This document shows, piece after piece, positions 1 through 39,285 of a stretch of 39,285 nt of DNA. Within the stretch, counting starts at the first letter, position 1. Every line of letters starts with the position of its first letter. Location: IMG/VR virus record IMGVR_UViG_3300048930_000281, positions 1 through 39,285 of that record; one strand, 5' to 3'. A program made the position numbers and the translations under genes. Under the pieces are notes generated by a model, which searched no databases, was not told the DNA's origin, and saw only the letters and a program-made list of their open reading frames with translations. Source of the stretch: a virus.

Positions 1-127
1 AGGGCTGAAGGTTTCCAAGTCTGGCCAACAGACCGACAGCCTCAAAGACCTCGTGGACGCGCTGCGGCTCGGGGCGCAGATCGGCGGCATGGTGTACGGT
101 ATCCCGCCGTCTGCGCAGGCGATACAA
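1..127. repeat. Terminal direct repeat, left copy (circular contig overlap)
   Basis: The first 127 bases are identical to bases 39159-39285. The lipoprotein reading frame leaving the right end continues in frame at the left end, so the two ends are the same locus. A 127-base overlap equals a k-mer length commonly used by assemblers, so this is most simply an assembly overlap of a circular or circularly permuted molecule rather than a biological terminal repeat. Unit length is 39,158 bp. Confidence 0.95.
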
Positions 128-256
128 GCACCTCAAGCGGTGCCGGCCACACGCGCACCAATGCCGGCAATGCCACCCATGCCCCCGCGGATGAAATGGA
201 AACTTGTCCCGGTGGATGACCCTTCGGAATCACATCCTGAAATCGAGCAGCCCTAA
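2..256 (+). CDS. Lipoprotein, C-terminal part (gene cut by window ends)
   Basis: This is the 3' part of the gene that starts at 38905. The reading frames agree across the duplicated 127 bases, and the complete protein would be 169 aa. The part here holds a short conserved-looking stretch (LGAQIGGMVYG), then a tail rich in proline and methionine (MPAMPPMPPRMKWK), and an acidic end. Such a proline-rich periplasmic tail recalls Rz1-type outer-membrane spanins, but the similarity is only compositional. It ends with TAA six bases before the next start. See the 38905 entry for the signal peptide and lipobox. Confidence 0.8.
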   Translation, partial: GLKVSKSGQQTDSLKDLVDALRLGAQIGGMVYGIPPSAQAIQAPQAVPATRAPMPAMPPMPPRMKWKLVPVDDPSESHPEIEQP

Positions 257-262
257 ACCGAC

Positions 263-670
263 ATGAACGGAATCCACGCACCCATCCGCATCCAGGGCAA
301 GCTGTCACTTCGCGGTTCGTACTACATGCCCGGCGTCGATCTCACCGGGTGCGTGTCCGTGTTCGTGGTTCGAAACTTGGTCAATGGTCAGCCATCCGGG
401 GCGGCTCGCCTCTCGGTTTCAAGCGAGGACGACGACGGGCAGTTGACGATTGGCGAGGTGGCATCGGCCAACACTTACGGCGGGAAGACGGTAGCCGCTG
501 GCGATGGCGTTTTGACCATCGACCTCGACCCGGCGACAATCGAAGCCATCCCGGCCGGTACATACATCTACGCCTGGAAAATCATCTGGCCTGCCTCTGG
601 CGGCTTTCAGCGCAAGACCCCAATCTCCTACGGCGCGTTCGTGCGCGAGGTAACGATCAACGAGGCATGA
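263..670 (+). CDS. Hypothetical protein in the fibre cassette
   Basis: A 135-aa protein I do not recognise. It has no signal peptide and no membrane segment. The sequence alternates hydrophobic and polar residues and ends in AFVREVTINEA, as in small beta-sandwich proteins; a role as a baseplate or fibre-attachment protein (compare BppU-type N-terminal domains) is a guess from position only. The start ATG lies six bases after the lipoprotein stop, with no Shine-Dalgarno sequence. The stop overlaps the next start as ATGA, so the two are probably translationally coupled. Confidence 0.65.
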   Translation: MNGIHAPIRIQGKLSLRGSYYMPGVDLTGCVSVFVVRNLVNGQPSGAARLSVSSEDDDGQLTIGEVASANTYGGKTVAAGDGVLTIDLDPATIEAIPAGTYIYAWKIIWPASGGFQRKTPISYGAFVREVTINEA

Positions 671-984
671 GCAACTCCACCGCAATTCTGGTTTTCGAAT
701 CAGCCGGCACGTTCCTGGTTTTCGGCGGTGGCCCACAAGGCCCAGCTGGACCGTCAAGCTCTGGCTCCGGTTCGGGCGATGTGGTCGGGCCGTCGTCGTC
801 CACCGACAACACGCTGGCCAGGTTCAGCGGCACGACTGGCAAGCTTTTGCAGGGAGGGAACCTTGTCCTCGACGACAACGGGAACCTTTCTGGTGTTCGC
901 TCCATCGCGCTGTCCAACGACGACGGCCAGTCGGTGACACTTTCGGTGGCCCGGTTGAATGGGAAAAACACTCTCGTTTGGTGA
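667..984 (+). CDS. Short tail-fibre-like protein with collagen-like motif
   Basis: A 105-aa protein. An early GPQGPAGP collagen-like stretch (about residues 22-29) is followed by a Ser/Gly linker and then DNTLARFSGTTGKLLQGG, wording that recurs in trimeric phage tail-fibre shafts. The frame is open upstream to 349, but ATG 667 overlaps the preceding stop as ATGA, and the upstream extension is Arg-rich shadow sequence of the neighbouring gene, so 667 is preferred. Its own stop overlaps the next ATG (TGATG). It may be an N-terminal fibre piece working with the signal-peptide protein encoded directly downstream. Confidence 0.7.
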   Translation: MSNSTAILVFESAGTFLVFGGGPQGPAGPSSSGSGSGDVVGPSSSTDNTLARFSGTTGKLLQGGNLVLDDNGNLSGVRSIALSNDDGQSVTLSVARLNGKNTLVW

Positions 985-2186
985 TGAAAAACTTTCTGCT
1001 TCCACTCCTGTTCCTGAGCCTGTGTGCGAGCGCTCAGATTCAGCCCGTAGGCGTCGCGACCAACGTCATCTTCGCTCACCACGATCTCGTCATCTGGTCG
1101 GGCTCTGACTGGGTGATGCTGAACAAGGGCACGAATGGCCAGGTGCTGACGATGTCCGGGACAAACGTCGCATGGTCCACGCCGGCACCGTCGAGCGGAG
1201 GAGGCACCGGGCTCGTCACGTCCGTGTCAGTCGACTTCGAGGTGGATGGCGGCGAGCTGAATATCACCAACGCACTCGGTACCGGGCCGCTGGTTCGCCA
1301 GTCGGCGGCATCAGGCTCAGGAACCGTGACCAGCGTTGGGCTGGCGCTTCCGTCGATCTTCAGCGTGTCCGGAACTCCGGTTGAATCATCCGGCACGCTC
1401 ACCGGCACGCTCGCCGCGCAGGCGGCCAACCGTGTCTGGGCAGGACCAACCACCGGAGCCGACGCGGCGCCGACGTTCCGCGCTCTTGTCGACGCCGACG
1501 TTCCAAACGACATCACGGTAGACCTGGCGTCCACCGCGACAGTTGCGAGCTCTGGGGACTCGGCAACGGGATTCTTTCCGTCTGGCGAGATTGAAGACGC
1601 ACGGCTTCCATCAGGGCTCGCTCGCGATTCTGAGGTTTCTGCGACCTATGCGCCGCTGGCTTCTCCGGCTCTGACCGGCTCTCCAACTGTTCCAACGGCC
1701 AGCGCTGCTTCGAGTAATACGGTCGCCGCATCGACGGCCTATGTTGACAGGGCGGTTGCGCTTGGCGGCGGAGGCGGAGGCAGCTTCACGAACACTTGCG
1801 TTGTTGGCCAACAGACCACGATCGCGTTTAGTGCAGCCGATTCAACGACCTACTACGCGGCTGCCTCTAATTTTCGGACTGCTTTTTCAGAAGCAAGCGT
1901 CAGGGTTCCTATCAGCGGAACAATCATTGGTTACTGGGTTCGAGTGACGCGAACCGCTGCAACTGGAAGCTCCGAGGATGTCAACTATTACATTCGAGTG
2001 AATGATTCAGCCGACTACGGATCTACCGTTGACCAATGGGACGCCCAGTTCACGGAGGTTTGGTCTGGATCGCTTTCGGTTTCCGTGTCAGCTGGAGACA
2101 TGCTGGCTTTGAAAATCGTAACGCCGGCATGGGCAACAAATCCAACAAACGCCTACGTCGTGTTTTATGTCGTGATTCAGTCGTGA
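984..2186 (+). CDS. Tail-fibre-like protein with Sec signal peptide
   Basis: A 400-aa protein. Residues 1-17 form a classical Sec signal peptide (Lys, a Leu/Phe core, then ASA before Gln18). The rest looks like a phage fibre shaft: NGQVLTMSGTNVAWS, GTVTSVGLALPSIFSVSG and AGPTTGADAAPTFRALV are repeat types common in long tail fibres. The C-terminal ~130 residues are beta-rich with many Thr/Tyr and may form the receptor-binding or display head. ATG 984 overlaps the previous stop (TGATG); TTG 978 and GTG 981 are in-frame alternatives that would only add two residues. A signal peptide on a fibre-like protein is unexpected, because tail proteins normally assemble in the cytoplasm. Confidence 0.8.
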   Translation: MKNFLLPLLFLSLCASAQIQPVGVATNVIFAHHDLVIWSGSDWVMLNKGTNGQVLTMSGTNVAWSTPAPSSGGGTGLVTSVSVDFEVDGGELNITNALGTGPLVRQSAASGSGTVTSVGLALPSIFSVSGTPVESSGTLTGTLAAQAANRVWAGPTTGADAAPTFRALVDADVPNDITVDLASTATVASSGDSATGFFPSGEIEDARLPSGLARDSEVSATYAPLASPALTGSPTVPTASAASSNTVAASTAYVDRAVALGGGGGGSFTNTCVVGQQTTIAFSAADSTTYYAAASNFRTAFSEASVRVPISGTIIGYWVRVTRTAATGSSEDVNYYIRVNDSADYGSTVDQWDAQFTEVWSGSLSVSVSAGDMLALKIVTPAWATNPTNAYVVFYVVIQS

Positions 2187-2215
2187 CCATCCACGGAAAA
2201 GAAGAGTCCAAACTT

Positions 2216-2659
2216 ATGAAAAACCTACTCGCAATCGCACTCATCGCTTTCACCGCATTCATCGCGCTTCCGTCGTTTTCGGCAGTCACGCAATCGGACA
2301 CCGTAGGCCTCGAATGGGATGCCGTGACGGAACCCGGGAAAGACGAGTTCGGAAATCCGGCAACGCTAAGTGGTTATAAAATTTACTTCGGGAAGAACCC
2401 AAGTGCATTCAGCCACGTTAAAGAAGTCCTACTTGTTACACAGACAACGATTGATATCCCGGAAGGAGGCAAGTGGTATTTTGTTTGTGTTTCAGTGAAC
2501 TCTGATGGAGTTGAAAGTCTTCCTTCCGATGTTGTCGAATATTCGACTATTGGAGAACCCGGAACTCGCCCAGGAACGCCAACGCTTAGAATCGTCTCAG
2601 CCACCACAACGAAGGCGTCGACCGTGACGACTGTTGAGAATATCACGCTGGTTCCCTGA
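2216..2659 (+). CDS. Exported fibronectin type III domain protein
   Basis: A 147-aa protein with an N-terminal Sec signal peptide (residues 1 to about 22; hydrophobic LLAIALIAFTAFIA). One FN3-like domain follows: VGLEWDAVTEP, then LSGYKIYFGKN, KWYFVCVSVNSDGVES and LPSDVVEYS, which match the B, C, F and G strands of FN3 folds. A short Thr-rich tail ends the protein. FN3 domains are common on phage surface proteins and on secreted bacterial enzymes. The frame is open further upstream within the fibre gene, but the signal peptide fixes ATG 2216. Base composition is visibly less GC-rich than in neighbouring tail genes. Its role is unknown; surface decoration or adhesion is likely. Confidence 0.75.
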   Translation: MKNLLAIALIAFTAFIALPSFSAVTQSDTVGLEWDAVTEPGKDEFGNPATLSGYKIYFGKNPSAFSHVKEVLLVTQTTIDIPEGGKWYFVCVSVNSDGVESLPSDVVEYSTIGEPGTRPGTPTLRIVSATTTKASTVTTVENITLVP

Positions 2660-2726
2660 GCCAAAACCCAACTGATGCCGTACCGATGGACGCATGCCGC
2701 GAACTCGAAGCAAGAGGAGGAGTCCG

Positions 2727-3119
2727 ATGAAACGGAACCCGTGGATCATCGCCTGGGCGAGTGTTCCAGCTGCGGTGCTGGCGTGCTGGTGGATTCTTGG
2801 AGGAATCTCCAGTTGGGTCGGTATACCGAAGCGCTTGGAGGTGCTGGAAGGGAATTACGGCGTGATGTCCAAGCGTGTCGACACGCTCACATTCGACGTG
2901 CAGTCCTTTCGCTCGGAGGTTTCTGCAACGTCCAAGCGGCAATCAGAAGACCTAGGCGAACTCATCAAAGGACAACGCGACATTAGCGCAGTAATCAATG
3001 TGATGCAGAGGGACGCGTCGGTGGCGTCGCGTGATTCGATTGCCTACGGCGAGAAGATCAAGAGCTTGCAGGTGGCAGTCGATTCACTCATTCAATCCAA
3101 GATGGAAGGAACGAAATGA
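2727..3119 (+). CDS. Membrane-anchored coiled-coil protein, possible inner-membrane spanin
   Basis: A 130-aa protein with one N-terminal transmembrane helix (about residues 6-30, Trp-rich, preceded by Lys-Arg) and then an extended helical region with heptad-like spacing (RLEVLEGNYGVMSKRVDTL and onwards). That is the shape of inner-membrane spanins and of small phage membrane coiled coils. ATG 2727 has a strong Shine-Dalgarno sequence (GAGGAGGAG, 2714-2722 region), unusual in this genome; the in-frame ATG at 2694 has none. It is followed without a gap by a small basic gene and a holin-sized membrane gene, which suggests a lysis group. The function is inferred from shape only. Confidence 0.65.
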   Translation: MKRNPWIIAWASVPAAVLACWWILGGISSWVGIPKRLEVLEGNYGVMSKRVDTLTFDVQSFRSEVSATSKRQSEDLGELIKGQRDISAVINVMQRDASVASRDSIAYGEKIKSLQVAVDSLIQSKMEGTK

Positions 3120-3226
3120 AGAACAAGACCAAGAAACCAAAAAAGGCAGTGGCTCCGAAAACCGCTCCCGCTTTGAAGCCGACGAATTCGCCAGGGACAA
3201 AGGGCGGTCGGCGTCGCTTTGATTGA
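3116..3226 (+). CDS. Small lysine-rich protein
   Basis: A 36-aa open frame beginning at ATG 3116, which overlaps the stop of the upstream gene (ATGA), and ending at TGA 3224-3226, two bases before the next ATG. Composition is strongly basic: Lys/Arg make up about a third, with Pro and Ala and an RRRFD end. Coupling at both ends is the main support. No known domain. It could be a nucleic-acid-binding or membrane-associated peptide, or it may serve mainly as a translational bridge between its neighbours. Confidence 0.45.
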   Translation: MKNKTKKPKKAVAPKTAPALKPTNSPGTKGGRRRFD

Positions 3227-3228
3227 CC

Positions 3229-3468
3229 ATGCACCCACTGTTCCAGTTCCTATCCGGTCCATCCGGAAAGACGTCGACAATGCGCGTTCTAACGTGCGTT
3301 GTTGTTCTCACTGTGATGGGGACTTGGTCTTGGGTATCTATCAGCAAGAAAGAGCTTCAACCGATGGATCCCGAGCTGTCCCTGATGGTTCTGGGAAGCC
3401 TAGGGATCAAGGCAGCGCAGCGAGCATCTGAGGGAAAAGAAGCAGGAAAACCACCACACCATGATTGA
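3229..3468 (+). CDS. Small membrane protein, holin candidate
   Basis: A 79-aa protein. The short N-terminus carries SGPSGKTSTMR, followed by a transmembrane helix (about 19-37), a second moderately hydrophobic stretch (about 48-62, LSLMVLGSLGIKAAQ) and a charged tail. Layout and size resemble small phage membrane proteins often called holins, in which a GK.S..R motif precedes the first helix and a KxxQ..E pattern follows the second. ATG 3229 follows the previous TGA as TGACCATG. The stop lies eight bases inside the next gene. No recognisable endolysin is adjacent, so holin function is tentative. Confidence 0.55.
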   Translation: MHPLFQFLSGPSGKTSTMRVLTCVVVLTVMGTWSWVSISKKELQPMDPELSLMVLGSLGIKAAQRASEGKEAGKPPHHD

Positions 3469-3814
3469 ACCAAAGCAAATCACCGTCAGTTTCGAACTCG
3501 GAGAACCGCAAGCTGTCACCGTCCGACCACTGAAGGTTTCGCAGTTTCCATCAGCGTTCCAGGCGTTCGACGCAGAGGACGAGTTGCGGCTTGTCGAGCT
3601 GTCCACCGGGATGCACGCCGGGTGGGCTGCCACTGTTTCCGTCGACTCCTACGGCGAGCTGGTGAACGCCATGCTCGAAGTGAACGGCACGGGTTTTTTC
3701 GCCTATGCCGGGCGGCGAATGATGTTCCGCTCGACAAAGGCCGCTCAGGAAAATCCTCGCAGCGCATCCAATGGCCGGAACACGTCGCCGACCTCGGCAC
3801 GCGGGCTGGTCTGA
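3461..3814 (+). CDS. Tail assembly chaperone, short form (gpG-like)
   Basis: A 117-aa protein directly upstream of the tape measure gene, the standard place for tail assembly chaperones. Its N-terminal ~80 residues form a compact acidic alpha/beta-type sequence (QITVSFELGEPQAVTVRPLK). A second frame, -1 relative to this one, opens over its 3' end and continues to 4023 with no start codon of its own, as in lambda G/GT. The start ATG follows an A/C-rich leader (AAACCACCACACC) and has no Shine-Dalgarno sequence. The last ~35 residues in this frame look low in complexity, as expected of a non-shifted terminus. Confidence 0.75.
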   Translation: MIEPKQITVSFELGEPQAVTVRPLKVSQFPSAFQAFDAEDELRLVELSTGMHAGWAATVSVDSYGELVNAMLEVNGTGFFAYAGRRMMFRSTKAAQENPRSASNGRNTSPTSARGLV

Positions 3815-4023
3815 CCCCGCAGGAGACCGGCGAATGCGACCTCGAAACACTGGAGCAATGGGCGCAGGCTGGCGACAGGGCCGAGGCGCGGCGGATGCTG
3901 ACTCTGGCCTCAGTCGTCCAGGTGGCGATGGCATCGACTCAGCACAAGGACAACGCGAAGGTGTTCCGGGAACTCTGTGACTCGCTGAAGGAACAGGCCG
4001 AAGACTATGGCGAACGTCGTTGA
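3461..4023 (+). CDS. Tail assembly chaperone, -1 frameshift product (gpGT-like)
   Basis: The fusion is read in frame from 3461 and moves to the -1 frame, ending at 4023. The best slippery site is T-TTT-TTC at 3694-3700, in register with the zero frame (codons TTT TTC); slippage there gives a 187-aa fusion. The -1 frame has no ATG, GTG or TTG between 3622 and 3894, yet encodes a plausible helical domain (CDLETLEQWAQAGDRAEA, then a repeat of Ala/Leu helices) that ends 17 bases inside the tape measure gene. A weaker alternative slip is G-GAA-AAT at 3748-3754. By analogy with lambda, the fusion recruits tape measure protein and the short form coats it. Confidence 0.7.
3694..3700 (+). promoter_or_regulatory. 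Putative -1 ribosomal frameshift slippery heptamer
   Basis: TTTTTTC sits in the X XXY YYZ register of the chaperone gene, with zero-frame codons TTT and TTC. Both tRNAs could re-pair in the -1 frame. It lies just after the point where the -1 frame becomes the one that continues to the tape measure gene. I did not find a convincing downstream pseudoknot by eye. Confidence 0.6.
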
Positions 4024-5800
4024 AATCATCCTGAAGATGGGCGGCGGCGCCCAGGTACAGGCCCAACTGAAGGGCATCCAAGCTGGGTTCGCTTCGGTGC
4101 GCGACGGGTGGCAGCAACTCACCGGGGCGCTTGCCGCGGCGGGTGTGACGACGGCGCTTCGGTCAATGTGGCGCGCTGCCGAGGAGGCCCGCGTTGCGTC
4201 GTTCCGCCTAATGACAGCGCTGGAGGCATCCGGTCAGGCTGCTGTTGGCGCTGCTGAAGGGATGTCCTCGCAGGCCGAGGCGCTGGAAAGCCTCACCGGC
4301 ATCTCGGACGAAACCACGATGGCGGTGCAGTCGTTGCTCTTGTCGATGGGCGCGACGGCCAACCAAGTTGAACGGCTCACCCCGCTTGTTCTCGACGTCT
4401 CGGCGGCGATGGGGACGGACGCGCTCACTGCGGCGCGGCAGCTTGGCCAGGCGCTAGACGGCCAGGAGATTCAACTGGGCCGGCTGAACATCAGGGTCAA
4501 GACGTTCGACGAGCTGCTAGACGTGTTGAACAACCGGGTGCGCGGCCAGGCTGCTGCGCTCCTGCAAGCCAAGGGGCCGGCCGCTGAGTTGGGGGTGGAG
4601 ATTGGCCGGCTGTCCGAAACGATTGGCGAGATGCTCAACCAGATGGCGAGCCCGACGCTCTCCGTTTTTGCTCGGTCGCTCGCATCAGCGAATCAGGCAC
4701 TCAGCGGGCTGCTCGCCGTCTACAACCTGCCCGGTACAATCCAGGGGCAGATTGACGCGTCGGCATCCGAAGGGCTTCGGTCGACTCCCGGAGGCATCGG
4801 TACCGGCGACGAGGAAGGCCCCGCCATCGAAGCCGAACGCCAGCGCCAGGCATCCGCCGCCCAAGCGCTCCTGCAGGTGGAGGCCAACCTGAACAACCAG
4901 TATGCGTTTCGGCGCGCCCTCATCGAATCCGACCCGTTCATGGGCGAGGTGGAACGACAGGAGGCGCTGGCATCCGTCCTACGCGACGAGTTGCCCGTGT
5001 TGCAGGAACGCGAGGACTTGCTCCGTGCGGAGTTCGAGCGGCAGACCCGGGCGGACCCAGGCCGCACCCTCGAAACCACCATCGAGGCGGAGCGCCAGTT
5101 GACGGAGGCACAGCTTGAGCGGTTGCGCGCAACGGAGCGCATCGAGGCCATCCAACGATCTGGGACGTTCTCCGGAGCGCTGGCCGCCCGGGTGAACGAA
5201 CTCCGCGACGCATTCGGCAACATGGCGGTTTCCATGGCGAACGTTGCATTCAACGTCGTCACGTCCGGGGTGGAAGGCCTGAGCGGCGCGCTCACGTCCA
5301 TCATCATGGGAACGAAGACCGCCGCCCAGGCGTTCGCCCAGTTCGGCCAGCAACTCCTCACGACGTTCATCCAGCAGATCATCACGGCGGTGCTCTACGC
5401 CAAGGTGGCTATCCCGATCCTGACCGCCCTCGGCGTGCTGTCCGGTGGCGTCACTGCGGCATCTGGCGCGGCGGTGACAACGGCGGCGCTGTCGTCCGGC
5501 ATGGCTGCGGCATCGGCGGCAACGTCCGGAGGCTTCGCCGCTGGCGGGTACACCGGGGACGGCCCCACCATGCAGGTGGCCGGCGCGGTTCACCGGGGCG
5601 AGTTTGTATTCCCTGCCCAGGCGGTGCGCCAGTATGGCGTCGCCAACCTCGAGGCGATGGCGTTTGGAGGGGGTGGGGAGTCGGGCGGTGAATCTAGCCC
5701 GATGCGCGTCGTGATCGTGGACGACCGGCGCGGCGCCCAACAGCTCATGCGGGATCCGCGCTTCAAATCCTTCATCGTCGACCTTTCGCGCAACGCATGA
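4007..5800 (+). CDS. Tape measure protein
   Basis: A 597-aa protein of the tail tape measure type, which sets tail length and helps DNA entry. It begins with long Ala/Gln-rich helices, includes a segment about a tail-completion cycle (SLTGISDETTMAVQSLLLSMG, about residues 95-115), then helical repeats rich in Glu/Arg, a hydrophobic stretch near residues 440-505, and the C-terminal signature GGFAAGGYTGDG...GAVHRGEFVFPAQAVRQYG seen in many tape measures. At about 1.5 angstrom per residue a tail near 90 nm would be expected. The start overlaps the chaperone fusion by 17 bases; the stop overlaps the next ATG (ATGA). Confidence 0.9.
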   Translation: MANVVEIILKMGGGAQVQAQLKGIQAGFASVRDGWQQLTGALAAAGVTTALRSMWRAAEEARVASFRLMTALEASGQAAVGAAEGMSSQAEALESLTGISDETTMAVQSLLLSMGATANQVERLTPLVLDVSAAMGTDALTAARQLGQALDGQEIQLGRLNIRVKTFDELLDVLNNRVRGQAAALLQAKGPAAELGVEIGRLSETIGEMLNQMASPTLSVFARSLASANQALSGLLAVYNLPGTIQGQIDASASEGLRSTPGGIGTGDEEGPAIEAERQRQASAAQALLQVEANLNNQYAFRRALIESDPFMGEVERQEALASVLRDELPVLQEREDLLRAEFERQTRADPGRTLETTIEAERQLTEAQLERLRATERIEAIQRSGTFSGALAARVNELRDAFGNMAVSMANVAFNVVTSGVEGLSGALTSIIMGTKTAAQAFAQFGQQLLTTFIQQIITAVLYAKVAIPILTALGVLSGGVTAASGAAVTTAALSSGMAAASAATSGGFAAGGYTGDGPTMQVAGAVHRGEFVFPAQAVRQYGVANLEAMAFGGGGESGGESSPMRVVIVDDRRGAQQLMRDPRFKSFIVDLSRNA

Positions 5801-7818
5801 TCTCGACGGCGTTCAACGGCTCGCCGGCATGGGTTCTCCCATACGCCCCAAACTGGGGCCGTTCGGTGACCCTGCGGGCGGCGGTGCCTTCCGAGTCGTC
5901 GCGCTCGCTCACTGGCCGGGAGATTCGCCGGGCGTTCGGCGCGTCGCTCCGGTGCGTGCTTCGCTGGGAAGCCTACCTGTCGCCCGCCGACCTGGCCGAC
6001 CTGCGGAACGCGCTGGCGGATTACGCCGACGAGCCGGTGTTGGTTCCGGCATGGCCGCTCGTGACGACGGGATCGACATGGCCGGGGCCGGTGGTGGGCG
6101 GGCCTTCCGTTGGGTTCACGGACGATTGGTCCACGTGGGACCTGAACCCCGACGATGCAACCGACTGGGAGTATGTCGGGCCGGTGCTCGTTGGAAGGCT
6201 GACCGTGGAGCTCCCATCCCTGCGCACGCCCGGTGTCGCGATGGTGAGTTTTACGCTGGAGGAGGACGGCTCAGCGGAATGGGGGCTCAACCCCCAGGCG
6301 GTGACATGGGCCACCGGGCCGGCGCTGAACGACTCCAGCACGCCAACCGTATTCCCGCTTCCGATCGGTTGGCGGATGCAACCGCGCTCCGGGCCCCCCC
6401 AGGTGGAGATCACGCGGAGGACATTCGGCAGTGCGCCACGCACCCGGGCTGCCTCCTACTATCCCCAGACGGCATTCATCCCCGTCGAGGGCTCCGTCGA
6501 CTGCACAACGCCCAAGGAGGTGGCCGCCCTACTCCGCTGGTGGCAGGACCGCGCATCGTCCACCCAGGCGCACTACGTCACGACGGTTGCCCACGTGACC
6601 GACGTAGCGGCGGACGTTTCAGCGGGAGCAACCACCATCACCGTGGCCGATGCGGCCGCGCTCGGGGACTACCGGTTCCTCGCGATCGACAACGGGGAAC
6701 ACGTTCAATGGGTGCGCGTCGTTTCCATCGCTTCCAACATACTCACGCTCGCTTCGGCCATCACCTACGCCGTGAGCGCTGGGGCTGCCACGGTATCGGT
6801 GGCTGTGCTCGCCCGGCATGCAGCGGAGGATATCGAGCTTTCGTTCGATCGCCCTGGCTTCGCGTCCGCCCGCCTATCGTGGGAGGAGCTGGCGGAGGAG
6901 TACGTCGTTGGATCAGGCGAAACCCGCGGAACCACGCTGGGGGCCGGGACGCTGCGGGCCTGGCTCTACAAGATCACGGTCGACCGGCTTGGCACTCTCA
7001 CCACCTACCGGCGAACGTCCTATGAGCGGGACATCACGATCGGTGCCGACACGTGGGCGGCGGCGCCGATCTCGCACGGATCGTTCTCGCGCTCTATCCG
7101 ACTGGACCGTGACGAGATGGTGCTGGAGGCGCGCTCGGAGGCGTGGGCCACCGTGTTCCTTCCGGGAAACCTGACGGCTCGGGTGACGGTGGACGTTTAC
7201 GAATGCGACGTGTCGGGCTCGACGGGTTCCAGCGTCGTGCAGCGGTGGAGTGGCGAGGTGACCGGCATCTCTTTTGACGGGCCTTTCGTGGCAGCCTCAT
7301 GCCGTGGCCCGTACTCGGTTTTCGACCGGCCTGTTCCGCGCATCGTGATTCAACCGGCCTGCAATCACACCGTCTACGATGGCGGCTGCGGGCTCTCGGC
7401 CGCGACGTGGACGTTTACGGCAGCGGTGAACGCGACGGCGACGGCGAACACGGTGACGCTCAAAACATGGGCGCGCACTGCTGGCCTCCCAACCGGCTGG
7501 GGGTTCGCTAACTATTTCGCTCTGGGCTACCTATCACGGGGCACAGAACGGTTCCTGATTCTCTCCTCGTCCTCCGTCTCTGGTGGACTCGTCACCCTGA
7601 CACTCGACAGGGCGGCGACGTGGACGGAGGACGAGGGGGTTTCAGTTGTTCCGGGGTGCGATGGCATGCCTGAGACGTGCAAGGCCTACGCCAACCCGGC
7701 GAACCTTCGAGGGAAGTTCAACAACTTCGGAAAGTTCCTTGGGTTCCCATTCGCTCCGTCCAAGAATCCATCATTCGCTCCGGAGAAGCGGAGCACCTCA
7801 GCCAATGGCAAGAAGTGA
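5797..7818 (+). CDS. Distal tail/hub protein, DUF2163 and phage_BR0599-like
   Basis: A 673-aa protein. The second half carries the signature of the DUF2163/BR0599 family: residues around 520-530 read ACNHTVYDGGCGL, followed near the end by VPGCDGMPETCKAYAN and NFGKFLGFPFAP. The paired cysteines probably bind a metal or form the conserved core. In Rhodobacter-type gene transfer agents and related siphoviruses this protein is part of the tail hub and is followed by an NlpC/P60 peptidase and a tip protein, the same order seen here. The N-terminal ~220 residues may supply a distal-tail domain, which would make this a fusion. Coupled to the tape measure gene by ATGA. Confidence 0.8.
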   Translation: MISTAFNGSPAWVLPYAPNWGRSVTLRAAVPSESSRSLTGREIRRAFGASLRCVLRWEAYLSPADLADLRNALADYADEPVLVPAWPLVTTGSTWPGPVVGGPSVGFTDDWSTWDLNPDDATDWEYVGPVLVGRLTVELPSLRTPGVAMVSFTLEEDGSAEWGLNPQAVTWATGPALNDSSTPTVFPLPIGWRMQPRSGPPQVEITRRTFGSAPRTRAASYYPQTAFIPVEGSVDCTTPKEVAALLRWWQDRASSTQAHYVTTVAHVTDVAADVSAGATTITVADAAALGDYRFLAIDNGEHVQWVRVVSIASNILTLASAITYAVSAGAATVSVAVLARHAAEDIELSFDRPGFASARLSWEELAEEYVVGSGETRGTTLGAGTLRAWLYKITVDRLGTLTTYRRTSYERDITIGADTWAAAPISHGSFSRSIRLDRDEMVLEARSEAWATVFLPGNLTARVTVDVYECDVSGSTGSSVVQRWSGEVTGISFDGPFVAASCRGPYSVFDRPVPRIVIQPACNHTVYDGGCGLSAATWTFTAAVNATATANTVTLKTWARTAGLPTGWGFANYFALGYLSRGTERFLILSSSSVSGGLVTLTLDRAATWTEDEGVSVVPGCDGMPETCKAYANPANLRGKFNNFGKFLGFPFAPSKNPSFAPEKRSTSANGKK

Positions 7819-8245
7819 CGCCGAACTGGACCGGCTCGAAGCCGCCGCCGCCGCGTGGGTGGGAACCCCGTGGTGCGACAACTCGGGCACGATTGGGGCC
7901 GGTGCGTGCTGCCATCGGTTGCTGGCTGCGGTCTACGTCGCGGCCGGGTGGCTCCCTGAGTTCGATCTGCCTCGCGGGATCTCCGGGCACGCTCGCGGGA
8001 ATGATCGTCCCGTCATGCTTGAATGGTTCCGCACGGCCGGGGACCGCTGGTTTGAGGAGGTGCAGGACGTTCAAACCGGCGACGCGCTTTTGATTCACGT
8101 CGGGCACGCTCCGCACCACCTCGGGCTCGCGCTTCGAGACGGGCGGGTGCTTCACGTGTCGACTCGGCAGGGGGTTCGAATCATCCAATCCGGCGGCCAG
8201 TGGCTCAGGCTGCTGGCGCATGCGTTCCGCCCAAAAACCGTATGA
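7805..8245 (+). CDS. NlpC/P60-like tail peptidase
   Basis: A 146-aa protein that probably cleaves cell-wall peptides during DNA entry from the tail tip. The N-terminal helix with WVGTPW is typical of phage NlpC/P60 proteins. The likely nucleophile is Cys36 in GACCHRLL (Cys35 is adjacent), the catalytic His is His104 or His105 in HHLGLAL, and the polar third residue is His117 in VLHVST. The usual Asp before the Cys is replaced by Cys. The start overlaps the hub gene by 14 bases and the stop overlaps the next gene by ATGA. It could also serve in lysis, since no separate endolysin is evident. Confidence 0.8.
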   Translation: MARSDAELDRLEAAAAAWVGTPWCDNSGTIGAGACCHRLLAAVYVAAGWLPEFDLPRGISGHARGNDRPVMLEWFRTAGDRWFEEVQDVQTGDALLIHVGHAPHHLGLALRDGRVLHVSTRQGVRIIQSGGQWLRLLAHAFRPKTV

Positions 8246-8436
8246 GCACCAAAGGCTCCGGCAAACCGACCGAGATCAACTCCGACACCATCGAGGACGA
8301 GGAGTTGGCCACTCATCAGGAGGCGATCCCGATTCCATACCTGGCCGGCTCCCAGATGCTCGCGGTTCGCTGGATTACCCCGGCGCTCGACCGCGTCGCG
8401 CGGCAGGCACCCGAAGACCGACCCGGAAAGAAATAG
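8242..8436 (+). CDS. Small tail-module protein
   Basis: A 64-aa protein between the peptidase and tip genes. It is acidic at first (DTIEDEELATHQEA), then contains PIPYLAGSQMLAVRWITPAL, which recalls a short conserved phrase near the N-terminus of some tail-tip assembly proteins. No catalytic motif or membrane helix is present. It is coupled upstream by ATGA and ends with TAG, one of the few amber terminators here. A tail-tip assembly or connector role is inferred from position. Confidence 0.6.
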   Translation: MSTKGSGKPTEINSDTIEDEELATHQEAIPIPYLAGSQMLAVRWITPALDRVARQAPEDRPGKK

Positions 8437-8439
8437 ATC

Positions 8440-8754
8440 ATGAAAGCCGTCGCCGAAATCCTCGAACTTCCAACCGCTCAACGCCTGGTGTTTCGATGCC
8501 CTGGGTGCAAATGCTCGCACGGGGTGAACGTAAAGTTGAAGAACCAAGCACAGGGTCCCTTGTGGTCATGGAATGGGTCCTTCGACAGGCCCACGCTCTC
8601 ACCTTCGATCATCGTCACCTATGAGCCCCACCCGCCACCGGACAGGCCGAAAATCTGCCACTCATTCGTGATCGACGGTCAAATCCGGTTCCTCGCTGAT
8701 TGCAAACATAAGTTGGCAGGTCAGACGGTAGACCTTCAACCGATCGACGAGTGA
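8440..8754 (+). CDS. DUF6527-type zinc-binding protein
   Basis: A 104-aa protein that matches the small phage family often mislabelled ammonia monooxygenase and now filed under DUF6527. The pattern is Cys20-x2-Cys23-x-Cys25-x-His27, WNGSFDRPTLSPSI (about residues 44-57), Cys73-His74-SFVIDGQI, and Cys88-x-His90 in LADCKHKLAGQTVDL. The Cys/His set suggests one zinc site. Its function in phages is unknown. It sits inside the tail operon between two tail genes, so a moron-like insertion or a tail-tip accessory role are both possible. It ends in the TGACCTATG junction with the tip gene. Confidence 0.75.
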   Translation: MKAVAEILELPTAQRLVFRCPGCKCSHGVNVKLKNQAQGPLWSWNGSFDRPTLSPSIIVTYEPHPPPDRPKICHSFVIDGQIRFLADCKHKLAGQTVDLQPIDE

Positions 8755-8757
8755 CCT

Positions 8758-11298
8758 ATGGGAAGCGGAGGCAAAGCAGGTGGCGCCGGTTCGAAGTCGT
8801 ACGACTATTACGGCACCGTAGTGGGCGCGATCTGCTGGGGTCCGGCGCATACCCTGCAAGCGCTCATCGTGGACGGGAAGCAGGTAGTCACCGGCCCTGT
8901 CACGCTATCGACCGCCGCCACCGATCTAGACCTCGACCCAGGCGCCGACGCGTTCCTCGACAGCGGCGGGCGGATCACGGTCTACCGGGGTGACCAGACC
9001 TCATCCGATGCGGCGCTCGACGGCCACCCACCCTACGCCGGCCTGTGCTACGTCGTCGCGGTGGGCCTGCTGTTCGGCCGCGAACGCACGACTGCGCCAA
9101 ACGTCCAGGCCATCGTTTCGCGGCTCCCCCAGGCCGACACGTCGCTTTGCCCGGCGCTGGAGAACATCTTCACCAACCTCGACGGAGCGTCGAAACCGCA
9201 GACATCGAGCCAGGTGAACCCCGTCGCGGCACTCGTCGAGCTGCTCACCTCACGGCATGGGCTCGGGATGCCCGTGGGAGCGCTCGACACCACGTCGTGG
9301 CTCGCAGCCTCCGCGTGGGCCTACCACTCCGACCGGCGCTCCTACACGTTTTGCTCCCCATCGTTCACCGGTCAGACGGACGCCCGGGGCGCCATCCGGA
9401 CGTTGCTGGAGATGATCGATGCCACGCTCTACTGGACAACCACCGGGACGCTCGCCATTGCGCTACTCAAGCCCGGCGTGACGCCCGGCTCCCCGCTCAC
9501 CATCGACGCCCGCCACATCACCGCCCGGCATCGCCTTGAGGCTCCTGGGCTCGCGGACGTGCCGACCACGACCCTTGTCCGCTACAGCGACCGGGACCGG
9601 CAATGGAAGGAAAGGGAGCAAAAGGCCGACAACCTCGTTGCCTTGGGGCTGCGTTCTGGCGTGTCTCAAGTGCAGACCGTCGACCGGCCCCACATCACCG
9701 GGGCCGACCAAGCGGCGCGCCACGCGGCTGAGATGTCGCTTCGAGCCTCACGCCCCATCGGCTCCGTGGAGATCACCGTGCGGCGCCCCATCGTCGAGGG
9801 GCTGCACCCGGGGGACAAGGTCCTCGTCGACATCGACCCCGAGCCGGGCGGCAGCGGGCTCGCGCAACTGTGCGTCATCGAGGAGATGGAGGAGAACGCG
9901 GGCGGACCCGTTCGAATGGATCTCCGGCCTGATACGATGGTGACGGCGACCACCTACTCACCCGAATGGACCGTCGAAACCCCGCAGGATAATTCATGCC
10001 CGCCCATCGACGAGGCTAAGGCCATCGTGATTCCCCTTCCGTCGCCAGTGTGGCCGACCCCATCGGTGGCCGTGCTCGCCACCCGACCGCGCTCCGATGT
10101 CGTTGGGTTCCGAGTGTTTTACAGCCCCGATGACGCGGACTACGCGGACCTCGGGTTGCAGTCCGGGTTCTCGGTTCGTGCGGCGCTGAAGGCCGGAACC
10201 GAACTGGAGACCGACGCGGACGAGGTGACGCTCACCCTGCCGGACGGTGACTCTGGGCCTGACGCCTACCTCGCCGGGCGATACCCGACGACCGATGCCG
10301 GAACCCAGGCGGACGAGTTGTTGCTGGTCCTGGCCAACGTCTCAGGCGGCGAGGTGGTGATCACGAACGGCGAGCCGGAGATCGAGATTTGCTCGATTCA
10401 ATCCCGCGCCCTGGACGGCTCAGACATGGTTTACACCATCGCCCGGGGGAGGCTCGGCTCGCTGGTGCGGGAGTGGGACGACACGGCTTCGTGCTGGATT
10501 CTCCCGAGCGTGTCGCTTGAGGCATGGACCCACCCCGGCATCGCCGACCAGATCGAGACCGGGGCCGCCGGCTACCTTCACCTCGTGGCGTACACCGCCG
10601 AGGACACCGACGACAGCAGCCCAATCCCTGAGCTGACGTTTTTGATGCCGGGCAACGCTGACCCGGCCCCGGTTATCGCATGGACGGCTCCCAGTGACTC
10701 GGCGGCGGCGACGGACGGCAATGGGCTCTACGTGCCCGCCTTCACGGTGACCGACCTCCAGGGGGACCTCGTCGACGTGCAGCTCACCAGCCAGGACACC
10801 GATGGGAACATGCGGCTGTGGGGTCGGTGGCCAATCGCCCCGAGCCGGTCCTGGGTTTATGCGACGGCTGCCGGGGATCCTGTGGTGATGCCTGCCGCTG
10901 GCGTCTACCGGTTGACGGTGACGGCCACCGACCGGCGCGGCTCCGTGACATCCTCCACGCGCACGCTTGAGCGGCTCGCGGTTAGCGGCGGGGATTCCAT
11001 CCCGGCCCCGAGGTTCGACCCGCCGTCAGGGCATCGGTTCTACCGGCAAGACGGGGTGAACATTTCGCGGACGGGCACGGCGGACCGGATCGAGTGGCAG
11101 CTCTCGCCTCCCGGCACGGTGGCTCCCCAGGTGATCGGCGGCGGTGACCCGCTGCCCAGCGGGTGGACTCGCGTCGACCTGTCCACCGCGAACCCCGCGA
11201 CGCCGGTTCTTCGGGCTTCCGCAAGGCTCTGGGCGCGGGCCGGGGACGGGACCAACTGGAGCGGGTGGGTGTTCGCGGATTATGAGAGGACGCAATGA
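8758..11298 (+). CDS. Tail tip / host-specificity protein (gpJ-like)
   Basis: An 846-aa protein, the largest in the genome. Its N-terminus (GSGGKAGGAGSKSYDYYGTV) is typical of phage tip proteins that follow a hub and a peptidase. After a hub-like region (residues 1 to about 400) there is a DUF-like beta domain, and residues near 620-840 contain repeated beta-sandwich material (VIAWTAPSDSAA, YRLTVTATDRRG) like FN3/PKD modules at the tip. It probably forms the central spike and contacts the host. The start is the TGACCTATG junction with no Shine-Dalgarno sequence. It is the last clear virion gene before the minus-strand block. Confidence 0.8.
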   Translation: MGSGGKAGGAGSKSYDYYGTVVGAICWGPAHTLQALIVDGKQVVTGPVTLSTAATDLDLDPGADAFLDSGGRITVYRGDQTSSDAALDGHPPYAGLCYVVAVGLLFGRERTTAPNVQAIVSRLPQADTSLCPALENIFTNLDGASKPQTSSQVNPVAALVELLTSRHGLGMPVGALDTTSWLAASAWAYHSDRRSYTFCSPSFTGQTDARGAIRTLLEMIDATLYWTTTGTLAIALLKPGVTPGSPLTIDARHITARHRLEAPGLADVPTTTLVRYSDRDRQWKEREQKADNLVALGLRSGVSQVQTVDRPHITGADQAARHAAEMSLRASRPIGSVEITVRRPIVEGLHPGDKVLVDIDPEPGGSGLAQLCVIEEMEENAGGPVRMDLRPDTMVTATTYSPEWTVETPQDNSCPPIDEAKAIVIPLPSPVWPTPSVAVLATRPRSDVVGFRVFYSPDDADYADLGLQSGFSVRAALKAGTELETDADEVTLTLPDGDSGPDAYLAGRYPTTDAGTQADELLLVLANVSGGEVVITNGEPEIEICSIQSRALDGSDMVYTIARGRLGSLVREWDDTASCWILPSVSLEAWTHPGIADQIETGAAGYLHLVAYTAEDTDDSSPIPELTFLMPGNADPAPVIAWTAPSDSAAATDGNGLYVPAFTVTDLQGDLVDVQLTSQDTDGNMRLWGRWPIAPSRSWVYATAAGDPVVMPAAGVYRLTVTATDRRGSVTSSTRTLERLAVSGGDSIPAPRFDPPSGHRFYRQDGVNISRTGTADRIEWQLSPPGTVAPQVIGGGDPLPSGWTRVDLSTANPATPVLRASARLWARAGDGTNWSGWVFADYERTQ

Positions 11299-11525
11299 GC
11301 TGGTGGCACACAGAATCACGTGAAGACCAAGCCAGGAGAATCCGGCAGCAAGACGACATCCTCGCGGGCTGGGCCGCTCGCCGCGCTGCTGGTGAGACTC
11401 CAAGCCCTCAGCGACGCAATCCACGCCGAAAGGCTGAGAAGGTGGGACGCGGAGTATCCGCCCGGCCACGGGGACCGGGAGGCGCGAAGGCCGAAGCTCA
11501 GCGCAAGTCTAGCGTTGTGAAGTAG
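11295..11525 (+). CDS. Small basic protein after tip gene (frame uncertain)
   Basis: A 76-aa frame coupled to the tip gene by ATGA, beginning MSWWHTESREDQARRIRQQD. The second half is Arg/Lys/Pro-rich and not very protein-like. The +1 frame from GTG 11320 to 11520 encodes a better-looking helix (LLVRLQALSDAIHAERLRRW) in the same DNA, so the true product may be that frame or a frameshifted join of the two. The 3' end runs convergently into the minus-strand membrane gene by about 28 bases. No function can be assigned. Confidence 0.4.
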   Translation: MSWWHTESREDQARRIRQQDDILAGWAARRAAGETPSPQRRNPRRKAEKVGRGVSARPRGPGGAKAEAQRKSSVVK

Positions 11526-11740
11526 CGGGTCGAGTCGTCGACGTCCCGCTCTGTTGTGTGGTGGCCTGTTGGATCTTCAAGGCACCCGCTCGACAGGTAG
11601 TCGATTCGCTCGTTGTGCTGGTTGTAGACGCGGTGAAGTGTCGAGTGAACGTAGCGTTTCGCGGCTGCCAGCCTGGGACCGAGCATGGCGGCGAGTGCGG
11701 CGATGATTGCCGTGGCCGTGAGGAGTTGCAGGAGTTTCAT
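11498..11740 (-). CDS. Small membrane or exported protein (minus-strand block)
   Basis: An 80-aa protein starting MKLLQLLTATAIIAALAAML, an N-terminal transmembrane or signal segment ending near AAA, followed by a polar domain with His/Tyr-rich RYVHSTLHRVYNQHNERIDY. The frame stays open upstream to 11839, but ATG at 11740 overlaps the stop of the zinc-ribbon gene (TGATG-type overlap), so this start is preferred. It is the last gene of the three-gene minus-strand run. The family is not recognised; an envelope role early in infection is possible. Confidence 0.55.
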   Translation of the reverse strand: MKLLQLLTATAIIAALAAMLGPRLAAAKRYVHSTLHRVYNQHNERIDYLSSGCLEDPTGHHTTERDVDDSTRYFTTLDLR

Positions 11741-11907
11741 CGGCACCCCCCGCACCGGCTGAGCGGTCGACGCTCCAGCTCCCGCCCCTGCGCATCGACG
11801 ATGACCCGGATAGCGACAGGCTGACCGCACTCCGAACACTCCCCACGGGCGGCACGTCGGGCTCTGACGGCGGCTTGGCGGGGGGCTGACTTGGGTTTTG
11901 GTTTCAT
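11737..11907 (-). CDS. Zinc-ribbon miniprotein (56 aa)
   Basis: A short minus-strand frame from ATG at 11907 to TGA at 11737-11739. The N-terminus is very basic (MKPKPKSAPRQ and then Arg-rich), followed by ECSECG, a beta-hairpin-like stretch, and CGGCR at the end. The two Cys-x2-Cys pairs, about 25 residues apart, form a plausible zinc ribbon. The stop overlaps the next start, supporting an operon. Such miniproteins are often nucleic-acid binders or host-takeover factors; no target can be named. Confidence 0.6.
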   Translation of the reverse strand: MKPKPKSAPRQAAVRARRAARGECSECGQPVAIRVIVDAQGRELERRPLSRCGGCR

Positions 11908-11946
11908 TGTAGTGCCTTTCGGATTGGTAGATGCGTCGATGGTGGG

Positions 11947-12147
11947 TTACTTGGCGGGACCGATTACCCCACCGCTTCCGATGGTTCCGGCTGTCGGTTT
12001 TGCGACCTGCTTAGCGGTATAAGTTTCGCCGCATCCCGCGCACTGCCAAAACCCGCGAGTGATCATATGGAGGGAGTGATTGCCGGAGTGCGATAGGCCG
12101 CAGCGGGCTGTTGTGGTTTGGGTTTGCTTTGTGGTTTTTGAGTTCAT
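11947..12147 (-). CDS. Zinc-finger-like miniprotein (66 aa)
   Basis: The first gene of the minus-strand run. Its N-terminus is Thr/Gln-rich (MNSKTTKQTQTTT), then CGLSHSGNHSLHMI and FWQCAGCGETY supply one Cys, several His and a Cys-x2-Cys, the usual ligands of a small zinc finger. The tail is Gly-rich. The region upstream of its start (12148-12263) holds an inverted repeat that could be its operator. It is similar in kind to the neighbouring zinc-ribbon gene but not an obvious duplicate of it. Confidence 0.6.
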   Translation of the reverse strand: MNSKTTKQTQTTTARCGLSHSGNHSLHMITRGFWQCAGCGETYTAKQVAKPTAGTIGSGGVIGPAK

Positions 12148-12350
12148 CGGGTTCTCGCTTTCGACGTGCCCAACCTAGCCAACCGCATCCCGTGTGTCAC
12201 TCTTTTTTTGCGTGACTCAACCGATTCATTGCAACCCGTTGTGAATGAGCCTAGAAAAACCGCACCGTGGACCTTGAATCCATCTTCGCGTTCGTGCTGG
12301 TGCTTGCAGCGCTGGGCCTTTACACGGGCCTTCCTTCCACCTTTCGGGCC
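12148..12350. promoter_or_regulatory. Intergenic region upstream of the minus-strand zinc genes, with inverted repeats
   Basis: About 200 bases between the start of the minus-strand zinc gene and the end of the minus-strand RHH gene. I see an imperfect inverted repeat at 12226-12248 (TCATT-g-CAAC-cc-GTTG-tg-AATGA) and GTCAC/GTGAC arms around a T-rich stretch at 12196-12216. Either may be an operator or terminator for the minus-strand transcript. A plus frame starting GTG at 12267 encodes a hydrophobic N-terminus but overlaps the RHH gene antisense, so I did not call it. Confidence 0.4.
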
Positions 12351-12560
12351 TCAAAAATCAGGTTTGGCGATTTGCCTGATCACACCAGAGGCAACCTCCC
12401 GCCGCCTGCGGACATCTTCGTTGCTCTGGTCGCAATAGAACATGATCACTTCTGTTCCAAGCTCCTCCATTGAAAGGCCGACAGCAGCGGCAGCGGCTTT
12501 GATTCCACGTTTCATTTCTGCCGGAACTCGAAGGTTCAGTTGTTCTAATTCGTTAGGCAT
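12351..12560 (-). CDS. Ribbon-helix-helix regulator (minus strand)
   Basis: A 69-aa protein with an Arc/CopG-type ribbon-helix-helix fold: a beta strand (LNLRVPAEMK, about residues 8-17), helix 1 (GIKAAAAAVG), the turn LSMEE and helix 2 (ELGTEVIMFY). Such proteins bind palindromic DNA as dimers of dimers. It is transcribed divergently from another RHH gene at 12649, with only 88 bases between the two starts. That region holds several palindromes, the expected binding sites. It is probably a repressor of itself and of the neighbouring promoter, as Arc and Mnt act in the P22 immI region. Confidence 0.8.
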   Translation of the reverse strand: MPNELEQLNLRVPAEMKRGIKAAAAAVGLSMEELGTEVIMFYCDQSNEDVRRRREVASGVIRQIAKPDF

Positions 12561-12648
12561 GACGCGGTGAAAATGGCTTCATTCCTAGGAATGTCAACCC
12601 TGAGACGTTGACGTGATTTCTAGAATCCTCTAATTCTGAGCGCGTCAC
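12561..12648. promoter_or_regulatory. Divergent control region with palindromic operators
   Basis: Between the two RHH genes lie a perfect palindrome ATTCCTAGGAAT (12581-12592), a GTCAAC/GTTGAC inverted repeat (12593-12612), a near palindrome GATTTCTAGAATC (12615-12627), and outer arms TGACGCG (12560-12566) and CGCGTCA (12641-12647) that place both start codons symmetrically. The two CTAG-centred sites share a TTCnTAGnAA-like core and lie 35 bases apart centre to centre. Divergent promoters must lie here, though I cannot identify clear -35 and -10 boxes. Confidence 0.65.
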
Positions 12649-12912
12649 ATGAGCAACCGACTTCAGTTGAACGTGGAAGTGCCCCGAGCAATTGCCTCGC
12701 GTTTGCGAGCTGACGCGAGGCGATCAGGGCGAAGCCTAAACGACGTGGCTACAACGATCTTTGCCGACTTCCTGAACGGCTGGACAACCGAGGAACGCGG
12801 CAAGTTTTACGCTCAGTTTCAGCCGAAAGGCTCAGGCCGTCCGGTTGGTCGTTCCAAGAAACGCAATGGGGTGAAGACCCCATCCGGAGCGAAAGCCGAG
12901 GTGGTCGCGTGA
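12649..12912 (+). CDS. Ribbon-helix-helix regulator (plus strand)
   Basis: An 87-aa protein. Residues 3-45 form an Arc/CopG-like RHH: strand LQLNVEVPRA, helix 1 (IASRLRADARRSG), turn RSLND, helix 2 (VATTIFADFLNGW). The basic C-terminal tail (SKKRNGVKTPSGAK) may add DNA contacts. It heads the plus-strand early operon and faces the minus-strand RHH gene. Its ATG lies inside the outer inverted repeat of the shared control region, so either protein could block its translation or transcription. The stop overlaps the next GTG start. Confidence 0.8.
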   Translation: MSNRLQLNVEVPRAIASRLRADARRSGRSLNDVATTIFADFLNGWTTEERGKFYAQFQPKGSGRPVGRSKKRNGVKTPSGAKAEVVA

Positions 12913-13094
12913 ACCTCCTCCCCATCGTCTACATCATCCGCGCGCTCTGCAAATGGCGGCGCATCCGGATCCACTCCTGGCTCGCACCCCGCGAGCGGCT
13001 CGCCTGGCGATTGGCAGTCCTGGGCAAGATTTCGTTTAACCGTTCCGACAGGCTTTTTCGCTGCATGCAGCGAGTACGGAAGGGGGACGCATGA
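12909..13094 (+). CDS. Small basic protein
   Basis: A 61-aa protein from GTG 12909, coupled to both neighbours by stop/start overlaps. It starts with a hydrophobic stretch (LLPIVYIIRALC) followed by an Arg/Trp-rich, cationic sequence (KWRRIRIHSW, RERLAWRLAVLG). It could be peripherally membrane-bound. No known family. Gene coupling is the main reason to accept it. Confidence 0.5.
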   Translation: MNLLPIVYIIRALCKWRRIRIHSWLAPRERLAWRLAVLGKISFNRSDRLFRCMQRVRKGDA

Positions 13095-13462
13095 GTGAGG
13101 TGATTATCACTCTGGGATTTGCGCTTGTCGGTTTCGGCGTTCTATCCGCCCTCGCCACTGCGTCCCGTCGCTCGGAGCAGTGGCTCGCAGCGGAGGACGA
13201 CGACGGCATCCGTGGCGCATGGTGGCGCCAGTCAGCTTCCTCGGCCCCGCCCAGCTTCGACGGCGGCGCGTTCATGGGTTCCGCGCATGGTGGGGCCGAG
13301 GTTCATTTCGATAGCGTCGGTTCTCGCACATACGTGACCCAACAGGGCGTTGTGCTGGAGGCCGAAATCGTCGGGCCGAACCTACTCCGGATCGTTGGTC
13401 CGATCACATCTCCCAAGGGCACCCAGCCGACACCTAGCAACCCATCCGCATCCCATGCCTGA
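13091..13462 (+). CDS. Single-pass membrane protein
   Basis: A 123-aa protein with an N-terminal transmembrane helix (about residues 4-24, VIITLGFALVGFGVLSALAT), an acidic-to-Ser/Gly-rich middle and a beta-rich end (VTQQGVVLEAEIVGPNLLRIVG). It is encoded in the early operon straight after two small genes, coupled by ATGA, with a purine-rich GGAAGGGGG before the start that may act as a Shine-Dalgarno sequence. Membrane proteins expressed early are often superinfection-exclusion or host-modifying factors, but nothing in the sequence proves that here. Confidence 0.55.
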   Translation: MSEVIITLGFALVGFGVLSALATASRRSEQWLAAEDDDGIRGAWWRQSASSAPPSFDGGAFMGSAHGGAEVHFDSVGSRTYVTQQGVVLEAEIVGPNLLRIVGPITSPKGTQPTPSNPSASHA

Positions 13463-13577
13463 TGGACAAATAGGCGGGGCTTCTTTTCTCACTCACTCAA
13501 AACCCATGCCTTCCTACAGCACCCGAACCGGCGCCGGCTGGTTCATGCGGAGGGCGCTTCATCACTCGAAAAACCCA

Positions 13578-14522
13578 ATGAACACAGCACCAACCACACC
13601 AACGAACGCCATAAGTATCGCAGAAATCATCGCCAAGTCACCGGACCCGGTGAAGGCCATCGCCGACCTCGGCGCCATGCTCGGCAAATCCCAGATGCTC
13701 GGACCCGTCGACCGGGTAGAGATCGGACAGGTTGCCGTGATGGTCTGCGCGACCACCGGCATGAGCATTGCCGACTTGCTCCGCACCTATTCCATCCAGT
13801 TCGGGAAGCTCGTCAAACTGAACGACGCAGCGGTGGCTGAGTTCCGAAAGGCCGGTGGCGTCATCAAATGGTCGGAGGACGGCAGCGACGGCAAATCCGC
13901 CCGCGCTGTTTTCACTCTCGGCGAGGACTCCGCGGAAGCCTCCTGCACCGTCGAGAAGGCTGCGAAGGCGGGGTGGACACGAAACACCAAGTGGGCCACT
14001 GAACCGACCTCCATGCTCCGCGCCCGGGTGACGAAGGACGGGATCCGCCGCATCGCCCCGTGGATTTTCGCTGGAGAGTACGACGAAGACAGCGTGCCCG
14101 ATGTCGCGATTGACCCGGCCACCGCTGCCGCATCCGCCGCCCGCACTGCTGCTGCACCGACCCCGGCCCCGGCTCGCGGAATGGATTTCGGAGCCATGTC
14201 CAAGGCGTTGGAAGAAGACAGGGCGGCGAAGGCGAGAGTTGCGGAAGCATCGAAACCGACTCCGGCACCAGCGACCACGCCGGCACCTGCACCGGCACCG
14301 GCTGCGGCAACGCTCTCGCACGAAGTCCAAGGGCAACTCGTCGCGATGCTCGGCGAGGCCAACCTCCCACACGCTCAGGCGTGGCTCATCTCAGTGGGTT
14401 GGCTGAAGGCCGGCCAGTCCATGGAGGAACTGCCTGAGAAGCACGCCCGCGCCATGCTCGCGAAACCTGACGCTGTGAAGGCTAAGCTCGCCGAGTTCAT
14501 AGCGAAAGGCGGCGCGAAGTGA
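13578..14522 (+). CDS. RecT-like single-strand annealing protein
   Basis: A 314-aa protein. Residues 20-170 resemble RecT/Redbeta-family annealing proteins: a helical start, GMSIADLLRTYSIQFGK (about 61-77), the beta-rich core IKWSEDGSDGKSARAVFTL, and the hallmark order W...EPTSMLRARV...IRRIAPWIFAGEYDE (about 139-170). An Ala/Pro-rich linker (about 181-260) follows, then a separate C-terminal helical domain (about 262-312). It would anneal complementary single strands during recombination-dependent replication, with the nuclease encoded three genes on. ATG 13578 has an AAAAACCCA leader; in-frame ATG 13506 is an alternative. Confidence 0.7.
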   Translation: MNTAPTTPTNAISIAEIIAKSPDPVKAIADLGAMLGKSQMLGPVDRVEIGQVAVMVCATTGMSIADLLRTYSIQFGKLVKLNDAAVAEFRKAGGVIKWSEDGSDGKSARAVFTLGEDSAEASCTVEKAAKAGWTRNTKWATEPTSMLRARVTKDGIRRIAPWIFAGEYDEDSVPDVAIDPATAAASAARTAAAPTPAPARGMDFGAMSKALEEDRAAKARVAEASKPTPAPATTPAPAPAPAAATLSHEVQGQLVAMLGEANLPHAQAWLISVGWLKAGQSMEELPEKHARAMLAKPDAVKAKLAEFIAKGGAK

Positions 14523-15358
14523 ACGCACTCATTCTCTCGGGCGCATCCGATGTGGCCATCTTGCTGGAACCATCGGCAATTGAGCAGCGCGACGCGGCAA
14601 TCAGCTGGGCACAGACCGTCACGGCGGTCGATTCACCGGAGCAAATGGCCGATGCGGTGGCTAATTACCGCGAACTCAAAGCCGTCAGGAAAGGCGCGGA
14701 GGAAAGCCGGGTGACCGTCAAAGCGCCGGTGCTGGCTCTCCAGCGAGCGATCGACGAGCAGGCGAAGGCATTCATGTCGCCCGTGGAAGTCGAAATCCAG
14801 CGACTCGACAAGCTCATCACGGCATTCGAGAGGCGGCAGGAAGACGCACGCCGGAAGGCCGAGCAGGAGCGGCAGGCGTTGCTGAAGAAGGCAGCCGATG
14901 AAGAGGCGGAGCGACTGCGGAAGATCGAGGCGCAGCGACAGGCCGACCTGAAGGCCGCGATGGAGAAGGCAGCGGCGGAAGCGGCACTGGCCGACCCGCT
15001 GAGCGATGGACCGGCACCCGCGGCGGTGGCTGTCGCGACCGCCCAGGTGGATGCGGTGGCCGCCAAGCAGGCGCTCGCCGTGGTGGACGAGGCCCGCGCC
15101 GCCCGAGTGAACGCAATCACGACCACGGCGCCAGCTCTGGTGACCGCGAGGCCGGCCGGGATGTCGACGCGACGGGAGCCCAAGTTTCGGGTGACGGATG
15201 CGCTGGCGTTCGCCAACTCGCGCCCCGACCTCGTCACGATCGAGCCCAAGACGCGGGAAATTCTGGCGGAGATCCGGAAGCGGCCAGAGTTCGAAGGCGA
15301 GGCGCCGGGTGGGCCTGGGATAGTCATCTGGTGGGAAGGAAAGGTGGTGGTGAAATGA
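14519..15358 (+). CDS. Coiled-coil protein of the recombination operon
   Basis: A 279-aa protein starting at GTG 14519, coupled to the RecT-like gene. Its core (about residues 55-160) is a long charged coiled coil: AFERRQEDARRKAEQERQAL and further Ala/Glu/Arg heptads. The C-terminal ~70 residues include a globular part (FRVTDALAFANSRPDLVTIEPKTREILAEI). Proteins of this shape commonly sit between a RecT-type gene and an exonuclease gene in phages (DUF1351-like arrangement) and may help the annealing or nuclease complex. I cannot assign an enzymatic role. Confidence 0.65.
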   Translation: MNALILSGASDVAILLEPSAIEQRDAAISWAQTVTAVDSPEQMADAVANYRELKAVRKGAEESRVTVKAPVLALQRAIDEQAKAFMSPVEVEIQRLDKLITAFERRQEDARRKAEQERQALLKKAADEEAERLRKIEAQRQADLKAAMEKAAAEAALADPLSDGPAPAAVAVATAQVDAVAAKQALAVVDEARAARVNAITTTAPALVTARPAGMSTRREPKFRVTDALAFANSRPDLVTIEPKTREILAEIRKRPEFEGEAPGGPGIVIWWEGKVVVK

Positions 15359-15600
15359 GCTATCCAAAGATCAACATTGCAACACTCCCCAACCGCTCAC
15401 TCGCCGAGTTGTGCATGGTAGCGAACACAGACGCCGACCCTGTCTCGGCTTTCTGGATTGGCGCCGACCGAGAAAGTTCCGAAGGCGTTGTGCTTGTGGT
15501 GCGAGGAAATGAGTTGGCAAACGATGTCACCAAGCTTTTGGAGGCATCCGGAATCTACCGACGCCGCCCGATCGGTCCGGAGAACGGAGGCGCGAAATGA
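15355..15600 (+). CDS. Hypothetical protein
   Basis: An 81-aa protein between the coiled-coil and nuclease genes, coupled to both by start/stop overlaps. It looks globular and soluble: MSYPKINIATLPNRSLAELC, then VVLVVRGNELANDVTKLLEAS, suggesting a small alpha/beta fold. No recognised motif, membrane helix or metal site. Its location inside the recombination operon suggests an accessory role there. Confidence 0.6.
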   Translation: MSYPKINIATLPNRSLAELCMVANTDADPVSAFWIGADRESSEGVVLVVRGNELANDVTKLLEASGIYRRRPIGPENGGAK

Positions 15601-16607
15601 TCCCGCCAGTCCTTAGACCTTCGAGTCTTCCCGCGCTCGCCAGGTGCCCCTGCTACGCACCCGACCAATCGGAGGGCGAGGAGCAGAAATCGGACGGCAC
15701 CAAGCGGCACACCGCCCTCGGCAAGTACCTGGCCAACGATCCGACGTGGCGCGCCGACCTAGGCAGCGACTGGGACGCGGGCGGGGTGGAGTGGGCCGGC
15801 GAGTATATCCGGATGCACGCCCCGAGCGGCTACGCGCTGGACATCGAGATCCCGCGCACGATCACGCTGGAATGCTTCAAGACGCTGAAGGGGACACCCG
15901 ATGTCACGGCGGGGCCGGTGATTTTTGACCTGAAGGGGCGCGACATCGGCAGCTACCGCGAGCAGATGGCGGGCTATGTCCTCCTGTGCGATTGGATGTC
16001 CTCACCCGTTCACGTTCTCTATGCAACGGAGCGCCGGGCCGAGGTGTTCCGGATGGACCGTGAGGAGGCCGAGCAAGTCGTCAACACCATCGCCGAGGCG
16101 GTGACCGATACGGAACGCACGCCGAACGTCTGTGATTACTGCGGATGGTGTGCCAACCGGCCAGTGTGCCCAGCGTTCAACGCAACCGGACGTTCCGCCG
16201 CCACCGCGCTCGGCCTGTCGGTGCCTACAGGGAACATCGAGGACATCACCGACTCGGACGGGCTGCGTGATCTGAAGATCGCCGCCGAAGCGGTGGCCGA
16301 GTGGGCGAAGTCAGCGAACCAGCACGTTCGCGAAATGGCCTTCGAGCGTGGCGTTGTGCCGACCGGCTACCGCATCGGCCAAAGGAAGGGCGCGGCGAAA
16401 ATCGAGGACACTTGGGGCGCGCTCTCAGCGGCAGGCATCGCGCCCGAGCGGGCAGCATCAAAGCTCGCCATCAAGTTCGGCGACCTCGTCGAACTCTACG
16501 CGGCAGATCACGACCTCAAAGAGAAGGCCGCACGCACCGACTTGGAGGCCCGTCTCGGCCCCATCCTGCAACGCGGCGCAACCATTCAAACCCTCATCGA
16601 CCGCTAA
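15597..16607 (+). CDS. Cas4/RecB-like nuclease (DUF2800 type), PD-(D/E)XK fold
   Basis: A 336-aa protein with the features of iron-sulphur exonucleases: His38 in GTKRHTALG, Asp102 in KGTPDVT, Asp111-Leu-Lys113 (the D-x-K signature), and Gln123...Tyr127 in REQMAGYVL. Cys179, Cys182, Cys185 and Cys191 (CDYCGWCANRPVC), with Cys17 or Cys19 near the N-terminus, could hold an iron-sulphur cluster as in Cas4 and AddB. It is probably the 5'-3' exonuclease partner of the RecT-like protein, producing single strands for annealing. ATG 15597 overlaps the preceding stop. Confidence 0.8.
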   Translation: MIPPVLRPSSLPALARCPCYAPDQSEGEEQKSDGTKRHTALGKYLANDPTWRADLGSDWDAGGVEWAGEYIRMHAPSGYALDIEIPRTITLECFKTLKGTPDVTAGPVIFDLKGRDIGSYREQMAGYVLLCDWMSSPVHVLYATERRAEVFRMDREEAEQVVNTIAEAVTDTERTPNVCDYCGWCANRPVCPAFNATGRSAATALGLSVPTGNIEDITDSDGLRDLKIAAEAVAEWAKSANQHVREMAFERGVVPTGYRIGQRKGAAKIEDTWGALSAAGIAPERAASKLAIKFGDLVELYAADHDLKEKAARTDLEARLGPILQRGATIQTLIDR

Positions 16608-16619
16608 CCCACCGAACCC

Positions 16620-17129
16620 ATGCCAGTATTTAAGGACCAAGAAAACAAGACGTTCAAACTGTTGCCACCGGGTGACTACGTCTTTCGCGTCAAAACCTTT
16701 GAGTCAGGACTTCAGACGGGAAGCGGGAAGACCGCAGGTTCCCCGTTTTGGGAACTCCAGATGGAGATTGAAGGGCACGAATGCACCGTGTTCGAACGGC
16801 TCATCGACCACGAGGTTTGCGACTACAAGATCGACACCTTCTTGAAGTCCTCCGGAGTCACGGTTCCGAAGGGCACCGCGTTCGAGTTCGACCATCAGGC
16901 CGCCGAAGCGTCCGGCGCCGTTCACATCGACATTATCGGCCTGCGTGGTTGGTGCTCCCTACTCGTCGACGAGTACCAACCGACCGGAAAACCGGAGAAG
17001 CAGAAGCGCAACAAGGTGGCCTGCTTCCACACCAACAAGCCGAAGCTTCCACGCCACGCCGAGACACCGGCCACCACACCGGAGCCCGATCCACTGGCCG
17101 ATCCATTGGGCGACGGCGGGCCGTTCTGA
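16620..17129 (+). CDS. DUF669-like single-stranded DNA-binding protein
   Basis: A 169-aa protein. The core is beta-rich (FKLLPPGDYVFRVKTFESG, WELQMEIEG, FERLIDHEVCDYKIDTFLKS), typical of DUF669-type phage proteins found beside recombination nucleases. The end is a flexible linker leading to the acidic tip DPLADPLGDGGPF, which resembles the C-terminal tip SSB proteins use to bind partners. It probably coats single strands produced by the nuclease. The start has an A/C-rich leader (CTAACCCACCGAACCC) and no Shine-Dalgarno sequence. Confidence 0.7.
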   Translation: MPVFKDQENKTFKLLPPGDYVFRVKTFESGLQTGSGKTAGSPFWELQMEIEGHECTVFERLIDHEVCDYKIDTFLKSSGVTVPKGTAFEFDHQAAEASGAVHIDIIGLRGWCSLLVDEYQPTGKPEKQKRNKVACFHTNKPKLPRHAETPATTPEPDPLADPLGDGGPF

Positions 17130-17134
17130 TTCAC

Positions 17135-17160
17135 CCACCAACCACCAACCACCAACCACC
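17135..17160 (+). repeat. Period-7 CCAACCA tandem leader repeat
   Basis: The 34-base gap between the SSB-like gene and the next ATG (17164) is filled by about three and a half copies of a CCAACCA unit. The strand has no G over this stretch, so it cannot form a conventional Shine-Dalgarno sequence. The same ACC-rich character recurs before 3461, 16620, 17402 and 17926. Confidence 0.8.
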
Positions 17161-17163
17161 GAC

Positions 17164-17385
17164 ATGAAAACCAAAGAGTTGCTCAAAGAAATCGTCGCGC
17201 TGTTAGACCAAAGGCAAGGCGCGGCGCTTAAGATTCAGCTTGTCGCCAAGATCGCCGAACTCATGGCCCACGTTAAAGCGAAACCCGAAATCCCGGGAGA
17301 TGTTCTTCAGGAGATACCCAATAAATACAGAGGCTTAGTGTTGAATGCGTTCGGCTTGTTCCTGCTGCAAGCCATGAGGGAATAA
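17164..17385 (+). CDS. Small helical protein
   Basis: A 73-aa protein, mostly alpha-helical: MKTKELLKEIVALLDQRQG, then KIAELMAHVKAK and a hydrophobic end (YRGLVLNAFGLFLLQAM). The C-terminal helix might contact a membrane or a partner protein. No family recognised. The ATG follows the period-7 CCAACCA leader. Its place after SSB-like protein suggests a replication or recombination accessory. Confidence 0.55.
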   Translation: MKTKELLKEIVALLDQRQGAALKIQLVAKIAELMAHVKAKPEIPGDVLQEIPNKYRGLVLNAFGLFLLQAMRE

Positions 17386-17401
17386 CCACCACACCAACCA
17401 C

Positions 17402-17914
17402 ATGAAACAAGAAACACCACCAACCGCGCTCGCGCTTGTCACGAAGAAGGTTGAACCGCCACTCACAAAAAAGGAGCTGCTTAGAGCAACCGCAATTGCG
17501 ATGCAAAAGAAGCAGCGCGAAGCATGGAGCCTTGCTTCCAAAACGAGAGAGAAGAGGTACGAAAGCCTTACTCGGATCGCAACGGCGCTGGCGAAAAAGC
17601 AGATGCCTAGCGCAAAGGTCGTAGTCAATAACGTCCATTACGAAAAGTACGACCTCGAAGTGATTTTCACGGTTACCGTGGAGCGCAAGCACCCGGACAT
17701 TGCCGCAGCCATTGCGGACTATCAGGCAATCAAACTGCCTGACCTTGAAGGCGAGGACGCGATCTATAAGCGGCTCCAAGAAGCGTCCAAGGCACCAGAG
17801 CGCATCATGGACATGCTGAAGGATGACAAGTTCCTCAAGAAGCTCGCGGAGGCCGGCGAGAAGATGCTGGAGAAGCCAACAGAAACGGACAAGGCAACCG
17901 CAATTTCAGTCTGA
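17402..17914 (+). CDS. Hypothetical protein, helical
   Basis: A 170-aa protein with a charged helical N-terminal half (LTKKELLRATAIAMQKKQRE), a beta-rich centre (AKVVVNNVHYEKYDLEVIFT) and a helical acidic end. It has no catalytic motif I can identify. The leader (AACCACCACACCAACCAC) is the clearest example of the A/C-rich type. Lys-rich composition and lower GC differ from the structural genes. The role is unknown. Confidence 0.6.
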   Translation: MKQETPPTALALVTKKVEPPLTKKELLRATAIAMQKKQREAWSLASKTREKRYESLTRIATALAKKQMPSAKVVVNNVHYEKYDLEVIFTVTVERKHPDIAAAIADYQAIKLPDLEGEDAIYKRLQEASKAPERIMDMLKDDKFLKKLAEAGEKMLEKPTETDKATAISV

Positions 17915-17925
17915 AAACCAACCAC

Positions 17926-18309
17926 ATGAAAACCCCAAAAGTAACGAGCAAGAAGGAGAAGAGGTATCTTCGCTACGATCTCAACCACGACGAGATTTTC
18001 GCCGCTGGAAAGGAACAGGCCGACGTTCACGGCGAGCTTGTGAGAACCGAAGCTGACAAAAAGCGAATCACTTCCGAGTTCACCGCCAAGGTTGAAGGAT
18101 TGAAGGCGCGGCTAGGCATACTGGCCGATAAAATCTCCACCGGATACGAACACCGGGATCTTACTTGCACGGTTTATTTCGACATGCCGCAACCGAACAA
18201 GAAGACAATCATCCGGGACGACAACGGGGAGACCGTAGCGGTGGAGGAAATGACGGGCTTCGATATGCAGCGGGACTTCTTTGCGGAACAGGAATCACTC
18301 CCAAGCTGA
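17926..18309 (+). CDS. Hypothetical protein, coiled-coil and beta domain
   Basis: A 127-aa protein. The first half is helical and charged (KEKRYLRYDLNHDEIFAAGK, then VKVEGLKARLG-like heptads); the second has CTVYFDMPQPNKKTIIRDDN and GETVAVEEMT, probable beta strands. No family recognised. The leader AAAACCAACCAC lacks a Shine-Dalgarno sequence. Its stop is the first half of a TGACCTATG junction with the ASCH gene. Confidence 0.6.
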   Translation: MKTPKVTSKKEKRYLRYDLNHDEIFAAGKEQADVHGELVRTEADKKRITSEFTAKVEGLKARLGILADKISTGYEHRDLTCTVYFDMPQPNKKTIIRDDNGETVAVEEMTGFDMQRDFFAEQESLPS

Positions 18310-18312
18310 CCT

Positions 18313-18702
18313 ATGGCGCTTCCAACCCATGCAATCAGCATTCGCCAGCCTTGGGCGTGGCTGATTATCCACGGCGGAAAGGACGTTGAGAATAGGACTT
18401 AGCCAAGCAAGTTCCGGGGTCCTGCTCTCATACACGCCGCACAGAAGATGACTCGGCGTGAGTATGATTTTGTTGCCTACATGACCGAGTGGAATCACGG
18501 GATCAAGATCCCTCCATTTGAAGAACTGAAACGCGGCGGAATCATCGGCCAAACCGAGATTGTTGGGTGTCAGTATTGGCACTCGCAGTGCTCAAAGTGG
18601 CACGAAATGGACCTTTTCGGGTTCTACCTGAAGAGCTCCACACCGCTGGATTTCATCCCGTGCCGCGGGGCGCTTTCGTTCTTCAAGCCTAAGATCCCGT
18701 GA
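18313..18702 (+). pseudogene. ASCH-domain protein interrupted by an in-frame amber codon
   Basis: The frame from ATG 18313 reads MALPTHAISIRQPWAWLI, then HGGKDVENRT, a TAG at 18400-18402, and PSKFRGPALIHAAQK before continuing to 18702. ASCH proteins of this type read ENR(T/S)W(P)...RG at this point, so the TAG replaces an expected Trp codon (TGG), a single-base change. The remaining frame is intact, including GGIIGQTEIVGC and the C-terminal GALSFFKPKIP. This could be a recent nonsense mutation, a sequencing error, or a product made by readthrough. Internal ATG 18448 could restart a truncated 84-aa product. ASCH domains bind RNA or modified nucleosides. Confidence 0.7.
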
Positions 18703-18905
18703 AAAAACCGTATTACCAATTCATGCCTCCAGAGCTTCCAAGGCTTGAATCTGATGTTGTCAGGCTCAGGTTGCAAAACAACCCAAACAGAGAGCCTGTT
18801 GGTCCTCACACGGGAAGGTGCGAGCATTGCGGAAGCGATAACCTTTGGGACGACAACCTGGCTTACGGCTGCAACTCATGCGGTGCGTTGCTTGGAAGCA
18901 ATTAA
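18699..18905 (+). CDS. Zinc-ribbon protein
   Basis: A 68-aa protein from GTG 18699, overlapping the ASCH stop. The C-terminal half carries GRCEHCGSDNLW and GCNSCGALL, two Cys-x2-Cys pairs about 17 residues apart, a classic zinc ribbon. The N-terminal half is Pro/Arg-rich. It probably binds nucleic acid or acts as a small adaptor. It is the last intact gene before the scarred stretch ahead of the helicase. Confidence 0.65.
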   Translation: MKKPYYQFMPPELPRLESDVVRLRLQNNPNREPVGPHTGRCEHCGSDNLWDDNLAYGCNSCGALLGSN

Positions 18906-18910
18906 GCTCC

Positions 18911-18960
18911 CGTGAACCTCCGCCCATACCAGCAAGAAACCGTGCGCGCCGTCGTCAAGG
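18911..18960 (+). repeat. 50-bp direct repeat, truncated copy of helicase 5' end
   Basis: Identical to 19255-19304, the first 50 bases of the helicase gene including its GTG start. Beyond base 18960 the similarity stops. The frame carries on for ten more codons to TGA at 18990-18992, giving a 26-residue peptide whose first 16 residues match the helicase. The copies are 344 bases apart. Confidence 0.9.
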
Positions 18961-18992
18961 ACACCGAAGCCAGTAACCCGCTTAGCGACTGA
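18912..18992 (+). pseudogene. Truncated helicase N-terminus (26 codons)
   Basis: GTG 18912 begins a frame identical to the helicase for 16 residues (MNLRPYQQETVRAVVK), then DTEASNPLSD and TGA. It lacks Walker A and all other motifs, so it cannot be active. It is either a recombination scar or, less likely, a decoy peptide or leader. Confidence 0.6.
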
Positions 18993-18993
18993 C

Positions 18994-19163
18994 ATGGAAA
19001 CCACCCCCACCATACCGAGAGCCTTCAAGTTTGGTGATGAAGTGACTTGGACGCACTGCCTGCAAAAGGCCGTTCCATACAATTCACAATGCGAACCGGA
19101 AAAATCGTCAAGCTAGGCAAAAACTCGGCTCTCTGTAAGCGGTACAGAGTTGCGCCGGAGTGA
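18994..19163 (+). pseudogene. Small protein gene split by a frameshift
   Basis: From ATG 18994 the frame encodes METTPTIPRAFKFGDEVTW and then derails to a TAG. The -1 frame continues as RSIQFTMRTGKIVKLGKNSA and VAPE to TGA 19161-19163. Together they look like one ~55-residue protein of the kind that begins FKFGDEVTW and ends with a basic GKIVKLG segment, broken near 19063-19070 (CAAAAGG). No canonical slippery heptamer is present, so an indel is more likely than programmed frameshifting. Confidence 0.5.
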
Positions 19164-19185
19164 GTGAGCTTCGACCGACTCCGGC
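19154..19185 (+). other. Stem-loop ahead of the helicase gene
   Basis: GCCGGAGT (19154-19161) and ACTCCGGC (19178-19185) can form an 8-bp stem with a 16-base loop. There is no following T-run, so it is not a typical rho-independent terminator. The remaining 70 bases up to the helicase start (19186-19254) contain nothing I recognise. Confidence 0.5.
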
Positions 19186-19254
19186 ACGCTGGGTGTCAAT
19201 CTGAGCTTACTGATCTGGTGATGGGGTTGGCTTCTAAGCCTATCTCTCCAAAGT

Positions 19255-19304
19255 CGTGAACCTCCGCCCATACCAGCAAGAAACCGTGCGCGCCGTCGTC
19301 AAGG
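19255..19304 (+). repeat. 50-bp direct repeat, parent copy in helicase gene
   Basis: The full-length locus of the repeat also found at 18911-18960. It covers the base before the GTG start and the first 16 codons of the helicase. Confidence 0.9.
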
Positions 19305-20818
19305 GATGGTCGGATCCCGGCGACGGCGACCCATCCCGGCAACTCGTCGTTGTCCCAACAGGCGGCGGGAAAACCGTCATCTTCGCCAAGTTGGCCGAGG
19401 TGAAGCAGGGGGTGGGGCAGCGCACGCTCATCCTCGCCCACCGGGAAGAACTCATCGGCCAGGCGGTGGACAAGATCCGCGCCGCCACGGGCATCGAGGC
19501 GTTCGTGGAGAAGGCCGAACGACACGCCCCCCGCCATGCGTCCGTCGTGGTGGCAAGCGTGCAGACTCTTACGCGCTCCGCACGGCTGGAGACCTGGGCG
19601 GAGAATCACTTCGGCCTTGTGGTTTGCGACGAGGCCCACCACGCAATCTCCCCATCGTGGCGCACGGTGCTCTCCCGGTTTGACCCTGTAGCGGATGTCG
19701 TTGGGGTGACCGCAACGCCTGATCGGGGGGACAAGAGGAACCTCGCGGAATACTTCACCTCGTTGGCCTATGAGGTGCGGCTGGTGGACCTCATCAAAGA
19801 CGGTTACCTGTGCCCCATCACCATCCGAGCGGTGCCCCTGGAAATCGACATCCGGGCCGTGCGTTCCGTGGCCGGCGATCTCGACGCGCAACAGATCGGG
19901 GACGCGCTGGAACCGTACCTCACCCAGATCGCCCGAGCGTTGAAGCAATACGCGGCGGGCCGGCGCATCTTGGCGTTCCTCCCGCTCATCGCCACCTCGC
20001 GGAAGTTCGTTGAGGCCTGCCAGGTGGAGGGGCTGCGCGCCGAGCACGTGGACGGCAGGGATGAAGACCGCGCCGCCAAGCTGGGCGCCTTCGAACTCTG
20101 CGAACACGACGTCCTGAGCAACGCGATGCTGCTCACCGAGGGCTACGACGACCCCGGTATTGACTGCGTCGTTGTGCTCAGGCCCACGAAGTCACGCAGC
20201 CTATATGCCCAGATGATCGGCAGGGGCACCCGCACGCACCCCCTCAAATCGAACCTCCTGATTCTCGACTTCCTGTGGATGCACGAACGCCACTCGATCG
20301 CCCGGCCCGCCTCACTCGTGGCCCGCGACGACGAGGAAGCGGACATGATGCAGGCCATTGCCAATGAGCGTGAGGAGGCCGGGCAAGGCGGCGGTGAGGA
20401 CGGGCAGGACATCCTCGATTTGCAGGGTGACGCCGTGGCGCAACGGGAGGAGAGCCTGAAGAAGAAGCTCAAGGAGCAGGCCGGGAAGCGTGGGAAATAC
20501 ATCAGCGCCGACGAGTGGGCAGCGGAGCACGACCGGACCAGCCTTGCGGATTTCCAGCCGGTGTTCGCGTGGGAAGAGAAGCCAATCACTGAAGGGCAAG
20601 CCCGAGTCCTTAAGCGCGCACACATCGACCCGGAAACCGTCCGTGGGCGCGGCCATGCGTCGCAGATCATTGACGCCGTACTCGGCGACGTTGCGAAACA
20701 ACGATGCAGCGTCGGGCAGGTGGCTCTGCTCCGTCGTATGGGGCACCCATCCCCGGACACGGCAACCGTGGGTGAGTTCCGGAAAATGATGGGGCAGATG
20801 AAGGGAGCAAAACAATGA
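19256..20818 (+). CDS. SF2 DEAD/DEAH-box helicase
   Basis: A 520-aa ATP-dependent DNA helicase of superfamily 2 (UvsW/DEAD-like). Motifs in order: LRPYQ at residues 3-7, Walker A PTGGGKT (34-40), AHREEL (61-66), DEAH (125-128), TATP (152-155) and the arginine-finger motif QMIGRGTR (319-326). A charged linker and a C-terminal domain follow. It would unwind or branch-migrate DNA in replication or recombination. The GTG start is fixed by the conserved LRPYQ; no Shine-Dalgarno sequence is evident. The first 50 bases are duplicated upstream. The stop overlaps the next ATG. Confidence 0.9.
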   Translation: MNLRPYQQETVRAVVKGWSDPGDGDPSRQLVVVPTGGGKTVIFAKLAEVKQGVGQRTLILAHREELIGQAVDKIRAATGIEAFVEKAERHAPRHASVVVASVQTLTRSARLETWAENHFGLVVCDEAHHAISPSWRTVLSRFDPVADVVGVTATPDRGDKRNLAEYFTSLAYEVRLVDLIKDGYLCPITIRAVPLEIDIRAVRSVAGDLDAQQIGDALEPYLTQIARALKQYAAGRRILAFLPLIATSRKFVEACQVEGLRAEHVDGRDEDRAAKLGAFELCEHDVLSNAMLLTEGYDDPGIDCVVVLRPTKSRSLYAQMIGRGTRTHPLKSNLLILDFLWMHERHSIARPASLVARDDEEADMMQAIANEREEAGQGGGEDGQDILDLQGDAVAQREESLKKKLKEQAGKRGKYISADEWAAEHDRTSLADFQPVFAWEEKPITEGQARVLKRAHIDPETVRGRGHASQIIDAVLGDVAKQRCSVGQVALLRRMGHPSPDTATVGEFRKMMGQMKGAKQ

Positions 20819-21033
20819 CCCGCCTCCCCATCACCGACCTCATCGACTGCGCCCGCCGCGAGCTGGAGCTTCGCCGGAAATGTTACCCCGGATGGGTGAG
20901 ACAAGGGCGGATGGTTCAGGCGAAGGCTGACCACGAAATCCAGTGCATGGAGGGAATCATGGAGAGGCTGAACACGTTCCGTTTGGTGAATGAATCGGCG
21001 GTGGAGATGAAGGAGAATGGGATTTTATTATGA
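20815..21033 (+). CDS. Small conserved phage protein (72 aa)
   Basis: A 72-aa helical protein: DLIDCARRELELRRKCYPGW, then VRQGRMVQAKADHEIQCMEG. The pattern of an aromatic/Pro phrase (YPxWV) between two helices that end in an A-x2-E-I..ME phrase is common in small proteins of phage replication modules, but the function is not known. It is coupled by ATGA to the genes on either side and has a purine-rich AAGGGAG upstream. Confidence 0.65.
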   Translation: MTRLPITDLIDCARRELELRRKCYPGWVRQGRMVQAKADHEIQCMEGIMERLNTFRLVNESAVEMKENGILL

Positions 21034-21386
21034 AACGAATCGCACTATTCGGACTCGTTCTTGCCCTGTCGGCATTCGCCGCCGACGCGCCACGGCCATC
21101 GGCTTCGATGTCCGCCGCTCAGAACATCCGCGGGCAAGTCGGCGTGATGATTGCGGAGGTGGAGGACGCGCAAGGCTGGGAGCAAGCATCGCTAGACAAT
21201 CTCACAGCCCTGGAAGCGGAGGTGGGGGCGGTACAGAAGACGGTTCAGGCGCTCGCGGATAAGATTCGACGCTCGCAGGCGGACCAGATTGGGCGGGTTA
21301 CGTCGTTGGCGACCAAGGCGCAGTTGCTCCGGGAGGAACTGGCGGCAATCGACAGGATCATTGCGAAGCTGGAGGTGGCGCCGTGA
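21030..21386 (+). CDS. Exported or membrane-anchored coiled-coil protein
   Basis: A 118-aa protein with a signal peptide (MKRIALFGLVLALSAFAA, cut probably near residue 17) followed by a helical coiled coil: NLTALEAEVGAVQKTVQALA and SLATKAQLLREELAAIDR. It is odd to find an exported protein between a helicase and a primase. It could be an envelope-directed early protein, for example one affecting superinfection or the cell surface. It is coupled to both neighbours. Confidence 0.6.
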   Translation: MKRIALFGLVLALSAFAADAPRPSASMSAAQNIRGQVGVMIAEVEDAQGWEQASLDNLTALEAEVGAVQKTVQALADKIRRSQADQIGRVTSLATKAQLLREELAAIDRIIAKLEVAP

Positions 21387-21607
21387 AAAAGCTGTCCTTC
21401 GAAACCGCCAAATGTCGCCACTGCGGGAAGGACTTTCGGCGAAATGCAAAAGCCAGCCGGAAGGCGCAATCGTGCGGTTCAGCGAAATGCACAAAGCTGG
21501 CCAAGCTCCTGCGGAACCCTGGAAAGCCGGTTGGATTCGAAGGCATTCCGAACTCTCCGAGCGAGTACCGGGCAATGATTGATTACCACGGCAGTTATCA
21601 GTCATGA
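21383..21607 (+). CDS. Zinc-finger miniprotein
   Basis: A 74-aa protein from GTG 21383. The first part has CRHCGKDFRRNAK and SCGSAKCTKL, giving a four-Cys site as in treble-clef or zinc-beta-ribbon folds, with a strongly basic surface. The second part is polar (SPSEYRAMIDYHG). It probably binds DNA or RNA. It is coupled by overlaps to the exported coiled-coil gene and the primase-helicase gene. Confidence 0.65.
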   Translation: MKKLSFETAKCRHCGKDFRRNAKASRKAQSCGSAKCTKLAKLLRNPGKPVGFEGIPNSPSEYRAMIDYHGSYQS

Positions 21608-23715
21608 ACCTACTCGCCCGCGCCCGTCACTACATCGAGAAGCTACCCGGCGCCGTGTCTGGGGACCGTGGTCATGATCGGACACTCACCGTGGCGTGCA
21701 CGTGTGTCAGGTTTGACCTCTCCGACGACGAGGCGATGGGGCTGCTGCGCGAGTTCAACGCCCGATGCGCCCCCGCGTGGACTGAGAAAGAGCTGCTCCA
21801 CAAGCTGCACTCGGCACGTTCGAAGGCAGCGGCGGAACGCGGCAAGCTCGCCACATCCTCAGGCAACAGGCCGGAGCGCCGAGAGGCCCCACCGGCACCA
21901 TGGCGACCGCTCGCCCCGGTGTTCGCCTCGCCCGCCGCCCCGCCCGTCGTCTGCCCGCCCGCCGCGGCGATGGACCTACCGGAACCCATCGAACGCGGTG
22001 CCGTCGAGCTGCTCCGTGCGCTCTACAAGCCCGAGGAGCACCTGCGGATCGTCCAAGCCTACATTGACGAGCGGGACGACCGGGAGAAGCCGCAAGGCGA
22101 AGGCATCATCCTAACCGTGCGGGAGTGGTTGCAGAGGGCCGACGCACGCAAAGGCGACCTGGCCAGCCTGTGGAGTTCGGCGGCGGGGGCCGGTGTTTAC
22201 GTCGGCATGAATCCCGTCCGGCCAGGTGGTACGAAAGACGAGGACGTGACCGACTACCGATTCGCCCTCGTCGAATCCGATGCCATCCCCCAGGAGGAGC
22301 AGTTCGCCGCCCTTCAGGCCTCCGGGGTGCCGTGCGCGGCGATCATCGACAGCGGCGGGAAGTCGATCCACGCCTGGGTGCGTGTCGAGGCCAAGGACCG
22401 GCACGAATACGACGAGCGAACGGCGTTCCTGAAGACCTACTTTCCATGGGCGGATACCAAGAACACCAACCCCGCCCGGCTGTCCCGCCTGCCAGACGCC
22501 AAACGGCGCGGCAAACGCCAGCGGCTCCTAGGCCTCAACTGGGGGGCCAGCGGGTGGATCGAATGGCAGGAGAGCCTCCAGCGTTCCACCCTGGGGCCGG
22601 CGCGCACGTTCGGCGACCTGCTCACCCTCGACACAACCAGCGATCCCAACTGCGTGATCGGGTTCCGGGACGGGAAGACGCTCCGCTACCTGTGCCGCGG
22701 GAAGTCGGCGTGGCTCCTGGGCCCGTCCGGCGTCGGCAAGTCGAGCCTCCAGGCCCAGTTCGCGGTTGGCTGGGCCATCGGCCAACCGGTGTTTGGCATC
22801 GAGCCCGCCCGGCCCCTGCGTTCGCTCATCGTGCAGGCGGAGAACGACGATTATGACCTGGCCGAGATGGTGCAGGGTGTGGCGGCCGCTCATGGCCTGC
22901 ATCCCGAGGACGAGCGATGGACGTCGGTGACGCAGAACGTGATGTTTCGAACCGAGACGTCGAGTTTCGGGGCGCGGTTCTGCCAGCGGCTCCGGGAGAT
23001 GATCACTATCGACCGTCCGGACGTCGTCTGGATTGACCCCCTGCTCTCCTTTGCCGGCATCGACGTATCCAAGCAGGACCAAGTCACGCCGTTCCTCCGC
23101 GCCGACCTCACCCCGATTCTCGAAGCGTCCGGTGTCGTCATGATCGGGGTTCACCACACCGGGAAGCCGAAGAACGTCAAGGAGACGGCGAGCTGGACGG
23201 CAATTGACTGGGCTTATGCCGGGATCGGCTCCTCGGAGCTGGTGAACTGGGCTCGCGCTGTGATGTTCCTCCGCCCGGTGGAGGGCCGGCTGTTCGAGCT
23301 GAAGCTCGCCAAGCGCGGCTCCCGAGCAGGCGCCCGACACCCTGACGGTGAGCCTGCGTTCGGTTCGGTGTGGATTCAGCAGGCCCGGGGGCGGATTTAC
23401 TGGGAGCAGCAACAACCGCCCGAGGAACCGGCGAGCAGCGACGACGGAGCACGGGCCGAGAAACCAGCGCCGGCACCCAAGAAATCGAAGGTGGAATCCA
23501 TCGTGGAACTCACCGCTTTGGCCGAGTTCTTCCGCGAGATTCCAGCCGAAGGCGAAGGCCTCCGGGCTATCGGCCGGCGTCTGGAAATCTTCGTTGGAAC
23601 ACGCGGCACAACCGTAAGCCGCAACACCAGCCACCGAGTCATCGAGACATTGCACGCCCAAGGGAAGCTCAAGATGACTCCCGAGGGGCTCTATGTCCGG
23701 GGTGAAAGGGCCTAA
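21604..23715 (+). CDS. Primase-helicase (AEP-like primase plus RepA-type ATPase)
   Basis: A 703-aa replication protein. Residues 1-75 look like a PriCT-type helical domain (LSDDEAMGLLREFNARC, WTEKELLHKLHSA). Residues about 215-310 resemble an archaeo-eukaryotic primase catalytic region: ESD at 224-226, SGGKSIHAWV at 250-259, NPARLSRLPDAKR at 289-301. A RecA-like ATPase follows, with Walker A GPSGVGKS (373-380), AENDDY, Walker B VVWIDPLL (Asp478) and VHHTGK near 515. The C-terminus may be a winged helix. It would prime and unwind at the origin, likely the iteron region directly downstream. Confidence 0.8.
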   Translation: MNLLARARHYIEKLPGAVSGDRGHDRTLTVACTCVRFDLSDDEAMGLLREFNARCAPAWTEKELLHKLHSARSKAAAERGKLATSSGNRPERREAPPAPWRPLAPVFASPAAPPVVCPPAAAMDLPEPIERGAVELLRALYKPEEHLRIVQAYIDERDDREKPQGEGIILTVREWLQRADARKGDLASLWSSAAGAGVYVGMNPVRPGGTKDEDVTDYRFALVESDAIPQEEQFAALQASGVPCAAIIDSGGKSIHAWVRVEAKDRHEYDERTAFLKTYFPWADTKNTNPARLSRLPDAKRRGKRQRLLGLNWGASGWIEWQESLQRSTLGPARTFGDLLTLDTTSDPNCVIGFRDGKTLRYLCRGKSAWLLGPSGVGKSSLQAQFAVGWAIGQPVFGIEPARPLRSLIVQAENDDYDLAEMVQGVAAAHGLHPEDERWTSVTQNVMFRTETSSFGARFCQRLREMITIDRPDVVWIDPLLSFAGIDVSKQDQVTPFLRADLTPILEASGVVMIGVHHTGKPKNVKETASWTAIDWAYAGIGSSELVNWARAVMFLRPVEGRLFELKLAKRGSRAGARHPDGEPAFGSVWIQQARGRIYWEQQQPPEEPASSDDGARAEKPAPAPKKSKVESIVELTALAEFFREIPAEGEGLRAIGRRLEIFVGTRGTTVSRNTSHRVIETLHAQGKLKMTPEGLYVRGERA

Positions 23716-23858
23716 TGAAATCACCTAAAACAGCAAGTGTCCCAAGTGTCCCAAGTGTCCCAGCGCCACCCCTGTCCCAACTACCTGGGACACTACTTGC
23801 CGGGTGTCCCAGCACCCCTGTCCCAACACCCTCCCCCCTTAAGGGGGGGAGAGGGTAG
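23715..23858 (+). other. Short open frame over the iteron array (doubtful gene)
   Basis: A 47-codon frame coupled to the primase-helicase stop (TAATG), encoding SVPSVPSVP-type low-complexity sequence because it reads through the GTGTCCCA repeats, and ending TAG. The composition is dictated by the repeats; I regard it as a likely by-product of the array rather than a protein gene. Confidence 0.25.
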
Positions 23859-23940
23859 TTGTTGGGACACTGGGTCCCGCTGAGACACGGCCGGCATCCC
23901 CTTACCCCTTGGAATGAAAAATCCTGGGACACTTGGGACA
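23738..23940. repeat. Array of TGTCCCA iterons
   Basis: Ten copies of TGTCCCA or its complement lie in 203 bases. Direct copies start at 23738, 23747, 23756, 23773, 23805 and 23819; inverted copies (TGGGACA) at 23786, 23863, 23925 and 23934. The first three form a perfect 9-bp tandem (AAGTGTCCC), and the last two lie 9 bases apart in the opposite orientation. Between them is the long hairpin at 23819-23869. Such arrays directly after a replication protein gene are typical of origins; a partition or regulator-binding site is the alternative. Confidence 0.75.
23819..23869. other. Large inverted repeat centred on CCCCCCTTAAGGGGGG
   Basis: The outer arms TGTCCCAACA (23819-23828) and TGTTGGGACA (23860-23869) are exact complements and each contain one iteron. 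The inner part has the perfect 16-base palindrome CCCCCCTTAAGGGGGG (23833-23848) with CCCTC and GAGAGGG flanks. It could extrude as a cruciform or fold in RNA. It is followed by little T, so it is not a standard terminator. The rest of the gap, 23941-24033, holds no feature I recognise beyond the leader of the next gene. Confidence 0.75.
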
Positions 23941-24033
23941 GTGTAAGAGAAACCACTAGTCAAACCCATTTCGGAACCGATGGAAAAAGCGGTTCGGAAG
24001 CGCAGAGAAAAACCAACAAAACCACACAAGAAA

Positions 24034-24222
24034 ATGAGTGCAATCCAGAAGCAGATCGACGCGGCAAAGTACGCAAAACGCATCGTCAAAACCGTCAACG
24101 ACAAGGTGCCTGCCGAGCTGCGGGGCGACGTTGTTCGGCTGGTGATGGAAGAGCTGAGCCAATCGCCGGAGCCTGTGGTTGCTGTGGCTGAGGACACGAA
24201 GGCGGCGAACTCCTTGTCCTAA
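24034..24222 (+). CDS. Small helical protein
   Basis: A 62-aa protein: MSAIQKQIDAAKYAKRIVKT, then VPAELRGDVVRLVMEELSQS and an acidic end. It is probably all alpha-helical. The frame is open from ATG 23980 with a Lys/Arg-rich extension, but ATG 24034 has the A/C-rich leader (AACCAACAAAACCACAC) seen at other starts here, so I prefer it. No known family. It lies between the iteron array and the VRR nuclease. Confidence 0.5.
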   Translation: MSAIQKQIDAAKYAKRIVKTVNDKVPAELRGDVVRLVMEELSQSPEPVVAVAEDTKAANSLS

Positions 24223-24227
24223 ACCCC

Positions 24228-24683
24228 ATGCGAATCACCCCGGAGCAGGCGGAGAAAATGGGGCTGGTGCGAGGCGTGTCCGGCGACTGGATGCAGCCGA
24301 GCAAGGCAGCCCATTCCCCTGCTCCGGTGGTGAGCCGGGCGGTAGTGCGAGAGGCGGATCTTCATGAGGAGATCCAGGCCTATTGCCGGGCGATGGTGTG
24401 GCCATGCCACCACTCCCGCATGGACAGGCCCGCGACGTGCGGGGTGGGCACTCCTGATTTCGCCATCGCAATCCCCGGAGGCGTGACGGTGTGGGTGGAG
24501 GCGAAGGCCAAGGGCGGGAAGCTCAGGCCCGAGCAGGCTGCGTGGCTGGCCTCCCTGCGGAGGGTGGGGCACGTGGCCGAGGTGGTCCGCTCCATGGAGG
24601 AGTTCAAAGCCGTCATCGAGATGGCCTCAGCCCGTGCGCAGGCCAACGCAGGACAAGCCGTATCAGTGGTAGAGGCGTCATGA
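24228..24683 (+). CDS. VRR-NUC nuclease
   Basis: A 151-aa protein with the VRR-NUC version of the PD-(D/E)XK nuclease fold: Glu48 in the first helix (READLHEEIQ), GTPDFAI with Asp77, Glu91-Ala-Lys93 (VEAKAKGG) and Gln103 in RPEQAAWL. Stand-alone phage VRR-NUC proteins cut branched or structured DNA and often act as Holliday-junction resolvases before packaging, which fits its place next to the terminase genes. The N-terminal ~40 residues are a variable extension. The start follows an AAACCCC leader; the stop overlaps the next ATG. Confidence 0.85.
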   Translation: MRITPEQAEKMGLVRGVSGDWMQPSKAAHSPAPVVSRAVVREADLHEEIQAYCRAMVWPCHHSRMDRPATCGVGTPDFAIAIPGGVTVWVEAKAKGGKLRPEQAAWLASLRRVGHVAEVVRSMEEFKAVIEMASARAQANAGQAVSVVEAS

Positions 24684-24880
24684 GCGCAGACAGCGCACCC
24701 GAACGCTCCTGCGGGCACGTAGCGATTGCAGGCGGTAGGCAAAACTTGCCGGTGTGTAAGGAAAGCCGACTCGGCAGAATTTGCCTAAGGAATCTTTTTC
24801 CTACCGGGTTTCGCCGTGGGGACCGCGAAGAACCAAGGGAGCTGTGTGAGAGAAATTTTGACTTTTCGACTACCAGATGA
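24680..24880 (+). CDS. Possible small protein between nuclease and terminase genes
   Basis: A 66-aa frame whose ATG overlaps the VRR-NUC stop (ATGA) and whose own TGA overlaps the small-terminase ATG in the same way. Coupling at both ends is hard to explain by chance. The predicted protein is Cys/Arg-rich (RSCGHVAIAGG, then LPVCKESRLGRICL) and matches no family I know. The same DNA holds several short inverted repeats, so it may instead be a non-coding packaging-start or promoter region. Confidence 0.4.
   Translation: MSADSAPERSCGHVAIAGGRQNLPVCKESRLGRICLRNLFPTGFRRGDREEPRELCERNFDFSTTR
24734..24805. promoter_or_regulatory. Inverted-repeat cluster upstream of terminase, candidate cos/pac region
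   Basis: Within 72 bases lie GGCAA-aac-TTGCC (24738-24750), GCCG-act-CGGC (24765-24775), AGGAA-tcttt-TTCCT (24788-24802 region), and outer GGTAGG (24734-24739) with CCTACC (24800-24805). Phages with a gpA/Nu1-like terminase usually carry the packaging-recognition site just before the small-subunit gene. No cleavage ends can be seen in an assembled circle, so this remains a candidate site. Confidence 0.4.
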
Positions 24881-25359
24881 AGGCCAAAAAGAAGAGCAAA
24901 CCAAAGTCAACCGGCCTGTCGTTGCATACGATTTCCCATGAACTCGGCATCTCCCGCGACACCCTGCGCCGCAAACTGCTGGGCGCCGAGATCCGCGAGC
25001 CGTTCGAAGGCCTGCGCTGGCGTGACGTGTTCCGCGCATTCATCGGCGACAAGGCGGCGTCCCTGGCCAGGAAGGCACTGGCCGACGCGGAGATGGCCGA
25101 GCATGAGGTGAGGCTGGCGACTCGCGACGTGATCCCGCGTGAGGAGGTGGCCCGCTACATCCGCGAGACATTCTCCCCGGTGCGCGAGTGGGCGCTGGCG
25201 ATGCCGGCGAAGATGGCCAAGCGCTGCAACCCGACCGACCCGCGACACGCCCAGGCCCACCTCGACGAGTGGGCGGAAGAGTTCCTCAAGCACTGCCGGG
25301 AGCACGTGCCGGAAGGGCAGAAGGAAGAGGAAGTGGCGGCGAAGAAGGGAAAGAAATGA
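24877..25359 (+). CDS. Terminase small subunit (gpNu1-like)
   Basis: A 160-aa DNA-packaging protein. After a basic leader, residues about 15-40 form a helix-turn-helix (LSLHTISHELGISRDTLRRK) for recognising the packaging site. The middle (VIPREEVARYIRETFSPVRE, then LAMPAKMAKRC) matches the central helical part of Nu1-type subunits, and the end is Lys/Glu-rich. The large subunit follows one small gene later. ATG 24877 is coupled to the small upstream frame; there is no clear Shine-Dalgarno sequence. Confidence 0.8.
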   Translation: MKAKKKSKPKSTGLSLHTISHELGISRDTLRRKLLGAEIREPFEGLRWRDVFRAFIGDKAASLARKALADAEMAEHEVRLATRDVIPREEVARYIRETFSPVREWALAMPAKMAKRCNPTDPRHAQAHLDEWAEEFLKHCREHVPEGQKEEEVAAKKGKK

Positions 25360-25607
25360 AGACCACAAAGGACCCCAGGTATGCCGGCCCGGTTCATTCA
25401 TTCGCGCCAGCCTGCCGAATGCCAAGCGGACACGCTGGCCTAGCCTGTGGGAGACCGGCACGTGCTTTCGTGTTCAATGCTTTCACTCACAAGGAGGAAT
25501 ACCTTTGCGGTGTGCATGCGTTGGTTTGGAACAGATTCGCTGCCAAGGTTGGATCGGATGAAGCCTTTCCAATTATCCAGCCACCAAAGGACAAGAGTAA
25601 TTTGTGA
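25356..25607 (+). CDS. Hypothetical protein between terminase subunits
   Basis: An 83-aa protein coupled to both terminase genes by overlaps. It has several Cys and His residues (APACRMPSGHAGLACGRPA and YLCGVHALVW), which may form a zinc site, and an aromatic-rich second half. Possibly an HNH-like remnant or packaging accessory, but no active-site motif is present. The base composition after 25480 is less GC-rich than that of the terminase genes. Confidence 0.55.
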   Translation: MKTTKDPRYAGPVHSFAPACRMPSGHAGLACGRPARAFVFNAFTHKEEYLCGVHALVWNRFAAKVGSDEAFPIIQPPKDKSNL

Positions 25608-27496
25608 TCCCCCGCGACCGCACATTCTCCGACCTCCAGCGCCAAGCCTGCCTCGTCGGCAAGGCGAAGGAGAGCCCGTCAGAATGGGCGGTGAAGCACT
25701 TCCAATTCGACGAGCCCAACAACCGGGGGCCGTTCCGTCTGAGCGGCAACGAGTACGTGCGCGAGGTGCTGAACGATTTCGCGCGGACGGACATCAACGA
25801 CGAGGTGCTGGTGTGGGGATCGCAGACCAAGAAGACAGGAACGCTGATGGCCGGTCTCGCGTGGACCGTGGTGAACAATCCTCGCGGGATTATGTGGGCC
25901 ATGCCCAACGAGAACTTGGCGGCGAAGTTTTCGCGCCAGCGGTTGCAGGCAGCGTTCAAGGTGACTGCCCCGGTTCGAGCGCTCATCCCTACCGGGGCCG
26001 CTCGTCACTCATTCAAGACGCTGGAGATGATGCTCGGCGGTTCCATCGTGAACCTCATCGGCACGCACTCCGCCGCGAACCTTTCCTCGTCGCCGTGCTC
26101 CCTGGTGTTTGGCGACGAGATCGACAAATTCTATGAGGGCGGCGCGAAGGAGGCGGACGCTGTCGACCTGCTCGACCAGCGCACGAAGGACCAGACGAAC
26201 CCGCAGCGGTGGAAGACCTCGACGCCGACGACGAGCGACGGGCTCATCTGGCAGGAGTACCTCAAGGGCGATCAACGCCGCTACTTCCTGCCGTGCCCGT
26301 TCTGCAAAGGTGAGGTGGTGCTGGGGTGGTCCAAGGCATTCACCATCCTCCCTTTGACCGGGTGCGAGGCGTGGATCGGGTGGGACCCATCGGCCAAAGG
26401 GAAGGACGGGAAGTGGGATCTCGAAAAGGTGAGTCTCACGGCGCACGCGGTGTGTCCTCACTGCCAAAGGAAGATCGGCAACGAGCACAAGACCGGGATG
26501 GTTCGGGATGGGAAATGGAAGCCAACGAACCCCGGCGCCGCGGCGAGCTTCGTCTCGCGCCATCTGTCCTCGCTCTACTCGACGAGCACGGAAACCGCCT
26601 GGGGCGTTCTCGCGGTGAAGTTCCTTCAACAGAAGGCGTCGCTCAAAGGCCTTCGAGGGTTCATCAATGGCGACCTGGCCGAGCCCTACGAAAACCAAGA
26701 CGAGGCGTCGGCGCGGGTGGAGATCGTCAGCGGGCCGGACGCCATGCCGCTGCCCGAGTCGGTGACACTGCTCACCGCCGACCATCAGGCCGTGGCGCCG
26801 TACTTCTGGGTAACCGCCAGGACTTGGGACAAGCGGGGGAACTCCAGGCTCCGCGGCTGCTACACCTGTGACGACTGGGATACGCTCCGACGAATCCAGC
26901 TCGCGCTTGAGATCGAGGATCGGCACGTGGCGATCGACTCACGGCACAACCCCGAGACGGTGCGCGAGCGGTGCCTCCAGTTCGGCAAGGTGGTTCCGCT
27001 CGGGCACGGCTCGGCGGTACATGTCGGGTGGACGCCGTGGGAGGGCCAGAAGCCGGCGTGGAGACAGAAGGACAAGAAGACGGGGCGCACGGAGGCCGTG
27101 GGGCTCTCGGAGTACCCGGTGCCGATGGCGCGGGCGATCGGGTACAACCTGCATTCCCTCCAGTTCGCCGGGGACTTCTGGCTGTCCCTATTGCAAAAGC
27201 TTCGCAAAGGGCCGAAGGAATCCGGTGGCCTGCTGTGGGAGATCGTCGAATTCCCGGCCGGCCCCGAGGTTGACGGCGCGCTGCGTGTCGACGCCGAGAC
27301 CTACTTCCGCCACATGGACGCGAAGAAGTACACCCCACGCCCCGTGGGTAAGCGCGTGGTGTGGGAATGGCAGCTCCGCTCCTCACGCTGGCCCGATCAC
27401 ATTCTCGATACCGAAATCGCCCAACTGGCTTGGGCCCGCCTGCATGGCCGACTCCCCTACCACCCCGAGGACTCCAATGGAAAATCGCGCACCTGA
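25604..27496 (+). CDS. terL: Terminase large subunit (lambda gpA family)
   Basis: A 630-aa packaging ATPase and nuclease of the GpA family. The ATPase Walker A-like motif is GSQTKKTG (72-79), a deviant form common in this family, and Walker B is LVFGDEID (Asp171, Glu172). A zinc-ribbon-like insertion has CPFC and CPHC (about 227-290). The nuclease half has TADHQ (Asp393) and HVAIDSRH (Asp445), with a C-terminal LDTEIAQLAW. It starts at GTG 25604, overlapping the upstream stop. It cuts concatemers and drives DNA into proheads. Confidence 0.9.
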   Translation: MIPRDRTFSDLQRQACLVGKAKESPSEWAVKHFQFDEPNNRGPFRLSGNEYVREVLNDFARTDINDEVLVWGSQTKKTGTLMAGLAWTVVNNPRGIMWAMPNENLAAKFSRQRLQAAFKVTAPVRALIPTGAARHSFKTLEMMLGGSIVNLIGTHSAANLSSSPCSLVFGDEIDKFYEGGAKEADAVDLLDQRTKDQTNPQRWKTSTPTTSDGLIWQEYLKGDQRRYFLPCPFCKGEVVLGWSKAFTILPLTGCEAWIGWDPSAKGKDGKWDLEKVSLTAHAVCPHCQRKIGNEHKTGMVRDGKWKPTNPGAAASFVSRHLSSLYSTSTETAWGVLAVKFLQQKASLKGLRGFINGDLAEPYENQDEASARVEIVSGPDAMPLPESVTLLTADHQAVAPYFWVTARTWDKRGNSRLRGCYTCDDWDTLRRIQLALEIEDRHVAIDSRHNPETVRERCLQFGKVVPLGHGSAVHVGWTPWEGQKPAWRQKDKKTGRTEAVGLSEYPVPMARAIGYNLHSLQFAGDFWLSLLQKLRKGPKESGGLLWEIVEFPAGPEVDGALRVDAETYFRHMDAKKYTPRPVGKRVVWEWQLRSSRWPDHILDTEIAQLAWARLHGRLPYHPEDSNGKSRT

Positions 27497-27701
27497 CCAC
27501 GAACTCCTCGACGCGAAGGGACTGGCAAGCCGACTGGGCTACAACGTGTCATACGTGTACGCCATGAAGCGGCGCGGGTTCCGGATGACAGCCAAACGAA
27601 CCACCTTCGCGCTTGCCTGGGCGTGGCTGGAGATTCACGGATCACCACGAAGCGGAGAGTATCGGAAGAAAACGGAAGGTTTCGGACGAATACAGAAGTA
27701 G
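27477..27701 (+). CDS. Small helix-turn-helix protein
   Basis: A 74-aa protein starting inside the terminase 3' end. Residues about 8-35 (ELLDAKGLASRLGYNVSYVY, AMKRRGFRM) form a winged or excisionase-like helix-turn-helix, followed by an aromatic helix and a basic tail. Such small proteins after the terminase often act as DNA-binding regulators or head-completion factors. There is no integrase here, so a true excisionase role is unlikely. It ends TAG. Confidence 0.6.
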   Translation: MENRAPDHELLDAKGLASRLGYNVSYVYAMKRRGFRMTAKRTTFALAWAWLEIHGSPRSGEYRKKTEGFGRIQK

Positions 27702-27735
27702 AGAACGAGCGGAAAGTGTGCGCTCCTGATGGTGC

Positions 27736-28128
27736 TTGCATAGCGCGGCACCAACTCCATCCGATTGGCGACGGGGATTTCTCCGATCCGTCGCGTGGGA
27801 TGCTGCCGATGCTGCTCCTGTAATCGCCCTTGAATCGCAACTGAAGGCGGTCTGCCGCGCCAAGATTGCCGCATCCGCTGATGGCAAGACGCTGATCTCA
27901 TTCGCCGCGAATGGGCATCAATACCAGTACGAAACCGCCAAGGGCATGCGCCCCGAAGCGGTGGCCGCATTCACCTCCTGGCTCTACGACCTCTACGTGG
28001 AGTCCCGCGCCGTGCTCGTCGAGGCCGGCGACGCTTCACCGACTGACGCCGAGATCCTTGACCGGATGCTCACGGCGGTTGTTCCTGTTCACGCCGTCCT
28101 CATCGACCGCTCGGAGGTGCAGCGATGA
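27736..28128 (+). CDS. Hypothetical protein upstream of portal
   Basis: A 130-aa protein with TTG 27736 as the only start that keeps the whole frame (a TGA lies just upstream); a downstream start is possible. It has DWRRGFLRSVAWDAADAAPV, a central QLKAVCRAKIAASADGKTLI, and AAFTSWLYDLYVESRAVL. It looks globular. Position between terminase and portal suggests a head-tail or portal accessory (gpW-like place in lambda), but the size and sequence do not match gpW. The stop overlaps the portal ATG. Confidence 0.55.
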   Translation: MHSAAPTPSDWRRGFLRSVAWDAADAAPVIALESQLKAVCRAKIAASADGKTLISFAANGHQYQYETAKGMRPEAVAAFTSWLYDLYVESRAVLVEAGDASPTDAEILDRMLTAVVPVHAVLIDRSEVQR

Positions 28129-29576
28129 TCTTGGACGCCCGAGGCAATCCGGCGCGCCAGACGGTCAAGGCGCAGTACGAAGCCGCCATCTACTCACCCC
28201 AGCGCTCGGGGATCTGGTGGCCGCTCCGTGACGCCAAGGATGACGGCGACAATTACACCCGCAACGAGGTGGCTCGTCTCGCGTGGCATCTGTGGCAGAA
28301 CTCGCCAACCACCCGGGGGCTTATCGAGCGGCTGAACATTTTTACTATCGGGACCGGAATTCATCCCTTCGCCGCGTCATCGGATACCGGGTTCAACGAG
28401 GAACGGGATGCGCTGTGGGAATCCGACTCCGAGTCAATGGAGCTGACGAACGACCTGCCGTTCTCCATCTGCCAGGACGTGGCGTGCCGATCGGCGTTCG
28501 TGGGTGGTGATTCGTTCTCCGCTCAGGTCGACATCGGGGCCGACATGCCCAAGCTCGACCTGTTCGAGTCTCACCAGATCGGGCCGAACGGTACCGCAGG
28601 CAAAGACCCTGATGGCATCACCCGTGACGGCGCCGGCCGGGCGATCGGGTTCACGATCGCGAGCACGGGTAAGGTTCTCCCGGTTGAACACACCGTTCAT
28701 CACTGGCTTCCCGAGAGGCCTGGCCAGCGTCGTGGGATTTCGATTCTCGCCGCGGCGATCAACACCGCCCGCAACTACGAGGACATCCTCCTCTTCGAGA
28801 AGGACGCTGTCGCCGAGAATTCCCGCGTCGTCGACATTATCGAGTCCGCCACCGGTGAACCAATCGACCCGCAGATGGCATACCGCGGGGCCACCGTCAC
28901 ACTACCAGACGGCACTCAGCGAGCTGCACACTATCAGAAGGTTTTTGGGGCCACGTCCAAGGTTCTCAACCCCGGCGACAAGTACGTTGAGAAGCGAAGC
29001 GACCGACCTTCCGCCGCGTGGCAGGGGTTCGTTGCGCATCTCGCCGGGATCATCTGCCTATCCACCGGGTTCCCTGAGTCGCTGATTCTCGGCTCGAAGG
29101 TCGGCGGCGCTGACACACGCCGCGAAGCCGCGATCGCGCAACGCATCGTCGAGCGGTGGCAGCTCTGGATTGCCCGCCAGTGGACCAAGCACGTCAACCA
29201 CTGGTGCCTGATGCGGATTCAGGACGGCAGTCTGTCCGGCGCTCCGGACGACTGGCGTCGCGTCGAGTGGCAGTTCCCCCGGGCGCTCACCGTCGACGCC
29301 GGGCGGGAAGCCAAAAATGACCGTGACGACGTGCGCGCCGGCCTGCTCAGCGAACAGGAGTACCACGGGCGCTATTCGGTCAACTGGCTGAAGCACCGGA
29401 AGCAGGTCAAGACCGAGGCTCGTGCCCGCATCCGCGACGCGAAGTATCTGGCGAAGGACGAGGGGATCCCATTCGAACTCGCGCTCTCGCTCCTCGGTCA
29501 CACCGACGACTCGCCCGAAATTGAACCCGCCGCCGAGCCTTCGAAGCCCGGCCTACCCGCGAAGGTGATGGAATGA
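28125..29576 (+). CDS. Portal protein (lambda gpB-like)
   Basis: A 483-aa protein forming the dodecameric portal vertex. The N-terminal pattern (RSGIWWPLRDAKDDG, NEVARLAWHLWQNSPTTRGL) and the middle part (GQRRGISILAAAINTARNY, then LLFEKDAVAENSRV) are typical of the lambda-type portal family. The C-terminal ~100 residues are charged and probably project into the head. A GGAGGTG Shine-Dalgarno-like sequence stands six bases before the ATG, one of the better ones in the genome. The stop overlaps the protease ATG. Confidence 0.9.
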   Translation: MILDARGNPARQTVKAQYEAAIYSPQRSGIWWPLRDAKDDGDNYTRNEVARLAWHLWQNSPTTRGLIERLNIFTIGTGIHPFAASSDTGFNEERDALWESDSESMELTNDLPFSICQDVACRSAFVGGDSFSAQVDIGADMPKLDLFESHQIGPNGTAGKDPDGITRDGAGRAIGFTIASTGKVLPVEHTVHHWLPERPGQRRGISILAAAINTARNYEDILLFEKDAVAENSRVVDIIESATGEPIDPQMAYRGATVTLPDGTQRAAHYQKVFGATSKVLNPGDKYVEKRSDRPSAAWQGFVAHLAGIICLSTGFPESLILGSKVGGADTRREAAIAQRIVERWQLWIARQWTKHVNHWCLMRIQDGSLSGAPDDWRRVEWQFPRALTVDAGREAKNDRDDVRAGLLSEQEYHGRYSVNWLKHRKQVKTEARARIRDAKYLAKDEGIPFELALSLLGHTDDSPEIEPAAEPSKPGLPAKVME

Positions 29577-30766
29577 TCTTCCCAGAATCCAAATGGCTCA
29601 AGGTGGTGAACGCAGGCAGCGACACGCAGCCCGCCGAGATCCTCATCGATGATGTCATCGGTAAATCCTACTGGGACGACAGCGGCGTGGGTGAACGCGA
29701 TTTCAAGGCCGCTCTGGCGATGATTCCGAAGGGTCGGAAAATCGTTCTCGGAATCAACTCCGAGGGCGGAAGCGTGAAAGACGGGCTCGGCATGTATCAC
29801 GCCATCCGAGCGCGCAAGGACGATGTCACATGCCGCAACGACGGGTGCGCGTGGTCTATCGCCTCCGTGCTCCTCGTTGCCGGTGGGCGAACCATCTGCC
29901 CGAAGGCCTCCACGGTGATGATCCACGACCCGTGGACTTACTGCCAAGGGAACGCCGACGAGATGCGCCGTGCCGCTGATGGACTGGACGCCAACGCAAA
30001 AGCGCTCGTCGCTGCCTACGCCGAGAAGACAGGGAAGAGCGAGACCGAGATCCGCGACGCGATGAAGCGCGAGGCGTGGTTCACCGGTGAAGAGGCGAAG
30101 GCCTGGGGCATTTCCGACGATGTCACCGACGAGCCTGTGACGGTGGCCAGCAACAAGACCTTCCAGCGGAGTCAGGCGCGCATGCCGTCGCATGTCCTGA
30201 ATCTCATTCGCGCATCCGCAAAACCAATCGCCTCCCCACCGGAGGAACAAAACAAAGCAGACAAGCCTATGAAACTCCTACTCGCCGCGCTGGCGGGGGC
30301 GAAACTCATCCCCGCAGCCGAAAACATCACCGACGAGCAGGCCTCCACTACGGTGGTTGCCGCACTCGCAAAACGAGACTCCGACCTGTCGACGCTCTCC
30401 GCGTCGCTGGCCACGGAGCGCACCGCCCGGGAAACCGCCGAGTCCTCCCTGGCTACCACGCGCAAGGCACTGGCCGAGATGGCCGTCGAGGCCGACGTGA
30501 AGGCCGGACGCCTGAAGGACGACGCCACGCTTCGCGCCAAGTGGGTGGACGCATACACCAAGGACTTCGACGGGACCAAGGCCATGGCTGCCGGGTTCGC
30601 GGATGCCAAGCCGGCGCCAACCGCCAGCGGCGTTCCGCTCGACACGGTGAAGGGCGCGAAGGAACACGTGGACCGTGACAAGGTGATTGCTGAATTCAAT
30701 GCAATCACCGACGCCGGAAAGCGGGCGAAGTTCTACGCCGAGAACAAAGCGATTCTGCTCGGCTAA
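29573..30766 (+). CDS. ClpP-like prohead protease with C-terminal scaffold
   Basis: A 397-aa protein. Residues 1-185 are a ClpP/SppA-type serine protease: INSEGGSVKDG (61-71), the nucleophile Ser95 in GCAWSIASVL, and His118 in MIHDPW. The C-terminal ~165 residues are Ala/Glu/Lys-rich and helical (TLSASLATERTARETAESSL), like a capsid scaffold. An in-frame ATG at 30269 after ACAAGCCT could make the scaffold alone, as lambda gpC/Nu3 do. It would organise and then mature the prohead. The gene is coupled to the portal gene. Confidence 0.85.
   Translation: MIFPESKWLKVVNAGSDTQPAEILIDDVIGKSYWDDSGVGERDFKAALAMIPKGRKIVLGINSEGGSVKDGLGMYHAIRARKDDVTCRNDGCAWSIASVLLVAGGRTICPKASTVMIHDPWTYCQGNADEMRRAADGLDANAKALVAAYAEKTGKSETEIRDAMKREAWFTGEEAKAWGISDDVTDEPVTVASNKTFQRSQARMPSHVLNLIRASAKPIASPPEEQNKADKPMKLLLAALAGAKLIPAAENITDEQASTTVVAALAKRDSDLSTLSASLATERTARETAESSLATTRKALAEMAVEADVKAGRLKDDATLRAKWVDAYTKDFDGTKAMAAGFADAKPAPTASGVPLDTVKGAKEHVDRDKVIAEFNAITDAGKRAKFYAENKAILLG
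30269..30766 (+). CDS. Possible separate scaffold protein from internal start
   Basis: ATG 30269 is in frame with the protease and begins MKLLLAALAGAKLIPAAENI. Translation here would give a 165-aa helical scaffold without the protease domain, the same layout as lambda Nu3 inside gene C. A GGAGG lies about 24 bases upstream, rather far. The inference rests on layout. Confidence 0.4.
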   Translation: MKLLLAALAGAKLIPAAENITDEQASTTVVAALAKRDSDLSTLSASLATERTARETAESSLATTRKALAEMAVEADVKAGRLKDDATLRAKWVDAYTKDFDGTKAMAAGFADAKPAPTASGVPLDTVKGAKEHVDRDKVIAEFNAITDAGKRAKFYAENKAILLG

Positions 30767-30811
30767 TCACTCCGAGAAACAAGCAACTCAACTCTTTCGA
30801 CTCACTGACAT

Positions 30812-31717
30812 ATGGCAAACGTCCTAGGAACCACGACCCCGGTGCTCATCGTGCAGCGGGCTCTGGAACTCGTCTTCACCAAGCGCCCCCTGCTTCGCAT
30901 GGTGTCGCTTAATCTCTCCGACCCGAACGGAGAGCGGACCGCGAAGTTCAACCAACAGGTGACAAGCCGGATTCTCAATATTCCGGCCGTCAACAACTTC
31001 GGCACCGGGGCCGTGGATACGGCTTACACCGATGTCCCGGTGACCATCGACCAGTTCAAGGAAGTTCATCTGGCGTTCACTCCGCAGGAATACAACGGCA
31101 CTTCCCGCAATCTCATCGAGGAGGCCGCTGAGCCTGTGGCAACCGCGATTGCCAACCACCTCGTGGACACGCTGGCCGCCCGGTGGATTGCTGCGAACTT
31201 CGCGAACTCCACAACGGTGGCTTCCGGGTGGACCTACACCAACACCATCCTCCCGCTTCGCAACGCGCTGGTGGGCCGCGGTGTTCCTGGGGACAGCTTC
31301 TTTTTCGCGTGCTCGTCCGCTGTCTACGGCGCCCTGCTTGCGGACACCACGGTTGTCGCGGCGCTCAATAACCCGAGCAATGGCGACGCGATCCGCACCG
31401 GCATGCTTCCGCAGGTTGGTGGACTCATGCCGATGGAATATCCCGGCATCCCGAACACCGGGAACATGGTTGGTTTCGCTGGCTCCAAAGACTCCACGGT
31501 GATTGCCAACCGCATCCCGAGCAATCCGACTGAGATCATGCCTGGCGTCCAGTACCCCGGCACGTTCGACGTCGTGACCGATCCCGGCTCCGGGTTCTCG
31601 GTTGTCCTGAACAAGTTCATCGGCCAGTCCGACCTGAAGGCGAACTACCGCGTGCTCGTCATGTACGGCACCGCGAAGGGCGCCGGGACGAATGGGCAGA
31701 TCCTCAAGACTGCCTAA
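30812..31717 (+). CDS. Major capsid protein
   Basis: A 301-aa protein placed right after the protease/scaffold gene. It begins ANVLGTTTPVLIVQRALELV, contains FKEVHLAFTPQEYNG and TAIANHLVDTLAARWIAANF (spine helix-like), a long region with strand and loop phrases (TGMLPQVGGLMPMEYPGIPN), and ends in VLVMYGTAKGAGTNGQIL. This fits HK97-fold coat proteins of the P22/phage-coat type. The TGACATATG start context persists here although the TGA is not the stop of the gene before. The 45-base leader is A/C-rich. Confidence 0.85.
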   Translation: MANVLGTTTPVLIVQRALELVFTKRPLLRMVSLNLSDPNGERTAKFNQQVTSRILNIPAVNNFGTGAVDTAYTDVPVTIDQFKEVHLAFTPQEYNGTSRNLIEEAAEPVATAIANHLVDTLAARWIAANFANSTTVASGWTYTNTILPLRNALVGRGVPGDSFFFACSSAVYGALLADTTVVAALNNPSNGDAIRTGMLPQVGGLMPMEYPGIPNTGNMVGFAGSKDSTVIANRIPSNPTEIMPGVQYPGTFDVVTDPGSGFSVVLNKFIGQSDLKANYRVLVMYGTAKGAGTNGQILKTA

Positions 31718-31730
31718 CCAATCGACGGGC

Positions 31731-31750
31731 GCCGCGTGAGATATCGCGGC
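31731..31750 (+). terminator. Stem-loop after major capsid gene
   Basis: GCCGCG (31731-31736) and CGCGGC (31745-31750) form a 6-bp GC stem with an 8-base loop in the 62-base gap after the capsid gene. It lacks a clear T-run, so it may attenuate or process the transcript rather than terminate fully. Confidence 0.4.
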
Positions 31751-31779
31751 TTCCGCCAAACATCGATCAAGGAGGCAGA

Positions 31780-32103
31780 ATGCACCCTATTTCCGTAGTG
31801 CTCGCAATCGTTGGAGGAAAGCCGGTGGTGAAGTACGCCGGTTTCAACTCCCACGACGCGGAGAAGGTTTTCACCGATGCGCGAACCGATGCGAAGAACA
31901 CCGGGCTTGCGCTGGTTCAAAACGCCTACCCTCGACTGACCTGCAACCCTTCCGAGGAGGCTGTTGCTGCGAAAGTCGAGGAAGAGCAACGCAAGCAGCG
32001 CGAGGAAGCCGCGGCGAATGCCGAGGCCATTGCTGCCAAAAATCGAGTGGATGATCTGAAGGCCAAACTCAAGGAAGCCGAGAAGGCTCTCCCGAAGGCC
32101 TGA
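31780..32103 (+). CDS. Head-associated hypothetical protein with coiled-coil tail
   Basis: A 107-aa protein. The first ~50 residues are globular (PISVVLAIVGGKPVVKYAGF), and residues 60-105 are a charged coiled coil rich in Ala/Glu/Lys. It has the strongest Shine-Dalgarno sequence in the genome (AAGGAGG at 31769-31775), suggesting high expression, as expected of a head protein. It could be a capsid accessory or head-completion protein. Confidence 0.6.
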   Translation: MHPISVVLAIVGGKPVVKYAGFNSHDAEKVFTDARTDAKNTGLALVQNAYPRLTCNPSEEAVAAKVEEEQRKQREEAAANAEAIAAKNRVDDLKAKLKEAEKALPKA

Positions 32104-32105
32104 AA

Positions 32106-32438
32106 ATGTCCGCCATCCTCACAGCATCATTGAACGCTTTCCGCGAGAACCTCCGCTTGCACGGAGAACGTCTCGCGCTTCCGTGGGGTGCTGTGGTCCT
32201 CGGCCTGGTGCGTCGTGATGTGGTTGGCGCGGCGCGCCGGGCCGGGGTTCCTGATTTTTCAACTCGGGCCTCGGTCTCCATCGAGATCGAGAAACCCGTT
32301 GAACCGATCACCGTCGGCAAGTACCTCACGCCGGCCGGATCCAACGCCGAACGGTTTCGCGTGGCGGAGATCCTGGCCGAGACTGGCTATTCCCTCCGGT
32401 TGCTCTGCGAGTCATCCAACCCCCAGGCGGTGACATGA
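32106..32438 (+). CDS. Head-tail joining protein candidate
   Basis: A 110-aa protein with an N-terminal helix (LTASLNAFRENLRLHGERLA) and a beta-rich end (VSIEIEKPVEPITVGKYLTP, then ILAETGYSLRLLC). Size, fold pattern and position (second gene after the major capsid) match head-completion or stopper proteins such as lambda gpFII/HK97 gp6-7. It starts two bases after the upstream stop and overlaps the next ATG. Confidence 0.55.
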   Translation: MSAILTASLNAFRENLRLHGERLALPWGAVVLGLVRRDVVGAARRAGVPDFSTRASVSIEIEKPVEPITVGKYLTPAGSNAERFRVAEILAETGYSLRLLCESSNPQAVT

Positions 32439-33109
32439 GCCAGACCATCGACCAATTCAACGCGACGCTGGGGCGGTACGCTCAACTGTCGCGCCTGACT
32501 CCGCCCGAGGTGCTGGCCAAGCAGGGCACCAAGCTGTCCTTCGCTCTCCGTGCCCAGCTCTCGAAGCTCAAGCCCGAGAAAGGCGCGGTGCGCGAGGCGC
32601 GCAAGGCGGCGATGGCTGCCGGCGCCGGCATCAAGGTGCGACCTGGCGCGCTTGAGTTCGCCAAAAAGAGGACGATGGCGACGGCTTCCAACCTGAGCAC
32701 CCGCAAGGAAGGGCTCTTCATGGAGAAGACGAAGGCCGGAAACGTGAAGCGCAACGGGCGCTCCTTCTGGCAGATCGCCGTTGACCGAGAGCTTTCCATT
32801 CGCGAGTCAGGGCGCGGGTACCTGTCACTCGCTGGTCGGATGCGCTATGTCGACAAGGCTCTGATCATGGGCTCGACGTTCCGAATTACTGACCGTATCC
32901 GGCGTGAGGTGGGCCGGGCCGGGATGGTGGTAAACCCGGACGGCGCAACCCTGACGTTCGACTACTCAAACCCCAACATTTTCGAAGGTCTCAGCAGGAC
33001 CAAAGGCAAGGCTGCCATTGACTCGGCGCTGAAGGAGACGAGCGCGGACATGCTCCTATACGTGAACCGTAAGCTTGCCGAGAACGCCAGAAAGGCAGGG
33101 TTGAACTGA
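32435..33109 (+). CDS. Neck or minor tail protein
   Basis: A 224-aa basic protein: RYAQLSRLTPPEVLAKQGTK, then a Lys/Arg-rich helical middle (KAAMAAGAGIKVRPGALEFA) and an Asn/Lys-rich end. It holds the place of the lambda gpZ / HK97 gp10-type tail-completion protein, between the head-tail connector and the tail terminator. I do not recognise a specific motif. Coupled by ATGA upstream and TGATG downstream. Confidence 0.6.
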   Translation: MSQTIDQFNATLGRYAQLSRLTPPEVLAKQGTKLSFALRAQLSKLKPEKGAVREARKAAMAAGAGIKVRPGALEFAKKRTMATASNLSTRKEGLFMEKTKAGNVKRNGRSFWQIAVDRELSIRESGRGYLSLAGRMRYVDKALIMGSTFRITDRIRREVGRAGMVVNPDGATLTFDYSNPNIFEGLSRTKGKAAIDSALKETSADMLLYVNRKLAENARKAGLN

Positions 33110-33555
33110 TGGCACGCACCGCACTCACGGCGTTGCAGTCTTCCATCGTCGCCGCGCTTCAGGCGGACCCGTGGTTTGCCGGGATCCCGATCATCGCCGA
33201 CATGGGAGCCCAGGCAGACTATGAGCGATTCGAGAAAGCGCTGGCTGAAGAAGGAATCACCGTGGTTGTTCACACGGTCAAGGGATGCTCTCGCGTTGCA
33301 TCCGCCCGCGGCGTCGCTCTGGTTCGCGCCATGTTCGACCTCGAAGTTGTCGAGAACCCGGACAGGAATCCGGAGTCCGCAAACAAGGACCTGCTCACTA
33401 CGGCTTCGAACGCTCTCCGCATCGTGACGAGTTTTGACAGTGGCCCCGGCGAATCGCAGCCCGAGCCGGAATCGAACCTCATGGATCTGGCAGTCAATGA
33501 CACCGGCCTGAGGGCCTTCATCCTCCCGTTCTCGAAAATCGTTCAACTCTCCTGA
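33109..33555 (+). CDS. Tail terminator-like protein
   Basis: A 148-aa protein. It begins with a helix (TALQSSIVAALQADPWFAGI), then GITVVVHTVKGCSRV and a strand-rich end (SFDSGPGESQPEPESNL; FILPFSKIVQL). This mixed alpha/beta pattern and the position directly before the major tail protein fit tail terminators such as lambda gpU. The stop is half of a TGACATATG junction. Confidence 0.6.
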   Translation: MARTALTALQSSIVAALQADPWFAGIPIIADMGAQADYERFEKALAEEGITVVVHTVKGCSRVASARGVALVRAMFDLEVVENPDRNPESANKDLLTTASNALRIVTSFDSGPGESQPEPESNLMDLAVNDTGLRAFILPFSKIVQLS

Positions 33556-33558
33556 CAT

Positions 33559-34119
33559 ATGCCTATCTCCGCTCAATTCACCGGCGCCCTTACTGGCCAC
33601 GTCCTCTTCGTTCCGGAAGGAACGGCGTTCACGGTTCCAAGCGCAGGCACCACCGGGAAGAACGACAAGCCTGGCGCTGGCGACACCTCTTGGGCCTCCG
33701 GAAACTTCGGGGATGTCATGGAGCTGCAATTCGCTCCTGAGAACGAGGTTACCCCGATCAAGGGCGGGTCCCCTGGCGGCCTGATGACCAAGGATCTCGT
33801 CGAGATTTCGCGTGACCTCAAGATCACGTTCAAAAGCCAGCAGATGGACCCGACTTTTCTGCGGCTCGCCTTCGCCACGCTGGCGCTCACCACGTCCAGC
33901 AGCCAGGCCAACCCGCTCGAAGGAAAGGCTCTCGTCAAGGGGTGGATGAAGATCCAGGCCTACGACGTGGACCACATTTTGCGCGTCATCGGTGACGTGT
34001 GGGTAGGGGTTCGGCTCACCGGCATGGAGCAGTGGAGTGGACGAAACATCGTCGGTGGCACCTTCGAGGCTCAGGTGCTCTACAGCCAGTACAACACCCT
34101 CGCTTTCGCAACCTCCTGA
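33559..34119 (+). CDS. Major tail protein
   Basis: A 186-aa protein in the standard place after the tail terminator. It has a loop-rich N-terminal part (LTGHVLFVPEGTAFTVPSAG), then the strand pattern EISRDLKITFKSQQMDPTFL and a C-terminal beta run (VKGWMKIQAYDVDHILRVIG, GTFEAQVLYSQYNTLAFA) typical of tail-tube beta sandwiches. Highly expressed in most phages; here the start has no Shine-Dalgarno sequence but sits in a TGACATATG context. Confidence 0.8.
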   Translation: MPISAQFTGALTGHVLFVPEGTAFTVPSAGTTGKNDKPGAGDTSWASGNFGDVMELQFAPENEVTPIKGGSPGGLMTKDLVEISRDLKITFKSQQMDPTFLRLAFATLALTTSSSQANPLEGKALVKGWMKIQAYDVDHILRVIGDVWVGVRLTGMEQWSGRNIVGGTFEAQVLYSQYNTLAFATS

Positions 34120-34122
34120 CCT

Positions 34123-34557
34123 ATGCCCTGGGACAACACCGCGCCGGTTCTCGCCCCAATCCAGTCCGGACTCTGGGCGTCAGTCCGGTTCGCTTTAACT
34201 TCGGGAGTTACCGACCCGCTCACCATCGCCAACGGCGCCACGGTGGACGGTCTCACTGTCGCAACTGGCAACCGATTCGTGTGCGTTGGTACGCGGGCGG
34301 ATGCCGGGATTTATGTGGTTGGGGCCAGCGCTTCAACCAGGGCAACCGACGCCAACGAGGCCGCCGAGTTCGTGGCGCACCGGGCGGTCGACGTGACGGC
34401 AGGATCAGCGGACAACATCGGCCGGTGGGTTCACAAAACCACGGCAGCGATCACTCTTGGAACTACCGATCTCACATTCTCGAAACTGACAGCCGAGGAC
34501 GAGACGCTTTTATCCGGATCTTTCGACAACACGGCGCCGAGCGCAGCCACGCTGTGA
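34123..34557 (+). CDS. Fibre-type beta domain protein with DNTAP motif
   Basis: A 144-aa protein. The middle (ANGATVDGLTVATGNRFVCV, then AGIYVVGASASTRATDANEA) is a domain found repeatedly in phage and bacterial fibre-like proteins, where dGV.L..GDR.L...... nGIYvV..... R..DA is the pattern. It carries WDNTAP at its N-terminus and FDNTAP near its end. Not a complete fibre by itself; probably decorates the tail tube or starts the fibre cassette. Confidence 0.65.
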   Translation: MPWDNTAPVLAPIQSGLWASVRFALTSGVTDPLTIANGATVDGLTVATGNRFVCVGTRADAGIYVVGASASTRATDANEAAEFVAHRAVDVTAGSADNIGRWVHKTTAAITLGTTDLTFSKLTAEDETLLSGSFDNTAPSAATL

Positions 34558-34561
34558 TGCG

Positions 34562-34990
34562 ATGGAATTCGACAATACAGCGCCGGAATCGACCAGCCTC
34601 GACGTTGCGGGTTGGGACAATTCGCCGGCAATCGGGATCACGTTTGCAACGGCAAGCCTCGTCTACTTTGGATCATCGGAAAGCGAGACGCTGGATGAAG
34701 GCCGGGCAAAGTCCGAGCTGTCATCCGTCGAAAGGCCGGGACTGGCTGGCAGCTACGCCTGCGCGGAAGGCGGATTCAAATATCTCCTCGTGCCGCTTGG
34801 GGTGGATGCTCCGACGACCATTCGAGACCTCGCCACAGGCATCAACGTGTTCCTCGCCGGCGAGGGTGAAGGCTATGGAACGGTTACCAATGAACTCACC
34901 CACGGTTCGCTTGTTATCGACGGCATTTCCTACCGCGTTTACCGCTCCGCCTACGTGCTTGGAGCAGAAATAAACCTTCAGGTTACCTGA
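34562..34990 (+). CDS. Hypothetical tail protein with DNTAP motif
   Basis: A 142-aa protein beginning EFDNTAPESTSLDVAGWDNS, so the DNTAP motif of the preceding gene recurs. The rest is beta-rich (SYACAEGGFKYLLVPLGVDA; LVIDGISYRVYRSAYVLGAE). Coupled to the tailspike gene by TGATG. The two DNTAP proteins may interact or derive from one ancestral gene that split. Confidence 0.6.
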   Translation: MEFDNTAPESTSLDVAGWDNSPAIGITFATASLVYFGSSESETLDEGRAKSELSSVERPGLAGSYACAEGGFKYLLVPLGVDAPTTIRDLATGINVFLAGEGEGYGTVTNELTHGSLVIDGISYRVYRSAYVLGAEINLQVT

Positions 34991-37341
34991 TGAAATTCGC
35001 CTGCATCTCATTTCTCGCCATCTGGTTCGCGTGCCCACTCTTCGCCGCATCCATCCCAGGTCTGCGGATCACCGGGCCAATCGTTCCGACGAGCACGGCG
35101 GACAGCAACGCCACTCACGTCGCGACGTACGGCAAGGGAGGGTTTCGCTCGGTGGCTGACGTCACTGCGCGTGACGCTATTCCGGCACCGCGCCGGGAGT
35201 CCGGAATGTTGGTTTGGGTGGAGGCTGACGGGAAGACGTACCAGCTTGGAACCAACCTGACTTCGTGGACGGAATTCGCTTGGCATCTCCAAGGCGGCGA
35301 TGTTCGGGCGTTTGGGGCTGACCCAACAGGCGTTGCTGACTCCACCGCAGCGATCCTTGCCGCGGCAGCTTCGGCACAATCCACCAAGGTCTCAGGTAGC
35401 TCGGTTCTGTACTTCCCGGGTGGCACCTATCGACTTTCGCAGACACTCCAAATCACGAACCAAAGGGTCAAAATCCACGGCGACGCAGCCAACGCAAGCG
35501 CGTTCAACAACACAAAGATAATTTTCACTGGGACAAATTCTCCAATTCTAAATCTTTCTGGCACTAAGCTAGATGTGGAAGATCTGACGCTGGAATATGA
35601 ATACATGCAGGGTCCGGAGGCTACCAATTCGGTGGCCATACAACTGCAAGGCGTAATTGCATCACAGTTTCAGAACCTATCAATTCGTAAGTGCGCCTAT
35701 GGGATCAAGGACAACCCAGCAGTGTTTCAGTTTCAAAACAGCTTCCGGGACATCTACATCTATTCGTTCTCTCGCGCTGGAATTAAATTCGAACGACAGT
35801 CCACCGTCAGCTCATTCGATAACATTTACGTGCAGAATGCCAGCGATGGCCTTGAGACTTCGGTTGTCAACATCACAGCAACGACGGTATCGGGAACAAA
35901 CATAACTTACACATTGGATCGGCTACCGACCCGGATGCAGACAAACATGATGGTGACTGTCTCAGGCCTGTCGCCGGCTGGTCTGAACGGGTTAACATTC
36001 ATTACCAATATAACTGGACTTGACGTTTCAACCGCCAAAATGACCGCCCCGGGTGCGGTAGTTGACGGCGTCGGAACCTTGGAAGTAACAGCGCGCTATT
36101 GCGCGGAGTCGCCGGTTGATATTGGTTACGGGTGGGTATCAATCAAAGGCTTGGACATTGAGCACTGCGTCGTTGATGACGATTCAGCATTGGCATTTCG
36201 CGGAGAACTCAACGAGCTATCGGATGTTCATTTTGAGCAGATATATTCAATCTCGTCAGGTTTCAGTTTTATCTCTTGTAACGCCGGAAGCGGCGTGAAT
36301 ATCGGCAGCATCAGTATTGCGAACCTTGGATTTTTGCCCGGGACAACCAACTATCTGGTGTGGTCTGGTTTTCAGTCCGCGCGCGGTGATAAGGGCGCTC
36401 CGTTTAGCCTAGGGTTTTTGAGGGCGCGAGACGTTGCTAAAGTGGGAGCAACATGGTTGCCGGCAAGGAAATCGAATCCTAATACATATCCAGATTTGCT
36501 GTTGCTCGGCGGTTACGATCTTGAAGGCGAGGCAAGACCGTACGGAGACGCCCGGTTTACTGACGAGAATTTCGGCATGAGCAGGCCGGCTCGCATAAAA
36601 GATGGCGTCTTTAGTTCTTCAAACTCTGTCGAGACTACGATGATGCTGCGTCCTCGCATTGCTCAGAGCGGCAATGCAACGTGGACAGGAATACACATAT
36701 CTCCGACAAATTCAGACTTAGCGTTTGGGTCTGGTGGCGGCTATCCGTTTCGATACAGCGCTGGAGGGTTTGACAGGTTTCTTCTTTCTGAGAATGGCAG
36801 CGCAATTTTCATTGCCGGGAATTCCAATAGCGTCGGGCTGAGCACAGTGTTTCGGGGGAATGACCAAGAACACCCATCAGCGCGAGTCAACATTCTGTAC
36901 GGGCAAACAAATAACGCGAACAGGATGAACGTTGGTCCAAACTACGTCTATGTGACGGATAATCTAGGTGCAAATCAGCCGATGTATTTGCAGCTGTTGG
37001 GGTCTTACGTAATCGCCGGAAGTGGGGCGTCTGGTTCAGGCATCAAAGTTGGAGGAAATGGCAACGTGCTTATCCAAAACATCCAGTCGCTGACGACGAG
37101 CTACGACCCCCCTTCATTGGCTGACGGTGAGTCGGTGCAGGTCACAAGCGCGGGTTTGTCTGCTGTCGGGTCAACAGATCAGGTGCTTGCGTCTCTTTCC
37201 AGCATAGGAACTAATCGGTTCGTCATCTCGGCAATTCCGACTGGCAACTCGAATCAAGTGGCCGTCATTTTGCTTAATGCTTCGGGTTCCACGGTCGATC
37301 TTCCGTCAGGTACTTTGCGGATCACGGTGTTTGACTACTGA
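34990..37341 (+). CDS. Tailspike-like protein with pectate-lyase fold and signal peptide
   Basis: A 783-aa protein. Residues 1-20 form a Sec signal-like segment (MKFACISFLAIWFACPLFAA). Residues about 50-95 (VADVTARDAIPAPRRESGML) match a module at the start of many fibre proteins. The beta-helix begins at DVRAFGADPTGVADST (104-119), a pectate-lyase-3 signature, followed by LYFPGGTYRLSQTLQI. The rest of the helix and a C-terminal trimerising region follow. It probably binds or cleaves host surface glycans. GC content drops clearly from about 35.5 kb to 37.3 kb, suggesting acquisition from elsewhere. Confidence 0.85.
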   Translation: MKFACISFLAIWFACPLFAASIPGLRITGPIVPTSTADSNATHVATYGKGGFRSVADVTARDAIPAPRRESGMLVWVEADGKTYQLGTNLTSWTEFAWHLQGGDVRAFGADPTGVADSTAAILAAAASAQSTKVSGSSVLYFPGGTYRLSQTLQITNQRVKIHGDAANASAFNNTKIIFTGTNSPILNLSGTKLDVEDLTLEYEYMQGPEATNSVAIQLQGVIASQFQNLSIRKCAYGIKDNPAVFQFQNSFRDIYIYSFSRAGIKFERQSTVSSFDNIYVQNASDGLETSVVNITATTVSGTNITYTLDRLPTRMQTNMMVTVSGLSPAGLNGLTFITNITGLDVSTAKMTAPGAVVDGVGTLEVTARYCAESPVDIGYGWVSIKGLDIEHCVVDDDSALAFRGELNELSDVHFEQIYSISSGFSFISCNAGSGVNIGSISIANLGFLPGTTNYLVWSGFQSARGDKGAPFSLGFLRARDVAKVGATWLPARKSNPNTYPDLLLLGGYDLEGEARPYGDARFTDENFGMSRPARIKDGVFSSSNSVETTMMLRPRIAQSGNATWTGIHISPTNSDLAFGSGGGYPFRYSAGGFDRFLLSENGSAIFIAGNSNSVGLSTVFRGNDQEHPSARVNILYGQTNNANRMNVGPNYVYVTDNLGANQPMYLQLLGSYVIAGSGASGSGIKVGGNGNVLIQNIQSLTTSYDPPSLADGESVQVTSAGLSAVGSTDQVLASLSSIGTNRFVISAIPTGNSNQVAVILLNASGSTVDLPSGTLRITVFDY

Positions 37342-37405
37342 TCGTAAAGATTACTAGGCCATAAAACTCCTCCAACTACGGCTTAATCGCCCCGGGATAC
37401 GCTCC

Positions 37406-38902
37406 ATGATAGTGCAGCGCCAATTCAAAAAGCCACAGATTGAAGCATTATGCGTTCTTGCATTCTGCCTTCTGTCGTTGTCGCTTTTTGGCGCCACGCG
37501 CACGGAGTATTGGAGCGGGAACGTGATCGTCGGCGGGCTCATTCAGGACACCAATGGGGTCAACTTCCTGAAGGAGGCCCCGTTGACGAACGTGGTCTAC
37601 GGGCGGAGCAATGCGGTGTGGGTGACGATCACGGGCGGCGGTGGAGGCGGCGGGATCTCCGACGCTCCGAGCGACGGCAGTCCATACGGGCGGCGAAATG
37701 CTGTATGGGTTGACCTGTACGGATACTTCGCCGAGCTGGCCCACGGGCACAGCATCAGCGGCATCAGCGGCCTGTCTGACGCGCTGAACGATCGGTCGCT
37801 TGTTGGTCACGATCACGACTGGGCCGCCATCACCAACGCCCCAGATTTCGCGCTCGACGGGCACACCCATGACGCATCGAACATTGTCTCGGGCTACCTC
37901 ACCACCGACAGGCTCGGCAGCGGCACCGCCTCATCGTCGGTGTTCCTGCGCGGGGACGGGACTTGGGCCACACCGCCGACCGCCACCGGCCCAACCAACG
38001 GCATCCCGGACGCTCCCAACGACGGCACGTTCTACGGTCGAAAATCGGCTGGGTGGGTGAACCTGGCAGCCGGCGACATCCTGTCCGGCACGATCGCAAC
38101 CGCGAGGCTCGGAAGCGGGACGGCCAACGCAACCAAGTTTTTGCGGGGCGACCAATCTTGGCAGCAGCTCACCACCGTTGACATCAGCGACATCACCGAC
38201 AACGGCGCCGCGCTCATTGGCACGATCGATCCAGCTGCCGCTCGGGTTGTGCTCGAGCTGGGAGACTCGGCAACCCGCGACGTGGGCACCGGATCGGGCG
38301 ACGTTGCGGCAGGCAATCACACCCACGCATTCGCCGACCTCACCAGCAAGCCGACCACACTTTCGGGATACGGCATCACCGATGGTGTGGCGAACTCCCG
38401 CACGATCTCCACGACCAACAGCCTCACGGGCGGAGGCGACCTCAGCGCGAACCGCACGATCGCTCTCGTCGGTGACACATCGAGCCCTGGTAACTCGAAA
38501 TACTACGGCACTGACTCGGGCGGCACCCGAGGGTTTCACTCGTTGCCGTCGTCGTCCGGCGATGCGCCGTGGGCGGTGGCTTCGTTCTGGGACCCTGGCA
38601 CCGCTTCACCCGTGGACTGCTCAATCGTCTCGGGTTCGTCGTCCGGAGTGCATGGAGTATACCGGGCCGAGGATGGCCTGTATCGCGTCGACCTACTGAG
38701 CGCCCAACCTGCCGGAAGTTTTAAGCGCGTTGCCCATGCCGTCATCGCCTCGGGAACAGGCATCATTTTTGAGACCGGGATCATTTCCAACGCCACCTAT
38801 CGGACCGCCGGAACGAACGTTTTCGTCTACGTGCGCCAAGCTGCCAGCACGTCCAATTTTGAGACTAACCACCCCGTCATGCTTCGGCTCTTCAATCACT
38901 GA
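37406..38902 (+). CDS. Tail-fibre-like protein with N-terminal signal or membrane segment
   Basis: A 498-aa protein. Residues about 14-30 are hydrophobic (ALCVLAFCLLSLSLFGA) after a basic start, a signal peptide or anchor. The body has fibre repeats: two copies of a GI(S/P)DAP(S/N)DG...YGR(R/K) unit, two RLGSGTA...FLRGD repeats, HTHAFADLTSKPTTLSGYGI and SLTGGGDLSANRTIAL, all standard in trimeric tail fibres. The C-terminal ~120 residues are a beta-rich head. The 64-base gap before it (37342-37405) holds nothing I recognise. The stop forms a TGACCATG junction with the lipoprotein gene. Confidence 0.8.
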   Translation: MIVQRQFKKPQIEALCVLAFCLLSLSLFGATRTEYWSGNVIVGGLIQDTNGVNFLKEAPLTNVVYGRSNAVWVTITGGGGGGGISDAPSDGSPYGRRNAVWVDLYGYFAELAHGHSISGISGLSDALNDRSLVGHDHDWAAITNAPDFALDGHTHDASNIVSGYLTTDRLGSGTASSSVFLRGDGTWATPPTATGPTNGIPDAPNDGTFYGRKSAGWVNLAAGDILSGTIATARLGSGTANATKFLRGDQSWQQLTTVDISDITDNGAALIGTIDPAAARVVLELGDSATRDVGTGSGDVAAGNHTHAFADLTSKPTTLSGYGITDGVANSRTISTTNSLTGGGDLSANRTIALVGDTSSPGNSKYYGTDSGGTRGFHSLPSSSGDAPWAVASFWDPGTASPVDCSIVSGSSSGVHGVYRAEDGLYRVDLLSAQPAGSFKRVAHAVIASGTGIIFETGIISNATYRTAGTNVFVYVRQAASTSNFETNHPVMLRLFNH

Positions 38903-38904
38903 CC

Positions 38905-39285
38905 ATGAAAACTTTCTGGGCATTCATCGTGGTTCTTTCACTCCTCTTCGTTGCCTGCCTGCTCACCGGCTGCGCGCAGATGGGAACCCGCCAAACCGAC
39001 ACCAACACAACAACCCGCTATGAGATCGACAAGAAAGGCCAGACCAACGCGATTGTCTCGGAAGTCCGCGAGACCGCCACGCGCTCTACGGGGCGAGCGG
39101 TCTTCAGCGGCAAGAACACCTTTGAAGGACTCGACGCCTCCCAAGACGGAGAGCGCCAAGGGCTGAAGGTTTCCAAGTCTGGCCAACAGACCGACAGCCT
39201 CAAAGACCTCGTGGACGCGCTGCGGCTCGGGGCGCAGATCGGCGGCATGGTGTACGGTATCCCGCCGTCTGCGCAGGCGATACAA
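38905..39285 (+). CDS. Phage lipoprotein, N-terminal part (continues at window start)
   Basis: The first 127 codons of a 169-aa protein completed at 2-256. A hydrophobic signal core (FWAFIVVLSLLFVACL) ends in the lipobox LTGC with Cys23 as the lipidation site. A polar stretch (RQTDTNTTTRYEIDKKGQTN) and a region with VSEVRETATRSTGRAVF and KSGQQTDSLKDLVDALR follow. A proline-rich C-terminus is encoded after the cut. It lies directly after the fibre gene. It could be an outer-membrane spanin, a superinfection-blocking lipoprotein, or an anchor for the neighbouring exported proteins. Confidence 0.75.
   Translation, partial: MKTFWAFIVVLSLLFVACLLTGCAQMGTRQTDTNTTTRYEIDKKGQTNAIVSEVRETATRSTGRAVFSGKNTFEGLDASQDGERQGLKVSKSGQQTDSLKDLVDALRLGAQIGGMVYGIPPSAQAIQ
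39159..39285. repeat. Terminal direct repeat, right copy
   Basis: Identical to bases 1-127. See the left copy for interpretation as a circular contig overlap. Confidence 0.95.

Follow-up and report, generated by a model that had tools for sequence, protein, structure and literature searches.

Export signals on the tailspike and fibre proteins of a circular phage genome suggest a possible periplasmic step in virion completion

Why would a tailed phage, whose assembly is by the textbook account cytoplasmic, encode tailspike and fibre proteins that begin like secreted proteins? The absence of signal peptides has been used to support a phage origin for hypervariable binding proteins (PMC6199706), and in the literature that we searched there was no description of phage spikes or fibres bearing export signals. 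The window analysed here is the whole 39,285-nucleotide stretch of IMG/VR record IMGVR_UViG_3300048930_000281. The genome is circular, as the preliminary description had assumed, with 127 identical bases at the two window ends and a true circle of 39,158 bp. The interval first given for the cassette of interest (2659-34990) was inverted. The cassette runs from 34990 to 39285 and across the origin to 2659, with tail genes ending at 34119 on one side and the tape measure at 4007 on the other. Its genes and their neighbours are as follows.

34123..34557, + strand: short fibre/decoration-type protein, no signal (PHROG 2647, E 6e-14, and several fibre PHROGs)
34562..34990, + strand: short protein, no signal, possible fibre head or adaptor (from reading the translation only)
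34990..37341, + strand: tailspike, 783 aa (PF12708, E 2e-12; PHROG 23630; EPS depolymerase PHROG 4250)
34990..35046, + strand: predicted signal peptide of the spike, with no ATG, GTG or TTG bypass up to codon 25
37406..38902, + strand: tail fibre, 498 aa, signal-like aa 1-30 at 37406-37495 (Phage tail repeat PF12789, Fibritin_C PF07921)
38905..39285, + strand: lipoprotein, first part (canonical lipobox, LLTG before C)
128..256, + strand: lipoprotein, last part (1-127 repeats 39159-39285)
263..670, + strand: candidate adaptor, no signal (from translations)
667..984, + strand: short fibre-like protein with a collagen-like stretch, no signal (tail fibre PHROG 28473, E 0.008)
984..2186, + strand: tail fibre, 400 aa, signal aa 1-17 at 984-1034 (PHROGs 9625, 2631, 7032, 4209)
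2216..2659, + strand: small FN3-looking protein, 147 aa, signal aa 1-22/23 (sequence reading)
2694..3119, + strand: neighbour, possibly a lysis protein, with a coiled coil and a membrane anchor (Rz-like spanin PHROG, weak, E 0.07)
3229..3468, + strand: neighbour, small, hydrophobic and holin-like (from reading the translation only)

Owing to the 127-bp overlap of the window ends, the lipoprotein gene at 38905-39285 continues at 128-256 and encodes 169 aa.

All five signal-like N-termini reported at the outset (34990, 37406, 38905, 984, and 2216) are present in the sequence. They were scored with a heuristic predictor that requires a charged n-region, a hydrophobic core, and either the -3/-1 rule or a lipobox. 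Of the 37 genome-encoded proteins that reach 100 aa, the predictor flagged exactly these five and the product of 21030-21386, and the six genes cluster on the circle (P = 0.003). Of the eight genes spanning the origin between 34990 and 3119, five have Sec or lipoprotein signals at the N-terminus. Because the same heuristic flagged 29 of 1,535 ORFs (1.9%) in approximately 150 phage loci, the probability of this proportion is approximately 1e-7, a value obtained with a threshold picked after the data had been seen. Export signals were said to be unexpected on tail-type proteins, and indeed none of 54 genuine fibre-motif ORFs in phage loci carries one.

The signals differ in quality, being strong for 38905 and 984 and good for 34990 and 2216 by the heuristic. 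Predicted cleavage falls between MKFACISFLAIWFACPLFA and AS in the spike, between MKNFLLPLLFLSLCASA and QI in fibre 984, where the site (ASA before Q) is canonical, and between ALPSFS and AV in protein 2216. In fibre 37406, cleavage is predicted between MIVQRQFKKPQIEALCVLAFCLLSLSLFGA and TR at a weak site, with F/A or L/G as the -3/-1 residues, and a TTG at codon 25 is a possible second start. No ATG, GTG, or TTG lies inside the signal of the spike, fibre 984, or protein 2216, which rules out bypass starts for these three. Glutamine at +1 is found in only one of the four SPI-type window proteins, fibre 984.

Short genes without signals accompany the signal-bearing ones, two within the cassette (263-670 and 667-984) and two preceding it (34123-34557 and 34562-34990). 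The stop codon of 34562..34990 overlaps the start of the spike, and that of 667..984 overlaps the start of fibre 984. Searches of PHROG and Pfam gave no match for the 34562..34990 protein and no significant match for the 263..670 protein; by eye, the latter resembles the first part of the fibre of Akkermansia phage Moulinsart. The 2216-2659 protein matched no profile, FN3 included, so that its FN3 label is a sequence reading only, and tblastn against isolated phages returned nothing for it. The 3229..3468 protein had no PHROG match. For two fibre heads, AlphaFold run without an alignment gave mean pLDDT values of 37 and 45. The lipoprotein, with weak matches to PHROG 8241 (E 0.0034) and to the Cor exclusion protein PHROG 1119 (E 0.058), is probably an exported accessory protein in its own right and not a fibre.

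The earlier identification of the tailspike holds: it is a real tailspike-type protein, in which the signal (aa 1-19) is followed by a common phage N-domain (aa 20-97) and a pectate-lyase-like region (aa 105-305). In 20 or more IMG/VR homologues, the N-domain starts, signal-less, within a few residues of the Met, and likewise in phages SJC03 and Tunturi_5. In the window spike, the signal stands in place of the homologues' Met, precisely before the N-domain. One sheath-bearing prophage, L170, likewise has the N-domain behind a signal (E 2e-5). This is the sole window match to our Bacteroidota sets, in which no homology to the window fibres was detected. A tree test did not reject one common origin for the spike signals (p-AU 0.109).

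When viral contigs were scanned for exact peptides of the capsid, tail, and terminase proteins, no close relatives emerged, and tblastn of the MCP against isolated phages gave no match. One related phage, L076, has a tail tube 81% identical to that of the window. Its homologue of the 34123 protein (56% identical) is directly followed by its homologue of fibre 37406, which apparently lacks a signal; this suggests that export is not required for fibre 37406 in every relative. A degenerate DNA pattern search for the motif of fibre 984 found four contigs, with the matching fibre signal-less in all of them.

Signal-bearing fibre and spike cassettes recur, with their signals conserved, in Chitinophagaceae-family prophages. 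In one fibre family from Chitinophagaceae-family genomes, a signal with Q at +1 was present in all eight phage-context members; the family profile was built without the signal, and four of the eight were in the profile build. Two other profile matches (L201 and L202) were discarded, being either non-phage or chance hits. Proteins of the family bear Laminin_G_3, BppL_N, or K1-lyase_C domains, and an adjoining signal-bearing protein has Beta_helix.

Cultured phages of Cellulophaga provide evidence from particles. Three consecutive proteins of phi18:3 (gp85-87) and four of phi19:1 (gp101-104) are signal-bearing and annotated as virion structural proteins from experimental MS/MS; relatives of phi18:3 gp86 are annotated as pectate lyase. 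No remark on these signals was found in the record notes or the literature searched. The MS/MS annotations are silent on removal of the signal, and purified virions may contain envelope contaminants, which counts against virion membership based on MS/MS. No signal-bearing fibres were seen in FLiP, phi40:1, P8625, or Moulinsart, and the report that Verrucomicrobia phage P8625 is without any signal peptides (PMC4642752) counts against an export reading.

On balance, we think that the cassette probably encodes the phage's own receptor-binding and depolymerase proteins, which would be exported by Sec, with processing outside the cytoplasm and attachment to particles. Each spike and fibre protein would have its own Sec signal peptide and would be produced late. 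Once the host Sec machinery had moved it into the periplasm, signal peptidase would remove the signal, and folding would take place in that compartment. Attachment to particles would occur at or after lysis via signal-less partners made in the cytoplasm (34123, 34562, 263, and 667), and surplus free copies could serve as soluble depolymerase. For this phage, we infer that the proteins are exported and cleaved, where and when they attach, that the signal-less neighbours act as adaptors, and that the exported proteins belong to the virion. The possibilities originally listed were export to the envelope, periplasmic addition to virions, and secreted depolymerases, adhesins, or decoys. Of these, we favour a route in which the exported proteins are then built into virions, rather than a role purely as decoys or adhesins, because the Cellulophaga counterparts are annotated from MS/MS as virion proteins. 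Taken together, the window signals and that annotation suggest that some tailed phages may export host-recognition parts before attaching them. More tentatively, and with somewhat less than even confidence, we propose that several unrelated phage lineages, with hosts in the Bacteroidota and probably the Verrucomicrobiota, may finish their virions outside the cytoplasm, with receptor-binding proteins passing through Sec, maturing in the periplasm, and docking at lysis.

Alternatively, the signal-bearing proteins could be exported but not be virion parts, acting as soluble depolymerases, receptor-masking decoys, or superinfection-exclusion factors, while binding is done by a conventional adsorption apparatus (the 8758-11298 tip protein with 34123, 34562, 263, and 667). 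Consistent with this, the same cassette also holds signal-less fibre-type proteins, and the lipoprotein in its middle has the weak Cor match. Furthermore, the signal-bearing Lom of lambda is encoded between tail genes and goes to the host membrane (PMC12309495), and for Q-rule proteins of P. gingivalis phages a role in modifying the outer membrane has been suggested (PMC10367356). Nevertheless, we regard this alternative as unlikely, given that the Cellulophaga proteins with virion annotation are several per phage and consecutive, that the spike retains the N-domain that opens other phages' tail proteins, and that the signal-bearing proteins of Chitinophagaceae prophages sit at expected tail fibre gene positions.

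Less likely again is that the hydrophobic N-termini go unused for export during productive infection, either through internal starts or in an uncleaved cytoplasmic protein whose segment would serve oligomerisation or docking. The TTG at codon 25 of fibre 37406 is close to the start of the L076 homologue, and virion MS/MS alone is compatible with uncleaved protein. However, the spike, fibre 984, and protein 2216 offer no such start. In Bacteroidota, conformity to the Q-rule identifies genuine signal peptidase I substrates (PMC5837995), and phages of these hosts retain the cleavage site together with glutamine at +1, a pattern that is hard to explain unless the host peptidase acts.

It seems very improbable that the proteins are host-benefit adhesins, that is, tail-fibre-like surface proteins taken over from host chromosomes or carried by phages for lysogenic conversion. 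In L041 and L042, two MAG contigs of Chitinophagaceae, signal-bearing spike-N-domain proteins do lie among apparently cellular genes, yet the cassette genes lie inside the late tail module, no integrase match was found among the window proteins scanned (small genes in part), and the Cellulophaga examples come from cultured phages with MS/MS virion annotation. An assembly or gene-calling artefact is scarcely credible, even though the contig is uncultured and its ends overlap by 127 bp, in view of five long open frames, three without a bypass start, overlapping neighbours in phase, and recurrence of the pattern in many unrelated phages.

If spikes and fibres are indeed exported before attachment, tailed phages would have a previously undescribed assembly route. 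Phage assembly would gain a periplasmic step, fibre folding could use periplasmic chaperones, and such genes would be wrongly classed as pectate lyases or as adhesins of the host surface. With the cultured Cellulophaga phages, the export question is directly testable in the laboratory.

Known systems resemble the window in different respects. Ordinary tailspikes and fibres (PF12708-type spikes, fibritin/PTR fibres, and jumbo-phage N-domain proteins) have the same domains and tail-module position, but they are signal-less and assembled in the cytoplasm, whereas four window proteins have signal-like N-termini. Lambda Lom, Cor, and the P. gingivalis phage Q-rule proteins are, like those of the window, phage-encoded with Sec-type signals and can adjoin tail genes, but they are not virion spikes or fibres. 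The Chitinophagaceae cassettes (prophages L170, L182, L183, L184, L197, and L199, and tailless-type contigs L198 and L200) belong to other fibre families, mostly have Q at +1, and are apparently integrated, but they repeat the order of a signal-less short gene with one or more signal-bearing fibres or spikes directly after it. Finally, the Cellulophaga phages phi18:3 (Pachyviridae), phi19:1 (Assiduviridae), phi19:3, phi46:3, Nekkels, Ingeline, and phi3:1 are low-GC phages of Bacteroidota, with no detectable sequence homology to the window proteins and with signals mostly of the Q-rule type, which in the window is limited to fibre 984; they share with the window runs of signal-bearing fibre- or spike-type proteins that adjoin structural genes.

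The window appears to be a complete circular phage genome (IMG/VR), and since positions 1-127 are identical to 39159-39285, a 127-bp assembly overlap, the circle measures 39,158 bp. Its recognisable products include terminase, portal, major head protein, tape measure, and tail proteins as well as a RecT-like protein, a helicase, and a primase; no integrase was found among the window proteins scanned. The cassette crosses the origin, with tail genes ending at 34119 on one side and the tape measure gene (4007) on the other, so that the interval in the preliminary description was inverted. Within it, signal-bearing genes alternate with short signal-less ones (listed by start coordinate):

34123 and 34562, short genes before the cassette, without signal
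34990, spike, signal-bearing
37406, fibre, signal-bearing
38905, lipoprotein, signal-bearing, its gene split by the 127-bp end overlap
263 and 667, short genes inside the cassette, without signal
984, fibre, signal-bearing
2216, FN3-type protein, signal-bearing

Ahead of the tape measure gene, the overlapping frames 3461-3814 and 3622-4023 possibly encode a frameshifted tail assembly chaperone (region 3461-4023).

All five of the Sec signal-like or lipoprotein N-termini previously proposed for the cassette were present according to one fixed heuristic predictor. This heuristic flagged 1.9% of 1,535 ORFs from about 150 phage loci versus five of the eight cassette genes (P about 1e-7, with a threshold chosen after the fact), and the flagged genes were clustered in the window (P = 0.003). 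No start codon (ATG, GTG, or TTG) that would bypass the signal was found in the spike, fibre 984, or the 2216 protein; in fibre 37406, codon 25 is a TTG and the cleavage site is weak. A sixth signal-bearing protein (21030-21386; 118 aa, coiled-coil-like), without a PHROG match, lies in the replication region.

The spike contains a rhamnogalacturonase/pectate-lyase-like domain (PF12708, E 2e-12) behind an N-domain that tail proteins from many phages share. Fibre 37406 matches phage tail repeat and fibritin families and fibre 984 several tail-fibre PHROGs, while PHROG and Pfam profiles gave no firm family for the lipoprotein or the 2216 protein. Judged against homologues, the window signals are additions placed precisely at domain borders. 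More than 20 IMG/VR homologues, and also Bacteroides phage SJC03 and Tunturiibacter phage Tunturi_5, have a spike N-domain that starts at most a few residues after the initiator Met, in place of which the window spike has a 19-residue signal. A related phage, L076 (identity 50% for terminase, 81% for a tail-tube-type protein, and 56% for the 34123 homologue), encodes a homologue of fibre 37406 directly after that of 34123, with a likely GTG start at the position of the window fibre's mature N-terminus and no in-frame signal. This signal-less fibre is likely rather than certain, because the contig stops inside the gene and upstream there is another, weakly hydrophobic ORF in a different frame (score 6.7, below threshold).

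The host is likely a member of the Verrucomicrobiota. Among annotated phages the window terminase is nearest by score to that of Akkermansia phage Moulinsart; and matches to Verrucomicrobia phage P8625 were found for several of its proteins. Shine-Dalgarno sites occur at 7 of 45 window start sites, near the random 10%, and are likewise scarce in Moulinsart (2/31). Not all phages of this phylum have the signal trait, since P8625 was reported without signal peptides (PMC4642752).

The spike N-domain, preceded by a signal, turns up again in L170, a prophage that has both a tail sheath and a tape measure; L172 has it as well, and so do two Chitinophagaceae clusters that appear to be chromosomal. 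These two clusters (L041 4298-10491; L042 2448-8647) consist of signal-bearing tail-fibre-like proteins among apparently cellular genes of metagenome-assembled genomes, possibly domesticated phage fibres. Tracing the neighbouring fibre in L170 led to a family of fibres carried by Chitinophagaceae-family prophages. With a profile built from the mature part only, all eight phage-context members (four of which had built the profile) start with a signal, and its predicted removal would leave glutamine at the new N-terminus. In Bacteroidota, substrates of signal peptidase I follow a known +1 glutamine rule (PMC5837995), and thus these signals look selected for processing. The fibres follow a short signal-less protein, and their settings include sheath-bearing prophages, a prophage whose cassette sits between the head genes and the tape measure gene (L183), and small tailless-looking contigs; associated domains include Laminin_G_3, BppL_N, K1-lyase_C, and Beta_helix. 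The small contigs L198/L203 (G137:C217) and L200 (G187:C47), which share this family with tailed prophages, encode many membrane proteins and resemble small tailless membrane-containing Bacteroidota phages; L203 has, by reading only, an apparent Rep and a P-loop ATPase, whereas L200 carries an integrase. In the fibre cassette of prophage L184, a signal-bearing right-handed beta-helix protein (PF13229; reverse complement, 11829-13919) adjoins a Dam-type methylase gene of the kind that also ends the cassette in L170, L182, L197, and L199.

Cellulophaga phages link such proteins to virions. The consecutive genes gp85, gp86, and gp87 of phi18:3 and gp101-gp104 of phi19:1 are labelled "structural protein, annotation based on experimental MS/MS proteomics analysis", record annotations that do not give cleavage state, and every product has a signal-like N-terminal segment. 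Relatives encoded by phi19:3, phi46:3, Nekkels, Ingeline, and phi3:1 follow this pattern too, and gp86 homologues are annotated as pectate lyase. Two structural proteins taken from these phages as controls (phi18:3 gp99, phi19:1 gp98) had no signal.

Support for virion membership of signal-bearing proteins is thus confined to the Cellulophaga phages. The most likely route for the spike and fibre proteins would begin with Sec export and cleavage of the signal, both inferred from sequence and conservation; the proteins would then fold in the periplasm and join the particles, presumably at lysis, with the signal-less neighbours as putative docking partners. The window phage may follow this route. 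The main rival holds that the proteins are exported without being virion parts, for which lambda Lom (PMC12309495) and the Q-rule proteins of P. gingivalis phages (PMC10367356) are precedents. Taken singly, the parts are of known kinds: tailspikes, fibres, and Sec signals. Their combination, signal-bearing spikes and fibres conserved across several phage groups with virion annotations, was not found described in the open papers searched, though subscription journals may hold descriptions, and assembly outside the cytoplasm, if true, would be categorically new.

Follow-up and report, generated by a model that had tools for sequence, protein, structure and literature searches.

Two small genes that face away from each other at positions 12351-12912 of the window (the whole 39,285-bp stretch of viral DNA that was analysed) are best read from their sequences as an Arc/Mnt-like divergent pair of ribbon-helix-helix (RHH) regulators, whose members are homologous to each other and would control an early operon. 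We favour, with some reserve, a model in which two homologous Arc-type RHH repressors, here called P1 and P2, run a divergent promoter-operator module. The genes in this part of the map are as follows.

11498-11740, minus strand: ORF of 80 aa, last of the leftward operon, good coding score
11737-11907, minus strand: ORF of 56 aa, zinc-finger-like (zf_C2H2_13, E 0.0043), negative coding score
11947-12147, minus strand: ORF of 66 aa, zinc-ribbon-like by eye (Cys/His pairs), Pfam match at E 0.18 only
12351-12560, minus strand: P1, putative RHH protein of 69 aa, ribbon QLNLRVP, G-X-S turn GLS
12649-12912, plus strand: P2, putative RHH protein of 87 aa, ribbon QLNVEVP, G-X-S turn GRS
12909-13094, plus strand: ORF of 61 aa that overlaps P2 by 4 bp and begins the rightward operon
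13091-13462, plus strand: ORF of 123 aa in the rightward operon
13578-14522, plus strand: RecT-like annealing protein, possible alternative start at 13455, the anchor for comparing relatives

The virus record carries a direct terminal repeat of 127 bp, which indicates that the map is complete and in effect circular. Family scans identified head and tail genes, a RecT-like protein, exonucleases, a helicase, a primase, a resolvase and a terminase. Of 19 relatives of the exonuclease found in bacterial genome contigs, 17 belong to Verrucomicrobiota, and from this we infer that the host probably belongs to the same group. No match was found for the terminase query in viral_contigs or for the DNA of 11500-13500 among phage records, and no RNA family was found in the 39,285-bp window.

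A preliminary description of this DNA had proposed a divergent pair, and the ORFs for proteins of 69 aa (minus strand) and 87 aa (plus strand) were confirmed, with start codons 88 bp apart. It had also placed the pair at the only strand switch in the genome. Minus-strand gene calls are confined to 11498-12560, with the exception of a weak one at 18876-19013 (scoring 5.4), so 12560/12649 is indeed the sole divergent junction, but a convergent junction also exists near 11500. The leftward operon comprises four genes, P1 and three further small ORFs of which two are zinc-ribbon-like, and the ORF at 11737-11907 overlaps the next leftward gene through ATGA. That last gene (11498-11740) has no match in the family scans; by eye, its N-terminus resembles a pseudopilin signal. 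On the other side, the proposed rightward transcript carries recT, exonuclease, helicase and primase genes, and the two ORFs that follow P2 (12909-13094 and 13091-13462) have no Pfam or PHROG match, hence no antirepressor of a known family is seen there. Approximately 200 bp without a called gene (12155-12350) separate P1 from the ORF that follows it leftward; they hold two more CTAGs (12175 and 12251) and an inverted GTCAC...GTGAC and are possibly a second control site.

The assignment of both proteins to the RHH fold in the preliminary description is supported by sub-threshold Pfam and PHROG matches, by the helix positions in structural models and, for P2, by structure matches to Arc. All of the Pfam and PHROG RHH matches fall under the curated cut-offs, the best Pfam scores for the two proteins being 15.2 and 17.1 bits where the cut-off stands at 27. 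In AlphaFold monomer models, which are of low confidence (mean pLDDT 67 and 58), P1 has helices at residues 14-27 and 31-46 and P2 at residues 13-26 and 30-43, in each case preceded by an extended N-terminal stretch; structure prediction thus places two helices where the RHH fold needs them, with the beta-strand of the fold not formed in the monomers. P2 has in addition a third helix and a disordered basic tail. As judged from these models, we have moderate confidence that both proteins follow the beta-strand, helix, helix pattern within approximately 45 residues. In Foldseek searches the seven highest-ranking solved structures for P2 are all Arc, and the best for P1 include StnY, VapB, Arc and CopG, all at E > 0.3.

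RHH proteins have a conserved G-X-S/T/N turn between the helices (PMC2812701, in excerpt), and a G-X-S turn is present in P1 (GLS), in P2 (GRS) and in a P2 homologue from the relative L232 (GAS). In Arc, Gln9, Asn11 and Arg13 contact a TAGA box (PMC12645479, in the portion available); at these positions P1 reads Gln-Leu-Asn-Leu-Arg, and so keeps the Gln-x-Asn-x-Arg of Arc, and P2 reads Gln-Leu-Asn-Val-Glu. When each protein was left out of the profile in turn, it was recovered with an E-value of 0.01 for P1, 7.3 for P2 and 630 for the homologue in L232. Sequence and predicted fold are concordant and point, weakly, to both being RHH proteins. The best phmmer match of P2 to Arc has E 0.35, and P1 gave none to Arc or Mnt up to E 10; the two proteins do not appear to be sequence orthologues of Arc or Mnt, and the modelled likeness lies at the level of fold only.

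The preliminary description had regarded P1 and P2 as two different RHH proteins. This view has to be revised, as their local alignment score was reached by 0 of 5000 shuffles and BLASTP aligns them with 30% identity across 44 aa; the two are probably homologous to each other. Their close kin are elusive: none was found in viral_contigs, tblastn gave no phage record at E <= 1, phmmer gave nothing at E <= 1 among the ORFs of related viruses, and P1 had no match at E <= 10 in 20 related records.

The 88 bp between the two start codons, with the outer arms, contain the following elements, in which the roles of operator and promoter are predicted.

12561-12648, no strand: divergent control region common to P1 and P2, 88 bp
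12560-12574, no strand: left outer arm (core TGACGCG), which extends into the P1 start codon
12580-12593, no strand: candidate operator O1, CATTCCTAGGAATG, a perfect palindrome of 14 bp within the -35/-10 spacer proposed for P1
12592-12597 and 12570-12575, minus strand: proposed P1 promoter, -35 TTGACA and weak -10 CATTTT, spacing 16
12608-12613 and 12632-12637, plus strand: proposed P2 promoter, -35 TTGACG and weak -10 AATTCT, spacing 18
12616-12627, no strand: candidate operator O2, ATTTCTAGAATC, within the -35/-10 spacer proposed for P2
12633-12647, no strand: right outer arm (core CGCGTCA), separated by one base from the P2 start codon

Three central palindromes had been described in this region, and all three are present. 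The middle one, GTCAAC-N8-GTTGAC at 12593-12612, is less favoured as an operator and is better explained as a pair of -35 boxes placed back to back, because the order of TTGACG followed by CTAG also precedes the P2 homologue in L232. It can be seen that the minus strand reads TTGACA (12597-12592) and then TTCCTAGGAATG, that the plus strand reads TTGACG (12608-12613) and then TGATTTCTAGAATC, and that the two -35 boxes stand 10 bp apart. The proposed -10 boxes are weak, with 3 of 6 matches each, and a strict promoter scan reported no promoter in the 88 bp. If these boxes are right, both mRNAs would be nearly leaderless, beginning only a few bases from the start codon; a word resembling a Shine-Dalgarno sequence stands before 17 of 51 genes and before neither P1 nor P2.

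The flanking palindromes appear to be copies of one candidate operator motif, ATTYCTAGRAWY, with one copy in each -35/-10 spacer. O2 as a whole is imperfect, its perfect part being TTCTAGAA (12618-12625). The only exact matches to ATTYCTAGRAWY in the window are at 12581 and 12616, the two sites from which the pattern was derived; with two mismatches allowed, its 14 matches against 12.2 expected are no commoner than chance. The shared core is itself uncommon, as 39,158 bp contain 25 CTAGs where base composition predicts approximately 136 (about fivefold rarer), and at the observed genome rate 0.06 would be expected, by arithmetic, in the 88 bp that hold two. In dinucleotide shuffles of the 88 bp, a perfect 14-bp palindrome arose in 6 of 2000, GTCAA-N6..20-TTGAC likewise in 6 of 2000, and the summed palindrome score was attained by 11 of 2000. 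Across the genome, 21 of 3552 windows of 88 bp have an equal or higher palindrome score. Word-repeat counts in the region do not exceed those of shuffles (7-mers, 272/1000). No single element of the region is unique; the combination and its place are.

A search of 20 related records with P2 gave one match, in the record of L004 (L232, 8586-8786, 66 aa; E 5.8e-4). This protein aligns with P2 without gaps over 54 aa, including a KFY motif near the end, at a score reached by 0 of 5000 shuffles, although BLASTP alone found nothing; a search for relatives of the homologue itself matched its own record only. Upstream of it stands TTGACG-17-TATCTT, with the CTAG palindromes TTGCTAGCAA, CGCTAGCC and TGCTAGCA in and around the promoter spacer and a minus-strand ORF beyond them. 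Four CTAGs fall in the 87 bp at 8479-8565, out of 20 in the 25,471 bp of that record examined. The motif TTNCTAGNAA occurs without mismatch once in the window and once in L232, both times in the control region, and not in L004; it was composed after both sites were known, so that this agreement is a matter of consistency and not a blind test. These observations suggest that L232 is an independent case of the P2-type arrangement, with TTGACG and CTAG palindromes at the spacer.

In the mechanism we propose, P1 and P2 would each head their own transcript, leftward and rightward, from back-to-back promoters that each carry one CTAG-centred operator copy in the -35/-10 spacer. RHH dimers bound to the operators would exclude RNA polymerase, and each protein would repress both its own promoter and the opposite one, the outcome being decided by the relative amounts and affinities of the two. 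The recombination/replication operon and the four-gene leftward operon would then stand against each other under mutual and self-repression, in the manner of immI with a shared operator. P1 and P2 probably read the same CTAG operators. The purpose of such a switch could be early timing, or immunity if the phage is temperate.

Well-studied phage switches mostly use helix-turn-helix repressors. The CI and Cro proteins of lambda have operators in common; P1 and P2 resemble them as two homologous divergent repressors, with operator sharing here a hypothesis, and differ in being of the RHH type and in that no integrase was found. The immI region of P22 is a second immunity region that controls the antirepressor alongside the main repressor (immC), and the Arc operator sits in the ant promoter, between its -35 and -10 boxes. 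To our knowledge RHH pairs are known mainly from this accessory region, as far as the available text of PMC11016777 and PMC8022706 goes. Mnt represses arc and ant, and Arc represses mnt and moderates ant (PMC11016777, in excerpt). The resemblance to immI noted in the preliminary description holds for layout, in that two adjoining RHH genes diverge from one control region, with divergent transcription here read from that layout. The TCTAGA at O2, which contains TAGA on both strands, adds a likeness to Arc. In contrast to immI, neither an antirepressor nor a main repressor was found here, the rightward RHH gene heads a recombination/replication operon, and a similar operator appears to lie in both promoters.

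The pair had been suggested to be the entire decision circuit of the phage. A six-frame search of the window gave no match to the integrase family PF00589, which was detected in every one of 14 control genomes; the family was found in 5 of 24 records tested (3 above the cut-off), the window being one of the 24. PHROG and Pfam scans of the window ORFs detected no integrase, partition protein or helix-turn-helix repressor, and phrog_4 had no match, so that the lack of a CI or Cro gene, also part of that description, is upheld by the family scans. Without an integrase, partition or CI-like gene, the suggestion of a decision circuit loses its support, and the phage may not face a choice about lysogeny at all; the P1/P2 switch may instead time early genes in lytic growth. 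We give slightly less than even weight to the specific form of this idea, that the phage is obligately virulent and lacks lysogeny, with P2 as an early autorepressor of its own operon and P1 shutting off the leftward genes later. This would change the purpose of the switch and leave its mechanism the same. Against it stand the genes found at this position, upstream of recT, in some kin. In L085, which is syntenic and has a tail gene and recT in common with the window, the slot between the tail genes and recT holds an ORF resembling an integrase (PF00589, a sub-threshold match at E 1.5e-4) together with an HTH_17 ORF, and the Akkermansia contig L244, a distant relative, has a CI-like repressor there; both point to a slot for lysogeny functions.

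This slot was compared across 34 records, the window included, that had a recT match and at least 1 kb upstream of it, with the same or near-identical contigs merged by hand. At least one RHH-like ORF lies within 3 kb upstream of recT in 11 of the 34 (the window, L002, L003, L088, L090, L093, L094, L096, L101, L155 and L156), the calls being made partly by eye and partly with a profile seeded from those calls. On leaving each out, L155 and L096 were lost and L002 and L232 were recovered only at E > 600. Family support is above the cut-off for L003 (HicB) and absent in Pfam for L002 and L088, and the L090 ORF was called without a family scan. No RHH ORF was found upstream of recT in L083, L085, L095, L151, L157, L159 or L160. 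An RHH-like candidate ORF of L084 (3927-4142) was dropped as it matched no RHH family. Two further records stand outside the count: L099 has an RHH-like ORF and no recT match, and L004 has its RHH gene and recT at opposite contig ends, their adjacency being a reading from the two ends of a record in which no end repeat was found for circular joining.

The arrangement recurs in L101, where two divergent RHH ORFs 52 bp apart lie upstream of recT with the inverted repeat GTATAGC-N5-GCTATAC between them. As with P1 and P2, the members are related to each other (0 of 5000 shuffles), whereas the operator sequence differs; the score of P1 against the minus-strand L101 protein was reached by 46 of 5000 shuffles and that of P2 against the plus-strand protein by 967 of 5000, which amounts to no convincing pairwise similarity. 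In three other records GTAAAGA stands three times before the RHH gene (L093, 7310-7457; L156, 2109-2207; L090, 7360-7506) and is a candidate operator of another RHH family. In a 7-mer repeat test this was significant for L156 (1/1000) and borderline for L090 (27/1000) and L093 (78/1000); L101 (119/1000), L088 (609), L232 (516) and L003 (1000) were not significant. The same three GTAAAGA records have zinc-finger-like ORFs on the other strand (a weak Pfam match in L093, by eye in L090 and L156). The presence of RHH, integrase/HTH or CI-like genes in the slot suggests that RHH genes are one of several interchangeable control modules.

Tentatively, these findings can be taken further, to a phage switch made of RHH proteins alone, in which a homologous Arc-type pair competes for the same two CTAG operators in back-to-back promoters and occupies the slot that holds integrase/HTH or CI genes in kin, and to a slot taken over by RHH genes more than once. 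On this reading, unlike RHH regulators would have entered it repeatedly in viruses of Verrucomicrobiota, with divergent pairs in two lineages and an operator peculiar to each lineage (CTAG, GTATAGC, GTAAAGA). A literature search, which missed most subscription papers, found no RHH-only phage switch, and on RHH phage repressors in Verrucomicrobia it found nothing beyond toxin-antitoxin systems of a Chlamydia relative. Were the RHH pair alone to control the early operon, the switch would be very small, at approximately 560 bp in all; it would also imply a simple recognition code, with Gln-Asn-Arg or Gln-Asn-Glu reading a CTAG core, and offer a handle on gene control in Verrucomicrobiota phages.

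It is rather unlikely, in our judgement, that P1 and P2 use separate operators, one binding the CTAG palindromes and the other the outer arms (TGACGCG/CGCGTCA), which lie where transcription would start; the switch would still work, without competition for the same sites. Arc and Mnt of P22 do have separate operators, the outer arms are complementary at 12 of 15 positions (reached in 1 of 300 shuffles), and the third ribbon contact differs, being Arg in P1 and Glu in P2. However, TGACGCG/CGCGTCA occurs 10 times in the window, and the L232 homologue of P2, which lies near CTAG, has Gln-Asn-Arg in its ribbon as P1 does, fitting one common code. Of the overlap of these arms with both start codons, as originally described, the left (12560-12566) holds by one base and the right (12641-12647) does not.

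Improbable, too, is the idea that the palindromes are due to chance or structure and that the RHH proteins have their site of action elsewhere, such as a replication origin, or serve in partition. Perfect 14-bp palindromes are not rare (eight genome-wide), some RHH proteins are partition factors, and P1 matches phrog_795 ('partition protein ATPase', E 0.001), but the recurrence of CTAG palindromes with TTGACG beside the P2 homologue speaks against this idea.

Antitoxins such as FitA, VapB and RelB share the small fold and operator autorepression (shown for RelB in PMC2812701, in excerpt, and proposed here for P1 and P2). It is nevertheless very unlikely that P1 or P2 is an autorepressing antitoxin with a neighbouring small ORF as toxin: P2 has the FitA-like antitoxin RHH as its best Pfam family (E 0.0052), a disordered basic tail and a 4-bp overlap with the next ORF, but searches of Pfam, PHROGs and PADLOC gave no toxin match for the adjoining ORFs, and two antitoxin genes set back to back would be unusual.

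Elsewhere in the genome, TGTCCCAA/GTGTCCCAG recurs densely at 23738-23940, in direct and inverted orientation between the primase and the next gene; these copies form the strongest palindrome cluster and may be replication-origin iterons. A perfect 50-bp direct repeat was also noted (18911-18960 and 19255-19304), the second copy of which begins at the helicase start codon, so that the start of the helicase gene seems to be duplicated 344 bp upstream.
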